Source: Ignavibacteriales bacterium (lineage in GTDB: Bacteria > Bacteroidota > Ignavibacteria > UBA10030). Taken from it: a DNA stretch of 64,000 nt. Shown piece after piece: positions 1-64,000 of this stretch. The notes under the pieces were generated by a model, which worked only from the letters and a program-made list of their open reading frames with translations, had not been told where the DNA came from and did not search any database. Each line of letters starts with the position of its first letter. The first letter of the stretch is position 1. The stretch is from contig JAPLFQ010000030.1 of the NCBI GenBank assembly GCA_026390595.1, positions 124,001 through 188,000 on the forward strand, in the 5' to 3' direction. The position numbers and the translations under genes were made by a program.

Positions 1-1
1 C

Positions 2-262
2 GTGAAGGCGGTGAACAAGACCTTCGCTCCTCTCCCCCTCTCGTTCAAGCTCAGGAGCACAGACGGAGCTATAAGGGTCCTGGGAGATTCGCTCGTTCTC
101 AAGAGCCAGGAAACCAATGCAGCGAAACTCTTTGTTCTTCTCAAGCGCGATCACATCAAGGTGATGAACACGCCGCTTGAAGTCGAGGTGTACTCCGGTA
201 GTCGGCTTGTGGCAGTTGTGCAAAGCTCTTTTCTTGGACCGGTTCAGAAGAAGGAGAGATAG
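2..262 (+). CDS. ccoG: Cytochrome c oxidase accessory protein CcoG/FixG, C-terminal end (partial)
   Basis: Only the last 86 codons are present; the reading frame is open to the left edge, so the GTG at base 2 is probably an internal Val codon. The visible part matches the immunoglobulin-like C-terminal domain of FixG/RdxI proteins (N-K-T-F at residues 5-8, then a beta-rich stretch ending S-S-F-L-G-P). CcoG is a membrane ferredoxin-like protein that handles copper during assembly of cbb3-type cytochrome oxidase. The fixH-like gene follows 3 bases after the stop and a DsbD_2-type protein comes next, which is the usual maturation cluster order and supports the call. The ferredoxin cysteines lie outside the window and cannot be checked. 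Confidence 0.82.
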   Translation: MKAVNKTFAPLPLSFKLRSTDGAIRVLGDSLVLKSQETNAAKLFVLLKRDHIKVMNTPLEVEVYSGSRLVAVVQSSFLGPVQKKER

Positions 263-265
263 AAA

Positions 266-706
266 GTGACATTACACTGGGGAACCGGCATCGTGATCGC
301 ATTCCTTGTCTTCGCAGCAGTGATCCTGACCATGGTCTTCATCTCGATGAACCGGGAAGTCGATCTCGTATCAGAAGACTACTATCAGCAGGAGCTTCGA
401 CATCAGGACCAGATTGAGAGTGCAAAGCGGTCGAACGTGCTCACAGAGCAACCGAGGATAGGTCTCTCGAATGGGATCGTTACTCTCCAACTGCCCCGGA
501 AGTTCTCAACTTCCACCACGGGGACACTCACATTCTACCGGCCGGCGGATCGAAAGAAGGATTTCGTCATTCCTCTGAAGGTCGATTCCACCGGCACACA
601 ATTCGTGCGGACATCCTCAATGCAGAAAGGACTCTGGCGCGTGAAGGTACGGTGGAGCCAGCTGAGTCAAACCTATTATCATGAAGAACCTGTCACTATT
701 CAGTAG
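266..706 (+). CDS. fixH: FixH family protein (cbb3 oxidase maturation)
   Basis: A 146-aa protein starting at GTG, with a purine-rich stretch (aaggagagat) just upstream. Residues about 6-28 form one strongly hydrophobic segment. After it comes the family-typical D-Y-Y-Q-Q-E motif (about residues 38-43), then a beta-rich periplasmic domain. FixH/CcoH proteins are single-pass membrane proteins needed for assembly or stability of cbb3 cytochrome oxidase. Spacing to ccoG is 3 bases and to the next gene 10 bases, so one operon is likely. Length and layout fit the family, which is poorly conserved in sequence; the neighbourhood carries much of the weight. Confidence 0.8.
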   Translation: MTLHWGTGIVIAFLVFAAVILTMVFISMNREVDLVSEDYYQQELRHQDQIESAKRSNVLTEQPRIGLSNGIVTLQLPRKFSTSTTGTLTFYRPADRKKDFVIPLKVDSTGTQFVRTSSMQKGLWRVKVRWSQLSQTYYHEEPVTIQ

Positions 707-716
707 GAAGTGATTC

Positions 717-1424
717 GTGGAACTCCTCGCCGGCTTCGTATTTGGTTTTCTCGGAAGCCTGCATTGCATCGGCATGTGCGGCCCCATCGTGCTCGCTCTT
801 CCGCTTGGAACTCACGGGATGCTTCGTTACGGGCTTGGCAGGATGCTGTACAATTTCGGCAGGGTAGTTACCTACAGCGTCATGGGGGGCGTCATAGGCC
901 TGATTGGGGCGGGCTTGTCACTTGCATTCCTTCAGCGGAATGTCTCGATCATCGCAGGAACAGCGATCCTGCTTGCGATCATTGTCCAGCGAGTTTCCCG
1001 CTCATCACTTCCCTTTCCACCCTTCTTCGGCACAGTAATGCTGAAACTTCAGGGAACCATTGCGTCGCTCCTCAAGCAGGATTCTCTGTTACCGTTGTTC
1101 TTGCTGGGAATGCTGAATGGACTGCTGCCGTGCGGGTTTGTCTATCTCGCGATCACAACCGCCGCTGTCACGGCAGACGTGTCCCGAGGCATGATGTTTA
1201 TGGCCGGCTTTGGTCTGGGGACGATCCCGGCCATGGTTGGTTTTTCGTTCTTTCCGCGGCTTGTCGCACCCGGACTTCGTTCGAAGATCTCCCGGGTACT
1301 CCCCGCTTTTACTCTATTCGTGGGCGTTCTCCTCATCGTCCGCGGACTGAACCTCGGCATTCCGTTCATCAGTCCCAAGCTCTCCTCAGGCTCAACGCCG
1401 CAGATGATGCACGATCACCACTGA
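717..1424 (+). CDS. Sulfite exporter TauE/SafE-like (DsbD_2) membrane protein
   Basis: A 235-aa polytopic membrane protein with about six hydrophobic segments. It carries the two signatures of the DsbD_2/UreH-like branch found in cbb3 oxidase clusters: G-S-L-H-C-I-G-M-C-G-P at residues 13-23 (Cys17, Cys21) and N-G-L-L-P-C-G-F near residue 135. The protein ends in a His-rich tail (M-M-H-D-H-H), which may bind metal. Proteins of this group are thought to move copper or reducing equivalents across the membrane for oxidase maturation. It is the last gene of the ccoG-fixH run. The chosen GTG start keeps the first helix and lies 10 bases after the fixH stop. Confidence 0.8.
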   Translation: MELLAGFVFGFLGSLHCIGMCGPIVLALPLGTHGMLRYGLGRMLYNFGRVVTYSVMGGVIGLIGAGLSLAFLQRNVSIIAGTAILLAIIVQRVSRSSLPFPPFFGTVMLKLQGTIASLLKQDSLLPLFLLGMLNGLLPCGFVYLAITTAAVTADVSRGMMFMAGFGLGTIPAMVGFSFFPRLVAPGLRSKISRVLPAFTLFVGVLLIVRGLNLGIPFISPKLSSGSTPQMMHDHH

Positions 1425-1427
1425 CAA

Positions 1428-1609
1428 ATTCGAAATACGAAAGCCGAAATCCTAAACAAATCCTAAGCACGAAAGCAGTTGCTCAGGACTTCCGCTTCCA
1501 AACAGGGTCCGTCTTTCGATTTGGATTTCGGACTTGTTTCGAATTTCGGGATTCGGATTTCGTGCTTCAATGCCAATTTCTCGGTCTTCAAAGCTTCGCA
1601 ATCACCAAT
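1428..1609. repeat. Intergenic degenerate inverted repeat (CGAAAT-rich) between converging genes
   Basis: No gene is seen here. The left half reads as short units of the type cgaaatacgaaagccgaaat and the right half carries the complementary pattern (ttcgaatttcgggattcgga), so the whole stretch can fold into a long imperfect hairpin. It sits between the 3' ends of two converging genes and could act as a two-way terminator. Similar CGAAAT-type intergenic repeats are known from many environmental bacterial genomes; membership in such a family is inferred. Confidence 0.5.
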
Positions 1610-3523
1610 TCACTCTTCGAGTGTCGACAAATCGCCTTCGTGCATTCCCAACGCGCGCGCTTTCAGGACTCGTCGCATGATCTTGCCGCTGCGCGTCTTC
1701 GGCAATGCCTTGACGAACTCGATCTTCTCCGGCTTGGCAATCGGTCCCATTTCATGGGCAACGTGCTTCCTCAGTTCCTCGATGAGCGCCTCGCCTCCCT
1801 CGTAGCCCGCTTTGAGAATCAGGTAGGCATGGATTGCCACGCCTTTGATCTCGTGCGGTAAACCGATCACGGCGGCCTCTGCCACTGCATGATGACTGAC
1901 GAATGCCGATTCGAGCTCGGCAGTGCCAAGCCGATATCCGCTCACCTTGATCACATCATCCACTCTTCCGATGATCCAAAAATAACCGTCTTCATCTTTG
2001 CGTGCGGAGTCCCCTGCAAGGTACATGCCCGGGAATTTGCTCCAGTATGTCTGCACGTAGCGGTCAGGGTCCTTATAGATCGTCCGCATCATCGCCGGCC
2101 ACGGCCGCTTGAGGACCAGGAATCCTTCTTCACCCGCCTTAACGGATTTTCCATGTTCGTCAACGACGTCCGCTTCCACACCGGGAAATGGACGAGCTGC
2201 GGAGCCCGGCTTCGTCGGCACGGCCGGGAGGGGCGTAATCATGAATCCCCCGGTTTCCGTCTGCCACCAGGTGTCCATAATCGGACATCGTTCCTTGCCG
2301 ATGTTCCTGTGGAACCAGCGCCACGCTTCCGGATTAATCGGCTCGCCGACACTTCCGAGCAGGCGTAACGAGGAGAGGTCGTGCCGGTTGGGCCACGCTT
2401 CGCCGAAGCGCATGAGCCCGCGAATTGCCGTGGGCGTCGTATAGAACACCGAGATGCCGTACTTCGCAATCATCGACCACCAGCGGTCGGGGAATGGATA
2501 ATTCGGACCTCCTTCGTACGCGAACGTCGTTGCTCCTGCCAGGAGCGGACCGTAGACAATATAGGAGTGCCCGGTGATCCAACCGGGATCGGCAGTGCAC
2601 CACCAGCGATCCTCCTCTTTGAGGTCGAACACATCCTTCAGCGTCGCGTGGACACCCACCTGATATCCGCCATGCGTATGCAGGACCGCCTTGGGCTTTC
2701 CAGTCGTGCCGGAAGTGTAGAGAATGAAGAGCGGATCTTCCGCGTCCATGACTTCCGTTTCACATTTTCCTGAGTTCTTCGTCAGTGGCAGGTTCATCAG
2801 TTCATGATACCAGAAATCGCGACCGGCTTCCATGTTGACATCGTTGCCGACACGCTTAACGACCACAACGTTTTCCGGAGCGGCAGTCCGCGTGAGGGCT
2901 TCGTCCACGATCTTCTTCAGCTCGATGACCTTCCCACCCATGTATCCGCCGTCCGCAGTGATGATAAGTTTCGATTCGCTGTCTTCGATTCGGCCGTGGA
3001 GTGCCTCGACCGAGAAGCCGCCATAGACAACCGAATGAACAGCCCCGATTTTCGCACACGCGAGGATGGCGATCCAGGTTTCAGGGATGCGCGGCATGTA
3101 AATCGTGACCCGGTCACCCTTGCCGATTCCCATGCTCCTCAGAACGATTGAGAACTTGCATAGCTCGCGATTGAGAGCGTGGTACGAAAAGGTCCGCACC
3201 TCGCCGTTTTCCCCCTCCCAGATGAGGGCAAGCTTGTTCCTCCGCCATGTTTTCACGTGCCTGTCGATTGCATTGAGCACGATATTGGTCTTTCCGCCGA
3301 CGAACCATTTGTAGAAGGGCTTCTGGCTGTCATCGAGAACCTTCTCCCATGGCTGGTACCATTCCAGTTCACGCGCACGGCGTGCCCAGTAGCCTTCCAG
3401 ATCGTCCGCCGCCTCTTTGTAGACGGCCTCCGGGTCCGGCACATTGGCCTGGGCCACGAATTCTGGAGAAGGAACATAGAACTCACCCTGGAGCTCTTTC
3501 TTGTCGGGTTTGGAATTGCTCAT
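1610..3523 (-). CDS. acsA: Acetyl-CoA synthetase (AMP-forming)
   Basis: A 637-aa enzyme, close to the usual 640-660 aa, that activates acetate to acetyl-CoA through acetyl-AMP. The adenylation motifs are intact: [10 protein letters not shown] at 269-278 (phosphate loop), [10 protein letters not shown] at 417-426 (AMP binding), and [11 protein letters not shown] at 608-618 with the catalytic Lys614, which is also the usual site of acetylation control. The W-W-Q-T-E-T form is typical of acetyl-CoA synthetase rather than longer-chain acyl-CoA ligases. The ATG is preceded by an aagggat ribosome-binding site. It is a single gene with a 271-base upstream region before the next gene's 3' end. Confidence 0.97.
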
Positions 3524-3794
3524 GTGAATATCCCTTCCGTCGGTTCTGGAATGGAGGTTGGTGAAATCGTGCTTTGAATTGAATGGTGAGAGACGGTTTT
3601 CACTTCACTGTCAACAGCCACGGCCGGGTGGAAAACTGGTCTTCCTGTATAACCCGAATTGCCTGCAAATAATTCCACTCTCCGTCCGATTGTCCCCCTT
3701 CTACGCAGGGGGTGGACAGCAAACAGTGAAGTGCAAACCGCTGTATCGTGCGCGTTGGACTGGGACTCTGATCTTCAAGCCCAGAACTCACTTC

Positions 3795-5282
3795 TCATCT
3801 CACAACCTCATACACCATCGTAATCTCATTCTTATTATGCGCCGGGTTCAATCGGTAAAAAACCCAGTCCAGAAAGCTCGGATCGTTGCGCTTTTCGAAC
3901 ATCAACTTCAACGCGAGGGTTGTTTCGATGCGCCGGATGCGTGCGTCCAGGTCTTCGGTCCCGTAGAAAATGACCTGACTGATTGGTGAGGAGGGTTGGG
4001 CAAGCTCAGTCTTCACTTCTGCAAGGCGGGCTTCGTCGTTGATCTCGTAGAACGTGACCGGATAATGACCGGAGTAGAAGAACGGGGGCTGCGAAGTGCC
4101 GACCCTGCCCCCCACGAGGAGCAGCCCGGTCACCGGTTTCCCGTACAGAGCGTACATCGCCTCGACTCTGGATTTCTTGCCGTAGAAGACGGAGAATGGA
4201 ATGAGGAGGACCAGATTAGTTGCCCAAAACGAGATCCAGAGACGCCGCAGGCCTGCCGGGTGGCGCGACCAGAAGGGTGATCTTTTGACTTGGTCTTCCC
4301 ACCCGATGACACCGAGGAGAAGAATTGCGGGAACGACGGGGAGAATGAAACGCTCTTGCTTGTTCGGAAAGTACGAATGCAGGATGAAGAACACGAGCAC
4401 AGGCGCCACGACCAGGAGAGTCTGGCGCCAGTTCTTCAGAAAGCCGTACAGGAAGAGAACACTCATCGGCGGGAGCAGCGCCCCGATCACCAGGAGCAGG
4501 TAGTTGTACCAAGGGCCAGTCGTGTAATCCTCCGCGTGTGAAGCGTTGTACCGCACGTATTCGATAAAGGACGCAAACGGATATCCCCAGGCAAAGATAT
4601 CGAGACTTCCCTGTATGACACACGCGGCGAGGACAAATCCGACGGCACACCACATCATCTGCCTGTATTCCTTCTTGAAAAGGAACGCAAGTCCCACGGT
4701 TCCGGTGATCAGGAGGGTCTGATAGCGAAACGCGAAGGCGAGAGCAAACCACAAACCCGCCGTGAACGCATTGCGGAGGTTTTCACGGGACCTGAGGGAA
4801 TAGTAGAATCCCGCCATCAGCGGAGGGATACAGACAACTTCGATGAGATTCCGGACACTCAGATATGGCAGCACCCAGAACAACGCGAGGATGAGCCCTG
4901 CCTTCTTCGCCGTTTCCCTTGTGCTGACGGCTTCCGCAATCTTGTAGCCGAATACCACAACGAGGAGCGAATAGAGCGCGTGGAGCAATCGGACAACGAA
5001 CATCTTCGCCTGGGGATCGAAGACCCCGATTGCTTCCAGGAGATTGAAGAGCGCGTAATGGATTGATGGATACAGGATGCTGTGACCGTGCGGGATGACG
5101 CGCCCAGTCCAGTAGGTCAGATAGTTCATGATGATGAACGGCTGCTCGATGGGGCCGAAATGATCATCGTGCATGCCGTAACCTTTAGAGAACACGGCTG
5201 CGACGAGGCGCGGGACGATCGCAATCAGGACGATTGCCGCCATGGGCCGTTCGTTCCAGAGGCGTTTCACGGATTCGATCAT
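3795..5282 (-). CDS. GT-C family glycosyltransferase, ALG9/PIG-B (GT22)-like membrane protein
   Basis: A 495-aa polytopic membrane protein. The first loop after helix 1 carries adjacent acidic residues (M-H-D-D-H at about 37-41), as expected for the catalytic D-D/D-E pair of GT-C enzymes that use lipid-linked sugars. Near residue 310 it has H-S-Y-F-P-N-K-Q-E-R-F-I-L-P, which resembles the H-K-E-x-R-F-x-x-P signature of the GT22 (ALG9/GPI mannosyltransferase) family. The acceptor is unknown. The gtrA-like gene lies 27 bases upstream on the same strand, so the two are probably co-transcribed and may work on the same lipid-linked sugar. PMT/ArnT-type relatives remain an alternative. Confidence 0.72.
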   Translation of the reverse strand: MIESVKRLWNERPMAAIVLIAIVPRLVAAVFSKGYGMHDDHFGPIEQPFIIMNYLTYWTGRVIPHGHSILYPSIHYALFNLLEAIGVFDPQAKMFVVRLLHALYSLLVVVFGYKIAEAVSTRETAKKAGLILALFWVLPYLSVRNLIEVVCIPPLMAGFYYSLRSRENLRNAFTAGLWFALAFAFRYQTLLITGTVGLAFLFKKEYRQMMWCAVGFVLAACVIQGSLDIFAWGYPFASFIEYVRYNASHAEDYTTGPWYNYLLLVIGALLPPMSVLFLYGFLKNWRQTLLVVAPVLVFFILHSYFPNKQERFILPVVPAILLLGVIGWEDQVKRSPFWSRHPAGLRRLWISFWATNLVLLIPFSVFYGKKSRVEAMYALYGKPVTGLLLVGGRVGTSQPPFFYSGHYPVTFYEINDEARLAEVKTELAQPSSPISQVIFYGTEDLDARIRRIETTLALKLMFEKRNDPSFLDWVFYRLNPAHNKNEITMVYEVVR

Positions 5283-5309
5283 GCCTAGTCTTCAGTCAGA
5301 AGGAAACAC

Positions 5310-5762
5310 TCACTGCTTCTTCTTGAACGTCCAGAGGTCGTTGATGAGATAGTTGGAAAAGGTCCCCACTGCGATTCCGATGAGGTTCGAGATCATATAG
5401 TGCATCCCGAAAAACTCGGTCAATGCCACCAGAATCAGGTAGTTGCCAAGGAAGGCCGTCGCTCCCGCGCCGATATGATAGCGAACGAGCTTTGTGGACA
5501 GCGTACCCTTCTCCGACCTGTCGCGCCATGTCCAGAGGATATTAATCGTGAAGTTGGAGATGATCGACAGTTCGATTGCGATGAGGCTGGCAATAAAATA
5601 CGGGATTCGTGCAAATTCTGTGAGAAGATAGAGACATCCGACATTGACGAGAACGCCGCTGGCGCCAACAACACCGAATTTTATCAGCCGGGGGCTAAGA
5701 ACGCTTCTTTTCAGAATCGAGAAGAGACCGACGTTGGAGTCCTTGCTGCCAGTGTCACTCAT
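5310..5762 (-). CDS. GtrA-like membrane protein
   Basis: A 150-aa protein with four hydrophobic helices and the family-typical F-G-V-V-G-A-S-G near residue 30, S-N-F-T-I-N near 70, and a closing N-Y-L-I-N-D-L-W-T-F near the C-terminus. GtrA-like proteins are thought to flip undecaprenyl- or polyprenyl-phosphate sugars across the membrane. The ATG has a ggag site 4 bases upstream. It precedes the GT-C glycosyltransferase in the same direction; a flippase plus a lipid-linked sugar transferase is a sensible pair. Confidence 0.85.
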   Translation of the reverse strand: MSDTGSKDSNVGLFSILKRSVLSPRLIKFGVVGASGVLVNVGCLYLLTEFARIPYFIASLIAIELSIISNFTINILWTWRDRSEKGTLSTKLVRYHIGAGATAFLGNYLILVALTEFFGMHYMISNLIGIAVGTFSNYLINDLWTFKKKQ

Positions 5763-6151
5763 TGCGCTCCTTCAGGAGAGAATACGGATGGAGGGCAACG
5801 TACTGAAAGAGGGGGGCAAAATCAATCGAAAGATAGGGCACGTGAGTAGCAACTCATCCGGATGGACTATGAAACGTGCGCCTGTCTCTTGAACCTCAGG
5901 ATTTGGGAGAAGTTGCCTGCGAATCGGCTACTCCGTCACATCGGTGAAGAAGAGAGATTCTGAATCGAAGCAATTTCGCAATCCGGTTGGGCGGTGTTCG
6001 TCATTGCCCCCGTGCGCATCACGCCAAGTTCATTGGATCCGGTTCGTGCAATGATAAGGACCAGAGCGAGTCATCGCAGAGGGCTTGCGCATTGCCCTTT
6101 CATTGCATACTTTCTGAGAGTAATCCGTCCGTTCATTGGGATCATATCATC
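5763..6151. other. Divergent intergenic region between gtrA-like gene and kinase gene
   Basis: This stretch separates two divergent genes and should hold both promoters. Open frames crossing it have no recognisable content. The frame of the kinase continues upstream to 5987, but that extension reads as low-quality protein with no signal sequence. No clear operator or RNA element was seen. Confidence 0.4.
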
Positions 6152-7747
6152 GTGTTCAAGATCAATAGACAACACAATGTCCTAAGATCGCTTGCAGCGG
6201 TCCTTCTGCTTCTTGTCCTGCTCCCCGCCGTCTTCTTTACAGCGTACGAGGTCAGTTCCCTCTCACAGAGCGAGAAACTGGTCGAGCGCACATATCGCCA
6301 GCAGCTCGATGCAGCTCTCTTTTCGGTAAACCAGTACGCGTGGGATATAGCAGATGGATGGGCACGGGAGATCAATCGAATCCTGTGGCCTGGCCGTGCT
6401 CCAGCCACGCCCCCATCCGCAGCGGATTTCACGTCATTTCTCTCATCCAGCAGCGGGATTCGAGCGCTGTTCCTTGTGGACAGTGCTGGGAGAGCGGTGA
6501 CGCTTTCGGCTTCAAGACACGAGGACACTACCTCAACGGTAGTGAACAAGGCCGATGTCCTGAAATTGATACGGTCAGAGCAATCCCGCATCACTCGACT
6601 TAGCCGCCTTGAAGAAACCGGATACAGAAAAATCGAAGGCGTTTCAGTGGAAAACACGAGGGGTGAACAACATACCGGCCTCTTGTTCATTGCACGTGCT
6701 CCGGCGAACGTGAGGGAGATCGTCATCATCATTCTTGACCCCGAGCTGTTCGTCCGGAATTCTCTGCGACAAAAACTCGATGAGACCGCTGGCACCGAGT
6801 TCATCCTCTCGGTGGTGCGTAATTCAGATGGTCAACAAGTATATGCAACAGAGTCGCTCTATCCCGGGGATGAGCGCCAGACAAAAGAACTCTGGCTGTT
6901 CCCCGGTTACACGCTCGGAATCCGGATGCACGGGGAAACCATCAAAGAACTCGCCCGGGACAGATTTTATCGCAACCTGGCCCTTCTCGTTGCTCTTGAC
7001 ATCATGATTCTGCTCGGTGCCTGGTTCCTCTACCGCACAGTGCGACGCGAAATGGAGCTGGCCCGAATGCAGTCCGATTTCGTCTCGAATGTCTCCCACG
7101 AGCTTCGCACGCCACTCTCTCTCATTCGCATGTTCGGGGAAACACTCGAAATGGGTCGCGTGCCAAGCGAGGAGAAGAAACAGGAGTACTACTCGACGAT
7201 CGTTCGGGAGACCGAACGCCTTACAGGGCTGATCAACAACGTGCTCAGCTTCTCACGGATAGAGTCGGGAAACAAAGCCTATCACCTCACACCCGTCGAC
7301 ATCAACTCCGTCGTCACGCAGGTCCTGGCGTCCTACCAGTCTCAATTCGATCACTTGGGATACGCGGCCGAGAAAGAGTTCGTCCATCCGCTGCCGGACA
7401 TCATGGCGGACAGTCCGGCAGTCGCTGAGGCCTTACTGAACATCATCGACAACGCGATGAAATATGCCGGCGCGGAGAAATGGATCAAACTACGCACCGG
7501 GAGAACGGCACAGAGTGTCTATGTCGAAGTTCACGATAACGGTATCGGCATCGCGGAACAAGATCAAGCGAAAATATTCGAGAAATTCTATCGTGTCTCG
7601 ACCGGACTGACACATGAAGTGCGGGGCAGCGGGCTTGGGCTGACCCTGGTCCGACACATCATGGATGCGCACCATGGCGAAGTCACTGTTGAAAGCCGCC
7701 CCGGGATGGGAAGCACATTCAGGCTCTCCTTCCCCATCGTCACATAG
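6152..7747 (+). CDS. Membrane sensor histidine kinase
   Basis: With the GTG at 6152 as start the protein has 531 aa: a first transmembrane helix at about 12-30, an extracytoplasmic sensor domain of roughly 240 residues, a second helix near 272-290, then HisKA and HATPase_c domains. The phospho-acceptor is His316 in S-H-E-L-R-T-P-L. The ATP-binding N box (N-I-I-D-N-A), G1 box (D-N-G-I-G-I-A) and G2 box (G-S-G-L-G-L-T) are all intact. The second helix runs almost straight into the dimerisation helix, so there is no full HAMP domain. The response regulator begins 29 bases downstream, forming a standard pair. No ligand can be named. The start was chosen because it places the first helix at the N-terminus. 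Confidence 0.9.
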   Translation: MFKINRQHNVLRSLAAVLLLLVLLPAVFFTAYEVSSLSQSEKLVERTYRQQLDAALFSVNQYAWDIADGWAREINRILWPGRAPATPPSAADFTSFLSSSSGIRALFLVDSAGRAVTLSASRHEDTTSTVVNKADVLKLIRSEQSRITRLSRLEETGYRKIEGVSVENTRGEQHTGLLFIARAPANVREIVIIILDPELFVRNSLRQKLDETAGTEFILSVVRNSDGQQVYATESLYPGDERQTKELWLFPGYTLGIRMHGETIKELARDRFYRNLALLVALDIMILLGAWFLYRTVRREMELARMQSDFVSNVSHELRTPLSLIRMFGETLEMGRVPSEEKKQEYYSTIVRETERLTGLINNVLSFSRIESGNKAYHLTPVDINSVVTQVLASYQSQFDHLGYAAEKEFVHPLPDIMADSPAVAEALLNIIDNAMKYAGAEKWIKLRTGRTAQSVYVEVHDNGIGIAEQDQAKIFEKFYRVSTGLTHEVRGSGLGLTLVRHIMDAHHGEVTVESRPGMGSTFRLSFPIVT

Positions 7748-7776
7748 AGAATGCACATCACCATCTGAGAAATTCT

Positions 7777-8463
7777 ATGTCACACATATTAGTTGTTGAA
7801 GATGAACGTGAGATGCTGCGTGGGCTCAGGGATAATCTGGAGTTCGAGAACTATCACGTCGATGCTGCAACCGACGGCGAAACAGCGCTCAAAAAGATTA
7901 TCGACGGTTCATACGACCTCATAATTCTTGACGTCATGCTCCCGCGGCTTTCAGGTCTGGATGTCTGCAAACGTGCTCGCCAGCAGGGAATTTCCACACC
8001 CATCATCATGCTGACGGCCCGGGGCGAAGAGATCGACAAGGTCCTTGGCCTTGAGCTTGGCGCGGACGACTACATCACGAAGCCCTTCGGCGTGCGCGAG
8101 CTCATGGCCCGCATAAAAGCCGTCATCCGCAGAGCCGAAGGAGTCATGGGAGCTCCGCCAGAGCGGATGGTCGTTGATACGCTCGTTCTGGATTTTACGT
8201 CATATACTGCAACGCGGGACAATCGGCCCCTCAACCTGAGCCCCAGAGAATACGAAATCATGAAGTACCTTTGGCTCCATCGGAACAAAGCTGTGTCGCG
8301 CGATGAACTCCTCACACAGGTATGGGGATACGACGACTCCATCAGCACGCGAACGGTCGACAATTTCATGCTCAAGCTCCGCCAGAAGATTGAGAAGGAT
8401 CCCGGCTCGCCAAGGCACATTATCACCATTCACGGCATAGGCTACAAACTCGTTGTGCACTGA
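7777..8463 (+). CDS. OmpR/PhoB-family response regulator
   Basis: A 228-aa two-domain regulator. The receiver domain (1-120) has the acidic pocket E8-D9-E10, the phosphorylation site Asp52 in L-D-V-M-L-P, Thr80 and Lys102 in T-K-P-F. The C-terminal half (about 130-228) is a winged-helix DNA-binding domain with the typical L-S-P-R-E-Y-E-I and R-T-V-D-N-F-M-L-K-L-R stretches. It is the obvious partner of the histidine kinase immediately upstream. The exported proteins that follow are candidate targets, as inferred from position only. Confidence 0.95.
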   Translation: MSHILVVEDEREMLRGLRDNLEFENYHVDAATDGETALKKIIDGSYDLIILDVMLPRLSGLDVCKRARQQGISTPIIMLTARGEEIDKVLGLELGADDYITKPFGVRELMARIKAVIRRAEGVMGAPPERMVVDTLVLDFTSYTATRDNRPLNLSPREYEIMKYLWLHRNKAVSRDELLTQVWGYDDSISTRTVDNFMLKLRQKIEKDPGSPRHIITIHGIGYKLVVH

Positions 8464-8616
8464 GTCGATGTACCCTTGTGGAATGATGCAAAACAGCGGA
8501 GACATCTTTTTACAACATTGAAACACGAATGAGACACCTCCCGGTGAATTGACCCGTAACTTCCTTGTGTTGCACGCAGATCACGGGGCAGTCACAAAAC
8601 CTACCGGGAGAATATC

Positions 8617-9063
8617 ATGAAAACGTATATGGGTGTCGCAATCGTCATGGTCATGGTGGCCACTGCATCAGCAAGGCCGCAAGAATCCGGCGCACTTCAT
8701 GGAGAACAAGCAGCTGAGCGACGGAGCCAGCGACATGGGAGCATGGCACGGATTGTCGCGAACTACCAGCGATGCCTGGAATCCGACGTGCCGGGAGTTG
8801 TCGAAACCGCACTTGGTCACCTCACGTATATGCGCATAGCGTTTCCAAAGATGGATCTCGGCTCTATCCATACAAAACTGGAAGAGCTCGCAGTTCGAGG
8901 ATCAACCCGGGAGATACGCTACAAAGCCTTCACAGCTCTTGAAGTATTCGGTGAGCCGGCAACATTTCAGCGTTTTATTGAAACCAGGGATGGCAATGGA
9001 GACGGAATCCTTGAGGAGATCGCACCCAGGATCCTTCCGCGCACGAACCTGGTTGTGCGGTGA
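8617..9063 (+). CDS. Small exported protein of unknown function, helical-repeat-like
   Basis: A 148-aa protein with an N-terminal signal peptide (hydrophobic stretch at about 5-17, likely cut after A-S-A). The mature part is helical and resembles HEAT-type repeats (segments around E-S-D-V-P-G-V-V-E-T-A-L and R-E-I-R-Y-K-A-F-T-A-L), but no family is recognised with confidence. The start has cgggaga upstream. It sits 153 bases after the response regulator and just before the sugar-binding-fold protein, so it may be part of the regulon of the adjacent two-component system. Confidence 0.7.
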   Translation: MKTYMGVAIVMVMVATASARPQESGALHGEQAAERRSQRHGSMARIVANYQRCLESDVPGVVETALGHLTYMRIAFPKMDLGSIHTKLEELAVRGSTREIRYKAFTALEVFGEPATFQRFIETRDGNGDGILEEIAPRILPRTNLVVR

Positions 9064-9161
9064 CGCAACTGAGCAATGATATTCGGCTCGTTGCTCGTCA
9101 TTGCATCATGGCTCGCCTGACTCATCGTACGACGCACATTCTATCGCAACTCAGAGGAATC

Positions 9162-10217
9162 ATGCTGACCAGAACTCTTACAGTAGTGTTGTGCCTGACC
9201 GGATCCCTGGCACAATCCCCAGGCCAGGCATTGGAGCTGAGACAAGTGCTTGATTTGAGCGGACGTTGGAAATTCGAGCTTGGAGACAACGCAGAGTGGT
9301 CCAAATATGAATGTGATGATTCAGAGTGGGATGTGATCCGGGCTCCCTCACCATGGGAGGAGCAGGGGTACCCGGGCTATAATGGATACGCCTGGTACAG
9401 GAAGCATTTCAAAGTGAGCAGCCGCTTTCATGACCGACCATTGTATCTGCGGCTGGGTCACATCGACGACGCCGGTGAGATCTATCTGAACGGGAAGATG
9501 ATCGGTTATGTGGGAATCTTCCCCCCCAGCTTCTATAGCGGTTACGGAATCGATTTCCGATGCCCGGTTCCACAGGATTATTTATTCGACGACGGAGACA
9601 ATGTTATAGCTGTTCGGGTGTACGACTACAAGCAAGCCGGGGGATTAACACATGGCAACGTAGGATTCTATCAGTCATTGAATTCTCCTGAGCCGGGCCT
9701 CGATCTGTCGGGTCAGTGGAAATTCAAAGTCGGCGACAGCAAGGCCTGGGCTGAGAGTTCATTCGATGATTCACGATGGCAGATTCTGAAGGCGCCTCTT
9801 ATCTGGGACGCTCAGGGCTACAAGGACCATGACGGGTATGCATGGTACAGAATGAAATTCAACGTGCCTCAGGAACTCGCGGGTAAGCGACTCATTCTGC
9901 TGATGGGAAAAATCGATGACTGTGATGAAACGTACTTGAACGGCCAGCTCATTGGAAAAACGGGCGATATGAACCATCGGATAGGCAAAGGTGAGATGAC
10001 GAAAGACTATCAGCAATTGCGTGTATACACGGTTCCTCCCTCCGTGCTGCTCCAGGGTAAAGAAAACACGATCGCTGTAAGAGTCCTTGACGTTTGGATG
10101 CACGGCGGTATCTATGAAGGACCGATCGGGCTCATCGAAAAGAGCCGCTACACCTATCCGACTCGGCGCACGAACACGTTTTGGGATTCAATCCGCGATT
10201 TTCTTGATAACCTCTGA
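9162..10217 (+). CDS. Exported protein with two GH2-type sugar-binding (jelly-roll) modules
   Basis: A 351-aa protein: signal peptide (about 1-22), then two copies of a roughly 150-residue module. Both copies share L-D-L-S-G-[RQ]-W-K-F, a D-D-S-x-W segment, G-Y-A-W-Y-R and Y-L-N-G, which is the pattern of the N-terminal sugar-binding domain of family 2 glycoside hydrolases such as beta-galactosidase and glucuronidase. No catalytic barrel follows, so the protein is probably a carbohydrate-binding or scaffolding protein rather than a hydrolase. The ATG at 9162 was chosen because it gives a clean signal peptide with agagga upstream; the frame is open back to 9060, overlapping the previous stop. 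It meets msrB tail to tail. Confidence 0.8.
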   Translation: MLTRTLTVVLCLTGSLAQSPGQALELRQVLDLSGRWKFELGDNAEWSKYECDDSEWDVIRAPSPWEEQGYPGYNGYAWYRKHFKVSSRFHDRPLYLRLGHIDDAGEIYLNGKMIGYVGIFPPSFYSGYGIDFRCPVPQDYLFDDGDNVIAVRVYDYKQAGGLTHGNVGFYQSLNSPEPGLDLSGQWKFKVGDSKAWAESSFDDSRWQILKAPLIWDAQGYKDHDGYAWYRMKFNVPQELAGKRLILLMGKIDDCDETYLNGQLIGKTGDMNHRIGKGEMTKDYQQLRVYTVPPSVLLQGKENTIAVRVLDVWMHGGIYEGPIGLIEKSRYTYPTRRTNTFWDSIRDFLDNL

Positions 10218-10297
10218 GAGGAGGCGCAAGGAAGATTCAACCCTTTGAAGCGGCTTGTTCTCGTCACCTCGATTTCATCCTCATCAACAGATCCGAC

Positions 10298-10864
10298 CTA
10301 CCTCTTCACCTCAGTGAAATGCAGTGAATCTGAGTTCAGACAGTACCGCAGTCCAGTAGGTCTCGGCCCGTCATCAAACACATGCCCAAGGTGCGCGTCG
10401 CAACGAGCGCAGTTGATTTCCGTCCGCACCATCCCCCAGCTTTTGTCGGTGATTTCAGAGATATGGTCTTTTCGCACCGGCTGAAAGAAACTCGGCCAGC
10501 CAGTTCCGGAATGGAATTTGGAATCGGAAGAGAAGAGCGGGAGTCCGCAACAGATGCAGGAATAGATACCCGGTCGTTTCTCATCATTCAACAATCCACA
10601 GAACGGACGCTCCGTTCCCTGTTCACGAGCGATATGATATTGTTCCGGCGTGAGTATTTTTCTCCATTCGGCATCGCTCTTCACTACTTTGGGCGTGCCT
10701 TTGGTATAGGTGTCGTGAAGTGTTGACTCAAAGAAAGAGCTATCACGCGATGTCGTCATACGATTTACATCCTTTGAAGTGGATTCCGAGTGTCCAGTCG
10801 CCGAACGAGAAATCCCGATCATCGCAAAAAGGGCGACAATAGGGATACTCACGATGCTCTTCAA
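10298..10864 (-). CDS. msrB: Peptide-methionine (R)-S-oxide reductase MsrB, probably exported
   Basis: A 188-aa protein with a 25-residue hydrophobic leader followed by a complete MsrB domain. Two zinc-binding CxxC pairs are present (Cys103/Cys106 and Cys152/Cys155), together with the substrate-binding H-S-G-T-G-W-P-S-F stretch and the catalytic Cys175 in R-Y-C-L-N-S. It reduces the R form of oxidised methionine in proteins; the leader points to repair of envelope proteins. The start codon is uncertain: TTG at 10864 follows a gaggag site closely, while GTG at 10852 is an alternative that loses the Lys near the N-terminus. It stands alone, converging on the gene at 9162-10217. Confidence 0.93.
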
Positions 10865-11295
10865 GGCTCCTCAGCTAGGTTACAATGCTCAACAACAAAG
10901 GGAGGGTAACCGTTTCATTTCGGTAGCCCACGGGAGAGAAGTAAACCTGGCGAATGAGTGAAGAAACGAACGAAACGGCGACCTCAAACAGCATTTCGCA
11001 ATCGGTCCTGCCAAAAGGCGGCGGGACGCAAAGAACGCGCAATCCGTTGGCGGACGCTGCTGCGAACCTCTGTGCTTATCCGACGAAGAATCAGTGACTC
11101 CTTAAAAAAGAAATGCGAATCCGGTTTCCCGAATTCGCACAGTTGCTTTTTACTGCCCCATTCCCGTGCACTCCACCTGATTCCCGCTCTACGTTGCCGC
11201 ACGACCATCCAGCATCGCTGGCGTGAAACCGCTGACCCTACATGAGGAATGATTGTCAATTGACAGTTGTCAATCCACAATAGTCAATTTTTCCG
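10865..11295. other. Intergenic region upstream of msrB, no gene seen
   Basis: No convincing coding sequence on either strand. It includes the msrB promoter region and, near 11023-11043, a gacgcaaagaacgcg-type stretch that looks like a worn copy of a dispersed intergenic element also hinted at near 16.75, 20.0 and 25.3 kb. Confidence 0.4.
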
Positions 11296-11370
11296 TGGGC
11301 GCTGTAGGGATCGAACCTACGACCTTACGCGTGTGAGGCGTACGCTCTGAACCAGCTGAGCTAAGCGCCC
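11296..11370 (-). tRNA. tRNA-Val (anticodon CAC)
   Basis: On the minus strand the sequence folds into a complete cloverleaf: acceptor GGGCGCT paired with AGCGCCC, D stem GCTC/GAGC, anticodon stem TACGC/GCGTA around the loop CTCACAC (anticodon CAC at 11333-11335) and a T arm GTAGG-TTCGATC-CCTAC. The discriminator base is A. The CCA end is not encoded. The tRNA stands alone. Confidence 0.95.
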
Positions 11371-11466
11371 GGGTAAAGAAGAATAACGAATATCGATTAG
11401 CGAACCGCAGAACTTTGAAGTAGCTCGAAACCACCTTCGAAATTCGATATTCTTTAATCGGTGTTC

Positions 11467-11496
11467 TCCGCCGGAGGCGGATGCGCCTCTGGCGCA
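11467..11496. repeat. Tandem pair of 15-base perfect hairpins
   Basis: Two palindromes lie back to back: tccgccggaggcgga (11467-11481) and tgcgcctctggcgca (11482-11496). Each has a 6-base perfect stem and a 3-base loop. The pair is embedded in AT-rich sequence with gaatatcgat/atcgatattc-type flanks, between the tRNA gene and the terminator of the next gene. The rest of the 11371-11631 interval shows no gene. This looks like a small palindromic intergenic element. Confidence 0.6.
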
Positions 11497-11631
11497 GATA
11501 TTCAATAAGCCGAACCGGGTACAACCACTACCCTGAAAGATAAGAGCTATTGTTCAAAAACACAACTGGAAGAATTCATCCGAGACCCGCCCCCTGTTGC
11601 AGAGCCGCTCTTGCGTCGACTCGAAAACGAA

Positions 11632-11658
11632 GAAGCCGGACTTGAATAGCCCGGCTTC
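11632..11658 (-). terminator. Rho-independent terminator of the 11683-14067 gene
   Basis: An 8-base perfect stem (gaagccgg/ccggcttc) with an 11-base loop lies about 25 bases beyond the stop codon. On the minus strand it is followed by ttcgttttcg. An almost identical hairpin lies beyond the gene at 18563-19633. Confidence 0.75.
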
Positions 11659-11682
11659 AGTGTTTCTCCATGTGCACATTCG

Positions 11683-14067
11683 TCAGCGCAAAAGTATCAT
11701 CTTCTTTGTCTCCAAGTATTCGCCAGCCTGCAATCGATAGAAGTAGATGCCGCTGGGGACGTTGGCATCCCAATGGACCTCATGGAAACCTGCCTCCTTG
11801 CGCCCGACCACAAGTCTGGATACAAGTTGACCAAGCACATTGTAGATGGCGAGCGAAACCTCCCTTGTCCTCGGCAATGTGTAGCGAATCGTCGTGGTTG
11901 GGTTGAAAGGATTCGGGAAGTTTTGGCTCAAACTAAATTCTTTCGGAATCACTTCTTTATCCCTAACGCTGGTAATCGGAAAGGAATGCAGATCAATGAT
12001 TGTTTCAACAGCTTTCGAGTTTACGTCTATCACCGAAACGTTATCTGAACGGATATTTATGCTATAGATTTTGCTTAAGTCATCGTTCGCGTACATGATC
12101 CTCGGGTAAAATCCCTTCAAGTTGATGACCTTGAGTACAAATTGATCGTTGGTTAGGTTATAAATGCTGACGAAACTTCGATCGAGATGCGCTATGTAGA
12201 GATAGTTTTCCCGGGGATTATAAACCATTCCAATTGCATTAATGTAAGTCAATTGTTGGAGTCCAAGACCGATAGCTCTGGCCGCATCCCCCAAATAGAT
12301 GACCTTCTTGATAACATCTGTATCCGTATCTATGGCCAGGACTACGTGAGTAGCTCCCACAAAAAGCGTGTGCGAATTGGAGTCATAGGCAAATGGATAA
12401 TAAGGCCCGGCAGATATGCCAAGCCTGTCGGGCTCCTCATAGGTGATCGTCTTCTTAATAGTGTAGGTATCCGTCTCAATCACATGAATCACCACATGTC
12501 CATTTTGTTGTCCACCAAGAGCATACAGTTTGGAACCATCCGGCAGTTCGTAAGGTCTGAAATTGAAAACACCACCTTCAAGTTTTATGGATGCTTCTAA
12601 TTGAAAAGTTGTGGTATTCATTGCTACAAACTTATTCGCAATTTGATCATTATAAGTTACTGAATATAAATGTTTCTCGTCTTTTGAAAGGACAAAAGAC
12701 CACACCCATGGAGCACCCGGAGGAAGCGTATGAGTCACAAGGAGACGCATATCTTGTGCATCGACCTCAAGAAAGGATCCACCTTGGGCTATAAATATTC
12801 TTCCAGCTTTATTGAAGGCAATGTCATTGGTACCGGTATTCTGAAGAATATTGGGGAATCTAACGTTACGCTTTATGATCGCCTGGTCAAGATCAAGCTC
12901 AAAGGCGTACGGACGATTAGTTAGAAGTATGAACCCATTGGCTTGACCGGGCCGCCTGACGAAGAATTGCGGCTGGAAGCTTTCTTCATTGAAGACAAGC
13001 ACATCGAGGAGAGCGAGGCTGTGCAAATCCATCTTGACGAGCGCATTGCCATCAGTACTTGTTGCGTAGAGAAGACTGGGGTGTGCAGGGTCAATCTGCA
13101 GGATATTCATCTGTGTATAGTACCAGTTATGCTTGTTTTTACCCAAGTATATCTGATTCACTATGCTATCGGACTGAGTATCAACTACCAGGAGGTTGCT
13201 CGTGCTTGGGATAGGCCAGCCGGTACCCACGTACAGCCACCGGCTATCCGGGCTTGCCTCCAAACACCCAGCACCGCCATCAATAGGAACAACCTTGACT
13301 CCCCCACTCACAAGATCAACTGAATGGAGCCACCCGTAACCATGCATATTGTCTTGATACCAACCACCGAAGATGGCTACGTAGGCTTTATGCTCATTGG
13401 GCAGGACTCTAAGATCAGCAATTGAACTCGCCCGGGCCTCCGTGGGAAGGGAAACCTTACGGATCCAAGTCTTTGCCTTATGATCGTAGATGCCTGCGTT
13501 GAGCTCTGAGTTCCCGGGTTCTTTTCCACTAACGACGTACCAAATGTCCTGATTTGTGTTGCTTTCTAGAATCTTTAAAAAGAATTCACCAGATGCTCGG
13601 AAATTTGTCAATTCATTAGTCTCTGTATTGACAAAGGTCACAACGCTCCCACCGTCCCATGTCATGATGAACGGGCCATACTTGGAACGGACCATACCAA
13701 AAACATTGATGGAATCGATAGTATGGATCACACTCATCGTTTTGGTATCGAGGACGAGCAGTTTTCGCCAGGTGGGGGAGTAAACAAAGAGCTTCTCTTC
13801 ACTCGAGTCCAGAGCAATATCCTCACTCTCTATTGGGAAATACCTGGATAGATCGGCACCCGCTACGACGGTAAGATCTGCCAGACGCACCTTGAAGACG
13901 ACCTCCGAAAGATCAAAACCGATATAGCCGTATTTTCCATCCTGTGTAATTGCCATGGTTGATGGACTGAGACCCTGAGGAATCGATTCCCCTAGTTGTG
14001 CTAAAACGGGTTCCGTGCTAAGTGTTATGAATAAAGTGATGGCAAAACATTTTGTTATGGAATTCAT
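11683..14067 (-). CDS. Secreted beta-propeller (YVTN/SMP-30-like) protein with T9SS sorting tail
   Basis: A 794-aa protein with a signal peptide (about 1-23, ending V-L-A-Q). Residues about 30-690 form repeated blade-like units with D-G-K-Y-G-Y-I, L-Y-V-G-T and V-D-T-Q-S-D-S-I style motifs, as in seven-bladed YVTN-type propellers. The last 80-odd residues are a Por secretion domain: N-F-P-N-P-F-N-P, an S-L-A-I-Y-N-V-L-G-Q strand and a terminal K-K-M-I-L-L-R. Such proteins pass the inner membrane by Sec and the outer membrane by T9SS. The body is AT-richer than the tail and the surrounding genes, which suggests a transferred body joined to a native tail. The ligand or role is unknown. Confidence 0.85.
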   Translation of the reverse strand: MNSITKCFAITLFITLSTEPVLAQLGESIPQGLSPSTMAITQDGKYGYIGFDLSEVVFKVRLADLTVVAGADLSRYFPIESEDIALDSSEEKLFVYSPTWRKLLVLDTKTMSVIHTIDSINVFGMVRSKYGPFIMTWDGGSVVTFVNTETNELTNFRASGEFFLKILESNTNQDIWYVVSGKEPGNSELNAGIYDHKAKTWIRKVSLPTEARASSIADLRVLPNEHKAYVAIFGGWYQDNMHGYGWLHSVDLVSGGVKVVPIDGGAGCLEASPDSRWLYVGTGWPIPSTSNLLVVDTQSDSIVNQIYLGKNKHNWYYTQMNILQIDPAHPSLLYATSTDGNALVKMDLHSLALLDVLVFNEESFQPQFFVRRPGQANGFILLTNRPYAFELDLDQAIIKRNVRFPNILQNTGTNDIAFNKAGRIFIAQGGSFLEVDAQDMRLLVTHTLPPGAPWVWSFVLSKDEKHLYSVTYNDQIANKFVAMNTTTFQLEASIKLEGGVFNFRPYELPDGSKLYALGGQQNGHVVIHVIETDTYTIKKTITYEEPDRLGISAGPYYPFAYDSNSHTLFVGATHVVLAIDTDTDVIKKVIYLGDAARAIGLGLQQLTYINAIGMVYNPRENYLYIAHLDRSFVSIYNLTNDQFVLKVINLKGFYPRIMYANDDLSKIYSINIRSDNVSVIDVNSKAVETIIDLHSFPITSVRDKEVIPKEFSLSQNFPNPFNPTTTIRYTLPRTREVSLAIYNVLGQLVSRLVVGRKEAGFHEVHWDANVPSGIYFYRLQAGEYLETKKMILLR

Positions 14068-14306
14068 ACTGTAAATGCCTTATTTCTTATTAACACTGCA
14101 TGTTGCGCCTAACGGGTGGCTGCTTCGGTTGCCCCGGAATGTTTCCGTTCGAGGCTCCCGCACAGATAGTCTTCACAATCGTCTCTCGCCTGTACACACT
14201 GAGGCGTCTCCTTTGTTTGGCTACTCGAAGAAATGGATTTCGCTTTTCTCAGGAGCTGACGAATACGGCGATATTGGGCCTGATCATTTCGACCGGCTCG
14301 TCAACC

Positions 14307-14567
14307 CTATTTCAGTAGATTCATCTTTCCAGTGAACACCTTGCCTCCCGCCATTAGACGATACAAATACACACCGCTCGAGTATCCGTTTGCGTCCCAA
14401 GCAACCTGATATGTGCCACCTGGTTTGTTCTCGTTTACCAGTGAGGCTATCTCCGCACCCAGCACACTGAATACTTTCAGCGAAACGAAGGAAGTGTTGG
14501 GAACGCTGAATTGAATCGTTGTTGAGGGATTGAAGGGGTTGGGATAGTTCTGGGCGAGAGCGATCTT
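14307..14567 (-). pseudogene. Frame-shifted T9SS sorting tail of the Asp-box repeat protein
   Basis: In the -1 frame relative to the 14477-16237 gene, the sequence from about 14567 down to a TAG at 14307 encodes a complete Por tail: A-L-A-Q-N-Y-P-N-P-F-N-P, S-L-K-V-F-S-V-L-G, S-S-G-V-Y-L-Y-R-L and a terminal G-K-M-N-L-L-K. It has no start of its own and begins exactly where the upstream gene loses repeat similarity, so the two were one gene. Either a single-base indel or an assembly error separates them. No slippery heptamer is visible at the junction. Confidence 0.85.
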
Positions 14568-16237
14568 ACAGCAGTATTGTTCAAGGACGTTTGAGTCCAA
14601 GTTCCTCCATTGTTTGTAGAGAGATAAACTCCCCCGCCGATAGAACCTGCCAATATATTTGTTCCACTTACTGCGAGTGATGTTACGCTCTTTCCAAAAT
14701 CTGTAACATTCCAGCTCGTACCATTGTTTGTTGAATGCCATACGCCTCCGCCGGCAGAACCTGCGAACACATGTATTCCACTTGTTGCAAGTGCATAGAC
14801 AGTACCAAGCGTAAATGAAGTTCCCGGTTGAGTCCAGGTTGTCCCGTTGTTAGTTGAAAGATACACTCCACCACCCCTTGTACCGGCGAATAAGTTTGTT
14901 CCACTCATTGCTAGCGATGTTACATCGTACGTCTTTGAGGTGCTTACGGCGACATTGCTCCAATTTGCACCATTGTTTGTCGATTTATATACATATCCGT
15001 ACCAAGTGCCGGCAAATATGTTTGTTCCACCTGTCCCATTGGAGCTTGCTGCAACTGACAATACAGCTAGATTACTCAAACCAATATTTACGTTTCTCCA
15101 GGTTTCCCCATTATCTGTTGATAGAGCTACGCCACCGTCACGAGCGCCTGCGACGATATTTGTTCCGTTCACCGAAAATGAAAACGCAGAAGTAAAACAA
15201 TATTGATCTCCCGGAAGATTCGTCCAACTTGTTCCGTTGTTTGTAGAAGAATATACTCCTCCATGATCAGCCCCGGTTAACATATTCGTTCCGTTTAGTG
15301 CCAGTGTAAAAGCATTAACATAAGTTGCTACCGTATCAGTTTTAGCAAACCCATTGTTAACTTGATTCCAACTTGTTCCATTATTTGTTGATAAGTATAC
15401 CCCATATACTCCGGTTGCACTATTGCCAATATTGTCAGTGCCAGCGAATATATTTGTTCCACTTATTGCCAGCGATTTTACATCAGCAGTTCCCCATCCA
15501 CCATTAGTTAGTTGGGTCCAGTCTGTTCCATAATTTGTTGATAAGAATACCGCTCCTCCAATTTGCAATCCGTTGGGATTCTTGATGGCAACGGAGATAT
15601 TTGTTCCCCTTACTGCAATCGCGTTTAGCTGCGAATAACTCCCCCATCCATTATTTATCTTGGTCCAGTCTGTTCCACTGTTTGTTGATAGATATAATAC
15701 ACCTCTAAGAGTGCCTGCAACTATGTCTGTTCCGCTACTTGCAACTGAATATAGAGAGCTGTTAAAGTTAAAAGCCGTGCGAGTCCATGTAGTTCCGTTG
15801 TTTGTTGAAAAGAATACTTCTCCACTTGTAATTGCAAATATGGTTGTTCCACTTACGGAAAGACCAGTCACCGAAGCACTAGTCAAACCGATGCTTACTG
15901 AATTCCAATTTGCTCCATTGTTGGTGGATAAGTATGTACCTCCATCAGTTCCGGCAATTATACTGGTTCCGCTTGTTGAAAGGACATTAACAATAGTACC
16001 AAATGTACCATAAGTATTGAGTCTATTGTACACTTGAGTCCAACTTGTTCCATTGTTCGTTGAACGATATACTCCTTTGCCATATGTTCCGGCAAATATA
16101 TTCGTTCCACTTGCTACTACTGTTTTAACTGGAACGTTATTTAGAGGATAAAGAGCTTGCACCCATTGGGCAAGCAATGAATCCGTGCCGATCAAAAAGA
16201 ATAACGACGCGAGGAGACATCGGAACAGGTTCTTCAT
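14477..16237 (-). CDS. Secreted Asp-box/BNR-like repeat protein (frameshifted at the 3' end)
   Basis: A 586-aa product with a signal peptide (about 1-23, ending L-L-A-Q) and 12 Asp-box-like repeats of the form S-T-N-N-G-x-x-W, spaced about 35-60 residues and alternating with S-G-T-N-I-F-A-G-T. This is a sialidase/BNR-type beta-propeller fold without visible catalytic residues. Eleven of the 12 boxes have Asn where the canonical motif has Asp; only the eighth (S-T-D-N-G-E-T-W) is canonical. The last 25 or so residues are out-of-frame sequence: the true T9SS tail continues in the -1 frame to 14307. Codons are clearly AT-richer than in neighbouring housekeeping genes. As written, the product would lack the export tail. 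Confidence 0.85.
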   Translation of the reverse strand: MKNLFRCLLASLFFLIGTDSLLAQWVQALYPLNNVPVKTVVASGTNIFAGTYGKGVYRSTNNGTSWTQVYNRLNTYGTFGTIVNVLSTSGTSIIAGTDGGTYLSTNNGANWNSVSIGLTSASVTGLSVSGTTIFAITSGEVFFSTNNGTTWTRTAFNFNSSLYSVASSGTDIVAGTLRGVLYLSTNSGTDWTKINNGWGSYSQLNAIAVRGTNISVAIKNPNGLQIGGAVFLSTNYGTDWTQLTNGGWGTADVKSLAISGTNIFAGTDNIGNSATGVYGVYLSTNNGTSWNQVNNGFAKTDTVATYVNAFTLALNGTNMLTGADHGGVYSSTNNGTSWTNLPGDQYCFTSAFSFSVNGTNIVAGARDGGVALSTDNGETWRNVNIGLSNLAVLSVAASSNGTGGTNIFAGTWYGYVYKSTNNGANWSNVAVSTSKTYDVTSLAMSGTNLFAGTRGGGVYLSTNNGTTWTQPGTSFTLGTVYALATSGIHVFAGSAGGGVWHSTNNGTSWNVTDFGKSVTSLAVSGTNILAGSIGGGVYLSTNNGGTWTQTSLNNTAVRSLSPRTIPTPSIPQQRFNSAFPTLPSFR

Positions 16238-16898
16238 TAATCCTCCGTTGATGAAATACTCAATGACAATTCAATGTCTTCTCATGCCAGCCAAGCAGAA
16301 TATCTTTTACGAGTGAGAACTCACTGTGTGGCGCAAGGAACAACGGAGCAATAATACTGCTTCATTGACGAAGTTTCAAGTCAGGGAAGTCCGGACGAAT
16401 GTTCGCCGCATGAAGCACGGACACGACTTCCGACGGGTTTTCTCCCGTCTTGAAGCGAATCAGACCTAATTTCTCACACCAAGCTCCCACGTGTGAAAAC
16501 GCGAAGCGCTCCACGTCTTTAGACGCACAGCCCCGCATCTTCCTGAATCATCTGCTGATTCACGCCAGCGCTTTTCACCTAGTTGGGTAAAAACACTCAA
16601 TGTATCCACGGTCCAAACCGCCCAAATCAACGTACCCCCACGCACGTTGGATTGACAAGGATCTTCGGACCTATTGGCCGGGTCCTGTCCACAAAACAAA
16701 TAATATTATTATTCGATTGGCCACTACCAAGAGCGCGCAAGTGCTTATCCCGCGGAGAGTTACGCAGAAGCCTTCCAGTTTCCTCCATCTCGCAGCTTTG
16801 CGCAGAGATGGTAGTAATATTATCTAATAATATATATAGCTGGAAAAAGCTCATTTCTGTACCGTAAACATTGGTCCAAATGAGTGTCGATGCTCCAG
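16238..16898. other. 660-base AT-rich intergenic region, no gene seen
   Basis: Short frames on both strands have no recognisable content or ribosome-binding sites. The 16700-16835 part holds several taatatta/aataatat runs. Around 16751-16811 there are cgcggagagttacgcagaag and ctttgcgcagagatgg, which are loosely complementary and resemble a worn palindromic intergenic element. The promoter of the 16237 gene must lie in the low-coordinate half. Confidence 0.4.
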
Positions 16899-17747
16899 TT
16901 AGTGATAGACTTTGCGCGAGTTAGTACTAGACATCGCGCATGATGGTGGTAGACTTTTATTCTTCTTGGTGTTATCTTTCACACGCAGTCGCTTAAATCT
17001 TCCAAAGTAAGTCCATTTGCTCAGGCGGCCGTCACCGTCGAGTGTAGTCTCTATCGCCGCACCCTCTACTGTTTTCGACACTGCCTTGATCTTCACTTCA
17101 TCTGGACCAATGATGATGAAGGTGAAGGTACCGTCCTCATTCGTCGCCATTTTCTTAGGCAAGACCAGTCCGGTATACGCGCCATTGCCCCCGCCCGTGC
17201 TTGACGGACGAATTCGATACTGGTACGAAAATGCAGCCAGGTTGTTCGTCCAGTTAATCAGCGCGTCGAAATTTGCCTGCACTTCCTCCCGGTCATCAGC
17301 AGACTTCTTGCGTTGAAACAGGAAGACTACCGTACGGGAGGCTTCGCTCATATCAAAGGCTGCCGGGCGTTCAAGGATTCCGGGTTCATTCGCCGCAAGG
17401 ATCAAACTGTCGTTATCGTTGCGGAGTTCGTAAATCCCGAGCGATGTCTTGCCGATGTAGTTCGGGCTTGGGCTTTCCGTGATCATGAAAGCGGCCCGCT
17501 TGGGCGATCCATTCGGCTCGGCGCTCAATGATCCCTTGTACACTAGCCGCCCATTCATCCAAAACCGCATCTCAGATCCGACGACCTCCATGGTGCCGAG
17601 TCCTCCCCGCCGGTTGGCGGTCGAACCAACCCACGAACCTTCGAGTTCTGTTTGCGGCAAGGGAGCCTTCGCAACGTTGCTCGAAGAGCATCCAAGTCCG
17701 ATCAGGATCAACGAGGTCGCACTGAAGAAGAGTACCTTGTTAGTCAT
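16899..17747 (-). CDS. Lipoprotein of unknown function
   Basis: A 282-aa protein with a lipoprotein signal: hydrophobic stretch then L-I-G-L-G-C-S-S-S, with the lipid-bearing Cys near residue 19. The mature part has a beta-rich first half (E-L-E-G-S-W-V-G-S and F-W-M-N-G-R-L-V-Y), as in small lipocalin-like "how much product" domains, and a Lys-rich C-terminus. No family is recognised. The ATG at 17747 is preceded by ggaggcaaca, a strong ribosome-binding site, and overlaps the stop of the upstream membrane protein by ATGA, so the two are translationally coupled. The frame is open upstream to 18257, but that extension is the membrane protein read in another frame. Confidence 0.75.
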   Translation of the reverse strand: MTNKVLFFSATSLILIGLGCSSSNVAKAPLPQTELEGSWVGSTANRRGGLGTMEVVGSEMRFWMNGRLVYKGSLSAEPNGSPKRAAFMITESPSPNYIGKTSLGIYELRNDNDSLILAANEPGILERPAAFDMSEASRTVVFLFQRKKSADDREEVQANFDALINWTNNLAAFSYQYRIRPSSTGGGNGAYTGLVLPKKMATNEDGTFTFIIIGPDEVKIKAVSKTVEGAAIETTLDGDGRLSKWTYFGRFKRLRVKDNTKKNKSLPPSCAMSSTNSRKVYH

Positions 17748-18175
17748 TGTTGCCTCCAGAGTTTCTGTGCACGTTCCCCGAACCAAGCGCCCAAGAGGGA
17801 TAGAAGAATAAAGACAATCACCATCACGAGCGTTTCTCGAAACAATCGAGACATTCGCACTTCCACGTACAATCCAGATGAAAGAATATGAACAGCGAAG
17901 TACACGCCGAGCAGGACTATCACCGACGCAGCGGAACAAGCCGGCTCCCAAAGGGTTACACCTTCTGAGACATAACCAACAATCGCGGCAATGATGAAGA
18001 TGCCAGCGAAGCTCCAGACAGCAAGCACGGTACGAGCCATCACACTGGGGTCGCCAGGCGAATATGAATGGACTATTACGGCAATTGGCAGCATATAGAA
18101 CAGGAGATAGGATGCCATTGAAATTCCAACCCACTTCCACTGGAACTTCTTCACTGGCGTGGCTTGTTCGTCCAT
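17744..18175 (-). CDS. Four-helix membrane protein of unknown function
   Basis: A 143-aa protein beginning M-D-E-Q-A-T-P-V-K-K, with four predicted transmembrane helices (around 17-40, 50-70, 82-103 and 115-133). The start at 18175 is supported by aggaggaaccgaa just upstream; the longer frame to 18322 has no such signal and adds non-membrane sequence. The stop overlaps the start of the lipoprotein gene. No family is recognised. The pair may be a membrane complex or a lipoprotein with its anchor, but nothing in the sequence says which process. Confidence 0.7.
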   Translation of the reverse strand: MDEQATPVKKFQWKWVGISMASYLLFYMLPIAVIVHSYSPGDPSVMARTVLAVWSFAGIFIIAAIVGYVSEGVTLWEPACSAASVIVLLGVYFAVHILSSGLYVEVRMSRLFRETLVMVIVFILLSLLGAWFGERAQKLWRQQ

Positions 18176-18511
18176 TTCGGTTCCTCCTGAGGATTTCTGG
18201 TTTGTACGGTATGCCTGGAGGACAAACGGTGCTTGGGGAGTGGCTACAACTATGCACTTTCTAGAGTCAAAGTCAACGTCCGGAAAGTACCGACCGATGC
18301 CTGTCGCATGAATTACGGACAACGGGATTTTAGAAGGGTTGCATAGGTGTATCGTGCAGTCGGTGAGGGTTGCTGAAAATGGGAACGCGCGGCAACTTCA
18401 CCCTGTGCAGCTGCACTCAACTTCCGACCTTACCCACCGAATGAATACCAGGAGGCTAGTCGAGGAAATCGACAATCGGATTTTGAGCGTGGTAAGTGAC
18501 CCGAAAATGAA
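18176..18511. other. Intergenic region upstream of the membrane protein/lipoprotein pair
   Basis: It holds the ribosome-binding site (tcctcctg on the plus strand near 18182) and presumably the promoter for the pair. Nothing else was recognised before the terminator hairpin at 18512. Confidence 0.4.
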
Positions 18512-18539
18512 GAAGCCGGACTTCTGATGGCCCGGCTTC
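18512..18539 (-). terminator. Rho-independent terminator of the 18563-19633 gene
   Basis: An 8-base perfect stem (gaagccgg/ccggcttc) with a 12-base loop, about 25 bases past the stop. On the minus strand it is followed by ttcattttcgg. Stem sequence, distance from the stop and trailing T-rich sequence match the terminator at 11632-11658. Confidence 0.75.
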
Positions 18540-18562
18540 AGTTTCTCTTGACGCCCAGATTC

Positions 18563-19633
18563 TCATCGCAACAGTATCATCTTCTTTGTCTCCAGGTACT
18601 CGCCAGCCTGCAAACGATAGAAGTAAAGACCGCTCGGGGCATTGACAGCATTCCATTGTCGTGAGTATGTGCCAGGAGAGAGCTCTTCTCCAACTAGAAC
18701 CGACACTTCCCTTCCCAATGCATCGAATACCTTCAGTGATACAAACGATTGTGCCGGAATATTGAAGGAAATGGTCGTCGTAGGATTAAACGGGTTTGGG
18801 TAGTTCTGGTCAAGTGTGTAGTGCGCCGGCATCATAGCTTGCTGACCTACGCTAACGATTGACGATGGAACAAGGAGCGTGACTCCAGTTGGTTGAACGA
18901 GGCCCGTATCTCGCTGTGAGGAAGCCATCGAGACGACGAGGACGACGCCCTCCCTGGTAAAAAACATGAATTCCTTGTCCGAATAAGTGTAATGATTCAC
19001 TTTCGCGCGCAGGCATTCGAATTGGCGACCGAGGAATTTAAGTGTTCCGAATCCGTCAATGCTGGTGCTGTCTGAACCAATGCTGACATTCGTCGAGGCA
19101 ATGGAACCGGACACATTGTACACTGTATCATAGTGCGTGGTAGTGTAGGTTCGGGACGCCGGATACGTGATTGGATAAACGAACGTCGGTTCGTACGGCC
19201 GGTTGTGGTAGAAGCGCCGCTGTTGAGTCAAGGAAGCCTCGCCGACAACGAAGATCGTATCAGTTCCGAAAAGAAAAATGGGGTTGTTCTCGATGTCTGT
19301 CGCCGAAGGTCCGAAGACTACTGCCTTGGACGGATAGCGCGCTGCCAGTGCCGGTATACTGCCTACAGAGTATACTTGCAGGGTCCCAGTTTGCTCGAAA
19401 ACATATCCGCTGAAGTCGTACACTGTTGGGCCTCCCCGCTTGCCGATGTTTGCAGTTCGGGGTGCAACATTCGACGAGTACCCGTTGATCGATGTGCCCA
19501 CCGTCAGCAGGTTGGAGAGTGCGGTCTGCGGAATCGTGATCTGTGCAGAAGAATACGAAAACAGAAGTACCGAAAGAAACAGGATAGAGAAGTACAACGA
19601 GGACGTACGACTGGGTTGTACGGAGCTGTTCAT
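18563..19633 (-). CDS. Secreted protein of unknown function with T9SS sorting tail
   Basis: A 356-aa protein with a signal peptide (about 1-30, ending S-S-A-Q), a beta-rich middle with no recognised family, and a complete Por tail from about residue 272: D-Q-N-Y-P-N-P-F-N-P, S-L-K-V-F-D-A-L-G-R, then S-G-L-Y-F-Y-R-L-Q-A-G and a terminal K-K-M-I-L-L-R. The final 20 or so residues, their codons and the downstream terminator are nearly the same as in the propeller gene at 11683-14067. It should be exported by Sec and then T9SS. The middle contains repeated T-T-T-H-Y-D-T-V-Y-type segments but no catalytic motif. Confidence 0.8.
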   Translation of the reverse strand: MNSSVQPSRTSSLYFSILFLSVLLFSYSSAQITIPQTALSNLLTVGTSINGYSSNVAPRTANIGKRGGPTVYDFSGYVFEQTGTLQVYSVGSIPALAARYPSKAVVFGPSATDIENNPIFLFGTDTIFVVGEASLTQQRRFYHNRPYEPTFVYPITYPASRTYTTTHYDTVYNVSGSIASTNVSIGSDSTSIDGFGTLKFLGRQFECLRAKVNHYTYSDKEFMFFTREGVVLVVSMASSQRDTGLVQPTGVTLLVPSSIVSVGQQAMMPAHYTLDQNYPNPFNPTTTISFNIPAQSFVSLKVFDALGREVSVLVGEELSPGTYSRQWNAVNAPSGLYFYRLQAGEYLETKKMILLR

Positions 19634-20637
19634 GGCTCACCTTCTATTTCATTTGAGAAATGAGTTACGTCCGAACAGCCCGACAAGCAATGCCGAGATG
19701 GACCCGGATGCAACAGGGCGTGCGTGAAATGCCACGGTGGTTGGTGCGTGACGATACGGTGATAATACCGTAACATCAAGACATTTCAAGAGAGGGAGGA
19801 TTCGTCCGAAAAGAGAATTCCTAGAAATGACAGAACAGCAACGCCTGGTCCGGACAACCACGCAAAAATCGCGCGTTGAGAGATAGAGGAGTTGTAACCA
19901 CAGCTTCACAACAGGGCGGATATTGGTGACCAGTGTTGGTGTCATCGCAGGCGATATAATCTCTCCAGCCATTGGCGAGCCACAACGCCAGGAGTTTGCA
20001 GAAAAACCAGTTTCTTTCACCACGAAGGCACAAAGACGCGAAAATCTGGATTAAGAAACTCGATTTTGAGAGGATATGAGTATTCAAGGAAGACATTTTT
20101 GAGACTTCGTGTCCTTGTGGTGGTCTTTTTTTTTATTTCAGCATCCTCCTAGCAGCGTTTCAACTAGTCGGCTTCGTCAACTTCTGCCCTGCCGCGCTCG
20201 ATTGAATTCTGAGTGACTGCTCGAAGAAATGACTTGGTATTGTCGTGCGGTTCGTGGAAATTAGGATTGCAGGGAAGGAATGAGATTTCCAGGCTACTGG
20301 AGCATCTTCAGAAAATCAGTCCAGAGGAAGGTTTTGGGGAAATTCTCGAGTGAAGACATATAAGGCAGTTTCGTGCGGGGTGCAGGCACTGAACCAGTTG
20401 CCGTTTGCCCCGACATAGTCGAGGCCCGCCGAAACGAAACAAAGGTGGAAATCAGTTTCTCAGGATGCAGGCGGGAGTTAAAGCCGGGGAAAGCTGGATA
20501 CCAAGCGGCAGAAAATCGAAAGATACCACGCCACTTCGAAATTCCTGCTTCTCGGCCTGTATGCCGAAACGCGGTGAGGTGATAAGCTCCGGGTGCATGG
20601 GGGATCAATATTCTCCATTCGCAACCCGATATCTCAG
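19634..20637. other. 1-kb intergenic region with a long imperfect palindrome
   Basis: No coding sequence is convincing on either strand. At 20015-20044 and 20101-20125 lie inverted arms (caccacgaaggcacaaagac and cttcgtgtccttgtggtgg), with about 55 bases between them and a run of T after the second arm. The arm sequence resembles a palindromic element scattered in many bacterial genomes. The promoter of the gene starting at 19633 should lie in the low-coordinate part. Confidence 0.45.
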
Positions 20638-20805
20638 TTATTTCTTCTTGTTGCTTTGCGGTGTCGTATCTCTTGGAGCTGGCAGGCCCATTTTCTTGCC
20701 GTTCACCCACGGGCCGCGGGGATTGGCCCTGAGCTGGTCGACAATCAACGCCTTTTCCTCAGCTTCGCGAGGGGTAAGCACGATACGAGTGATGGAATGC
20801 GCCAT
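20638..20805 (-). CDS. Small conserved-looking protein, 55 aa, unknown function
   Basis: The product begins M-A-H-S-I-T-R-I-V-L-T and ends in a basic tail (S-N-K-K-K). The ATG at 20805 has a gga-gcaacgac ribosome-binding site at good spacing; an in-frame ATG at 20832 would add nine residues. It has mixed helical and Pro/Gly-rich parts, no signal peptide and no membrane segment. The family is not recognised. It lies in the same direction as two more very small genes. Confidence 0.5.
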   Translation of the reverse strand: MAHSITRIVLTPREAEEKALIVDQLRANPRGPWVNGKKMGLPAPRDTTPQSNKKK

Positions 20806-21086
20806 GTCGTTGCTCCGTTCTTTAAGAATCATTCTCTTCTCACCAGCGGACTACCCGCTATGTGCCGCCTTTTGGGCATCCCGTACTGCGGGACTTCACC
20901 CGACAAGTGAAGTGCAAACCCAGCTTTTGAGAAAACAACCACTTCCGTTCGACAGCAGAACAGAAACCTCGTTCAGCGAGGTGATATTGATAAGATACGC
21001 TAATTTGTTGACATAACCTACTGATGGTTTGCTGCTCGTTTCGTCAACAGCTGTCTGCCATTACTCCGCCTCTCCCTTTTCACGCT

Positions 21087-21281
21087 TCAAGTTTCCGCGA
21101 ACTTCTTTATTGCGTCGAAGTACTTCACAATCGCCTTGGCTTTGTTCTTCCCGAACGACATCCAATGCCAGGTGGTGTCGGGATTTGGCCTATCGACAGT
21201 TGGGATGCGTAAAACAGGCTTGCCCTGGTACTCGCTCATGACAGGCTGCACTTCTTCTTGCTGCTGTTGTTCTTCTTCCAT
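21087..21281 (-). CDS. Small acidic-to-basic protein, 64 aa, unknown function
   Basis: The first 12 residues are almost all Glu and Gln, followed by a well-composed segment (G-K-P-V-L-R-I-P-T, W-H-W-M-S-F-G) and a basic amphipathic helix (K-N-K-A-K-A-I-V-K-Y-F-D-A-I-K-K-F). The ATG follows gaaaggtgacca, a strong ribosome-binding site at correct spacing. The pattern G-K-P-V-L then F-G-x-x-K-A-K-A-I is that of a real protein rather than a chance frame, but no family name can be given. Confidence 0.6.
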   Translation of the reverse strand: MEEEQQQQEEVQPVMSEYQGKPVLRIPTVDRPNPDTTWHWMSFGKNKAKAIVKYFDAIKKFAET

Positions 21282-21450
21282 TGGTCACCTTTCACATTTA
21301 ACTACAATTCGCGAGTCCAAAGAGCCTGAGTATCTCACATCAAACAGCCCCGGCAATTGGCCGAGCCTCCTTCGCGAGCACATTTCGAACGAAGTTGACC
21401 CGCCGTTCCCTGCTGCCAACAAGCGATCCTTAGCCTCGACCTAAACCATG

Positions 21451-21576
21451 TTATTTATTGAGAATCCCATGGTTCAGCTTCTCATTCTTCTTTTCTCTCT
21501 TTGCCAACTTTTTTTCTTTCATGGTTTTCGCCGGTTCTTTCTTTGAGTCTTTCTTGCTGTTTTGACCTTTGCTCAT
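21451..21576 (-). CDS. Very small lysine-rich protein, 41 aa
   Basis: It begins M-S-K-G-Q-N-S-K-K-D and consists largely of Lys, Glu and Asn; it is probably a disordered, nucleic-acid-binding or ribosome-associated peptide. The ATG is preceded by aaggaggatacc, the best ribosome-binding site in this neighbourhood, which is the main reason for calling it. Short Lys-rich proteins beginning M-S-K-G-Q-N are, as far as remembered, found in other Bacteroidota; this was not checked. Confidence 0.6.
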   Translation of the reverse strand: MSKGQNSKKDSKKEPAKTMKEKKLAKREKKNEKLNHGILNK

Positions 21577-21795
21577 GGTATCCTCCTTGTGGGGCTTACG
21601 TGGTAGACTTGTGCTTTCTTCGATTTGAGACTGATTGCCCCGGTGCATTAAGCAACAGCTCCGCGATGGTCTTTGTTGTCTGCGACTGCATGCGGGAAAA
21701 CGTCGGGGAGTGCCACATTGGGCAGTAAGGTCGGGCGGCAGGGTACTGCGTTGACTCGTTTCGGTTCAGAAGCTCCGATCATTACAGAGAAAACG

Positions 21796-22530
21796 CTATG
21801 TTCGTTTGGGACCCTCAGCCCTCGGTGCGATTTGAATCTCATCCAACCGGTGCGTCACTACCGCTGAGAGGTTTCGCATCGACGCGACGCCTGTCGAAAT
21901 AACCTCCACGCTCTGGTGCAATTCCTTGAAAACCTCTTTGAATCGCGCATGCGCGCCGTCCGTCACGGATCCGAGAAGCTCGGTCTGAAAATCTCCGAGG
22001 TTCTTCTGCAAATCGGTGAGGCTTTTTTCAAGGAGCTGGCCAACCGAATTCACCGTGTCGTGAAAGAGCCTCAGTGAGTCGAGTTCCTTCTGCTTCTCTT
22101 TCAGCATCCGCTTCTCTGCTTCGCGTTCGATCATCTCCTGCTTGAAGAGATATCGCTCGCATACGCTCTTGATGGCAAGGCGGAGCCGGTCGATGTCCAG
22201 CTGATCCTTCCGGAGATAGTCATACACGCCGAGCTTCATGGCTTCGACCGCGACCGTCTCTGAACCTGCCGCAGTGATCATGATCGTGGGAGTCTGGATT
22301 TCCTGCTCGTGCATCCATTGCAGCACTTCGAGCCCACTCATGTCCTCCATTTTATTGTCCAGCAGGATCGCGTCAAACTGCTCAGTCTTCAGCAATTCCA
22401 TCGCCGCCTCGCCGGAGCCGCAGGATCGGACAGAAAACTTGTCGCTCATTTTCAGCGCCATCTCGATGCTGAGACGGAATGAATCTTCATCGTCCACAAT
22501 GAGAACACGAAGCATTCCTGAACTTGCCAT
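21796..22530 (-). CDS. Response regulator with long coiled-coil tail and no output domain
   Basis: A 244-aa protein. Residues about 5-120 form a receiver domain: D-D-E acidic pocket, phosphorylation site in L-L-D-N-K, M-I-T-A-A (Thr switch) and a conserved Lys in Y-L-R-K-D. From about residue 120 the chain is a long charged helix (E-M-I-E-R-E-A-E-K-R-M-L-K-E-K-Q) followed by another helical bundle, with no DNA-binding or enzymatic domain. It probably acts by protein contact. ATG 22530 was chosen over the TTG-initiated longer frame because aaggga precedes it. No kinase gene is nearby, so it is an orphan. Confidence 0.85.
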   Translation of the reverse strand: MASSGMLRVLIVDDEDSFRLSIEMALKMSDKFSVRSCGSGEAAMELLKTEQFDAILLDNKMEDMSGLEVLQWMHEQEIQTPTIMITAAGSETVAVEAMKLGVYDYLRKDQLDIDRLRLAIKSVCERYLFKQEMIEREAEKRMLKEKQKELDSLRLFHDTVNSVGQLLEKSLTDLQKNLGDFQTELLGSVTDGAHARFKEVFKELHQSVEVISTGVASMRNLSAVVTHRLDEIQIAPRAEGPKRT

Positions 22531-22811
22531 GATTCCCTTCAAGATTACTTACTGAGGCGCAACCGGTGGGTCCGAAAGTTGATAGCGGTTGAAATTACCA
22601 CAAAAAACCCCTTATAAGCAAGGTACCAGTCCTAAGTTTGCGCAGGAGTAATGGAGAAGGGTCCCTGCTCTTCTTCATCCATAGGATTTGATCCCGCCGC
22701 GGCAATGACAAGCCGGCCGAGATCATGCGTCGATTCGCGCTTCACAGCTATGAAGACCGTCTCGCAATGATACGACCGGCCACGATGAGGCAAGCCAAAA
22801 GTGCCCAATCC

Positions 22812-24686
22812 TCATTCGGAGGGATGCTCCGGCTTCCCCTCAGGTTCCGCGTCTGTGAAGTATTCCTTGATTTCGGAGGCAAGTTTGGGCCCAACGATTT
22901 CGGCGATCTGCTCCTCCGTCGCGAACTTCACGCCCTGCACGGAGCCGAACGACTCCAGCAGCTCCGTCGCCCGCGTCTTACCGACGCCTTTGATGAGATC
23001 CAGCTCGGTCTTGAGAATTCTCCTCGAACGGAGAGTCCGATGGTAAGTGATCGCAAAGCGATGCGCCTCGTCACGGATTTGCTGAAGCAATTTGAGACTC
23101 GAGGATGTCCGCGGGATCAGCAACGGATCACTCTCGCCGGGAAGAAAGACCTCTTCCAGCCGTTTCGCCAATCCAACAATGGGTGTGGAGGTGAAATTGA
23201 GCTGACCAAGCACTTCGACGGCACTGGAAAGCTGCCCTTTCCCACCGTCGACAACGATAAGATCCGGATTCGTCCCCCCTTCCTCGATCAGCCGCGAGTA
23301 TCGGCGCTCGACTACCTCCCGCATGCTCGCAAAATCATCCGGCCCCGCGACTGTGCGGATTTTAAACTTCCGGTACTCGCTTTTCTTCGGCTTCGCATCG
23401 ACGAAAACGACCATCGACGCGACCGTGTCACTCCCCTGGATATTGGAGATGTCGAAACATTCGATCCGCCGCGGCGGTGCGGTGAGACGCAGGTCCCGCT
23501 GAAGAGATTGCACCGAGTATGGGACGAGATCTCCCCGTTTCATCTTCTGCAGCTGGAGCTCCTCGAGCAGGAATTCAGCGTTCTTCTTCACCATACCCAC
23601 CAGCTTCAGCTTCTCCCCTGCCTTGGGAACATCGAGACTGACAGGAGCCCCCCGTTGACCGGCGAGCCAGCTCTGTATGACCTCGAAAGAGTTCACTTCG
23701 CCTGAGATCGAGATTTCGCCGGGGATATCTTCATTGTCGAGGTAATATCGCCCGAGAAGTGTCTCAGCAACTTCCGCCTCATCTTTTCCTTCTACGTTGC
23801 TCATGTAATAGTGGTGACTTCCCAATACCTTCCCGTCGCGAATCTTGAACACAACGCCGCACGCATCGTCGTCCTTCAACGCCACGGCGATAATGTCGCG
23901 GTCTACCTCTTTCATGTCCACCACTTTCTGCTTCTGGTTATACACGGAAAGCGCCCTGAGACGATCACGCGTCTTCGCCGCATCTTCAAACCGGAGGTCT
24001 GCAGACAGCTGGTCCATCTCGACCTGCAGCAGAGCTACCGCATCGGATGTCTTTCCACGGAGCACTCTTGCTACCTTGTCGATCATCGCGTTGTAGTACT
24101 CTGCAGACACTTTGGCTTCACACGGTCCTTCGCACTTCCTGATGTGATAGTCCAAACAGATCTTGAATCTCCCGCGCGCAACGGATTCGGGCGTCAGGTC
24201 ATAGTTACAGCTCCGAATCATGAAGATGTCGCGGATAGTTTTCAGGGCAAACCGCATCGTCTTGACATCCGTGTACGGTCCGAAGTAGCGCGACCCGTCC
24301 CTGATGATCCTGCGCGTGACGAAGACGCGAGGAAACGGCTCATTCGTGATGACGATGTAGGGAAAGCTCTTGTCGTCCTTGAGAAGGACGTTGTACCGCG
24401 GCTTCAGCTTCTTGATGAGGTTGGCTTCGAGAATGAGGGCTTCGACCTCGGAGTCGGTGACAATGAGCTCCACGTCGACGATCTTTGAAACCAGCGCGTC
24501 GAGCTTCGCGTCGAGCGCACGCGAGAGCTGAAAATATTGGCGGACCCGACTGCGGAGATTCTGGGCTTTGCCGACGTAGATGACTTTTGCGTCCGAATTC
24601 TTGAACTGATAGACTCCGGGCATCGCCGGAAGCGAGTCAAGCTTCTCGCCGAGCGAGAGGTCATCCTTGTTGATGCTGATTTCCAT
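22812..24686 (-). CDS. uvrC: Excinuclease ABC subunit C
   Basis: A 624-aa protein that makes both incisions in nucleotide excision repair with UvrAB. The GIY-YIG nuclease domain is at about 20-100 (G-V-Y-Q-F near 24 and Y-V-G-K-A near 37). A UVR motif follows around 200-235 (D-L-R-F-E-D-A-A-K-T-R-D). The RNase H-like endonuclease core (E-C-F-D-I-S-N-I-Q-G, then D-L-I-V-V-D-G-G-K-G-Q-L) is intact, and the C-terminus has helix-hairpin-helix motifs (I-K-G-V-G-K-T-R-A). Length is normal. It starts 24 bases after the methylmalonyl-CoA epimerase stop, so the two are probably co-transcribed. Confidence 0.97.
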   Translation of the reverse strand: MEISINKDDLSLGEKLDSLPAMPGVYQFKNSDAKVIYVGKAQNLRSRVRQYFQLSRALDAKLDALVSKIVDVELIVTDSEVEALILEANLIKKLKPRYNVLLKDDKSFPYIVITNEPFPRVFVTRRIIRDGSRYFGPYTDVKTMRFALKTIRDIFMIRSCNYDLTPESVARGRFKICLDYHIRKCEGPCEAKVSAEYYNAMIDKVARVLRGKTSDAVALLQVEMDQLSADLRFEDAAKTRDRLRALSVYNQKQKVVDMKEVDRDIIAVALKDDDACGVVFKIRDGKVLGSHHYYMSNVEGKDEAEVAETLLGRYYLDNEDIPGEISISGEVNSFEVIQSWLAGQRGAPVSLDVPKAGEKLKLVGMVKKNAEFLLEELQLQKMKRGDLVPYSVQSLQRDLRLTAPPRRIECFDISNIQGSDTVASMVVFVDAKPKKSEYRKFKIRTVAGPDDFASMREVVERRYSRLIEEGGTNPDLIVVDGGKGQLSSAVEVLGQLNFTSTPIVGLAKRLEEVFLPGESDPLLIPRTSSSLKLLQQIRDEAHRFAITYHRTLRSRRILKTELDLIKGVGKTRATELLESFGSVQGVKFATEEQIAEIVGPKLASEIKEYFTDAEPEGKPEHPSE

Positions 24687-24710
24687 TGATCGTCTCTGGG
24701 AAAGGAGCGG

Positions 24711-25118
24711 TCAGCCGGCGAGTTTCTGACTGATTTCGATCAGAACGCCATTCGTGGACTTTGGATGGAGGAAGGCGACTTGATAGCCGTCGGCGCCGGG
24801 ACGGGATTGTTCATCGATGAGCTGGAAACCGGCAGCTTTGAGCCGGGCCAGTTCTGCTTCAATATCGTCCACAGCGAAGGAGACGTGGTGCACTCCCTCT
24901 CCCCGCTTCGCGATGAACATCGCAACCGGTGATTCGGGATCGAGCGCTTGCGTCAGTTCGATGGCTGACGTGCCGACAGTGAACATCGCAATCCTGAGCT
25001 TATGTCCGTCCAGATCCTCTGCGTGGTCAGGACCCTTGCCGAAGATCTTCTGAAACAACGCTGTCGACGCCTCGATGTCTCTGACGGCGATACCGATATG
25101 GGATATTTTTTCGAACAT
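24711..25118 (-). CDS. mce: Methylmalonyl-CoA epimerase
   Basis: A 135-aa VOC-superfamily protein that interconverts the R and S forms of methylmalonyl-CoA, linking propionyl-CoA and succinyl-CoA metabolism. Metal ligands are in place: His8 in I-S-H-I-G-I-A, the central G-V-H-H-V-S-F, and Glu near the end in G-V-L-I-E-I. The start F-E-K-I-S-H-I-G-I-A-V and full length fit the family closely. The mutase genes are not in this window. It stands directly upstream of uvrC. Confidence 0.93.
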   Translation of the reverse strand: MFEKISHIGIAVRDIEASTALFQKIFGKGPDHAEDLDGHKLRIAMFTVGTSAIELTQALDPESPVAMFIAKRGEGVHHVSFAVDDIEAELARLKAAGFQLIDEQSRPGADGYQVAFLHPKSTNGVLIEISQKLAG

Positions 25119-25209
25119 AACAACGGTCGTCTAGCTGTAGTGGAGAGGTTTCATTCTGGCGGGTCGTTGACATTCAAGGTCAAGAATAAAGATAAACCGC
25201 CAAGCTCGC

Positions 25210-25230
25210 CCCCGACAAGAAACGTCGGGG
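25210..25230 (-). terminator. Hairpin downstream of era (possible terminator)
   Basis: A 7-base perfect stem (ccccgac/gtcgggg) with a 7-base loop, about 130 bases beyond the era stop and in front of mce. There is no T-run directly after it on the minus strand, so termination is uncertain. A ctgcggttcttcgcgcccttcgcgg stretch nearby (25288 onward) resembles a dispersed intergenic repeat. Confidence 0.35.
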
Positions 25231-25362
25231 TAAACAAGAGCGCCAATTGTGTGGAGTTACAGAGATAAGGGATTTCTCAATATCTTCTCTGCGGTTCTTC
25301 GCGCCCTTCGCGGTTCGATTCTGAACATCACGGTCAAGATGCCACGAACGAAGAATGCGGTC

Positions 25363-26271
25363 CTACTCGTCGCCGGAGTATCCGAGGCGTTTCAAAAGCC
25401 CCTCATTTTCTCTCCACTTCTCACGCACTTTGACATGGAGTTCAAGAAACACCGGGCGGCCGACCATCGCCTCGATATCAACGCGCGCACGCTGGCCAAT
25501 TCTCTTCAGCGCAGCTCCCCCCTTGCCGATGAGTATGCCCTTTTGAGAATCCCGTTCCACGATAATGTCGGCCTGGATATATGTCTTTCCGAGCTCCCGT
25601 TCTTTGAAATCAATAATCTGTACAGCTGTGGAATACGGGACTTCCTCTCTGAATAGTTCGAAGATCTTCTCCCGTATCAGTTCTGCGGCAAAGAACCGTT
25701 CGGGTTGTTCGCTCACCGAATCAGCCGGATAGAACGCGGGATGATCGGGGAGATATTGCACGATGGTCTTGAGAAGATCCGGCAGGTTTTCGCCTTTAAG
25801 CGCAGAGATCGGAATGATGTCGGCGAATTTTCCCGAGCGGGCAAAGTGTTCGATGACCGGCAGGACTTCCTGGCGCGGGACAGTATCAACCTTGTTGATG
25901 ATCAGGAGGAGCTTCTTCTCTCCGCCGATGCCGGCGACTGCCTGTTCCACCACAGGAGGCAGCTCGGTCCTTCTCGATGCTTCGGTCAACAGAAGCACGA
26001 TATCCGCATCTTCAAGGGCAAGCTGCGCCGAACGGACCATCTTTTCGTGAAGAAGATACTTCGGCTGGAGCAACCCCGGTGTATCGAGGAAGACGATCTG
26101 AGCTTCATCGGTGCTCAGGATTCCAAGGACCCGCTGCCGCGTCGTCTGCGGACGGGCGGAAACGATGGAGAGCTTCTGGTTCAGCAGCGCGTTCAACAAC
26201 GTCGATTTGCCGACATTCGGCTCCCCGACAATCGCTACGTAACCGGCCTTATGTGCTTGTTGTAGTGTCAT
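25363..26271 (-). CDS. era: GTPase Era
   Basis: A 302-aa essential GTPase that binds the 3' end of 16S rRNA and helps assemble the small ribosomal subunit. G motifs: G-E-P-N-V-G-K-S at 16-23, D-T-P-G at 63-66 and N-K-V-D at 126-129. The C-terminal KH RNA-binding domain is complete (I-G-K-G-G-A-A-L-K-R-I-G). Length is typical. A terminator hairpin separates it from the P-II gene upstream, so it probably has its own promoter. Confidence 0.97.
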   Translation of the reverse strand: MTLQQAHKAGYVAIVGEPNVGKSTLLNALLNQKLSIVSARPQTTRQRVLGILSTDEAQIVFLDTPGLLQPKYLLHEKMVRSAQLALEDADIVLLLTEASRRTELPPVVEQAVAGIGGEKKLLLIINKVDTVPRQEVLPVIEHFARSGKFADIIPISALKGENLPDLLKTIVQYLPDHPAFYPADSVSEQPERFFAAELIREKIFELFREEVPYSTAVQIIDFKERELGKTYIQADIIVERDSQKGILIGKGGAALKRIGQRARVDIEAMVGRPVFLELHVKVREKWRENEGLLKRLGYSGDE

Positions 26272-26290
26272 AGTGGTTTGGAAACAAAAA

Positions 26291-26316
26291 CGTTCCGTTG
26301 CTGCTCTAACGGAACG
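26291..26316 (-). terminator. Rho-independent terminator after the P-II gene
   Basis: A 9-base perfect stem (cgttccgtt/aacggaacg) with an 8-base loop. On the minus strand it is followed directly by tttttgtttcc. It lies about 50 bases past the P-II stop and just before era, so it should separate the two. Confidence 0.85.
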
Positions 26317-26367
26317 CGCTCACATTCGTGGATTGATGCTTCAGCGAAAGAGGGCTGATGAGATGTT

Positions 26368-26727
<360 letters not shown>

Positions 26728-26777
26728 TTATGTCGTGTCAACTGGTGAGTACGAATGCAGCCCTCAAACGTCCTGGT

Positions 26778-29700
26778 TCAGACACCGTGGCAGTTCTTGT
26801 ACTTCTTTCCACTTCCGCATGGACATGGATCGTTACGCCCGATTTTTTGCTCGACATGGACCGGCGCCGGCTTCTGCGGCGGGCGAGCCGACGGGCCTTG
26901 CTCCGACGCGCCTTGTGGAATCGCCTCCCGGTTTCCCTGAAATCCCGCCCCTTGCGCGGATTCGTGGGTCATCGTAATGTCCTGAATACGGAGAGGCCGT
27001 CGTCCTCTTTGGGCCGGCAGCTGCTCCGGACTTTCGGGGAAGAACTTGAACACGATATTGACCACCTCGTCGGCAATCAACTCCATGAGATCCATGAACA
27101 TCTGGAATGCCTCTGTCTTGTATTCGACCAGAGGATCCTTCTGCCCATACCCGCGCAGGTGAATGCCTTCTTTCAAATCGTCCATTTCCCGCAGATGATC
27201 GCGCCACTTGTTGTCTATGACCTGGAGCATGGCCATCCGTTCCAGCATCCCCATCATGTCGCGGCCGATCTTTTCTTCCTTCCGCCGGTAGAATTCCTCT
27301 GCCGCTTTGACGACCCGCTCCGCAACTCCCTCCTCACCGATCTTCTGAAACTCTTCGGGCGTGATCTGCAGATCGGCAAGGAATTTGGCGCGCACGTCAT
27401 TCCTCAGCGCCTCGATGTCGCCTTCCTTGTAATGAGTCTCCGTCATCTTCGCCGCGAGATCCCGGACCATATCGAAGATATCGTCTCGCAGGTGCTCGCC
27501 AAGAAGCGCATGGCGCCGACGGGAGTAGATGACCTCGCGCTGCTGATTCATGGTGTTGTCATACTCAAGCAGACGCTTACGAATACCGTAGTTGTTCTCT
27601 TCAACCTTTTTCTGTGCACGCTCCACGGAGCGGGTGATCATAGGATGCTGGATCACCTCCCCTTCCTTCAATCCCATTCTCTCCATGACCTTGGCGATCC
27701 GCTCGCTGCCGAACAACCGCATCAGGTCATCCTCGAGCGACAGGTAGAACCGAGACGACCCTGGATCGCCCTGTCGTCCGGACCGGCCTCTCAACTGCCT
27801 GTCGATGCGCCGCGCTTCGTGCCGCTCGGTTCCGATGATGTGCAATCCACCGACATCCCGGACGCCCGGACCCAGCTTGATGTCCGTTCCACGCCCCGCC
27901 ATGTTTGTCGCGATAGTGATCGAACCCGGAAGTCCGGCATGCGCGACGATTTCCGCCTCACGCTGATGTTGTTTGGCATTCAAGACGTTGTGCGGAATCC
28001 CCTTCCGCTTCAACATCCTGCCAAGAGTCTCGGATACTTCCACGCTCGTCGTTCCAACAAGCACAGGCTTGTTGATAGACCTGCTGTGCTCGATTTCCTC
28101 AATGACGGCGTTGTATTTTTCACGCTTGGTTTTGAAGACCTGGTCTTCCTCGTCGTTTCGGACCATCGGCCGGTTCGTCGGAATCACCACGACGTCAAGC
28201 TTGTAAATGTCGAAGAATTCTGCCGCTTCCGTTTCCGCAGTTCCCGTCATTCCGGCAAGTTTCTTATAGAGCCGGAAGTAATTCTGGAGAGTCACGGTGG
28301 CAAGCGTTTGAGTGTCCCGCTCGACTTTTACGCCTTCCTTCGCCTCGATCGCCTGGTGCAATCCTTCCGAGTACCGGCGGCCGGCGAGAAGACGACCGGT
28401 GAACTCATCGACGATCATCACTTTTCCGTCATCGGAAACGACGTATTCGTCATCCTTTTCATACAGGGAGTACGCCCTGAGAAGCTGCTGAATCGTGTGA
28501 ATCCGATCGCTGCGATCAGCAAACAACGCGTTGATCTCATCCTTTTTGAGCTGCTTCTGATCAACCGGGAGAGACTCGTTCCCCTCGAGTGCACTGAACT
28601 CCGCTGCGATGTCGGGAATAATGAAGAGGTCTTTGTTCTGCCCCGGAAAAACCTGGGCAAGAAAATCACGGCCCTTGTCGGTCAAATCGATCGTGTGGGA
28701 TTTCTCGTCGATGGCAAAATACAGTTCATCGTCGATTTCGTGCATGCGGGCCGACTGATCCTGGAGGTAGATCCTCTCCGTCTTCTGGGAAAGGGTCTTA
28801 TTCGATGGCTCGGAGAAGAGTTTCAACAGTTTGTTGCTCTTTGGAAGCCCGCGACTCGCACGCAGGAGCAGCACGCCCGCGTCATCAAAGTTCTTGGCCT
28901 CGAGCATTTGTTCCGCCTCGCCGAGGGCCTTTGCCACGAGACTCTTCTGAGCGTTAACAAGCCGCTCGACGTAGGGCTTCATCTCGTTGAACTTGTGGTC
29001 ATCGACCGCGACAGGACCGCTGATGATAAGCGGAGTCCGCGCTTCGTCAATCAGAACGGAGTCAACTTCGTCCACGATGGCATAGTTGTGTCCGCGCTGC
29101 ACCATCTCCTCCGCGCTGACGACCATGTTGTCGCGCAGATAGTCGAATCCAAACTCGTTATTGGTGCCGTAGGTGATATCGGCACTGTAGTGTATCCGCC
29201 GCTGGGCCGGATCCATCGGCTGGAGAATGACGCCGATCTTCAGGCCATGGAATTCGAAGATTTTTCCCATCCACTGACTGTCGCGCAGTGCGAGGTAGTC
29301 GTTGACGGTCACGATGTGGACACCCCGTCCGGGGAGGGCGTTCAGATATGTGGGGAGTGTCGCGACAAGCGTTTTGCCTTCACCCGTGGCCATTTCTGAG
29401 ATTTTCCCCTGATGCAACGAAATGCCGCCAAGGAGCTGCACGTCAAACGGGACCATATCCCAGACGAGCTTGTTTCCGGCAACATCCCAGGACTGCCCGA
29501 CGAGGCGCCGGCACGTTTCCTTCACCACGGCGAATGCCTCGGGTAGGATTTCGTTGAGCGTATCCTGAATCGTCGCATCCAGCTGCTTGTTCAACGCATC
29601 GAGCTCACTGTAGATGGTTTCTCGCTGGCTGAAAGGAATATCTTCCTTGAGGCTCGCCTGCAGTTTGGCGATTTCATCCTTTATTTCCGCCGTTGTCTCA

Positions 29701-29861
29701 TCAATATGCTGACGAAATTCTGCGGTCTTCCCTTTCAATTCATCATCTGAGAGAGCCTGCAGCGTTTCAATATGCGAATTGATCTCAGCCACGACCGGCC
29801 AGAGAGACCGAACGTCACGCTCGTGCTTGGAACCAAACAGCCTTTTGAAAAAATCCAACAT
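26778..29861 (-). CDS. secA: Preprotein translocase ATPase SecA
   Basis: A 1,027-aa motor that drives secreted proteins through SecYEG; the Sec step is also required for the T9SS cargo in this window. The Walker A variant M-A-T-G-E-G-K-T, the DEAD-type box in I-V-D-E-V-D-S-V-L-I-D-E-A, and A-G-R-G-T-D-I are present, and the chain ends with the zinc-binding SEC-C motif (P-C-P-C-G-S-G-K-K-Y-K-N-C-H). The ATG at 29861 (M-L-D-F-F-K-R-L-F-G) fits known SecA starts and has ggaaagg upstream; the frame is open to 29930. It is divergent from the carboxypeptidase gene. Confidence 0.97.
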   Translation of the reverse strand: MLDFFKRLFGSKHERDVRSLWPVVAEINSHIETLQALSDDELKGKTAEFRQHIDETTAEIKDEIAKLQASLKEDIPFSQRETIYSELDALNKQLDATIQDTLNEILPEAFAVVKETCRRLVGQSWDVAGNKLVWDMVPFDVQLLGGISLHQGKISEMATGEGKTLVATLPTYLNALPGRGVHIVTVNDYLALRDSQWMGKIFEFHGLKIGVILQPMDPAQRRIHYSADITYGTNNEFGFDYLRDNMVVSAEEMVQRGHNYAIVDEVDSVLIDEARTPLIISGPVAVDDHKFNEMKPYVERLVNAQKSLVAKALGEAEQMLEAKNFDDAGVLLLRASRGLPKSNKLLKLFSEPSNKTLSQKTERIYLQDQSARMHEIDDELYFAIDEKSHTIDLTDKGRDFLAQVFPGQNKDLFIIPDIAAEFSALEGNESLPVDQKQLKKDEINALFADRSDRIHTIQQLLRAYSLYEKDDEYVVSDDGKVMIVDEFTGRLLAGRRYSEGLHQAIEAKEGVKVERDTQTLATVTLQNYFRLYKKLAGMTGTAETEAAEFFDIYKLDVVVIPTNRPMVRNDEEDQVFKTKREKYNAVIEEIEHSRSINKPVLVGTTSVEVSETLGRMLKRKGIPHNVLNAKQHQREAEIVAHAGLPGSITIATNMAGRGTDIKLGPGVRDVGGLHIIGTERHEARRIDRQLRGRSGRQGDPGSSRFYLSLEDDLMRLFGSERIAKVMERMGLKEGEVIQHPMITRSVERAQKKVEENNYGIRKRLLEYDNTMNQQREVIYSRRRHALLGEHLRDDIFDMVRDLAAKMTETHYKEGDIEALRNDVRAKFLADLQITPEEFQKIGEEGVAERVVKAAEEFYRRKEEKIGRDMMGMLERMAMLQVIDNKWRDHLREMDDLKEGIHLRGYGQKDPLVEYKTEAFQMFMDLMELIADEVVNIVFKFFPESPEQLPAQRGRRPLRIQDITMTHESAQGAGFQGNREAIPQGASEQGPSARPPQKPAPVHVEQKIGRNDPCPCGSGKKYKNCHGV

Positions 29862-30028
29862 AGATACCTTTCCACCGGGTGAATAGAGACAACAACTGTG
29901 AAATATACCCCTTTTTTGTCGCGCAGTCAAGAAACGCCCTTTTCCCCCTCACCTTGCATTTGACGCTTTTTCGGGTGACATTTCTTTCAATTTTTCATGC
30001 AACTCTTCATCACTCCGGAGATTACGCG

Positions 30029-31555
30029 TTGAACGCCACAACGATTTCCCGACTATGCTCATTCCATCGTTCTTCACGGTTTCAGCAACTTACCCTCCTT
30101 GCTCTCTCGGCACTCTTTGCCGGCTGTGCCGTGTTCTTTCCGAACAGCAGGCCAAGTGATCCCGTCGAAGGGCTTCGGTACGACATCAGCCGGGTGCTTT
30201 CCGACTCAATCTTCATCCCAGCCAGACCAAGTATCAAGGTCATTTCACTCGACAGGAAAGAAGTCCTCTTCGAGCGCGACAGCAAGATTCTCACACGCCC
30301 CGCTTCAAACATGAAGCTGGTGACCTCCGCCTCGGCCCTCGGTGTTCTCGGCAAAAACTACGTCTTCAAGACTCCCGTCCTTGCAGAATCGACTGCGACC
30401 GACGGCGTTCTGGGTGGGAACTTGTATCTGAAGGGGCTGGGGAATCCCGACCTCGTTACGTCCGATCTCGACTCGCTGGCCGGCCTGGTCAAATTGGCCG
30501 GTATCAGATCCGTCGCGGGCGGAGTATGCGTTGACGTGTCTTTTTTCGATGACGAATACTGGGGATATGGCTGGAATTGGGATGACGAGCCGTATTCGTA
30601 CGCCGCATTCATCACCCCTCTGGCAGTCAATGACAACTGCGTTGTCGTAACTGTAACACCCGGCGTTTCTTCGGGAGATTCTGTGCAGGTCGTCGTAGAT
30701 CCAGCGACTCCATACATTACCGTTTTGAACAAAGCGAGAACCGTGCAAGACAGCATCGTGCACCCCCTCGTTGTCACACGCCTTTTCAAAGAGCGCCTTA
30801 ACACCGTTCTCGTCGATGGGGAAATGCGCGTCAACGCAAAACCAACGGAACGCACAATCAGTGTCTGGAAACCTGAACTCTACGCAGCGACCCTTTTCAC
30901 GGAAGCTCTCCAACGAAAAGGAATTCAAGTCGGAAAGGCACCTTCCGCTGGCACGGCCCCGACAACCAGCACTGAAATTGCGGCACTTTCTCACGGCATC
31001 GATTCGACCATCGTCAACATGAACAAAGTGAGCGACAATCTCTCTGCGGAGATGTTGCTGAAGACGCTTGGCACCACAAGCGGCGGAACCCCCGGGAGCG
31101 CTCAAGGGGGCGCCTACGTCGCTCACCGGTTCCTCAGTTCTCTCGGAATCGACACCGCGACATTCAACATCGCTGACGGCTCCGGACTCTCGTATCACGA
31201 TCTCCTGACAGCGGAGATGCTGTGCCAACTCCTTGAAGGCATGTCGCTGCAGAAAGAACTTTTTCCCCTTTTTCGCGCATCGCTCCCCATCGCCGGGGTC
31301 GATGGGACGCTGCGCAACCGGATGAAGAAAACACCGGCGGAGGGAAACTTGCGGGCGAAGACCGGAACAATCAGCGGCGTGAGTTCGCTTTCGGGCTACG
31401 TTCAGACGCTTGACGGGGAGGTGCTCGCTTTTTCCATGACCATGCAGAACTTCATTTTTCCGACACGGCTCTATCAGCGAGCACAGGACAGGATCGGAGC
31501 ACTCCTCGCAGGATTCAGCCGCATCGGTCGAACCGCCTCCCTCCCGTCCAACTAG
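30029..31555 (+). CDS. dacB: D-alanyl-D-alanine carboxypeptidase/endopeptidase (PBP4, S13 family), lipoprotein
   Basis: A 508-aa protein from a TTG start. A hydrophobic leader ends in L-F-A-G-C, a lipobox, so the enzyme is probably lipid-anchored and faces the periplasm. The serine-peptidase triad motifs of family S13 are present: S-N-M-K (active Ser and Lys), S-D-N in V-S-D-N-L-S-A-E, and K-T-G in A-K-T-G-T-I-S-G. It trims or cleaves peptidoglycan peptides. The TTG at 30029 was chosen because cggag lies 8 bases upstream and the lipobox follows; the open frame reaches back to 29879 without a better signal. Confidence 0.9.
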   Translation: MNATTISRLCSFHRSSRFQQLTLLALSALFAGCAVFFPNSRPSDPVEGLRYDISRVLSDSIFIPARPSIKVISLDRKEVLFERDSKILTRPASNMKLVTSASALGVLGKNYVFKTPVLAESTATDGVLGGNLYLKGLGNPDLVTSDLDSLAGLVKLAGIRSVAGGVCVDVSFFDDEYWGYGWNWDDEPYSYAAFITPLAVNDNCVVVTVTPGVSSGDSVQVVVDPATPYITVLNKARTVQDSIVHPLVVTRLFKERLNTVLVDGEMRVNAKPTERTISVWKPELYAATLFTEALQRKGIQVGKAPSAGTAPTTSTEIAALSHGIDSTIVNMNKVSDNLSAEMLLKTLGTTSGGTPGSAQGGAYVAHRFLSSLGIDTATFNIADGSGLSYHDLLTAEMLCQLLEGMSLQKELFPLFRASLPIAGVDGTLRNRMKKTPAEGNLRAKTGTISGVSSLSGYVQTLDGEVLAFSMTMQNFIFPTRLYQRAQDRIGALLAGFSRIGRTASLPSN

Positions 31556-31652
31556 AGGACTGGTCAGAAACTCTCGCACACAAGCACCCGCACTCGGCTC
31601 CCTCGATCCACGGGCAGTTGAGATTCCAACGACTTTTTCCTACGTTGATAGC

Positions 31653-32630
31653 GTGAGGAATAATCGTCGACTACTACTGGTTTTATGCGCGACAGCGTCC
31701 GTGCTGTGCGTGTCTGCGTCCCAAACGCGGCCGGCACCGCCCCGCCTGTCACAACAGACCATCCCCGCGTTCGACGGAGATAGGGCTTACGCCTATCTCA
31801 CGAAGCAGACCCGGTTTGGCCCGCGAAGCCCGGGATCTTCGGGCCACGCGAAGTGTTTATCGTACCTTCTCACCGAGCTGCGGCGATACACGGAGAGAGT
31901 CGAATCGCAGACATTCGTTTCCACACTTCCTGATGGGAAGAACGTTGACCTCACGAACCTGATCGCGTCCTTCAACACACGTGCGGTGAGTCGTGTTTTT
32001 ATTTCTGCGCACTGGGACACGAGATTGTGGGCCGATCAGGATCCGGACAAGAATAACAGGGGCAAACCGATCTCCGGTGCCAACGACGGAGCCAGCGGAG
32101 TCGCGGTCATACTCGAACTCGCCCGGCAGCTGCGAGCAAGCCTTCCCTCGGCCGGCGTAGACCTCATACTCTTCGACGGCGAGGATCTGGGGAAGACAGG
32201 AAAGCCCGAAAGCTTTTCGGCGGGATCGAAGTATTTCGCTTCCCACATGCCCGCCGGGTTCCGTCCGGAGTTCGGCATCAACATCGACATGATTGGAGAC
32301 CGCTCGCTGAAGATATTCCGGGAGCAGAATTCGGAGAGGCTTGCTCCCGAAGTGCAAAACCTCGTCTTCGGAACGGCGAAGATTCTGGGAATCACGCAGT
32401 TTGTCGATTCTCCCGGCGAGGAAATCACGGATGATCATCTTCCTCTCAACGGGGCCGGGATTCCCACGATCGATCTGATTGATTTTTCATATCCCGACGA
32501 TTCCAACAAGTACTGGCACACGCTCGCTGACACTCCGGACAAGTGCAGCGCCGAAAGCCTTGCTGCCGTCGGGAACGTACTTATGCACGTATTGTATTCC
32601 CACACTTCACTAAAATCGAAACAGCCATGA
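31653..32630 (+). CDS. M28-family zinc peptidase / glutaminyl-peptide cyclotransferase-like enzyme
   Basis: A 325-aa exported protein with a signal peptide (about 1-23) and a single M28 domain. Zinc ligand motifs are visible: S-A-H-W-D-T-R, G-A-N-D-G-A-S-G-V-A, F-D-G-E-D-L-G and, near the C-terminus, Y-W-H-T-L-A-D-T-P-D-K-C. This set, particularly H-W-D-T-R and H-T-x-x-D-T-x-D-K-C, resembles animal and bacterial glutaminyl cyclases, which convert N-terminal Gln to pyroglutamate, more than aminopeptidases. In Bacteroidota such enzymes act on N-termini exposed after signal-peptide removal, and several T9SS cargo here begin with Gln after the cleavage site. The cyclase role is inferred. Confidence 0.85.
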   Translation: MRNNRRLLLVLCATASVLCVSASQTRPAPPRLSQQTIPAFDGDRAYAYLTKQTRFGPRSPGSSGHAKCLSYLLTELRRYTERVESQTFVSTLPDGKNVDLTNLIASFNTRAVSRVFISAHWDTRLWADQDPDKNNRGKPISGANDGASGVAVILELARQLRASLPSAGVDLILFDGEDLGKTGKPESFSAGSKYFASHMPAGFRPEFGINIDMIGDRSLKIFREQNSERLAPEVQNLVFGTAKILGITQFVDSPGEEITDDHLPLNGAGIPTIDLIDFSYPDDSNKYWHTLADTPDKCSAESLAAVGNVLMHVLYSHTSLKSKQP

Positions 32631-33295
32631 ACCAATCTTCTTCATCGTTCGGGGGATACGAAGCGGTTCGCATCCTGGTGCCGGGTTACTACTTCGCGAC
32701 GCTCCTGATGTGCTTCACGGGGGCTTTCGCTGAGGCATTCGGAAGGCATCTGCTCCTGGAGGGACTTCAGCTCTTCCTGATTTTCGTCGGCGTCGGATTG
32801 ATCGCCGGCCTGACGCTCTACGCGAAGGAAAGCACAAAACGCAGGAGAGCGTTTCAGGACAACCAGCCGAGCTTGTACCTGAAAACCAGGGCCAGGGCGA
32901 TGGCTGATCTTCCGATGATGGAAGAGACGGATGCGCGACAGCTCTATTTCTACATTTTGAACAACCATATCCCTCCGGTCTTTCATGACAAGATATTCTT
33001 CTTCGGAACGATCTATCACATCATGATCCAGATACGCAGAACTTCGCTCTGGTTCGCCGTTCTGGCCACGCTTTCGGCCGTCTCGTTCGCCTACGGCTCG
33101 CCAGACGGGAGCATCGTGAGCACGCTCTCTTTGTTTGCGACCGTCGTCTGGCTCATCTACCTGTTAAATGTGCGCTACAACAAGGCAGATCGCAAGATGC
33201 AGGAAAACTACAGGGATCAAATATATTGGCTGGAAGTCAACAACGACCTGGTCGAGTCCCTGCTCAGGAAGCAACGTCCGACAACAGCCAGGTAA
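32627..33295 (+). CDS. Four-helix membrane protein of unknown function
   Basis: A 222-aa protein with helices near 17-39, 47-67, 138-155 and 164-184. Two of the inter-helix regions are long, basic and cytoplasmic by the positive-inside rule (K-E-S-T-K-R-R-R). The ATG overlaps the upstream stop as ATGA, so translation is coupled to the M28 enzyme. No family is recognised. prmA starts 4 bases after its stop. Confidence 0.75.
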   Translation: MNQSSSSFGGYEAVRILVPGYYFATLLMCFTGAFAEAFGRHLLLEGLQLFLIFVGVGLIAGLTLYAKESTKRRRAFQDNQPSLYLKTRARAMADLPMMEETDARQLYFYILNNHIPPVFHDKIFFFGTIYHIMIQIRRTSLWFAVLATLSAVSFAYGSPDGSIVSTLSLFATVVWLIYLLNVRYNKADRKMQENYRDQIYWLEVNNDLVESLLRKQRPTTAR

Positions 33296-33299
33296 CCTC

Positions 33300-34181
33300 A
33301 TGAAGAAGAAGCAATGGATTGAAGTCTCTATCACAACTCCCGCCCCGTATCAGGAACTCCTGGTCGGGCAGCTGGCATCAATCGGGTTCCAGGGATTTCT
33401 CCAGGAGGGAGATTCCTTATCATGCTATGCTCCTTTGGCGCGGTGGAAGAACCGAACGAACCGGGAATTGGAAACACTCCTCCACAATTTCGGGGAGGAA
33501 TTCAAAGGACGCCACTTCTCCTGGAAGAGCCGGATCATCGGCGAGAAGAATTGGAATGAGACGTGGGAAAAGAGCATCAGGATTGTGGAAGCGACGTCCC
33601 GGATCATTATCAAACCCTCGTGGCGCAAGCTCAGGAAGAAGGACAAGGGAAAGATCGTCCTGCACATCGATCCGAAAATGGCGTTTGGGACCGGCCACCA
33701 CGAAACGACGCGCCTCTCGCTCACGCTGCTGGAGGAGTATCTCCATGCCGGGGACAATGTTCTGGACTTCGGATGCGGCACCGGCATTCTGGCGATCGCC
33801 GCCATCAAGTTGGGGGCCAAGTCGGCACTCGCGGTCGACAACGACCCGTGGGCAATCGAGAATGTGACGGAGAGCATTTCGAGGAACAGGGTCAACCGGC
33901 GGGTAACAGCACTTGAAGGGGACGGCACAAAGCTGCCGAAGCACTCCTACGACCTCATCATCGCGAACATAGATCTCCCGACGATTACCGCGACGCTGAA
34001 ATACCTGGTGAAGCGATTGAAAAACCAGGGATTGATCATACTTTCGGGTCTGCTCGTCACGGACCTCGACAACTTCATGAACCTCATTTCTCACCAGGGC
34101 ATTGTTCCGCTGGAAATCGTCAACGAGAACGAGTGGGTTGCCATCGCACTGACGAGAGCCGATGCGTTTAACAACAATTGA
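33300..34181 (+). CDS. prmA: Ribosomal protein L11 methyltransferase
   Basis: A 293-aa SAM-dependent enzyme that methylates ribosomal protein L11. The family signature M-A-F-G-T-G-H-H-E-T-T-R-L is followed by the SAM-binding loop L-D-F-G-C-G-T-G-I-L-A-I-A-A and the I-A-N-I motif in place of N-P-P-Y. The N-terminal substrate-recognition domain is present and length is normal. The ATG start at 33300 gives the expected N-terminus (M-K-K-K-Q-W-I-E-V). The 3' end overlaps the next gene by 20 bases. Confidence 0.96.
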   Translation: MKKKQWIEVSITTPAPYQELLVGQLASIGFQGFLQEGDSLSCYAPLARWKNRTNRELETLLHNFGEEFKGRHFSWKSRIIGEKNWNETWEKSIRIVEATSRIIIKPSWRKLRKKDKGKIVLHIDPKMAFGTGHHETTRLSLTLLEEYLHAGDNVLDFGCGTGILAIAAIKLGAKSALAVDNDPWAIENVTESISRNRVNRRVTALEGDGTKLPKHSYDLIIANIDLPTITATLKYLVKRLKNQGLIILSGLLVTDLDNFMNLISHQGIVPLEIVNENEWVAIALTRADAFNNN

Positions 34182-35097
34182 CATCGGGACAAACACGATT
34201 CTGATGTTGATCGCTGACGTCTCTGCCGACGGCGTCATCTCACCTGTCCGGGACGAGCTGATCATCGCCCGTCTGGGAAGGGGGGTCGACGCAGAACGCA
34301 GAATCACAGCTGAAACATCAACGCGGGTACTTTCCCACCTTCGACAATTCAAGTCGATCTCCGAATCTCTGAATTCAGAGGCAATCATCGCCTGCGGAAC
34401 GAGCGCTCTGCGGGACGCTGCCAACCGCCAGGAGTTTGTCGATACCGTCAGGCAGGAACTCGGCTTCGGAATCTCCATCCTCAGCGGCGAGGAAGAGGCG
34501 GAGCTGACCTATCGGGGCGCGGTTTCGGAGTTTCTGAGCGGGGATGCGGAACCGCGGCTCGCCGTTCTCGACATTGGCGGCGGGAGCACAGAGCTTACCA
34601 TCGGAGTCGGGGCAAGCGTTTCGCAGCGAGTGAGCACGGACGTGGGCAGCGTTCGGCTCACAGAACGGATACCCCTTGCGTCCCCCCCTTCGCCTGCGGC
34701 GCTTGAGCGAGCGATCAGTGAAGTCCGAATCACTACGTCAAGATTCCCTCGACTCACGACTCAAACCCGGCTTATCGGCGTGGCTGGAACAGTCACCACG
34801 CTCGCGGCCATCGAAATCAACCTCGAGCGGTACGAGCGAACGATTGTCAGCGGGCACTTCCTCACGCTCGTATCAATCGAACACATATTCAATCAGTTGA
34901 AGACCCTCAACACCTCAGAAATGATGCGCGATTTCCCGCAAATCGAGTCCGGACGTGCAGACATCATCGTCGCAGGCATACTGATTTTGATCGAATCGAT
35001 GAGGAAGCTCGGTGTAGATGGGATTACGGTGAGCGACAGAGGATTGCGCTACGGGATGGTGTTGCGGGGCATTCCGGAACAGCAAACCAGGACTTGA
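34162..35097 (+). CDS. ppx: Ppx/GppA-family exopolyphosphatase
   Basis: A 311-aa protein of the actin-like ATPase fold with the phosphate motifs I-D-I-G-T-N-T-I near the N-terminus and L-D-I-G-G-G-S-T-E-L near residue 137, plus a G-V-A-G-T-V-T-T-L adenosine-type loop. Members split terminal phosphate from polyphosphate or pppGpp; the short form seen here has no C-terminal HD domain, so the substrate cannot be decided. It is the last gene of a four-gene run with prmA, and its start lies inside the prmA 3' end. Confidence 0.93.
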   Translation: MRLTTIDIGTNTILMLIADVSADGVISPVRDELIIARLGRGVDAERRITAETSTRVLSHLRQFKSISESLNSEAIIACGTSALRDAANRQEFVDTVRQELGFGISILSGEEEAELTYRGAVSEFLSGDAEPRLAVLDIGGGSTELTIGVGASVSQRVSTDVGSVRLTERIPLASPPSPAALERAISEVRITTSRFPRLTTQTRLIGVAGTVTTLAAIEINLERYERTIVSGHFLTLVSIEHIFNQLKTLNTSEMMRDFPQIESGRADIIVAGILILIESMRKLGVDGITVSDRGLRYGMVLRGIPEQQTRT

Positions 35098-35235
35098 TCG
35101 ATGTGAGTCGCGGGCTTTCGGATACTGATCTCGACTATATCCAATTCTGAAATCATCCTTGAGCTCGCGAGGCTTCTTCCGCTCTCGCAACAAGAAGGGT
35201 CTTTTTCTTCTGTTGCGTCGCCGACGTGTCCTCGC

Positions 35236-35514
35236 CTATTCGAAGAGTTGCACTTTGATTCTCATGCCAAGCGCCTTTGCATACTTCTCCAGAGTTGAGA
35301 GCCGTATGTCCTGAGCGTGGTTTTCGATGCGGGAAATCGCTGATTTCTTCGTTCGCAGCTTTTTCGCAATTGCCTCTTGCGTCACTCCAGATCGTACTCG
35401 AGCTTCTCTCAACATGACACTAATCTCAAATGCCTCGTATCCGGCTTCGAAGTCCTTGGCAAACTTCGGACTGCGGGCTTTTCGCTTTTCAATATACCGT
35501 TCAACGTCCCTCAT
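35236..35514 (-). CDS. higA: XRE-family antitoxin (HigA-like)
   Basis: A 92-aa DNA-binding protein. The C-terminal half holds an HTH (V-T-Q-E-A-I-A-K-K-L-R-T-K-K-S-A-I-S-R-I-E) of the Cro/C1 type. The start overlaps the toxin stop by 4 bases, and the toxin-first order is typical of HigBA rather than RelBE loci. It should neutralise the toxin and repress the operon. Confidence 0.9.
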   Translation of the reverse strand: MRDVERYIEKRKARSPKFAKDFEAGYEAFEISVMLREARVRSGVTQEAIAKKLRTKKSAISRIENHAQDIRLSTLEKYAKALGMRIKVQLFE

Positions 35515-35864
35515 CGTCTTCCCTTCCTCTCTAAATACTCATTGCGCCGTCGCTGCGCCAGTTCGATCTCTTGGCGAGGCGTTTTCTGTCGCTTCTTGAC
35601 GAATCCGCTGGTGAGGACCATAAGCACGGGCCCATCGAAGAATCCAAGCAGACGATAGCTCTTACCACCACCTTGTATGCGGATTTCCCAAAGTTGGTCC
35701 GTACCGGCAAGCTTTTTCAGATACTGCTCTGGTACTCTCTCCAGCCTCTCGACCAGACGGAGAACCCAAGCCACCTTCTGAGCCTGTTGATCTGACAAGC
35801 TGTCGAGGAATTCTTCCAGTGGGCATGCGCCAGACGAAGTCCGGTAGAATTCGATCGATCGCAT
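35511..35864 (-). CDS. higB: RelE/HigB-like toxin (phage-derived Gp49-like family)
   Basis: A 117-aa mRNA-interferase-type toxin with the N-terminus R-S-I-E-F-Y-R-T-S-S-G, C-P-L-E-E-F-L-D-S-L and the core L-W-E-I-R-I-Q-G-G-G-K-S-Y-R-L-L typical of the Gp49-like group. The C-terminus is basic (Q-R-R-R-N-E-Y-L-E-R-K-G-R-R). The Met at 35864 matches family starts; earlier in-frame ATGs at 35894 and 35879 exist. It is followed by the antitoxin with a 4-base overlap. No mobile-element sequence flanks the pair. Confidence 0.9.
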   Translation of the reverse strand: MRSIEFYRTSSGACPLEEFLDSLSDQQAQKVAWVLRLVERLERVPEQYLKKLAGTDQLWEIRIQGGGKSYRLLGFFDGPVLMVLTSGFVKKRQKTPRQEIELAQRRRNEYLERKGRR

Positions 35865-35958
35865 ATCCGAAGTTAACATATATGTGAACCACATGCAAGG
35901 AGCAGTTTGCGCAGCGCTACGTTGTGGAGGCTTTGCAGCAGTACTCGTGTAACGGGTT

Positions 35959-37134
35959 CTACTGTGATGGTGAATGCTTCTTTGCCTTCTCTACAACTTC
36001 ACTCAGCGCCGTCATCGCAGAATCCAGTTCATCTCTTGTCGTGTTGCGCCCCAGCGAGAACCGAATCGTTGCTCGTGCGGTGTTTTCATCGCGTCCGATT
36101 GCAAGCAGAACGTGTGACGCCTGAAGGCTCCCCGACGTGCAGGCGGAGCCGCTGGTCACGGCCACTCCCCTCAGATCCATCCCCATGATAAGTGCGTCAC
36201 CATCGATTGACACCAAAGAGGAATCAAAGGACACACTTAGAATGTGCGGCAGGCTATCCGTCGGATGACCGTTGAAAAGGAGACCCGTGAACTCATTTTT
36301 CAGGCGATCCAGGAGGTGACTCCTGAGGCCGCGGATCTGAACGAGAGAAGCGTCCATTGATTCCCTGGCGATTTCTGCGGCCTTGGCAAAACCGACAGCC
36401 AAGGGAACACTCTCCGTCCCGGCCCTTCGATTGCTTTCCTGCGCTCCTCCTTCAACAAAGGAATCTATCTGAACCCCCTTGCGGATGTAGATCGCCCCCA
36501 CCCCTTTCGGGCCGTAGAACTTGTGCGCAGAAATTGAGAGGACGTCAACGTTCAGTTCTTCCACGTTGACATCGATCTTCCCCACGGCCTGCACGGCGTC
36601 TGAGTGGAACGGAACTCCGGCTTGTCGGGCGATCGCCCCGATCCCATGGACATCATTCAGCGTCCCGATTTCGTTGTTCGCGAGCATCAGGGAAATCAGT
36701 GCTGTCGAAGGAGTGATTGACTTCTGCACATCCTGCGGGTCCACTCTGCCATATTCATCGACCGGCAGTTCGATGACATCGAACCCGCTCTTGCGCAGAT
36801 TCCGGACAGGATGCAGGACAGCATGATGCTCGACGGCAGACGTGATGATCTGCTTCTTTCCTTTCCGTAGCCCTGCTTCAGCGAGCCCCTTGATAGCATG
36901 ATTGTCGGCCTCGGTCCCGCCGCTCGTGAAAAATACCTCATTCGACTTCGAACCGATGAATCGGGCGATAGTTTCGCGGCTCTTTTCGAGGATCGCCCGC
37001 GCTTCCCGCCCGAACGAGTGAACCGAGGAAGCATTGCCAAACATCCCCGAGAACACCGGTATCATGACCTCGAGCACTCTTGGATCAAGCGGTGTTGTTG
37101 CGCTATAGTCGAGATAAATGCTTTTCATATGCAT
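35959..37134 (-). CDS. iscS: Cysteine desulfurase (NifS/IscS family)
   Basis: A 391-aa PLP enzyme that removes sulfur from cysteine for iron-sulfur clusters and tRNA thiolation. The PLP lysine is Lys205 in S-A-H-K-F-Y-G-P-K-G, and the catalytic Cys332 lies in T-S-G-S-A-C-T-S-G-S, the group I (IscS/NifS) loop. E-H-H-A-V-L-H-P and G-T-E-x-D-N-H-A are also present. No iscU, iscR or tRNA-thiolase gene adjoins it, so the naming of IscS over NifS is provisional. A second Met lies two codons after the first. Confidence 0.95.
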   Translation of the reverse strand: MHMKSIYLDYSATTPLDPRVLEVMIPVFSGMFGNASSVHSFGREARAILEKSRETIARFIGSKSNEVFFTSGGTEADNHAIKGLAEAGLRKGKKQIITSAVEHHAVLHPVRNLRKSGFDVIELPVDEYGRVDPQDVQKSITPSTALISLMLANNEIGTLNDVHGIGAIARQAGVPFHSDAVQAVGKIDVNVEELNVDVLSISAHKFYGPKGVGAIYIRKGVQIDSFVEGGAQESNRRAGTESVPLAVGFAKAAEIARESMDASLVQIRGLRSHLLDRLKNEFTGLLFNGHPTDSLPHILSVSFDSSLVSIDGDALIMGMDLRGVAVTSGSACTSGSLQASHVLLAIGRDENTARATIRFSLGRNTTRDELDSAMTALSEVVEKAKKHSPSQ

Positions 37135-37171
37135 GGAATATAGGGGCGACGCAGAGAAGAATCAACAAAAA

Positions 37172-37196
37172 AGCCGGCCCCTCTCCGAGGCCGGCT
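37172..37196 (-). terminator. Rho-independent terminator of the ECF sigma operon
   Basis: An 8-base stem (agccggcc/ggccggct) with a 9-base loop, followed on the minus strand by a run of T (aaaaaa on the plus strand at 37167-37172). It lies about 25 bases past the stop of the LTXXQ-like gene. On the plus strand there is no T-run after it. Confidence 0.9.
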
Positions 37197-37222
37197 CGTG
37201 GATTGAATGACAGTCGCCGTGG

Positions 37223-37717
37223 TCACCGGTTCAGAGGATCGGGACGATTGCGGGGCAGATCGCGCACGAGATCACGAAGGTTCTGCTGGAAGCGTGTCTC
37301 GAAGACCAGGTACTCGACCAGTTGTTTGTTCGTCAGCACCTGTTTCAGTTCGTCGACGTACTTCGACTTCGCGTCGTTGATCTGGCTTTCCACGGAAAGG
37401 AGGTCCTCGACCATGCTGCCGTAATCGGAGTCGGCCGCTTTGCCTTTGCGAAGGACCTGCGCCTGACCGAGCGCTGCCACCTGCTTTTTCCGGAGCTCGC
37501 GCAGGAGTTCCTGGTGCTTGTTGTAGCGCACAAAGAACTTTATTGAATTCTGCTCATCGAGGTTCAGGACTTCCATCAGGCGGATCTTCTTGAATTGCTC
37601 CACCCGTTCGAGGGCTCTTCCCTGTCCCGCCGGCAGTTTGTCCTGCGCGGCGGCATACGGCGTGACAGCAACACAAACGAGAAGCATCACAGCAGCTTTT
37701 CTAACTAACGCATTCAT
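37223..37717 (-). CDS. Small periplasmic helical protein, Spy/CpxP (LTXXQ)-like
   Basis: A 164-aa protein with a signal peptide (about 1-24, ending Y-A-A-A-Q). The mature chain is almost all helix, with L-N-L-D-E-Q-N near 52-58 and L-T-N-K-Q-L near 125-130, which resemble the two LTXXQ motifs of Spy/CpxP proteins. These bind unfolded proteins or metals in the periplasm. The start overlaps the anti-sigma gene stop by 4 bases, placing it as the third gene of a sigma/anti-sigma operon. Family assignment is by pattern and context. Confidence 0.7.
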   Translation of the reverse strand: MNALVRKAAVMLLVCVAVTPYAAAQDKLPAGQGRALERVEQFKKIRLMEVLNLDEQNSIKFFVRYNKHQELLRELRKKQVAALGQAQVLRKGKAADSDYGSMVEDLLSVESQINDAKSKYVDELKQVLTNKQLVEYLVFETRFQQNLRDLVRDLPRNRPDPLNR

Positions 37718-38355
37718 AGAATCGTCCTTTCACCCAGTCGGGCTACGAGCACATCGACTTCAGAGGGGCTGAGCTGGTCGAGGTGTTCCGGAATTGCAGC
37801 ATCGAGCACTGACTCGTTCGACAACAGAAGCTGGTCCGCCCCGGCGAGCAGGAGATCGCCCTGGAGGAACGGGACTGCCAGCATGGAATTCGTTTCGTTT
37901 TCGCCGTTGCCGGAAATCGCCTGGCGATCCTGCTGATCCAGGACGACGTCCACCAGATCTTCAGTTTCAAGACCGTGCACAACCGCCTGCAACGGATTGC
38001 GCTCGCCTCCAGCCTCACGCACGGCATCGGGCACACGGAGGAGTATCACCAACAGCAACGCTCCGACTGCGAGCGGTACAGCGAAACGCGCAAAGAGCGG
38101 ATGAGTAACGAAATCGAAAATTCTCCGGCGCTGCAGCCTTTCACGGACCCGGGGCACCATGGCGGAGAAATATCCTTCGTATGGCGGCCTGACTTCGAGT
38201 GAATCGAGAAGGGCCATCGCCGGCCGCAGTTGTTCCAACTCGGCCCGGCAGGCGGCGCATTCCGCCAGATGGCTTTCCACACCCGGCCGGAGCGATTCCT
38301 CCAGCATCCCTTTCAGGTAGTCCGGCAACAGATATTCAACGTGTTCCGTGCGCAC
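37714..38355 (-). CDS. Anti-sigma factor with zinc-finger (zf-HC2) domain
   Basis: A 213-aa protein with the zf-HC2 pattern H-x3-C-x2-C (His29, Cys33, Cys36), a transmembrane helix at about 86-104 and an extracytoplasmic C-terminal domain. It should hold the ECF sigma factor at the membrane until an envelope signal triggers release. Its GTG start lies 20 bases inside the sigma gene, indicating coupled synthesis in a fixed ratio. Confidence 0.88.
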   Translation of the reverse strand: MRTEHVEYLLPDYLKGMLEESLRPGVESHLAECAACRAELEQLRPAMALLDSLEVRPPYEGYFSAMVPRVRERLQRRRIFDFVTHPLFARFAVPLAVGALLLVILLRVPDAVREAGGERNPLQAVVHGLETEDLVDVVLDQQDRQAISGNGENETNSMLAVPFLQGDLLLAGADQLLLSNESVLDAAIPEHLDQLSPSEVDVLVARLGERTIL

Positions 38356-38893
38356 GCTTTACATACTCCTGTATTTTCTTCACCGCGTGGAAGTAGTTTG
38401 CCTTGAGTCCGCCGACCGACGTGTGAAGGATTTTCGAAATCTCCTCGTATGGCAGCTCTTCATAGTATCGCAGGACGAACACCGCTTTCTGCTTCTCCGG
38501 CAGCTTCCCGATCGCCTGCTCGATCAGTTGCTTCTCTTCTTTCTTTTCAACCGCGTCATCAGGAGCGACGGCCGAGGTGTCTGCGACATCGAACACCTCA
38601 TCGATCCGGAAGAACTCCCTCACCTTCTGCCGCCGTAGACTGTTCAGAGCGATGTTGACGGTGATCCTGTACAACCAAGTGTAGAGTGAGGATTCTCCCC
38701 TGAACTGCTTCAGCGATTCATATGCCTTGCAGAATACTTCCTGGGCAATATCGTCTGCCCCGTCATGATCGTTGATGAACCGGCGCGCCACCCAGTAGAC
38801 CTTCTCCTGGTAACGCACAACGAGATGATTGAACGACGATTCATCACCTTGCTGAAAGAGCTGGATTAATTCAAGATCGCTACGAACTGTCAT
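38336..38893 (-). CDS. ECF RNA polymerase sigma factor (RpoE-like)
   Basis: A 185-aa sigma-70 family protein with region 2 (Y-W-V-A-R-R-F-I-N and D-D-I-A-Q-E-V-F-C-K-A-Y), the W-L-Y-R-I-T-V-N stretch, and region 4 (L-P-E-K-Q-K-A-V-F-V-L-R and Y-E-E-I-S-K-I-L-H-T-S-V-G). It heads the operon with its anti-sigma factor and an LTXXQ-like periplasmic protein, so it probably answers envelope stress. Such factors usually activate their own operon. Confidence 0.95.
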   Translation of the reverse strand: MTVRSDLELIQLFQQGDESSFNHLVVRYQEKVYWVARRFINDHDGADDIAQEVFCKAYESLKQFRGESSLYTWLYRITVNIALNSLRRQKVREFFRIDEVFDVADTSAVAPDDAVEKKEEKQLIEQAIGKLPEKQKAVFVLRYYEELPYEEISKILHTSVGGLKANYFHAVKKIQEYVKRAHGTR

Positions 38894-39030
38894 CTATGGC
38901 AGAATTCTCGCCCAGTTTTGACAATACAGCGTATGGAAGGTTTAACAGCGGTCGGATCTACGCAGCGCCATTTCGCGCAGCAAACCCGGCTCAATGTCAA
39001 GACTGAGAGGAAGGGAAGCGCCACGAGACG

Positions 39031-40308
39031 TCAGGAGACGCGCTTGAGCACCATCATTGTGATGTCGTCCGATTGCGGTTCCCCTGCCACGAACTTCTCG
39101 ACATCGGCCACAACGCCGGCGAGGAACCCGGATGCCGTCTGGTTGCTGTGGCCCACCATCGCCTGGTGAAACCTCGTCTCTCCGTATTCTTCGAACGACT
39201 TGTTCATCGCCTCGGTGACGCCATCTGTGTAAAGAACCAGATAATCCGCAGGCTCGAGTTTGTGCACGACCTGCTCGAATGCTACTCCTTCGAACATTCC
39301 GACCGGCAGCCCCGTGGCGGGGAGCGAAGTAATCGATACCTGCTTCGAACGCAGAACAAATGGGAAACAATGACCTGCATTCACATACGTCACGGTTCCT
39401 TCGAGCGGGTCGAGGATCGCTATGAACATCGTGATGTAGCGATCAGCCTCGGTATTTCCGTAGATGACGTTGTTGAGCCTGCCGACGAGGCTCGCCAGGT
39501 TGCTTATTCCCTCGATATACGCATGGAGAGAGGCGTGCAACGTGGACACCAGCAGCGCCGCGGGTACTCCTTTGCCGGACACGTCAGCCATCACAACGAC
39601 GTATTTGCCGTCTGCGAGAGGAATGAAGTCATAGTAATCCCCCCCCACGAGTTTTGAAGGGCGCGCAACTGCGTCAATTTGATAGCCGGCGATCGCAGGA
39701 AGCTCCTTCGGCAGCAACCTTCGCTGGATGGTACCGGCGATCTCGAGTTCCTTCTCGATGCGCTGCTTCTCGACAATGTCTTTGTGCAACCGCGCTGTCT
39801 CGATAGCCAACGCCGCGTGGACAGAAAATGCGTCGAGAAACGTCTCGTCCTCCTTTGTAAACGCTCCCGCATTTTTGTTCAGGATCTGGAAAACACCGAT
39901 GATTTTCTTCTTGCGGTCCCTCATCGGCATGCAGAGCATGGTCTTCGTCTGGAATCCCGTTCGCAGATCGAAGCCGGAGAAAAACCGTTTGTCCTTCCAC
40001 GCGTCCTTCAGGTTGATCGTCTTACCCGTTTTCGCCACATGGCCGGCGATGCCGGTGCCGATCGGCAGCCTGATCTCGACAAGGTTCTTCCCCTTGAGCA
40101 CTTTTGACCAGAGCTCTTTGCGATCCGGATCGATGAGATAGATCGTGCCGCGCGCTGCCCGGAGGTTCTTCGTCGCAAGATCGAGTATCAATGAAAGGAG
40201 CTTGTCCAGGTCAAGCGTGGAGTTCAGGATTTTCGAGGCATGAATGAGCGCCTCGAGACGCCTGATCTCGCCATGCTTGTTCGATCGTGTGGACCCTTGT
40301 GTGGACAT
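39031..40308 (-). CDS. GAF-domain SpoIIE/RsbU-type serine phosphatase
   Basis: A 425-aa protein: a GAF sensor domain at about 15-170, then a PP2C SpoIIE domain (I-Q-R-R-L-L-P, G-G-D-Y-Y-D-F, D-V-S-G-K-G, N-A-G-H and L-V-L-Y-T-D-G-V-T-E). Phosphatases of this type dephosphorylate anti-sigma-antagonist proteins in partner-switching cascades. No transmembrane segment is seen with the Met at 40308, which was chosen over the upstream frame extending to 40410 because it gives a normal N-terminus. No STAS-domain or RsbW partner is seen nearby. Confidence 0.93.
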   Translation of the reverse strand: MSTQGSTRSNKHGEIRRLEALIHASKILNSTLDLDKLLSLILDLATKNLRAARGTIYLIDPDRKELWSKVLKGKNLVEIRLPIGTGIAGHVAKTGKTINLKDAWKDKRFFSGFDLRTGFQTKTMLCMPMRDRKKKIIGVFQILNKNAGAFTKEDETFLDAFSVHAALAIETARLHKDIVEKQRIEKELEIAGTIQRRLLPKELPAIAGYQIDAVARPSKLVGGDYYDFIPLADGKYVVVMADVSGKGVPAALLVSTLHASLHAYIEGISNLASLVGRLNNVIYGNTEADRYITMFIAILDPLEGTVTYVNAGHCFPFVLRSKQVSITSLPATGLPVGMFEGVAFEQVVHKLEPADYLVLYTDGVTEAMNKSFEEYGETRFHQAMVGHSNQTASGFLAGVVADVEKFVAGEPQSDDITMMVLKRVS

Positions 40309-40449
40309 TGTCAAAAGGAAGTGACTGATAAGGGGAGGCCGCACCGGCGGCAGTATGATAATCTGAATCTTACTTATAGTCAAACCTGAGACGAGCCGGG
40401 AGAGTTCCACTCCGTGGTGAAATGAGCACCCGCGATCATGGAAGTACCA

Positions 40450-41490
40450 TTACTTCAAGAGGGTCATTTTTCGAGAGAAGGAGCGATCCGCGGTCCGCAA
40501 TCGGTACATGTAGGTTCCCGAGGGGACCGGCGAGCCGTTGTCGTCGAGGCCGTTCCAGACTTCGGAGTGCCGGCCGGGGTTCATGCGCCGATCGCCAAGG
40601 AGCGTGCGCACGCGAATTCCCATGAGATCATAGATCTCGAGAGTTACCGATGAGGTCGCTGGCACATCAAACTGAATCGTCGTCCTGGGGTTGAAGGGAT
40701 TGGGATAATTCTGGCTGAGAACGTACTGATTCGGCGTGGCTCCGTCCTCCCTCTCAACTGCCGTGACTGTGAACGCCCAGCTCGTCGTGGTCTGCAAACC
40801 GCCCGGATCCGACACAACGCATACAACCGTATGGGGATCGCCGTACTTGCCGCCAAAGGTCGTTGTGTACAGACTGTCTTTCCCCGACTGAACGATGTTC
40901 CCATCCCGCTTCCATGCAAATGTCAACGTGTCGCCATCCGGGTCGGAGGCACGCACCTTGAATGTGATGGGCAGATTAAGCGCAACGACACTCACCACGG
41001 GAGTTCCGGAGATAATAACCGGGGCGCGATTCAACTTCTGCACGACGACCTTTCCGTTCACCGTCGCCGCGAGCGGTGAGCCTTCGTTGAATCTGAAGTC
41101 GGTGAAATTCAGTGCGCTCGTCCCGGCATTCTTCAACTGCGCCTTCAGCACGAGAAGTGTCCCCGATCCAACGATCGGAGTGATGCCCGCGGAAGCAACA
41201 CGCAACTGACCCGGAAACGTGGTATTCGTGACAGTTGTGAAGTTCGTCGACAGCGTTCCGGATCCGTCGACGCCGGTCACATTGACGATCGCCGTATCGT
41301 AGGTAAGCACAAACTGAAATGCCGTGACACCCAGGCCGGTGACCGATCCCACCGTGAGCGGGATGTTCATGGAAGCACCCGATTGCCCCCCGGTCGCAGG
41401 CAGACTCAACGATACCTGAGCGTTGGAAACAGATATCCCCGCCAGGAGAAGAAGTACTGCGGTTCGTGTTATGTGGGATGCTTTTTTCAT
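40450..41490 (-). CDS. Secreted single-cohesin protein with Ig-like domain and T9SS tail
   Basis: A 346-aa protein. A signal peptide (about 1-24, ending V-S-N-A-Q) is followed by a cohesin-like beta-sandwich at about 25-150 (A-F-Q-F-V-L-T-Y-D-T-A-I-V-N-V, G-S-G-T-L-L-V-L-K-A-Q-L-K), an Ig-like domain at about 155-250 (D-P-D-G-D-T-L-T-F-A-W), and a Por tail from about 265 (S-Q-N-Y-P-N-P-F-N-P) ending R-K-M-T-L-L-K. Cohesins bind dockerin calcium-loop domains, and dockerins are present in the giant gene immediately upstream. The Met at 41490 was used as the first credible start. The gene lies 29 bases after the stop of the giant and may be co-transcribed with it. Confidence 0.82.
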   Translation of the reverse strand: MKKASHITRTAVLLLLAGISVSNAQVSLSLPATGGQSGASMNIPLTVGSVTGLGVTAFQFVLTYDTAIVNVTGVDGSGTLSTNFTTVTNTTFPGQLRVASAGITPIVGSGTLLVLKAQLKNAGTSALNFTDFRFNEGSPLAATVNGKVVVQKLNRAPVIISGTPVVSVVALNLPITFKVRASDPDGDTLTFAWKRDGNIVQSGKDSLYTTTFGGKYGDPHTVVCVVSDPGGLQTTTSWAFTVTAVEREDGATPNQYVLSQNYPNPFNPRTTIQFDVPATSSVTLEIYDLMGIRVRTLLGDRRMNPGRHSEVWNGLDDNGSPVPSGTYMYRLRTADRSFSRKMTLLK

Positions 41491-41519
41491 AAACAGTTGT
41501 CTCAAGAGCAACGCTCCGG

Positions 41520-44500
41520 CTAGCGAACGAGCATCATTTTCTGAGTTGATACAAACGACCGAGCCACCATTCGGCAAATATAGATACCGGATGACACCAA
41601 TTCCCCTGTATCACTCCGGCCATCCCAGGTCGTATTGAATGAGCCTGGCTCAAGCACGGCATCCACGAGCGTTCGGATTCTCTGTCCCTGCAGGTTGTAG
41701 ATGACGATCTGTACGGGGCTCTTCTCCGGCACCCTGAACTTCACCGTCGTCCCCGGATTGAACGGGTTCGGATAGTTCTGCTCGAGTGCAAATGAAACCG
41801 GAACGGAGCTGACCTCCAGAGCGCTCAGAGTCTGAGTTCTTTCATTCAACCACCCGTTGCCTGCCAGCGTCACCCGTTCTGCGCCGCCCGCGAATTTCAG
41901 CGTAACAGTCGCAAGCTGGCGCGTTGATATGGGAGTCGTCCCGATTGCAACAATTCTGAGTTCGCGGTCAGTCGAGTTATGAATCATCTGCCAACCCTCG
42001 GGGAGTGTCGGGAGAACTCCATTAACCGGGCACGTTGTGAGATCACCCTGAATATTCCACTGGACGGCGAATATGTCGGCCTTCGAGGATGAAACGTTCA
42101 GCGAGATGTGAACTTCCGCAGGAGTCTTCGGGTCACGGGTCAAAGACCAGGCGAGCGTTGCCGTCGAGCTCTGCGCATCCGCAGAAGCCGGAGGCGCTAT
42201 CCCGGGGGGAGCAGTCTGGATCGAGAACGTCGGGATGACGATCAATCCTGCCGCCGCTTGCAGAATCAACGACGCATCAAACGGGGTGATCGTACCGTCA
42301 CGCGACGCATCGGCTGCGAAGAGAGCGCCAGGATCGGTCAGAACAATCAATCCAACGACATGGCGAAGGACAAGGGATGCATCGTTCGCCGTGATGAGCC
42401 CATCGCCGTCCACGTCTCCGCGCGACCGGTTGCGTGTCACGGTCACCAAGGCGCTTGTGCTGTCACTTTGGACCCCGTCACTAACCATCACTTTCACAAG
42501 ATACGACTGGTTTGCCTGCTGCGAAGTCGCGGCCCATCGGAGGAGACCGGCATTGGTCAACGTCAGGCCGGGGGGACCGCTGACGAGTGTGAAGAGCACC
42601 GCATCCCCCTCGGGATCAGTTGCAGCGTAGGTGAATCGGAGCGTGTCACGCGTGTCGCGAATCGTCGTATCGCGCAAAACACTTGTGAAAACCGGTGGAC
42701 GGTTCACGCGCCGCACGGTCACCGTGGCAGACGAAACGATAAGGAATTGTCCGTCGAATGCAGACACGACAATGGAATAGGATCCCGCCTGACCGAAGCT
42801 TGGGCGCCACTTGAAGAGCCCCGTGGCTCCATCGATCGAAGCGCCTGACGGCGAGCTGATGAGGCTGAATGCGATCGTCTCGCCAAGATCTTTCGGGTCG
42901 GCGCCGAATGTGAATTCGAGGCTTTGCCCTTCAGCGATCGTCGTATCAGCCAGAGATTTGACAAAGACAGGGGGCTTCGTGGGAACGCCAAGCGTCAATC
43001 GCTGCCCCTGAATCGTAACAGTGCCGAGAGAAAACGCAGCCCGTACCACGTACGTGGTATCACCCTGACCGGATGTGACCATTTCATTGCCGAAGTAACT
43101 CGAACCGCCTCCCTGCAGCGACCAGGGGTTGCTTGCGCCCCCAGCTTCGAGCCGATGAATGAGACGGAGATCCTGTGTGCGGACAGATTGGAGACCAGGA
43201 TCGGGCGACTGGACTTCGAGGTCGTAACGCTGGTTCGAGGCAAATCCATTGGCCCCCGTGGTGACGACCCACGAGAAGGAAGGATAGTTGCCGATGCGGA
43301 TCCCACTTCCCCCGTCCAACGGAAGCCCGGATGACCCGCCCGGATTCCCATCCTGCTGCTCCACATCGATCGTCGTTGCTATGATAGCGGGGTATGATGT
43401 CCCAAATACTATGGACAGTGGCCGATACGTCGAGGATGTCCCCACGGGGAATTCGTACCTCCCATTCGGATAGACAGTCGGACTGCCAGCTCCGCCTACA
43501 ACGTTGTGTCTGACTCTCCCCTGCACATAGCTCAAAGACGGCTTAACAACCCCGGATCGATCAAATCCCTGACCGCCCGATGTCTGGGAAAGAACGAGCG
43601 CGTTGTCTGACGTCTGCAGGATACCTTTGACGAAGAACAGAACCGCACTCGGGCCAAACGCGAGGTTACCTCCCTGAAGCACAAAACCGGCCGGGTTGTT
43701 GAGGCGGAGGTTGATGGACGATGTTCCTCCCGTCAGCAGGAGCCCCGACGGCGGGACGGTGATACTCTGCTTCGCGGTGCCTGCGAGATCTATCAGAGAT
43801 GCTCTGCCGGTTGAACTGAGGAACGCGCCGGCTCTCACGATCACGTTTCCGCTGATCTCGAACGTCCGCGATGCCAGCGACCCGGCGGGGCCAAGAGCCA
43901 ATCCCCCCCCCTCAGAGTTGATCGTAACATCCCCAACCGAGCGATTCGCGTGCAGCACAAATACTGTTGGCTTGCTGTCCGCCGAAGAAAGGACGGACAA
44001 GCTCAGGATTCGGATTCCGTTGCCGGCCTGGAAGTCCCGGTCCGTGCTCGCGACGGTCGTGCCTGTGCGGTACACAAGATTGTATGACGAAACCGCAGGA
44101 GCCCCGGAACGGGTCCCCGTTGTATCGAAACTGCCACCGCCCATGAGGATGGTTCCGCCGTTGCCAACAGTTACTTCGTTCTGGCCTTTGACCAGCGCTC
44201 CAGCCTCGAGGAACAGGGTGTCGCGAATACTCATGCTGCGGCCAAGGATCACGCCCGCTGAACCTGCGGAAAGGCTGGGATTGTTGATTCTCAATCGCTG
44301 AACTATCGTGCCCTGGACCGGCACTTCGCTCGAAGTTGTGAGACTACCGTTCGCGGGATCGATGAGATAGGAGATATTGACACTGTTACCGAAAGCAGGT
44401 GCTGAGCTCAGGAGCGCCCCTGATTGCCGCCTGATAATCGTTGAGCCGTCTGCCATCTGAAGGGCTCCCTGATCAACGGTGAGGGCTCCCCTTGCCAGGT

Positions 44501-47500
44501 CGAGCGATCGGGAAACCACGAATGCCTGTGCGGGTGAGCTGCTTGAGACGCCAATGCTGTTGTTGATCTTCAGATTCGGAAACACAAGGCCGTTGCCGGG
44601 GGAGAATCGCTGCAACGCTCCTCCTTCAAAACGGACTTCTCCTGAGGTCGCGAGTATGGAACCTGAAGTCCTGTTGAATGAGCGGACACCCACATTGGAG
44701 CCAGTACCAAGCAACACAAGATGATTGGCTCCGAGGTTGATGTCCCCTGCCATCTGCGTCAGCATTTCGCTGATGGTAAATGTGCGCGGGGAACCGCTCG
44801 TGGAAACAAAACTGAGCGTCCCGGTTCCGCCCTCCGGATTGTAGGTCAGTTCCTCGATGCTGAAATCGGAGTTCGCGATGATGGTCGAAGATTGACTGAC
44901 GATGACGAGTTTGCCGCCTGCCGTGCCGTTCGACGTGCCATCGGAAAGTATCGCTGCTGCGTTTCCTGTGCCATCAGATGACAGCGTGATGGCTGAGCCT
45001 GCCAACGTGAGGTCGTTGCCAGCAGATCCGAGGCGAACAACCGGTATCCCGGCAGACGCCGGTGTTCCGATATCGAGATTGCCGTTGATCCTGCCCGGGG
45101 CGGCCAATATGATGTTTGACAGAACACGGAGATTCGGCAGTGCGGTGCCGATCGAGTTGCCGATGGTCAAAGAGGAATTCGCTCTATTCATAACCAGGTA
45201 TCCGCCGGCTGAGTTGTATCCGGCTGCACCTGAATTCTGCACGAAATTGCCCGATGTAGAGAGAGCCAAATTGAATATGTCAAAATTGAAGAGGCCGGAG
45301 CTAAACACCACACCAGCTTGCACTTCCAGGTTGCTGGCAAGCGTGAAGCTTGAACCATTGAGTGTCACAGCCCCGGCGATAATCTGCTCAGAGGCGAGCT
45401 TGCTTGACGAACTCGTCGACGAGCCCATACCGAGGACCAAAGAACTTCCGGGATTTGTCGTCAGGTTGCCAGCGAGGCCTTGGATGTTCTTGATGGTGCA
45501 GGAAGTGGAAGAGATGGTAGTATTCCCCAGGAGAGCAGGCTCCGCCGATGCCGTGCTTCCAGCAATCGTCACATTCGATCCTGACACGACGATCTGGTCT
45601 TGCACGTCTGAGGTGGTGAGAATTCCCCTCACGGTGTGGGTTGCGTTTGAGGCGCTCAAGAGTAGCGATGCGACTCCCGGACCCGATCCGAGCCGGACTG
45701 CAGCCGAGGGACCAATCGTCAGTGTGCCGTCAAAATTATAGTCTGCCGTTCCTGGAATCTGAACATAGTATCGTGTGCCGGTCGTGATGTCGCTGTCGCC
45801 GTCAAGGTTCGGGTCGGCATTCACGTTGACAAGCCAGTTGCGCACGCTCGGGGTCAGGTCCACTCCGGGCGCAATAGTCGAGTTAAGCGTTCCGGTATAC
45901 TCGAGGTCGTAGGAAATGCCGAGAGAATTGAAAGCACCCCCCGACGCGATGATGCCCGGCGAGGCGACAACATTGCGCACCACACGGGCAGTGGCAGCCG
46001 ACGGAGAAATGTCGCCGGATGTAATCTCGAACGCTCCTGACGTCATGTCAAGCAGCCGGGAAAAACGAATGGTCCCGCTCCCCCGCACCCTGTTGCCAGA
46101 ACCAACATCAATACGGAGAGAAGTATAGAGGCCCGGCCCCGTCGAGTTGAGAACAGCCCCCGGGATTGATCTCCCCCCCTGAGCAGTTGCTGCGCCGCCA
46201 AATACCAATGATCCATTTTCGCCGGTCATGATCCCGGCGTTGTTGACGGTTGCATTGTCTCCGTTGATGATCAGGTCGCTAGACGAGAGATTCAGAGTTG
46301 TGCCAGAACTTACTGTAAGGAGATGCGACACGCGGGCCGACTGAACGAGCGAAACTGAGCTTCCTGGATTGTTGAAAATAATGTCGTAGACCTGGAACGA
46401 TGATCCCGGGGCAAACGTGAGCGGACGCAGTCCCCCTATTTCGATTGTGGATCCGTTGTTCGCGTTGAATTCTCCGCCGCTCCTCGTGAAGTCCCCGGTG
46501 ACTTTCAGGCTGCCGCCTGCACCTGAGCCGATGACGGAAGTTCCGCCGGTCTGAGCAAACCCTCCTGTTTGAAGCGTCGTTCCGTCCGCGAGCGTGAGGA
46601 GCCCATTGCTGAGTGACACAGACTGATTCACGAGCGAGTTGACCCCGATGTTGAGCGTCCCCCCTGTCACAAGAAGGTTGTCGATGTTGAAACCATTACT
46701 GAGAAGCTGTGTGGTTCCCCCGATGCCATCGCAGGTGAGGCTGCTGAATGTACCGCCATTGAATGTGGCAATGCCCAATCCATGGCTCATGAGAAGCGTG
46801 CCGATGGTTCCTGTGATCAACCCACCGCTCGTGTTGTGGTTCACAGTAAGCGGAGTAGTCGTTCCTCCGTTGCCATCATTCAGGAACGGCGGCCCGACAA
46901 TCCGGGCGAGTGTAAGCGTGTTGGTTCCAAGCGCAATTCTCTTCCCCGATGTGTTCTCCAGAAGGAGACTGACAGTCGTGGGGCCATTGATGTTGATAAC
47001 CCCGCCCGAGGCTCCCGTGTTCGAGAGTTTGCCCCGGATCTGCCCGGAGATGTTCATTGTTCCGGTCGAGACATTCAGCGCGTGGACAGTGAAGTTCCTG
47101 TTTCCTGAGATCGCACCCGGCGTGTTCGGCGCGGCGATGCCCTGGTCAAATGACAGTGTGCCGCCGCCATCGTTCTCGACGATGACCGAGAAATATGCGT
47201 CACCCGTTTGGGCGCCGATTGTGTTCGTTGCCAGCGTAACCGAAGAGCCGAAACGAATCGTCCCGCCCGACGCGTTGCGGGCAAGCGCTGTCCCCGAGCC
47301 CGTCCCAAATGTGAGGCTTGAGAGAGGCAACCCGGCCGCATTCCAGGCAGCACTCCATGTGACGGGAGCGTTGAACTGGAGGGTACCACTCCCCTGGTTC
47401 TCGATGGAAGAGAGAGAATAGTCGGCGAACACAGCCCCCCCTCCAACGACGAGCGAAACCGTGCCGTTGAACGTAGCAGAGCCTGTACCGGTGAGGAGAA

Positions 47501-48464
47501 TGTCAGACACGGTCGCCGGAGCAGTCGATGAGCCTATACTTCCCAGAGAAATGGCGTTTTCAAAAACCGCCGAGCCGGAGGAAACAGTGATCGCCTTGTT
47601 CGGCACGAGGCCAACGATGCCACCGGTGGGGATGATAACCCCGGCAAATGACATCGGAGCCGTGAATGTCACTCCTGACCCCGCGGTCTTGTTGACAAGC
47701 AGAACCCCAGAGCCATAATTCCCGTAGCGCGACTCCGGACCGGCCGTGAATGTCCCGTCCCCAAAATAACTAAGGCTGAGGTTCGCCTGTTTCGCAGGCA
47801 CCTTGTCTGTGAAGGTTGAAGTGCCGTAGAGGGCTATCGCGGAATTGTTCTTCAGGCGGACCAGCGAGCTATCGGAGAATCCAAGGTCGCCTGCTTTGAG
47901 GATGATGCCCGATGTCGGAGTGCCGCTCGTATGTTGTGCAGCGAGGTTGAGGTATTCAGTACCCGTGGCGGAGGTAATCCGAACGGTTCCACCGGGGATA
48001 TTGACAATGAAGCTTGGGATGTAATCGTCTGCCGCGTGGTTGATCAACGCGCCGTTTGCCGCGAGAACAGACCCGGCGTCGACCTGAATTCTGATTTCGT
48101 TGTTCGTTCCGAGAGAGCGAAGTTCAATGGTCAATCCGGACGTCAGGCGGGGATACTTTGCCGAGCTGATATCGATGTCGGCATTGTCTGTAATAATAGA
48201 GGGCGACCCGTCCGTGTCAACACCATCGCCTGCGTAGATGCCCGCCAGGATGACCAGCGTGCCGTTGTTAGCGATAGTGCCCAGTGCTGCATGGATGGTG
48301 GATTTTGGACCTGTCCCGGCAGGAGAATTCGCGGGATTGGCGCCTGTATAGACGTCAGAGCCGTTTGCGGCGTCGACATATACGGTGGTCAGCTGGGCGA
48401 AGGAACGGCCGCCGGCGATCACGCACAGGAGAAAGAATACGATATGTCGGAAGGATGCTGTCAT
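41520..48464 (-). CDS. Giant secreted beta-helix adhesin-like protein with dockerin-like domain and T9SS tail
   Basis: A 2,314-aa protein with a signal peptide (about 1-23) and an N-terminal segment Y-V-D-A-A-N-G-S-D-x-Y-T-G-A-N, typical of right-handed beta-helix proteins. Residues to about 1,600 are glycine/serine/threonine-rich repeats. A module at about 1,620-1,830 beginning G-F-D-R-S-G-V recurs in the giant at 51038. Two Ig-like domains follow (about 1,830-2,010), then a dockerin-like domain at about 2,015-2,077 (D-V-D-G-D-G-L-I-T-A-N-D-A and D-A-S-R-D-G-T-I-T-P-F-D-A), a beta-rich module that may be a degenerate cohesin, and the Por tail (E-Q-N-Y-P-N-P-F-N-P) ending Q-K-M-M-L-V-R. It is probably surface-bound or released and used for adhesion or matrix building. 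Confidence 0.88.
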   Translation of the reverse strand: MTASFRHIVFFLLCVIAGGRSFAQLTTVYVDAANGSDVYTGANPANSPAGTGPKSTIHAALGTIANNGTLVILAGIYAGDGVDTDGSPSIITDNADIDISSAKYPRLTSGLTIELRSLGTNNEIRIQVDAGSVLAANGALINHAADDYIPSFIVNIPGGTVRITSATGTEYLNLAAQHTSGTPTSGIILKAGDLGFSDSSLVRLKNNSAIALYGTSTFTDKVPAKQANLSLSYFGDGTFTAGPESRYGNYGSGVLLVNKTAGSGVTFTAPMSFAGVIIPTGGIVGLVPNKAITVSSGSAVFENAISLGSIGSSTAPATVSDILLTGTGSATFNGTVSLVVGGGAVFADYSLSSIENQGSGTLQFNAPVTWSAAWNAAGLPLSSLTFGTGSGTALARNASGGTIRFGSSVTLATNTIGAQTGDAYFSVIVENDGGGTLSFDQGIAAPNTPGAISGNRNFTVHALNVSTGTMNISGQIRGKLSNTGASGGVININGPTTVSLLLENTSGKRIALGTNTLTLARIVGPPFLNDGNGGTTTPLTVNHNTSGGLITGTIGTLLMSHGLGIATFNGGTFSSLTCDGIGGTTQLLSNGFNIDNLLVTGGTLNIGVNSLVNQSVSLSNGLLTLADGTTLQTGGFAQTGGTSVIGSGAGGSLKVTGDFTRSGGEFNANNGSTIEIGGLRPLTFAPGSSFQVYDIIFNNPGSSVSLVQSARVSHLLTVSSGTTLNLSSSDLIINGDNATVNNAGIMTGENGSLVFGGAATAQGGRSIPGAVLNSTGPGLYTSLRIDVGSGNRVRGSGTIRFSRLLDMTSGAFEITSGDISPSAATARVVRNVVASPGIIASGGAFNSLGISYDLEYTGTLNSTIAPGVDLTPSVRNWLVNVNADPNLDGDSDITTGTRYYVQIPGTADYNFDGTLTIGPSAAVRLGSGPGVASLLLSASNATHTVRGILTTSDVQDQIVVSGSNVTIAGSTASAEPALLGNTTISSTSCTIKNIQGLAGNLTTNPGSSLVLGMGSSTSSSSKLASEQIIAGAVTLNGSSFTLASNLEVQAGVVFSSGLFNFDIFNLALSTSGNFVQNSGAAGYNSAGGYLVMNRANSSLTIGNSIGTALPNLRVLSNIILAAPGRINGNLDIGTPASAGIPVVRLGSAGNDLTLAGSAITLSSDGTGNAAAILSDGTSNGTAGGKLVIVSQSSTIIANSDFSIEELTYNPEGGTGTLSFVSTSGSPRTFTISEMLTQMAGDINLGANHLVLLGTGSNVGVRSFNRTSGSILATSGEVRFEGGALQRFSPGNGLVFPNLKINNSIGVSSSSPAQAFVVSRSLDLARGALTVDQGALQMADGSTIIRRQSGALLSSAPAFGNSVNISYLIDPANGSLTTSSEVPVQGTIVQRLRINNPSLSAGSAGVILGRSMSIRDTLFLEAGALVKGQNEVTVGNGGTILMGGGSFDTTGTRSGAPAVSSYNLVYRTGTTVASTDRDFQAGNGIRILSLSVLSSADSKPTVFVLHANRSVGDVTINSEGGGLALGPAGSLASRTFEISGNVIVRAGAFLSSTGRASLIDLAGTAKQSITVPPSGLLLTGGTSSINLRLNNPAGFVLQGGNLAFGPSAVLFFVKGILQTSDNALVLSQTSGGQGFDRSGVVKPSLSYVQGRVRHNVVGGAGSPTVYPNGRYEFPVGTSSTYRPLSIVFGTSYPAIIATTIDVEQQDGNPGGSSGLPLDGGSGIRIGNYPSFSWVVTTGANGFASNQRYDLEVQSPDPGLQSVRTQDLRLIHRLEAGGASNPWSLQGGGSSYFGNEMVTSGQGDTTYVVRAAFSLGTVTIQGQRLTLGVPTKPPVFVKSLADTTIAEGQSLEFTFGADPKDLGETIAFSLISSPSGASIDGATGLFKWRPSFGQAGSYSIVVSAFDGQFLIVSSATVTVRRVNRPPVFTSVLRDTTIRDTRDTLRFTYAATDPEGDAVLFTLVSGPPGLTLTNAGLLRWAATSQQANQSYLVKVMVSDGVQSDSTSALVTVTRNRSRGDVDGDGLITANDASLVLRHVVGLIVLTDPGALFAADASRDGTITPFDASLILQAAAGLIVIPTFSIQTAPPGIAPPASADAQSSTATLAWSLTRDPKTPAEVHISLNVSSSKADIFAVQWNIQGDLTTCPVNGVLPTLPEGWQMIHNSTDRELRIVAIGTTPISTRQLATVTLKFAGGAERVTLAGNGWLNERTQTLSALEVSSVPVSFALEQNYPNPFNPGTTVKFRVPEKSPVQIVIYNLQGQRIRTLVDAVLEPGSFNTTWDGRSDTGELVSSGIYICRMVARSFVSTQKMMLVR

Positions 48465-48546
48465 AAAGTTCGGTGACCCTTCCGAAAACTCTGCCGTCAG
48501 GCAGAGCCTGCGGAAAGACCAGATCCGGTCCTTCAAAAAACAGAAA

Positions 48547-48574
48547 AGGCAGTACCGGGCATCCGGGACTGCCT
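48547..48574 (-). terminator. Rho-independent terminator after the triple-cohesin gene
   Basis: An extended stem (aggcagt/actgcct, with inner ccgg pairs) closes on the minus strand and is followed by tttctgttttttg. It lies about 30 bases past the stop of the 48607-50952 gene and about 80 bases before the start of the giant at 48464, so these two genes are probably separate transcription units. Confidence 0.88.
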
Positions 48575-48606
48575 CTTCTGATACATCATACTGTGTTGCT
48601 ACAGCT

Positions 48607-50952
48607 TTACTTCACCAGTGTCATTTTCTTCGATGCGTGGAAGTCATTGGCGTTGACGCGGTAGAGATACACGCCGGACGGCGCTACATTGCCGTTATCG
48701 TCGCGACCATCCCACATCATCGTATGACGTCCGGCACTGACTGTTTCACCGGCCAGAAGTGTGCGAACACGGACGCCCAGGACGTTGTAGACTTCCAGCG
48801 TCACAGGGGCTTCCTTCGGAAGATCATACCGAATGGTCGTCGATGGATTGAACGGGTTCGGGTAGTTCTGTCCGAGCGCAAACTCCTTCGGGATACCATC
48901 GGGATCAGTTGCAACATCCGTGATGGTGAAGCTCCACGTTGCGCTTGTCGAGTCGCCGAGGCCAGCTGCAGTCTTGTAGATGGCGACGACGTTCTTGGCA
49001 GCGCCGTGTGCATCGGTGAATCTGGTGCTGTACGTGCTGTCCGTGCCCGGGCCCTTCACAACGACGTTGTTGACTTTCCAGGTATACTGCAGCACTCCGC
49101 CATCGACATCTTTGCCGCGGGCGGTAAATGCTACGATGTTATTCTGGGAAGCAGTCGTCAACGTTGCAGGCGTCTTTGCAACAAACACCGGCTTGTGATT
49201 GACCGTGATCACAGCTTTTGCCGTATCTGTGAGTGAACCGTCACTGACTACTGCGGTAATCGCACTCAGCCTCGGCGATGCAGCGGTCGGCGTAAATGCG
49301 AAGACACCAGCAGACGTTATCGTCGCTCCGGCCGGTGCACTGACCAGGGTGTACGTGAGCGTCGTGTTGGCATCCGGATCGGTCGCTGTGTAGGTAAATG
49401 CCAACGCAACACCTTCCGTTGCAGTGGCGTCTGCCAGCTTGTTGACAAACGAAGGTTTCCGATTCGATGCAGTGACTGTGATGGGTACTGTAAGACTATC
49501 CATTCCACCCACAGGGTCAGCAACATAGAACATCACGTTGTAGACTCCGGGTGTGGTAGAGAGTGATGGATTCCAGCTGAAGGTCTTCGTTGTCGCGTTG
49601 AACGTCGCGCGTGCCGGCAGAGTCCCAGTCGTGTAGGTCAGGGCATCGCCTGCGTCCGCATCCGTTGCGAGAACGCTGAAGCTGAGTGTATCAACCTGTG
49701 CAACTGACTTCGCTGCAATGACAGTGAACTTCGGAACGTTATCCTGATCCACCGAGCCATTTGTGAATGTCACTGACAGATTTGATCCAACGCCATCGGA
49801 TACCTGGGATTGGGCTGCATTGAAGCCAACCACAGACGAGCCGCCAGCATACGTGAACACCACGTCCATCAGCTTTCCGGTACCGATATTCAGGAAAGAA
49901 GTCCCAAACCACGCAAACGACAACACGCCATTGGAGGCGTTCGTGACAAAACCGCTGCCGGCGAAATTGGAGATTTGCTTGAACGTCAGCTTCGTTTGAT
50001 CATAAGTGACTTTCAGCGAAATTGATCCAATGTTGTTCATTTGCACGACGCTTACCGGGACTGAAACATCCTTGCCTGGAACGCCGCGTACCGAACCCAA
50101 CGTTAATCCAACCGGAGGAGCCGGAGTCTTCACGATTTTGCCGCTGACATACGTGATGGATACGTTATTGCCAACGGAATCGGTGACCTGGCTCGTTCCC
50201 TGGATCGTGAGATCCGTAGAGTCCTTTTTCAATGTGAACTTAAGATCAGTCAGCTTGCCGGAGTTGAGGCTGAATGGTGTTGTGCTGAACCATGACAGCG
50301 CCACGATACCTGCAGAGGGTGTTCCCGCGTTGAACGGGAGCGCCGGATTCGTCAGGCCGACAAACGTGACTTTTGACGTATCATATGCGATCCTGAGCGA
50401 AATAGACCCAAGACCTTTCAGGTTTGCACCGGTAACCGGGACAAAGATATCACCCGGATCACCGACAACCCTGGCCAAACTGATCGTTGATGGGAGTCCG
50501 GAGACCGACCCATTTGTATACGTTGCTGTAAGATTGGTACCGAGGGAATCCGTGATACTGCTCGGAGTCGTACTGGTGAACGTCAGCGCACTCGTCCCGC
50601 TCTTATATGTAAAGAGGAGGTTGAGAAGCGTGCCGCTACCAATATTCAGAGCAGGGCTGACGTTGAACCAGGAGATGCTCACAGTGCCGTTGGTATTAGC
50701 CGTTGCGGCCGGTGTTCCGTTGAAAATACCAAAGGTGGGCTGATTCGCAGTCCCGGTGTATGTCAGAACGTTCTTGTCGAAGCTAATTGTCAAGCTAAAG
50801 GAGCCAACGTGGTTGAACCCCGTCACCTGAACAGGTAGCGCAAGCGCAGTCCCGTTAGCGGCCGTCTGAGTAGGTAAGCTCAATGTAACCTGACCCATCG
50901 CCAATCCCACGAATACCAACAGTAACAATCCTACTGTCGTAAGTTTTCGCAT
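48607..50952 (-). CDS. Secreted protein with three tandem cohesin-like modules, Ig-like domains and T9SS tail
   Basis: A 781-aa protein: signal peptide (1-20), then three cohesin-like modules at about 21-150, 155-275 and 282-402. Each has the pattern V-P-V ... I-S-L-x-I-x-Y-D-x-x-x-V-x-F, A-x-x-S-W-F and G-x-L-x-x-L-x-F-x-x-K. Three Ig/cadherin-like repeats follow at about 405-680 (A-T-D-A-D-A-G-D-A-L-T-Y, T-A-T-D-P-D-A-N-T-T-L-T-Y, F-T-A-R-G-K-D-V-D-G-G). The chain ends with a Por tail from about 697 (G-Q-N-Y-P-N-P-F-N-P; terminal K-K-M-T-L-V-K). Multiple cohesins on one chain are what makes a scaffoldin; the flanking giants carry dockerin-like domains. No carbohydrate-binding or catalytic domain was seen. 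Confidence 0.85.
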   Translation of the reverse strand: MRKLTTVGLLLLVFVGLAMGQVTLSLPTQTAANGTALALPVQVTGFNHVGSFSLTISFDKNVLTYTGTANQPTFGIFNGTPAATANTNGTVSISWFNVSPALNIGSGTLLNLLFTYKSGTSALTFTSTTPSSITDSLGTNLTATYTNGSVSGLPSTISLARVVGDPGDIFVPVTGANLKGLGSISLRIAYDTSKVTFVGLTNPALPFNAGTPSAGIVALSWFSTTPFSLNSGKLTDLKFTLKKDSTDLTIQGTSQVTDSVGNNVSITYVSGKIVKTPAPPVGLTLGSVRGVPGKDVSVPVSVVQMNNIGSISLKVTYDQTKLTFKQISNFAGSGFVTNASNGVLSFAWFGTSFLNIGTGKLMDVVFTYAGGSSVVGFNAAQSQVSDGVGSNLSVTFTNGSVDQDNVPKFTVIAAKSVAQVDTLSFSVLATDADAGDALTYTTGTLPARATFNATTKTFSWNPSLSTTPGVYNVMFYVADPVGGMDSLTVPITVTASNRKPSFVNKLADATATEGVALAFTYTATDPDANTTLTYTLVSAPAGATITSAGVFAFTPTAASPRLSAITAVVSDGSLTDTAKAVITVNHKPVFVAKTPATLTTASQNNIVAFTARGKDVDGGVLQYTWKVNNVVVKGPGTDSTYSTRFTDAHGAAKNVVAIYKTAAGLGDSTSATWSFTITDVATDPDGIPKEFALGQNYPNPFNPSTTIRYDLPKEAPVTLEVYNVLGVRVRTLLAGETVSAGRHTMMWDGRDDNGNVAPSGVYLYRVNANDFHASKKMTLVK

Positions 50953-51000
50953 GATTGAACTTCCCCTATAATGAGAAAATCATTGCTCAAGAACATCCCA

Positions 51001-51020
51001 GCTCCAGCCGAGGCTGGAGC
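51001..51020 (-). terminator. Hairpin past the 51038-58732 giant gene (possible terminator)
   Basis: A perfect 9-base stem (gctccagcc/ggctggagc) with a 2-base loop, about 18 bases past the stop. On the minus strand there is no T-run right after it, but a ttctt lies further on. It may stop or stabilise the mRNA of the giant gene. Confidence 0.5.
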
Positions 51021-51037
51021 CGGGACGCTTGGTTTAC

Positions 51038-54000
51038 TTACTTCAGAAGGACCATTCGACGGACCTCTTTGAAGGTCTGCTTTCCAGCATCAACAGTGAT
51101 GTGGTAGAGATACACACCGCTGGACATCTTGGAAGCATCCCAGCGAATCTTGTATGAACCGGCATTCTGTTGATCATTCACCAGCTTGTCAACAACCTGA
51201 CCGAGCATGTTGTAGACCACCAATGTTACGTGGCCGGCAACCGGCAGGTCGTACTGGATCGTGGTGGAAGGATTGAACGGGTTCGGATAGTTCTGGCCGA
51301 TTGCGAATGCAGTCGGGATCGAACCATCAACCGCAGGAACTTCCAGACCAATACCGCTGAGCACTGTGCCCTTGGCATCGGTGACCTGGCTGTTCGGATC
51401 AAGCGTCAAGCTGAAATCTTTAATGCTGGCTGTCGGCTTGAAGCGGAGTGTTACGACCGCGTCGTTATCCTTCAGGTTCATTGCATTTTCTGCGTTGAAC
51501 CATGCAACGGCGACCATACCATTGTTCGCTGCGCTGACCATACCCTCTGGACCACGGACACCAACGAAGGTGGCGGATTCAACCGGGTATTGGAACGCAA
51601 GCGACATGGAGCCGAAGCTCGCTGCAGCTTTCACTCGAACTGGAACTTCGAACGCATCTGAGCTATTGACACGCAGAGCTTTGCCTGCTTCAGCAACAAC
51701 CGATGCTTGACCATCGACCTTTGCGAAGTATGCGCCACCTGCCTGTGCATCACTGTTGACATCGCCAACCGCGATTGCAACCACGTTGTTGACGAAGTCA
51801 GCGTTTGTCAGAGTCTTGCTGGTTACTGTCGGCACGAAGATCCAGTCGCCCTTGGCGAAGGATGTTACGGAACCGACGTAGCGCAACATGATCTGCAACG
51901 CATCAGCGGAGTTGACATTGCCGTCGTTGTTCACGTCGGCAGCCAACAGATTGTTTGCACCGAGCGGATACGTCGTGGCATCGACTGAGTACAACGCGGC
52001 CTTCAAAGCATCAGCAGCGTTCGTGTACACTGTCGGATGTCCACCGGTCTTCGCGAAGCTGAATGTATAGGTACCAGAGTTCAGCTTGTTAGGATCGGTT
52101 GTATAGGCACCGTTGGTGTTCGTCGTAACGACCTGAGGCGCGATGCCACCAGTAATCGTCACTGAAACGCCATTAACCGGTACCGTACCGCCGTTGTATG
52201 TCACAGAACCGGTGACGTTGACCTGCAGAACCTGCACTAGGATCTGTGCGGATACTGTGTCGGCGCCGCCCTGGTTGTCTGTAACACGGGTCTTGATCAC
52301 GTAGATAGCTGTTTGCTGTGAAGCTGCTACCCAGAAGAACGAACCAGCGACAGAATCGACCTTTGCGCCACCCGGGTATTGAATTCCATAGTACCGGAGG
52401 GCGTCGCCGTTGGAATCAGCCGCTGCATAGGTGAACCGCAGGGTGTCACCAACGTTGAGGGTCCCGTCTGACATCTTTGCTGTGAACTTCGGTGCAGCGT
52501 TCTTGTAGTTGCGAGTAAGAAGTGTCGTTGCATCTTTTGACAGTGTACCATTGCTTGCTCTCACCGTAATCGTGTCCACATACGTCCCGGGAGCTGCAAA
52601 TGGGACATAATAGTTCAGCACGCCGGCAGCAATCGTCGCAGCTGCAGGGGCTTTCACGATCGAGTATGTGAGGGACAAACCATCAGAGTCAGCAGCTGCA
52701 TACGCAAAGTTGTACGCCTTGCCCATGTCAGCAGTGACAGTGGCTGGCGGAACGTTTGCAGTCGCATAGTAAGGAACGCGCTTTGCCTTCACAACGATAA
52801 CCTTGAAGGAGCGTACAACGTCCGCGATGCCGTCATTCACTTTCACAGAGAATGTGAAACCAGCGGATGATGTATCAGTGACTGCCGGTGTCCAGCTGAA
52901 GGCACCAGTCAATGAATCGACTGCTGCTGCAACTGACGGAACCGGAGAGGCACTGACGAACCAGTATTTCAGTTTCGTTGACTTGGAAGGACCAACACGA
53001 TCGGTATCAGATGATGCACCGACGAGTGTCAGAGCCAGCGATTGCCGTGCGGCAATTGATGTATCCCTGATTGCAGCCAGCGTCGGCGCTACAGGCACAT
53101 TTGCAACCACGAGTGTGTCCGATTTGTCCGTGAAGCTGGACGTGCTGCTCGAACTTGTTCCACGAATCGTGATGTACTTTGTGCCAGCATCGAATTGACC
53201 AGCCTTCCACTTAAAGACACCAGTCGTCGTATTGAACGTATAGCCGGTGATGTTCGTCGACTGGACGCTCAACGTTGCAGACTGGCCGATATCGGGATCC
53301 GTCGCAGTGTAGGTGTACTGCAGCGTGTCACCTTCGTTCATGTTGTTCTTGGTTGCGGTGACCGTAACGCCATTGACGACCTTGGTGATCGCCACTGCGG
53401 GCGGCTTGTCCATCTGACTATAAGTGAATCTGGATCCTTGTCCGGTGATACCACCCGTTGCATCGACAACTTTCACAACCGGCCAGTTCGACGCGATCGT
53501 TGAGTTATCATAGGTGTTATCTGCACCCTGGAGGACCCACTGGTTGTTCACGCTGCCAGAGTCACGTCGTACGAACCGGATGTTCTGAATTCCATCCGAA
53601 GCGTAGTCTGAGTAACCCTGAGCCTGCGCCTCGAGATCATACTTGTATGAAGGCGCAAGAGCGATGTCTGTCTTGGCGTACCAGTAGAACGGCGGGTAGT
53701 TCGTGATCAGCTTTGTTCCCGACGTAAGCGGGATACCGTTCGTCCCATCTGGTGTCACATCAAAGTGAGCGACTGTCAGATTGATCGAACTTGCCGGCGT
53801 GTTCTTGAAGTAGAAGCTCATCGGGCGATAGTATGGTGCAGTTGCCGATGAACCCACCGGGAAGTCGACCTTACTGATATCAATCGATTGTGTTGATGTA
53901 TTGTCAATGAACTTCGTGACGCTGCCTACAACGTGACTAGCGTCGCCAGTCGCAACACCCGAGCGGTCAAAGCCCTGGGTCGGCTGTCCGCCAGACCTGG

Positions 54001-57000
54001 ATTGCTTCAACGTTACAACCTTGCTCCCTGTGACCAACAGCCCCTTCACAAAGTAAAGGGTTGCCGAATTGGTCGCGAAATCAAGGTTCCCACCAGACAG
54101 CGTGAGGGTGTTCGAGGAGGCAGTCTTACTCAACGCGACCTGGATAGCGGAAGGCACTGACCAAGCAGCATTCAGATTAAGGGCAGTATTAACACCAGCG
54201 AACGTCAACTTCTTAGCTGCGCCGGTATTCGTGAAGAATCCGTTATTTTCGGTCTGCGTGACGTCCCCTTGGACTGTCACTGCGTTTCCGTTCATGTTGA
54301 AGTTACCGCCATCAAAGGTCACAGTGCCGCCGATCGTCAGGATCTTGTCGAGTACGACTGTACCTGAAGCAAAGGTCAGATTACCAGTCGCTGACGCATA
54401 GGCAGTGCTGCCCGAATTGAGGGCTCCCAACTCACGGATCGTGGTTGCCGTGGCACCGTCATACTTGATATTGACGCCAGTGCCGAGGACCAAAGCCGTG
54501 GAGTTGATAACTGTTGTACCATTCTGTCCGAGAGCAATCGTGCTGTTGTTGCCCATCGTGATGTTGTTCGTGGAGGTGTTGTTCAGAACGCCATATAATG
54601 TCAACGTTCCGCTAACAGACACCGCCTTCGGCAAAGTCACGGTAGGCGTGGTGGTTCCGCTCTTTCCAACAGAGAAGTTCGTCACTGACGACTTCAACTC
54701 ATAGAAATTTGCGGCTGTTGCAATGCCGACGCCCTGATAGCTAACACTCACGGCACCAGCGAATGTCGGCGCCGCGGACAGCGTAGCACCGTCAGCATCG
54801 CGCTGTACAGTGCAACCATCACCCAGCGTCAATTTGCCAGCAGAGTTTGTCAACGTACCAGAATTCAGCCAGAGCTTCTTGTTCACGGTAAACGCAGTGG
54901 ATGCCGAGAGGTTGCTGTTCGTTGCGAGCTTAAGATTGTCAACCGCGAAGCCAGTTCCAAGCGTCTCTACTCCGCTGCCACCCCAGATCAGGTAACCAGC
55001 ACCCATTGTCCACGCGCCAGCGGTATACGTAAACGTCGCAGTGCCCGATGTCGCAAGGGTGTTGTCACCGATCGCGATCGTCCCCGCCGTTTGTGTCAAG
55101 GCTGTCGCGACGGTAAGGGTACGAACGTTCGCGGATCCGGTCTTGTCGGATGCCAGAGTGAACGTCCCTGACGTATTGACCTCGAGCTTCTGTATAGTCG
55201 GGCTCGAAGACAGCGTCAGCGTGGGGGCCGAACCCTTGAAGATCAGCGACACAGTTGTGAAGGTGGTAGCTGTGGCCGGCTTGTAGGTGTAAGTATTGCC
55301 AGAGATTGTAAGATCGCCTGCGCTCAATGTCAAATTACCAGAGGTGTGCGTAAGAGTACCTGTGACCTCCATTGAGTTGGCGATCGTCGCTGTGCTACTT
55401 GAGCCCGGTGCTAACTCGAGATTTGCAATCGAGAATGTAGTGCCGGGTATCAGGGTACTTGCGGCTCCCATTACCAGTGAGCCCGTGCCCGTGACAGTAC
55501 TAAGGGTGCCGTTTCTGGTGAAACCACCCTTCTCCGTGAGCTTGTTTGCACCAAGAGCCAGAGTAGCGTCAGTGAGGGTCACCAAGCCGTTGGCAGTAAT
55601 ATTGCTGCCAAGCGTGAACGTGCCCTTGCTAAGCGTTACGGTGCTAGTGACCGTGCCACCCGTATAGGTCAACGTTCCATTCGTAAGCGTGATAGCGCCC
55701 GTATGGCTCGATGAGTTGCTGCCATTAATCGTGACAGTCACGGCTGGCGTTACTGTTGTGTTACCAACGTTAATGTTCCCAGTCAGAGCGGCATCTGTCG
55801 CGTTCATGGAAATTGTTGCTTGCGCGCCACTCTTGACGGATGGACCTGAAAACGATCCGATCGCTCCGCCATTCGCCAGGTTCTGAACGTTGATATCACC
55901 ATTGATTGCCTTGAGGTTGGTTGACGAGAACGTGTAGCCGTCGCTGGCAGGTTCGAAAGAGATCCCTGCAAACGTTGCGGCATCCGACGATCCAGTCGAG
56001 CCGTTGATCGCGCAACTATTGCCCTGCTCCACAACGTACTGCCCATTGGCCGTAAGATGGAACAAGCCGACAGTTCCGGCGATTGCGTGAGTCTTGTTGC
56101 TGCCCGTCAAGTAGAAAATCTTCGTGTTATCATTCAGGCCCAACGATGCGCCTGAAGATACCGTCAGAGTTCCTTTGAGGGTGACGTCCTGGGCCGGCAG
56201 GAGGACCTGGTTGACTTTGTTGCTGCCTGGTGCGCTTAAGGTCAGATCACCATTGATGGTGATCCCGCTGGCGCTGGCAATTTCCAACCGAGTCTCGTTC
56301 GGAGTTGTCGTCGAAGTCTGAGTCGTTGAGAACGTCAGGTTGTTGACGTACGCGAGACTCAGCTCTGCTCCTGTCGAACCGGCAGTATTCAGAGTGTTCG
56401 TTGTCGTCAACGAGCCTGTATACTGCAAATCATAGTTTTGAGGAGAGTTAGTATTCCACGGCGTGCCGGCGGTATAATAAACGCCCTTGTCACTACCGGA
56501 GCCCGTGGTAATATCACGAATGACCTTCGCAGAGGTTCCTGTTGGGCCAAACGAGCCTGCCATAATCTTGATATTGCCTGAAGTGAGCGTCAGAATTCCA
56601 TTAAACTTCGCATCATCAGTGCCGGTGGCATTAGCCTGGACATCAGTGCCATTGCCAACATCAACTGTTATATACGAGTAGACGCCCGTGCCCCGGAATG
56701 TTTGACCAGTAACTGGGGCCGTTCCGCCATTGGAGACGGTCGTTGCACCACCAAAGATAACACCACCACCGCCGCTCGCAGTATATGAGCCGCTATTGAC
56801 CATGCCTGCGTTGTTTGACTTGAGGATGATGTTCAAGGTGCCTAGTGCAACATTCGTATTGGCGTTGATCGTCACATTACCTTGGGCGCGAATTGACTGA
56901 CCCAGAGTAACTGTGCCGGAAGTGTTCGTGAAGGTAAGGATACCAACTGTGAACAGTGTTCCGCCATTGACCGACTGAGAAGAAGAGCCAGTGAAGGAAA

Positions 57001-58732
57001 TCGTGGAAGTTGCTGCCGCCGTAAAGGTTCCAACCGTCCGGTTGAAATCACCCTTTACATCCAAGGTTCCGTTCAATGTGACAGTGCTGCTGCTGTTCGT
57101 CTGCGAGAAACCGCCAGTCGTAAGCGTCTGACCGGCGTTGATGGTCAATCCGCATGTCGAAGAGCCACTCAGCGTTGTCGAGCCAGAGGTGACCACTAGA
57201 TTAGTACCGGATGCAACAGTGAACGTACCGGCCGTAATCGTCAAGCTGTTCATCGACGCAATACCGTTGGCCGTCGTGCTACCCGCGATGGTAAGGGTCG
57301 GGATCGACGTGGCATTCAGAGTCGTACCAGCTTTGGACACGGCGACCGTCCCGTTTCCTGTAATAGTGCCCAACGATTGTGTGCCAGATGTCGCCGTTAG
57401 CGTCAGCGTGTTTGATCCAAGTGCGATCGTTCCGCTGTTAGAAACGGCGCCACCAACTGTCGTGTTTCCTGTCATGTTAACAGTCGCGCTACTTACGTTT
57501 GTAAGCGAGCTACGCAACGTGCCACCCGCGACATTCACCGTGCCCGCAGCGGCGTTGTTGTTAACATTAAGATTGACTGTGCCACCATAAACGGCAGTAG
57601 CGGTAGCTGTCACAGTACCCAGAGTAAGAGTACCACCATTGTTGTAAGCTGTCACCACGACTGTGGCAACGGTATCATAAGAAACAAGCCCAATGGAACT
57701 AAATGATATCGTTCCAGAGGAGGAATTCTCGATCATCCGCTGATATGTGATTTGAGGATAGACAACGCTGTTCAACGTCGTCAAGGATCCCCAGCTGCTG
57801 GTCCATGTCGCACCAGCATTCACATAGATCTTGCCCGCGGCAGAGTTCACGATAGTACCGATATCGTCACCATCAACACCGGCTGACGCCAGTTTCTGGT
57901 TCAGAGCACCATTGAATGTGAGAGTACCCGTACCGGCATTCACTATGTCGCTAGCTCCCAACGTCACGGTGCCGCTAAAAGTCGCACCGTAATTAGTGGT
58001 TACCGAAACACCACCGGCCGCAGTGATAGCATAGGGCATGGTCACTGTTCCAGAGGTTTTGCTAAACGTCAAAGTACCTGAGCCATACGAACCGTAATTG
58101 GCTTCGGGTCCAGCAGTTACATCGCCGTCACCGTTGTACACTAACGTGAGGTTTGTGCCCTTCTTCGGGGCAGCGTTTGACAAGCTTGAGGTTCCATACA
58201 TCGTAAGTGTCTTGCCGCTGGCCAAAACAAAATAATTCGAATTGCCGATATTCATCGTCGAATTGTTCGTGCTGTTGCCGAGCTGCATGTTTTGCGAAAG
58301 AGTCAAGGACTCACTGCTTGATACAGTGGTAATATTGAGCGTGCCTCCTGAGACTTCATAAATGAATCCGCTAGCGCCTGTCACCGAGACCACGCCATTG
58401 GAATTAAGAGTGGCGAGCTGGATTGTCAACGTGCTGCCAGCAACCATACCAGGATAAGACGTCTGTGTCTTGATATCGACGCTTTCTGAATATGTGCCCG
58501 CATACAGGACAATCGTGCCACCGTTCGCAACGGCTTTCAAGCCTCCATCAATCGTTGCTTTGGGACCGGTGCCTGCCGGCGAGTTGGTTTGATTGGCTCC
58601 AGTGTAGGTGTCGGAGCCGTTCGTCACATCGACATACACCGTCGACAACTGCTGAGCGAACACGCTTACCGAGGCCAGCACAAGCAACACAACAACCATC
58701 GCGCCAAGCTTAAAAAGGTTCTTTGTGTTCAT
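51038..58732 (-). CDS. Giant secreted beta-helix adhesin-like protein with dockerin-like and cohesin-like domains and T9SS tail
   Basis: A 2,564-aa protein and the largest gene in the window. Order: signal peptide (1-27), a beta-helix opening with Y-V-D-V-T-N-G-S-D-x-Y-T-G-A-N, then Gly/Thr/Ser/Asn-rich repeats to about 1,570; a module shared with the other giant (about 1,578-1,775, G-F-D-R-S-G-V); Ig/cadherin-like domains (about 1,776-2,165); a CarboxypepD_reg-like domain (about 2,171-2,234); a dockerin-like domain (about 2,234-2,290, with D-V-N-N-D-G-N-V-N-S-A-D-A); a cohesin-like domain (about 2,335-2,470); and the Por tail (G-Q-N-Y-P-N-P-F-N-P, ending R-R-M-V-L-L-K). The ATG has ggaggaac upstream. 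Carrying both halves of a cohesin-dockerin pair, it could self-assemble. Confidence 0.9.
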   Translation of the reverse strand: MNTKNLFKLGAMVVVLLVLASVSVFAQQLSTVYVDVTNGSDTYTGANQTNSPAGTGPKATIDGGLKAVANGGTIVLYAGTYSESVDIKTQTSYPGMVAGSTLTIQLATLNSNGVVSVTGASGFIYEVSGGTLNITTVSSSESLTLSQNMQLGNSTNNSTMNIGNSNYFVLASGKTLTMYGTSSLSNAAPKKGTNLTLVYNGDGDVTAGPEANYGSYGSGTLTFSKTSGTVTMPYAITAAGGVSVTTNYGATFSGTVTLGASDIVNAGTGTLTFNGALNQKLASAGVDGDDIGTIVNSAAGKIYVNAGATWTSSWGSLTTLNSVVYPQITYQRMIENSSSGTISFSSIGLVSYDTVATVVVTAYNNGGTLTLGTVTATATAVYGGTVNLNVNNNAAAGTVNVAGGTLRSSLTNVSSATVNMTGNTTVGGAVSNSGTIALGSNTLTLTATSGTQSLGTITGNGTVAVSKAGTTLNATSIPTLTIAGSTTANGIASMNSLTITAGTFTVASGTNLVVTSGSTTLSGSSTCGLTINAGQTLTTGGFSQTNSSSTVTLNGTLDVKGDFNRTVGTFTAAATSTISFTGSSSQSVNGGTLFTVGILTFTNTSGTVTLGQSIRAQGNVTINANTNVALGTLNIILKSNNAGMVNSGSYTASGGGGVIFGGATTVSNGGTAPVTGQTFRGTGVYSYITVDVGNGTDVQANATGTDDAKFNGILTLTSGNIKIMAGSFGPTGTSAKVIRDITTGSGSDKGVYYTAGTPWNTNSPQNYDLQYTGSLTTTNTLNTAGSTGAELSLAYVNNLTFSTTQTSTTTPNETRLEIASASGITINGDLTLSAPGSNKVNQVLLPAQDVTLKGTLTVSSGASLGLNDNTKIFYLTGSNKTHAIAGTVGLFHLTANGQYVVEQGNSCAINGSTGSSDAATFAGISFEPASDGYTFSSTNLKAINGDINVQNLANGGAIGSFSGPSVKSGAQATISMNATDAALTGNINVGNTTVTPAVTVTINGSNSSSHTGAITLTNGTLTYTGGTVTSTVTLSKGTFTLGSNITANGLVTLTDATLALGANKLTEKGGFTRNGTLSTVTGTGSLVMGAASTLIPGTTFSIANLELAPGSSSTATIANSMEVTGTLTHTSGNLTLSAGDLTISGNTYTYKPATATTFTTVSLIFKGSAPTLTLSSSPTIQKLEVNTSGTFTLASDKTGSANVRTLTVATALTQTAGTIAIGDNTLATSGTATFTYTAGAWTMGAGYLIWGGSGVETLGTGFAVDNLKLATNSNLSASTAFTVNKKLWLNSGTLTNSAGKLTLGDGCTVQRDADGATLSAAPTFAGAVSVSYQGVGIATAANFYELKSSVTNFSVGKSGTTTPTVTLPKAVSVSGTLTLYGVLNNTSTNNITMGNNSTIALGQNGTTVINSTALVLGTGVNIKYDGATATTIRELGALNSGSTAYASATGNLTFASGTVVLDKILTIGGTVTFDGGNFNMNGNAVTVQGDVTQTENNGFFTNTGAAKKLTFAGVNTALNLNAAWSVPSAIQVALSKTASSNTLTLSGGNLDFATNSATLYFVKGLLVTGSKVVTLKQSRSGGQPTQGFDRSGVATGDASHVVGSVTKFIDNTSTQSIDISKVDFPVGSSATAPYYRPMSFYFKNTPASSINLTVAHFDVTPDGTNGIPLTSGTKLITNYPPFYWYAKTDIALAPSYKYDLEAQAQGYSDYASDGIQNIRFVRRDSGSVNNQWVLQGADNTYDNSTIASNWPVVKVVDATGGITGQGSRFTYSQMDKPPAVAITKVVNGVTVTATKNNMNEGDTLQYTYTATDPDIGQSATLSVQSTNITGYTFNTTTGVFKWKAGQFDAGTKYITIRGTSSSSTSSFTDKSDTLVVANVPVAPTLAAIRDTSIAARQSLALTLVGASSDTDRVGPSKSTKLKYWFVSASPVPSVAAAVDSLTGAFSWTPAVTDTSSAGFTFSVKVNDGIADVVRSFKVIVVKAKRVPYYATANVPPATVTADMGKAYNFAYAAADSDGLSLTYSIVKAPAAATIAAGVLNYYVPFAAPGTYVDTITVRASNGTLSKDATTLLTRNYKNAAPKFTAKMSDGTLNVGDTLRFTYAAADSNGDALRYYGIQYPGGAKVDSVAGSFFWVAASQQTAIYVIKTRVTDNQGGADTVSAQILVQVLQVNVTGSVTYNGGTVPVNGVSVTITGGIAPQVVTTNTNGAYTTDPNKLNSGTYTFSFAKTGGHPTVYTNAADALKAALYSVDATTYPLGANNLLAADVNNDGNVNSADALQIMLRYVGSVTSFAKGDWIFVPTVTSKTLTNADFVNNVVAIAVGDVNSDAQAGGAYFAKVDGQASVVAEAGKALRVNSSDAFEVPVRVKAAASFGSMSLAFQYPVESATFVGVRGPEGMVSAANNGMVAVAWFNAENAMNLKDNDAVVTLRFKPTASIKDFSLTLDPNSQVTDAKGTVLSGIGLEVPAVDGSIPTAFAIGQNYPNPFNPSTTIQYDLPVAGHVTLVVYNMLGQVVDKLVNDQQNAGSYKIRWDASKMSSGVYLYHITVDAGKQTFKEVRRMVLLK

Positions 58733-59633
58733 TGTTCCTCCGATTAGAGATTAATTAGATTTACAGCGACAACAAAAACTTCTGAAACCACATCTTTGCT
58801 TATTTACTCGTTTACTTTTTACCCAACTACTTTCTCTTACCCACTTTGTCCTCATGCCGGGGAGTCACGAAGACAATTTCCTCATTCACTCGTCTCATCT
58901 GCACTTTGCAGACGTGCCGAGGAAAACCATGACTAGTTTACGAAGTGTTGATAGCAGCACGCTGCATTGATCACGCTCCTTTGATAGTTTAGAGTGCGAG
59001 TGAATTGTTCAAAGTGGGGAACAACAAGTATCTGTATACAGTGCGAATGTGTATCAAAGTGTCTATTGAGATTCTGTTAGATGAAAAGTGAATGGTTAAT
59101 TGGTGATTTCCCTATTCCACACATCATGTACAGACCAGAGCCGCGACTGTACAGAAGGATGACGCGATGCATTAACGTGGCGTCAATATAGATACATTCT
59201 GAATTGTTGTCAAGTGTTTTTTCAACCGGGGGACTGTTTAGGTATATCATTTAAGCCGGTTGCGGGAGTCTGGCCTCCGGGGAAAGGCAAACTCTCTGAT
59301 ACTTCTATCGACGGCAGGTTTGGGGAACCACGTCGATACTTGACACGATAAATGTGGTAATGCCAAGATACTAGGAGGGAGGACCAATGTCAAGCTTTTT
59401 TTTAGAAACAGGGGGGTATTGCGGTGAGATGTGAGATGGATCAATCAGTGCGCTGCCTGGTCGAATTATCTGAATCCCCCTCCAAATACGAGGCTTGCGC
59501 GCTGCATTTGACGCTTCCAGATCTTAGCAAGCAAACCCGTGCAGAACCACTTCGAAGCCAACGAGCAGCACCAGGCGGAAGTGGAGCGGTCGGGCTCCTT
59601 TGGTCAGGGAATCGAGAACGGGTACATTCAAAG
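58733..59633. other. 900-base intergenic region upstream of the giant gene
   Basis: No gene is convincing. The part next to the giant is AT-rich and should hold its promoter; it contains three TTAC[CT]C copies on the plus strand (58804, 58819, 58837). Further out the sequence is less AT-rich and shows no feature. An ATG at 59387 with a good aggagggagga site leads to a 15-codon frame only, so it was not called. Confidence 0.45.
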
Positions 59634-61718
59634 TCAATTGACTCTTCCTCTCCTCTGAAGCTCCTTGAGTGCTCGCTCCCGTTCGATCGAGGCCGAAGTC
59701 AAACCGGGATTAATCGAAAGAGCCTGATCAAAATCAGAAACCGCCCTCTGCAGATCACCTTTCCGGAAGCGGACCACTCCCCTCCGGTACAGCGCTTCTG
59801 CGTTTCGCGGAAGCGAGGCAAGGCAGGAATTGAAATCTGCTTCAGCTCGCTGCAGATCTCCTTTGAGGGTCCAGACAATTCCGCGATTCACATATGCCTG
59901 ACCATAGGTCGGCTGCAAACGAATCGCCGAGTTGAAATCGGACAACGCTTCAGAAAGTTTGCCAAGTTCCCGATACGCGATCCCTCTGTTGTTGAGTGAT
60001 TTGACGTGGCCAGGATTCATTTGAAGCACGGACGTATTGTCCGTGATCGCCCGCTCGTAATCGCCTATGGCAGCGAATGCTATTGCACGATTGAAGAGAG
60101 CCGATTCGTGACCTGGGCTCAGAGCGAGTGCTTCATTGAAATCAGTGATCGCGCGTTCAACCTGGTTCTTTCGAAGATAGGCGGTTCCCCGATTGAAATA
60201 GATCATGCCAAGTTGATAGTCAAGCGGTGGAGGATATCTCAAAGCGCTGTCACAATCAGCAATCGCCTGGTCCGGATAACCGTTTTGGACCAGTACGTTG
60301 GCTCGGTTGTTATAGGAATCAGAATTTGCAGGGTCAATCGACAACGCTCGGTTGAAATCAGCCAGCGATTCCTGAAACCTCTTTGTTTCGGCGAGAGCTC
60401 TCCCCCTGTTGTTGTACCCACGTGCCTTCGCAGGTGATTTGGAGACAACGTCACCCCACAATGTCACCTCATCCGACCAGACCTTATTCCGTTCGAACGT
60501 GAGATATCCAAGAATCACGACCACCACCATCAGAGACATTACGATCATGTTCTGGCTTGTGATGCGCTGTAATCGTGCCATCAGCACAACAACCCCCAGG
60601 GAAAACGCGAACATCGGAAGGTACATCCGGTGCTCAAAGATCACGTCCGCAAGCGGCAAGATGCTCGACTCAGGGAGAAGGACAAGCAGAAACCAGGCGA
60701 TGCCAAACGAGATCAACCGCTCGCGGTTGAAGAGCCAGACAGCTAGAACAACCAGGAAAATGATGGCACCGAGGCTCACCAATGTCCCGACCTCGAAGGG
60801 AGACTGTGCTATCCGAAAATCGTAGTCGAGGTTCTGATTGTAGGGCAGAATCGCGAGACGTAGATAGGTCAGTATTACCTGAGGTTGGGTACTGATATAC
60901 TTGATTTGAGAGATCGTCGGCGCATCTTCGAGCGAGACAAGATTGAGGCGAATCATGGCAAGCGAAAACGCCAGGAATAAGAGGAGCAGCCCAAGCCCGA
61001 ACTTCCAGTTGAAAGTTTTACCCGAAGCAATAAGAAACGAATCCACAAAAAGAAGAGCAAACGGAAGTGTAAGGATCGTCTCTTTGGACAAGAGTCCCAT
61101 CAATCCGGCGAGAGCGGAAAGCCAAAAGAAGGCAACTCTGTTCCTGACTTTTCCGCTGACAACCTGACTCCAGCGTCCCTCAAGAAAAAAATAAACAGAC
61201 GCCAGATAGAAAAAGGCGGCAAGGACAGTGGCACGCTGGACTATGTACGTGACAGCCTGGGTTTGTACAGGATGAAGCACAAAAACGAGGGCAGCGAAAA
61301 GAGGAGCGTAGCGAAGGTCTCCTCTGAGCCTCCCCTGGGAGGATAGGATCTCAACAATCCGACGCACCAGAAGGAAGACGAAGAAACCGCACCCCAGGTG
61401 CAGCAGCACGTTGATGACATGATACCCAAGGACATTTAGACCACCGATTCTATGATTGAATGCGAAGGAAAGGTAGGTCAAGAACCGGGTTGGATACCTG
61501 TGCCAGATCCCTCCGATGTTGCTGAGGGTGTGAACAAGCGGGTTGTTGACGATGGATCCTTCATCGTCAAAATGGAATGTCGCCAGGAAGGAATTTGAAT
61601 AGGCGATCACGCCTGCAATGGCAATTACGAGAAGGCCCGGACCGAGTGAGAAAAGGGTCCACGCCCCCCCCCTCTTCTGTATTTCAGGCCCGCGCACCTC
61701 TTTGTGTCGTTTTCCCAC
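59634..61718 (-). CDS. TMTC-like membrane protein with TPR repeats (GT-C type)
   Basis: A 694-aa protein. The first two thirds are a polytopic membrane domain with an early F-H-F-D-D-E-G loop (about residues 49-55) that carries the acidic pair expected of GT-C glycosyltransferases, then W-H-R-Y-P-T-R-F-L-T-Y. The last third has about eight TPR repeats of the type G-Y-N-N-R-G-R-A-L-A-E. This layout is that of TMTC-like or O-GlcNAc/O-mannosyl-type membrane transferases; substrate unknown. GTG at 61718 is preferred because gagga lies about 9 bases upstream; a TTG at 61724 is possible. Confidence 0.8.
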   Translation of the reverse strand: MGKRHKEVRGPEIQKRGGAWTLFSLGPGLLVIAIAGVIAYSNSFLATFHFDDEGSIVNNPLVHTLSNIGGIWHRYPTRFLTYLSFAFNHRIGGLNVLGYHVINVLLHLGCGFFVFLLVRRIVEILSSQGRLRGDLRYAPLFAALVFVLHPVQTQAVTYIVQRATVLAAFFYLASVYFFLEGRWSQVVSGKVRNRVAFFWLSALAGLMGLLSKETILTLPFALLFVDSFLIASGKTFNWKFGLGLLLLFLAFSLAMIRLNLVSLEDAPTISQIKYISTQPQVILTYLRLAILPYNQNLDYDFRIAQSPFEVGTLVSLGAIIFLVVLAVWLFNRERLISFGIAWFLLVLLPESSILPLADVIFEHRMYLPMFAFSLGVVVLMARLQRITSQNMIVMSLMVVVVILGYLTFERNKVWSDEVTLWGDVVSKSPAKARGYNNRGRALAETKRFQESLADFNRALSIDPANSDSYNNRANVLVQNGYPDQAIADCDSALRYPPPLDYQLGMIYFNRGTAYLRKNQVERAITDFNEALALSPGHESALFNRAIAFAAIGDYERAITDNTSVLQMNPGHVKSLNNRGIAYRELGKLSEALSDFNSAIRLQPTYGQAYVNRGIVWTLKGDLQRAEADFNSCLASLPRNAEALYRRGVVRFRKGDLQRAVSDFDQALSINPGLTSASIERERALKELQRRGRVN

Positions 61719-61761
61719 TAGCAATGTCTCCTCATCATCCGTCGCTTATCCCCCGGGCGTG

Positions 61762-62121
61762 TCAAGCGTCCTTCTCCTTCTTGCCATCTGTGTGTTCAGA
61801 GTGGAGGAGCGAGAACTGCTGAGCCAGGTTCTTGAGCTGCGTAGTCAACGCTGATATTCGAAGGGAGAAATAAAGACAAAGGAGAAAAATGAAAATCAGC
61901 GCCATGAAGAAGAGGGTGTTGACGGGTAGTGCGATTCCAACGAGTTCAGAGATCCAGGACAGGACATCCGCATCCAGCGCGAGCACGACGAAAAAGAGAC
62001 CAGTCATGAGCCAGATGAACGAGTATTCCTCTTTGAGTTTCCTCCTCCGGACCAACTCTACAATTCCGACAAGGATCATGAAGCCGAGCACCGTAACGAA
62101 GATTTTCAATCTCAAGGACAT
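61762..62121 (-). CDS. DUF2304-family membrane protein
   Basis: A 119-aa protein with three hydrophobic helices (about 6-23, 34-52, 65-88) and a charged C-terminal coiled helix. The R-R-R-K-L-K-E-E-Y-S-F-I-W-L segment after the first helix is typical of DUF2304 proteins, which commonly sit next to family 2 glycosyltransferases, as here. Function is unknown; an accessory role for the glycosyltransferase is inferred. It lies 13 bases from the GT2 gene upstream. Confidence 0.8.
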   Translation of the reverse strand: MSLRLKIFVTVLGFMILVGIVELVRRRKLKEEYSFIWLMTGLFFVVLALDADVLSWISELVGIALPVNTLFFMALIFIFLLCLYFSLRISALTTQLKNLAQQFSLLHSEHTDGKKEKDA

Positions 62122-62134
62122 GGGATCCCTCCAA

Positions 62135-62857
62135 TCACGTTCGGTTCACAGTTCTTTTTCTCAGCAGGATGATGAATATGGAGAGGAACATCTTGATCAT
62201 GTAGTAGATCGGCGCCAATCCGCTGTGCTGGGACATCCCACCGCTCCTTGGAGCAACCTCAATAGGTATTTCCTCCATCTTGAAGCCGGCCCGATGAAGG
62301 GTGAGGAGGAAATCGGCATCCGGATAATCGAAGCCGTACGTATCCTGGACGCAAAACTGAAGCACGGTAGCTTTCAATGCCCGGTAACCCGAGGTGGGAT
62401 CCGTCAACCTCTCGCGAATCAACGCGGAAAGGAGTTTGGCAAAAAGAGCGTTCCCCGCTGTGCGAAAAAAGCCGCCCTTCACACTATAGCCACGAATGAA
62501 CCGGGACCCGATAATCAGGTCAGCTTCAGTCTCATTGAGCTGAGAGAGGAAAGTCCGGAGAAAGGCCGGGGAATGCTGCCCGTCGCCATCCAGCTGGATG
62601 ACATACCGGAATCCCCGTTGGACAGCGAATTTGTATCCGGTCTGAAGCGCTCCCCCGACACCCAGGTTGAATGGATGGCTGACGACTTGAGCACCGGCGC
62701 TTCGGCTGACATCGGCTGTGTTGTCGGATGAACCGTCGTCGACAACAAGCACTTTCGCTTTGGGCATCTCACGACGGGCATCTACGATGACAGCCCCGAT
62801 CCGGTCCTGCTCATTGAATGCCGGAATAAGCACCAATATGTCTTGTTCGGATACCAT
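62135..62857 (-). CDS. Family 2 glycosyltransferase (dolichyl/polyprenyl-phosphate sugar synthase-like)
   Basis: A 240-aa GT-A fold enzyme with I-P-A-F-N-E, V-V-D-D-G-S-S-D-N-T, and Q-L-D-G-D-G-Q-H (the divalent-metal/sugar-nucleotide site) and D-P-T-S-G-Y-R-A-L. The C-terminus has one hydrophobic stretch (I-Y-Y-M-I-K-M-F-L-S-I-F-I-I-L-L). It probably makes polyprenyl-phosphate-linked sugar, which GT-C enzymes like the TMTC-like protein downstream can use. Substrates cannot be named. Confidence 0.9.
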   Translation of the reverse strand: MVSEQDILVLIPAFNEQDRIGAVIVDARREMPKAKVLVVDDGSSDNTADVSRSAGAQVVSHPFNLGVGGALQTGYKFAVQRGFRYVIQLDGDGQHSPAFLRTFLSQLNETEADLIIGSRFIRGYSVKGGFFRTAGNALFAKLLSALIRERLTDPTSGYRALKATVLQFCVQDTYGFDYPDADFLLTLHRAGFKMEEIPIEVAPRSGGMSQHSGLAPIYYMIKMFLSIFIILLRKRTVNRT

Positions 62858-62865
62858 GAGTCTGG

Positions 62866-63759
62866 TCAGGTGGCTGATAAGAAATGCTGGCTATACGGGT
62901 CTACTCTTGAGGATCGCCTGAGAAAGCGGACCCCGCACCACCCCAACGTCAACAGCGTCGCAACGGCAAGCAGCCCTTCGTACGGATTAAGCGTATGGAA
63001 TTCCTTCTTGTTGTCTGCGACAGTCCAAAAGCTCTCGCTCTTTTCAAAAGAGAGTATGAAACTCATCTTGCCGTTCACCGACGCGAAAACCTGACGCTCG
63101 GGGCGGGACACATCGGCGTAGGGTGTGATCCTTCCTGTGCTCGCAGCCAGTATCACGGCGAAAGCAAGCGCCGCAACCGTGCCGGCGAAAGCGAGCCGGA
63201 CTTTTCTGTCGTACGCAGTTGGTGATCGCTCTCCCCGGCTGAAGAGACTCTGTACGATGAAGATCCCCAACATCGCTCCCAAAATATTAAAGACAATATC
63301 ATTGAAATCAAAGTAGTTCGTGTGACTCGGTTTCAAGACAAATTGCTGCAATTCGTCGATGAAGCCGGCAAAACAAGAAAGGAGAAAGATCAACACCTCA
63401 TCCCGCAAGGAAAACGCGAGAAGAGTAACAAGCAACGCATATTGCACGTAGTGGATCCGCTCGATGTTATTGACGAGCAGGTCACGATCTGCGATCCAGA
63501 TCAGAGCAAGTGCTACCACGCAGGCAAACAGGAACTGCTTCGAACGGGCACGCTGCACATAGACGATGCGCCCAACCACCAGCACAAGCACGGACAGCGG
63601 CACGACAGTCGCACAGTTCGCCCCTGCTTGAACAGCATCCATGCCGAACGGAATTAACAGGTATTTCTCCAACAAGTCGGAAACGTAGTGGTGCGGGAAA
63701 GAGACTCCGAGAAAATACACAAACGGTAACAGGCGAAGCGCCAGGGTTTTTGAAATCAT
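62866..63759 (-). CDS. VanZ-like family membrane protein
   Basis: A 297-aa polytopic membrane protein. The VanZ-type signature is visible as F-I-D-E-L-Q-Q-F-V (about 134-142) followed by D-F-N-D-I-V-F-N-I-L-G-A-M-L-G. Members are seen near cell-surface polysaccharide genes; function is unclear. The C-terminal part beyond about residue 190 is longer than in simple VanZ proteins and includes an extracytoplasmic beta-type segment. It starts 4 bases after the stop of the truncated gene at the window edge. Confidence 0.82.
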   Translation of the reverse strand: MISKTLALRLLPFVYFLGVSFPHHYVSDLLEKYLLIPFGMDAVQAGANCATVVPLSVLVLVVGRIVYVQRARSKQFLFACVVALALIWIADRDLLVNNIERIHYVQYALLVTLLAFSLRDEVLIFLLSCFAGFIDELQQFVLKPSHTNYFDFNDIVFNILGAMLGIFIVQSLFSRGERSPTAYDRKVRLAFAGTVAALAFAVILAASTGRITPYADVSRPERQVFASVNGKMSFILSFEKSESFWTVADNKKEFHTLNPYEGLLAVATLLTLGWCGVRFLRRSSRVDPYSQHFLSAT

Positions 63760-63763
63760 TGCG

Positions 63764-64000
63764 TCATTTCAAAGGTGATTGGTTCGCCATCCGCCTGTTT
63801 CGCATAAGCCAGTAGGACTGGTAGATTTTGACCAACCCGAGGCACTTCAACTCACGTGCAATCAAATTCTTGATCACGGCAAACCAATGACGATAAGCGA
63901 CATTGATAGGCGAACTGTATCGCGATCTAACAACTCTCACCTCCCTCAACCCCTTGTACCAGTTCTTGTATGATATGCCATCCAGGCTCATGTTTGCCAG
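63764..64000 (-). CDS. 3' end of an unidentified gene (partial at window edge)
   Basis: The frame is open to the right edge; 78 codons are visible and the Met at 63991 is probably internal. The piece is basic and helical (Y-K-N-W-Y-K-G-L-R-E-V-R and W-F-A-V-I-K-N-L-I-A-R-E-L-K). Because it lies 4 bases before the VanZ-like gene and near a glycosyltransferase, it may be the tail of another sugar- or lipid-modifying enzyme, but no family can be read from this fragment. Confidence 0.5.
   Translation of the reverse strand: MANMSLDGISYKNWYKGLREVRVVRSRYSSPINVAYRHWFAVIKNLIARELKCLGLVKIYQSYWLMRNRRMANQSPLK

Follow-up and report, generated by a model that had tools for sequence, protein, structure and literature searches.

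The contacts between cohesins and dockerins are very strong and have been studied mainly in cellulosomes, but they are not confined to them. A cohesin-dockerin gene pair, which we take to be AF2375/AF2376, is known from Archaeoglobus fulgidus. The cohesin and dockerin of this archaeon were found to bind each other and have been used for surface display (PMC9705933). In ANME archaea, non-cellulosomal dockerin and cohesin proteins with up to five cohesins have been described and were proposed to attach proteins to the outer cell layer (PMC9012536). As for the Bacteroidota and their relatives, three papers touch on these modules: in a study of a bacterium with T9SS cellulases, the absence of cohesins and dockerins was called consistent with other Bacteroidetes genomes (PMC5831590), the cellulases of Melioribacter roseus were described as having no dockerin or scaffoldin domains (PMC3534657), and dockerins were listed in some gut Bacteroidota (PMC10266427).

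In the present analysis, a locus in which cohesins and dockerins are found on proteins with T9SS tails was followed up in an Ignavibacteriales genome (GCA_026390595.1). The window is the whole stretch of 64,000 nucleotides that was analysed (contig JAPLFQ010000030.1, positions 124,001 to 188,000), and all coordinates without a locus label refer to it.

Organization of the locus and predicted export of its products

The locus comprises four consecutive minus-strand ORFs transcribed in the order g1, g2, g3 and g4 (Table 1), with intergenic gaps of 85, 142 and 29 nt as calculated from the coordinates. It is one two-gene unit, consisting of a giant and a cohesin partner, in two tandem copies: the giant g1 is followed by g2 with three cohesins, and the giant g3 by g4 with one. 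Promoter-like sites were more numerous in the window than in shuffles, without a clear pattern, and the number of terminator-like sites equalled that of the shuffles. The upstream neighbour (59634-61724) encodes many TPR repeats and an N-terminal half that is hydrophobic by eye, and the downstream neighbour (39031-40410) encodes a GAF-SpoIIE phosphatase; neither of them has a clear tie to the unit.

Proteins of the T9SS tail family cross the outer membrane and are kept at the surface by the tail. The type A sorting domain TIGR04183 was found over its curated cut-off at the C-terminus of 4/4 window proteins, so the four neighbouring genes with Por tails described in the sequence-only reading were recovered in full. 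Additionally, the genome encodes SprA (TIGR04189, 1116 bits), which is the evidence for the translocon, and 137 tail matches were counted in it at E <= 0.01; T9SS export of the window proteins is therefore plausible.

Table 1. Features of the four-gene locus, given as window positions.
Feature	Position	Strand	Description
g1	51038-58732	-	giant, 2564 aa: long body, dockerin, cohesin, T9SS tail
g1 dockerin	51869-52042	-	second calcium loop alone canonical
g1 cohesin	51314-51682	-	35.8 bits in HMM iterated from window seeds; missed by Pfam
g1 T9SS type A sorting domain	51041-51307	-	TIGR04183, 42.7 bits
g2	48607-50952	-	triple-cohesin partner, 781 aa; Ig-like modules and T9SS tail after cohesins
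g2 cohesin 1	50497-50892	-	Pfam and iterated HMM
g2 cohesin 2	50125-50490	-	Pfam and iterated HMM
g2 cohesin 3	49744-50112	-	Pfam and iterated HMM
g2 T9SS type A sorting domain	48610-48882	-	TIGR04183
g3	41520-48464	-	from likely ATG (ORF to 48536, TTG); giant: long body, He_PIG Ig domains, dockerin, cohesin, T9SS tail
g3 dockerin	42231-42422	-	two calcium loops; Dockerin_1
g3 cohesin	41805-42170	-	34.2 bits in HMM iterated from window seeds; fold predicted; missed by Pfam
g3 T9SS type A sorting domain	41523-41792	-	TIGR04183
g4	40450-41490	-	from likely ATG (ORF to 41577, TTG); single-cohesin partner, T9SS tail
g4 cohesin	41041-41418	-	Pfam 37.4 bits
g4 T9SS type A sorting domain	40453-40725	-	TIGR04183
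Promoter-like site upstream of g1	59185-59213	-	11/12 match; weak evidence only

Cohesin and dockerin modules

The Cohesin profile of Pfam (PF00963) matched g2 with 84.5 bits over three stretches (E 1e-23) and g4 at E 3.6e-9, in agreement with the one triple-module and the one single-module gene expected from the earlier reading. The cohesins of g1 and g3 gave no Pfam match, though both were found by an HMM iterated from window seeds, among which the g1 domain was included and the g3 domain was not; the g1 assignment thus comes from the iterated HMM, and that of g3 from both this HMM and its predicted fold. A cohesin had been noticed in the larger giant, which holds for g1, but not its restriction to that protein, since g3 also has a cohesin between dockerin and tail. 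The dockerin and cohesin HMMs built here gave no match in 933 reversed ORFs, so that the module matches exceed chance.

When compared with the PDB, the model of the g3 cohesin domain matched cohesins with Z up to 13.6 (2jh2). Further down its match list, or with poorer fit, there are also other Ig-like and integrin chains. For the AlphaFold model of the g2 triple module (pLDDT 75, pTM 0.44), the first structural match was a type II cohesin dyad, and one domain matched the type I cohesins 1aoh and 1ohz at an rmsd of 2.0 Å and a target TM of 0.80-0.81, with integrin rows scattered through the match list at a query TM near 0.2. Since Pfam scores and predicted-fold matches agree, the g2 modules are, by profile and predicted fold, cohesins, and the choice between cohesins and unrelated Ig-like sandwiches falls on the former, which match first.

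The g3 dockerin matched Dockerin_1 (PF00404) significantly (31.0 bits, E 2.9e-7, over cut-off), as had been anticipated for the giants, and it also matched 1ohz_B in the PDB (E 1.7e-4, phmmer), its predicted fold reaching Z 12.8 to the cellulosomal dockerin 4uyp_B. With two calcium loops and a profile match over cut-off, it is a type I dockerin. The g1 dockerin scored 19.8 bits in hmmscan, below the cut-off of 22.9, and 24.2 bits for the stretch in the genome search; it matches profile positions 30-52 only, as well as single repeats of PDB dockerins, and departs from the two calcium loops of a type I dockerin (PF00404) in that the first loop is missing. Calcium loops had been placed in both giants, at about 42235-42420 and 51868-52030, and these coordinates stand; g3 has both loops, and in g1 only the second loop was retained.

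Other dockerin and cohesin genes are found in the same genome. On contig C3, two adjoining T9SS genes (L005:5675-8788 and L005:8809-12024) carry two cohesins each, located behind a laminin-G domain in one gene and behind an NHL propeller in the other, and in the genome search the dockerin between the cohesins scored 30.9 bits in one gene, which is over cut-off, and 19.9 bits in the other, which is not. Elsewhere on this contig, a protein of 4226 aa (L003:6087-18764) adjoins a 314-aa cohesin protein (L003:18719-19660); the larger protein contains laminin-G, Big_1 and FG-GAP repeats, and its dockerin match stays below threshold at 13.6 bits. Contig C17 encodes a giant of 2584 aa (L006:1480-9234) that combines 18 Big_1 stretches with a T9SS tail and a dockerin of a different subtype, and no cohesin was detected near it by the HMM built here in the 12 kb fetched. 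This giant was rejected as an example of the same cassette, its dockerin scoring 9.1 bits in the HMM built here versus 36 in Pfam; the domain after the dockerin looks cohesin-like by eye and was not detected as a cohesin.

Conservation of the giant-partner gene pair

When 61 genomes, the window's own and 60 relatives, were searched for cohesins, one-cohesin giants were found to adjoin proteins with about three cohesins. In 20/20 loci picked for that look, the HMMs built here showed that the giant's cohesin is preceded by a dockerin and that a three-cohesin protein lies alongside; in one locus (L057), a single-cohesin gene sits between giant and three-cohesin partner. A named genome collection was also scanned with an alignment of 24 dockerin-cohesin segments, a query that holds no partner sequence, and 288/334 pattern matches were found to encode a relative, the best 80 of which correspond to 78 distinct loci. 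Among these best matches, a three-cohesin ORF lies within the next two ORFs of the giant in 69/78 loci, where a giant was counted as an ORF containing a single dockerin and, after it, a single cohesin, a partner as an ORF with exactly three cohesins, and ORFs were called greedily, without overlap, from 120 aa upwards. What is conserved in these loci is a two-gene unit of giant and three-cohesin partner. The gap between the two ORF frames ranged from -111 to +195 nt in 65 of the 69 loci, and in the other four a gene intervenes: L063 has a second giant there, and L081, L098 and L127 each have a gene with a single cohesin. Some giants are short or cut by contig ends, that of L087 having 473 aa.

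Nine loci lie outside the 69. Three end at contig ends (L116, L126 and L139), one has two cohesins and a contig end (L108) and another has two cohesins (L137). In L128 several dockerin-cohesin genes precede two cohesins, in L134 a giant with two dockerins precedes three cohesins, in L085 the giant's dockerin and cohesin lie in separate frames, followed by three cohesins, and in L089 the partner is fused to another dockerin-cohesin. The latter (L089:9891-13436, CCCDC) and L135:1458-3788 (CCCD) represent natural plug-socket fusions, in which a three-cohesin partner carries a dockerin. According to the record titles, the lineages include Bacteroidales, Ignavibacteria, Kryptoniota, Calditrichota, Cloacimonadota (L081 and L098), Neomarinimicrobiota, Zixibacteria and Latescibacterota, among others, and single labels may be wrong because most records are MAGs; one locus (L105) was recorded from Carboxylicivirga linearis strain FB218. 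Because the 78 loci were kept as the best matches to a single family, they are not representative of dockerins in general.

The tails are kept together with the pair, since a T9SS tail was found at E <= 0.01 on 35/35 sampled giants of the 69 and on 23/29 sampled partners of the 58 with an intact end. In 3/29 sampled partners, Dockerin_1 was detected within the last 110 residues, so that the scaffold itself would be able to dock elsewhere.

In the 61 genomes, matches at E <= 0.001 were tallied by hand as both modules in 34, neither in 17, dockerin only in 6 and cohesin only in 4, a co-occurrence with Fisher p 6e-7 in a test that ignores relatedness. A cohesin match was located within 6 kb of 47/90 dockerin matches and a dockerin match within 6 kb of 114/150 cohesin matches (150 of 155 were entered), pairs inside one gene being included in these counts, and 28/40 dockerin-bearing genomes have a linked dockerin-cohesin pair. 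Many dockerins of this order are therefore found outside such pairs, given that 43/90 have no cohesin match within 6 kb.

A putative docking mechanism

Our favoured reading, to which a probability of roughly 0.65 is assigned, is that giant surface proteins are clustered by a docking system which is delivered by T9SS and is not cellulosomal. Docking of the giants to the partner is suggested by their modules, the gene pairing and its conservation, and the assembly by cohesin-dockerin contacts, already proposed from the sequence, is strengthened by the conserved pair of giant and partner and by structure prediction. From the domains, predicted folds, gene pairing and tails that were found, a mode of binding, a stoichiometry, a surface location and a role may be proposed. 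All four parts would be exported through the outer membrane by T9SS and retained at the surface by their tails, where the calcium-bound dockerin of a giant would plug into a cohesin of the partner. As g2 has three cohesins and g4 one, the former would gather up to three giants and the latter one, so that long surface proteins would become clustered. The cohesin of the giant itself would then bind the dockerin of a neighbouring giant, extending the array, or alternatively its own dockerin, capping it.

The AlphaFold model of the g3 dockerin and cohesin as a single chain (pLDDT 89.6, pTM 0.85) was built with 69 aligned relatives that are 17-30% identical to this stretch of g3. Because this pTM was reached although the linker between the two domains is of low confidence (pLDDT 54-58), the model indicates that the g3 dockerin is predicted to touch the g3 cohesin. 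The pTM of 0.44 for the three g2 cohesins is no clean control, as the pLDDT of that model (75) is also lower. Such a single-chain prediction fits a contact within the chain as well as one between neighbouring chains. It could accordingly be proposed that the dockerin folds onto the adjoining cohesin of the same chain as an intramolecular clamp that stiffens the stalk by the sorting tail, the partner cohesins binding other dockerins or nothing. The adjacency of dockerin and cohesin in one chain in nearly all giants, as well as their placement together in the g3 model, would suit such a clamp. However, the prediction cannot separate cis from trans, and a clamp explains neither the three-cohesin gene after the giant in 69/78 loci nor a dockerin that is much more conserved than the cohesin adjoining it, so that this alternative is considered rather unlikely.

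The mean pairwise identity over the 69 pairs was in fact 0.66 for the dockerin, a value raised to some degree because the loci were found by dockerin pattern, versus 0.25 for the cohesin of the giant; for cohesins 1, 2 and 3 of the partner it was 0.36, 0.36 and 0.28. If a plug has to fit several sockets, the stronger constraint would be expected on the plug. The residues presumed to make contact differ from those of cellulosomal dockerins. In the consensus of the 69 loci, positions 11-12 and 45-46 read Ala-Tyr and positions 18-19 and 52-53 read Leu-Gln, with both halves alike, the numbering being counted from the first column of the consensus and read off it, not from a structural alignment. 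In the C. thermocellum dockerin, the residues of the two binding modes are 11, 12, 18, 19 and 45, 46, 52, 53 (PMC4728124). The half-to-half identity of the dockerin was 0.57 in 66/69 loci according to a rough motif script, and a residue-pair regex in this script fitted only 3/69; neither figure carries weight in the argument. The g3 dockerin departs from the consensus at 3/8 presumed contact positions, with Asn, Arg and Pro for Tyr, Gln and Ala, in addition to Phe for Tyr; its specificity may therefore differ from that of the family.

A broader form of the favoured docking system is put forward tentatively, and the odds are against it: an undescribed, FCB-wide surface apparatus of giant T9SS proteins, in which the terminal dockerin of one giant would bind the cohesin of the next to form self-extending arrays, and the three-cohesin protein would nucleate or branch them. 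If true, this cohesin-dockerin system would be non-enzymatic and have a fixed gene order over several phyla; the body of its giant would be exchangeable, being a beta-helix in the widespread giants examined and unrelated in the window, and its docking end would be kept.

Bodies of the giants and the question of enzymes

No glycoside hydrolase or carbohydrate-binding module was found over the Pfam cut-off in the four window proteins, which upholds the absence stated in the sequence-only reading. A dockerin match at E <= 1 was obtained for seven proteins of the window's genome, and for five of these it exceeded the cut-off. The seven are g1, g3, a beta-propeller, a laminin-G and a DUF1565 protein and two Ig-repeat giants, and in none of them did a catalytic family of glycoside hydrolases or lyases exceed its cut-off. 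With its three cohesins, g2 has the form of a multi-cohesin scaffoldin as in cellulosomes, whereas dockerins on carbohydrate-active enzymes were not found among these proteins. The propeller protein (L005:8809-12024) does pass the cut-offs of SGL (59.0 bits), Phytase-like (38.2) and Arylesterase (25.2); these were read as propeller cross-matches because NHL repeats score 145.8 bits on the same protein, overlapping them. Glyco_hydro2_C5 reached 41.8 bits (cut-off 32) on an Ig-repeat giant and is a C-terminal, non-catalytic domain lying over Big_1 repeats, and Pectinesterase (24.5 < 27) and Sialidase N (23.4 < 26) remained under cut-off on dockerin proteins.

Beta_helix bodies (right-handed) were found in 2/2 widespread giants scanned with Pfam, L062 (178 bits) and L105 (86.9 bits), and seven more giants of the order align with the L062 body, which has the same sequence as L045, at 53-81% identity. 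Beta-helix folds include lyases, so that the widespread giants might have enzyme activity. For the window giants, a beta-helix body was considered and rejected, as no homology was detected when five window-type bodies were compared with eight order-type bodies by profile (P 0.069), and no clear rung period emerged from autocorrelation. In a same-family genome, a second giant beside the unit (L031:9643-15933) is 29.5% identical over 2082 body columns and has no dockerin or cohesin by the HMMs built here, which suggests that the docking end can be lost or gained. In the partner at L062:6660-9626, the cohesins are separated by Big_2 modules and followed by HYDIN/ASH-like Ig modules (103.5 bits).

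These results bear on the possibility of a cellulosome-like complex, in which the partner would be a scaffoldin for dockerin-bearing enzymes encoded elsewhere, or the beta-helix giants would be polysaccharide lyases. The lyases among beta-helix folds and the enzyme-named matches of the dockerin propeller protein would fit such a complex, as would Candidatus Stygibacter, reported to have dockerin-bearing hydrolases and peptidases together with a tail-bearing scaffoldin (PMC8542988). However, the gene paired with the partner encodes a giant, none of the seven dockerin proteins matched in this genome has a catalytic family of this kind over cut-off, and the propeller matches overlap the stronger NHL repeats; a cellulosome-like complex is thus judged improbable. 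The cargo looks like giant non-catalytic proteins, and an adhesive, matrix or surface-coat role is consequently regarded as the likely one for the favoured docking system, considering the size of the giants and the lack of clear enzyme domains. That the cohesin-fold and calcium-loop modules are structural spacers which have lost their binding and merely stiffen long surface proteins, as the divergence of the cohesins (25-36% identity), the missing first calcium loop of g1 and the 43/90 dockerins with no nearby cohesin match might suggest, is the least probable view, since the dockerin is 66% identical over 69 loci, including the positions that contact the cohesin in C. thermocellum (PMC4728124).

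Comparison with known systems

In the PDB, the best match of the profile of the giants' cohesin is the Archaeoglobus fulgidus cohesin 2xdh (E 6.5e-14). Like the A. fulgidus pair, the window unit is non-cellulosomal; unlike it, the A. fulgidus pair belongs to an archaeon, and we know of no T9SS, giant partner or three-cohesin protein in that system. In ANME archaea, the dockerins are found on transporter binding proteins and S-layer proteins, and the section consulted of that study describes no conserved gene pair of a giant and a three-cohesin protein (PMC9012536). Candidatus Stygibacter, which belongs to the Cloacimonadota, a label also present among the loci described here, is similar in having a scaffoldin with a C-terminal surface-attachment domain; unlike the unit, it was reported with dockerins on hydrolases and peptidases and with a scaffoldin of 3755 aa that contains CBMs (PMC8542988). 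The clostridial cellulosome (type I) shares its module folds with the window proteins (1ohz, 1aoh and others), whereas the latter have no glycoside hydrolase or CBM over cut-off, carry T9SS tails and show other residues at the presumed contact positions.

In the literature on cohesins and dockerins, T9SS, Bacteroidota and Ignavibacteria, consisting mostly of non-subscription texts seen in part, no description of a gene pair of giant and three-cohesin protein was found. Since non-cellulosomal cohesins and dockerins are already known, what appears to be new here is the pairing of a T9SS giant with its partner gene. A pair fixed across many FCB lineages would mean that the same lock known from the cellulosome serves another purpose, the organization of giant T9SS proteins.
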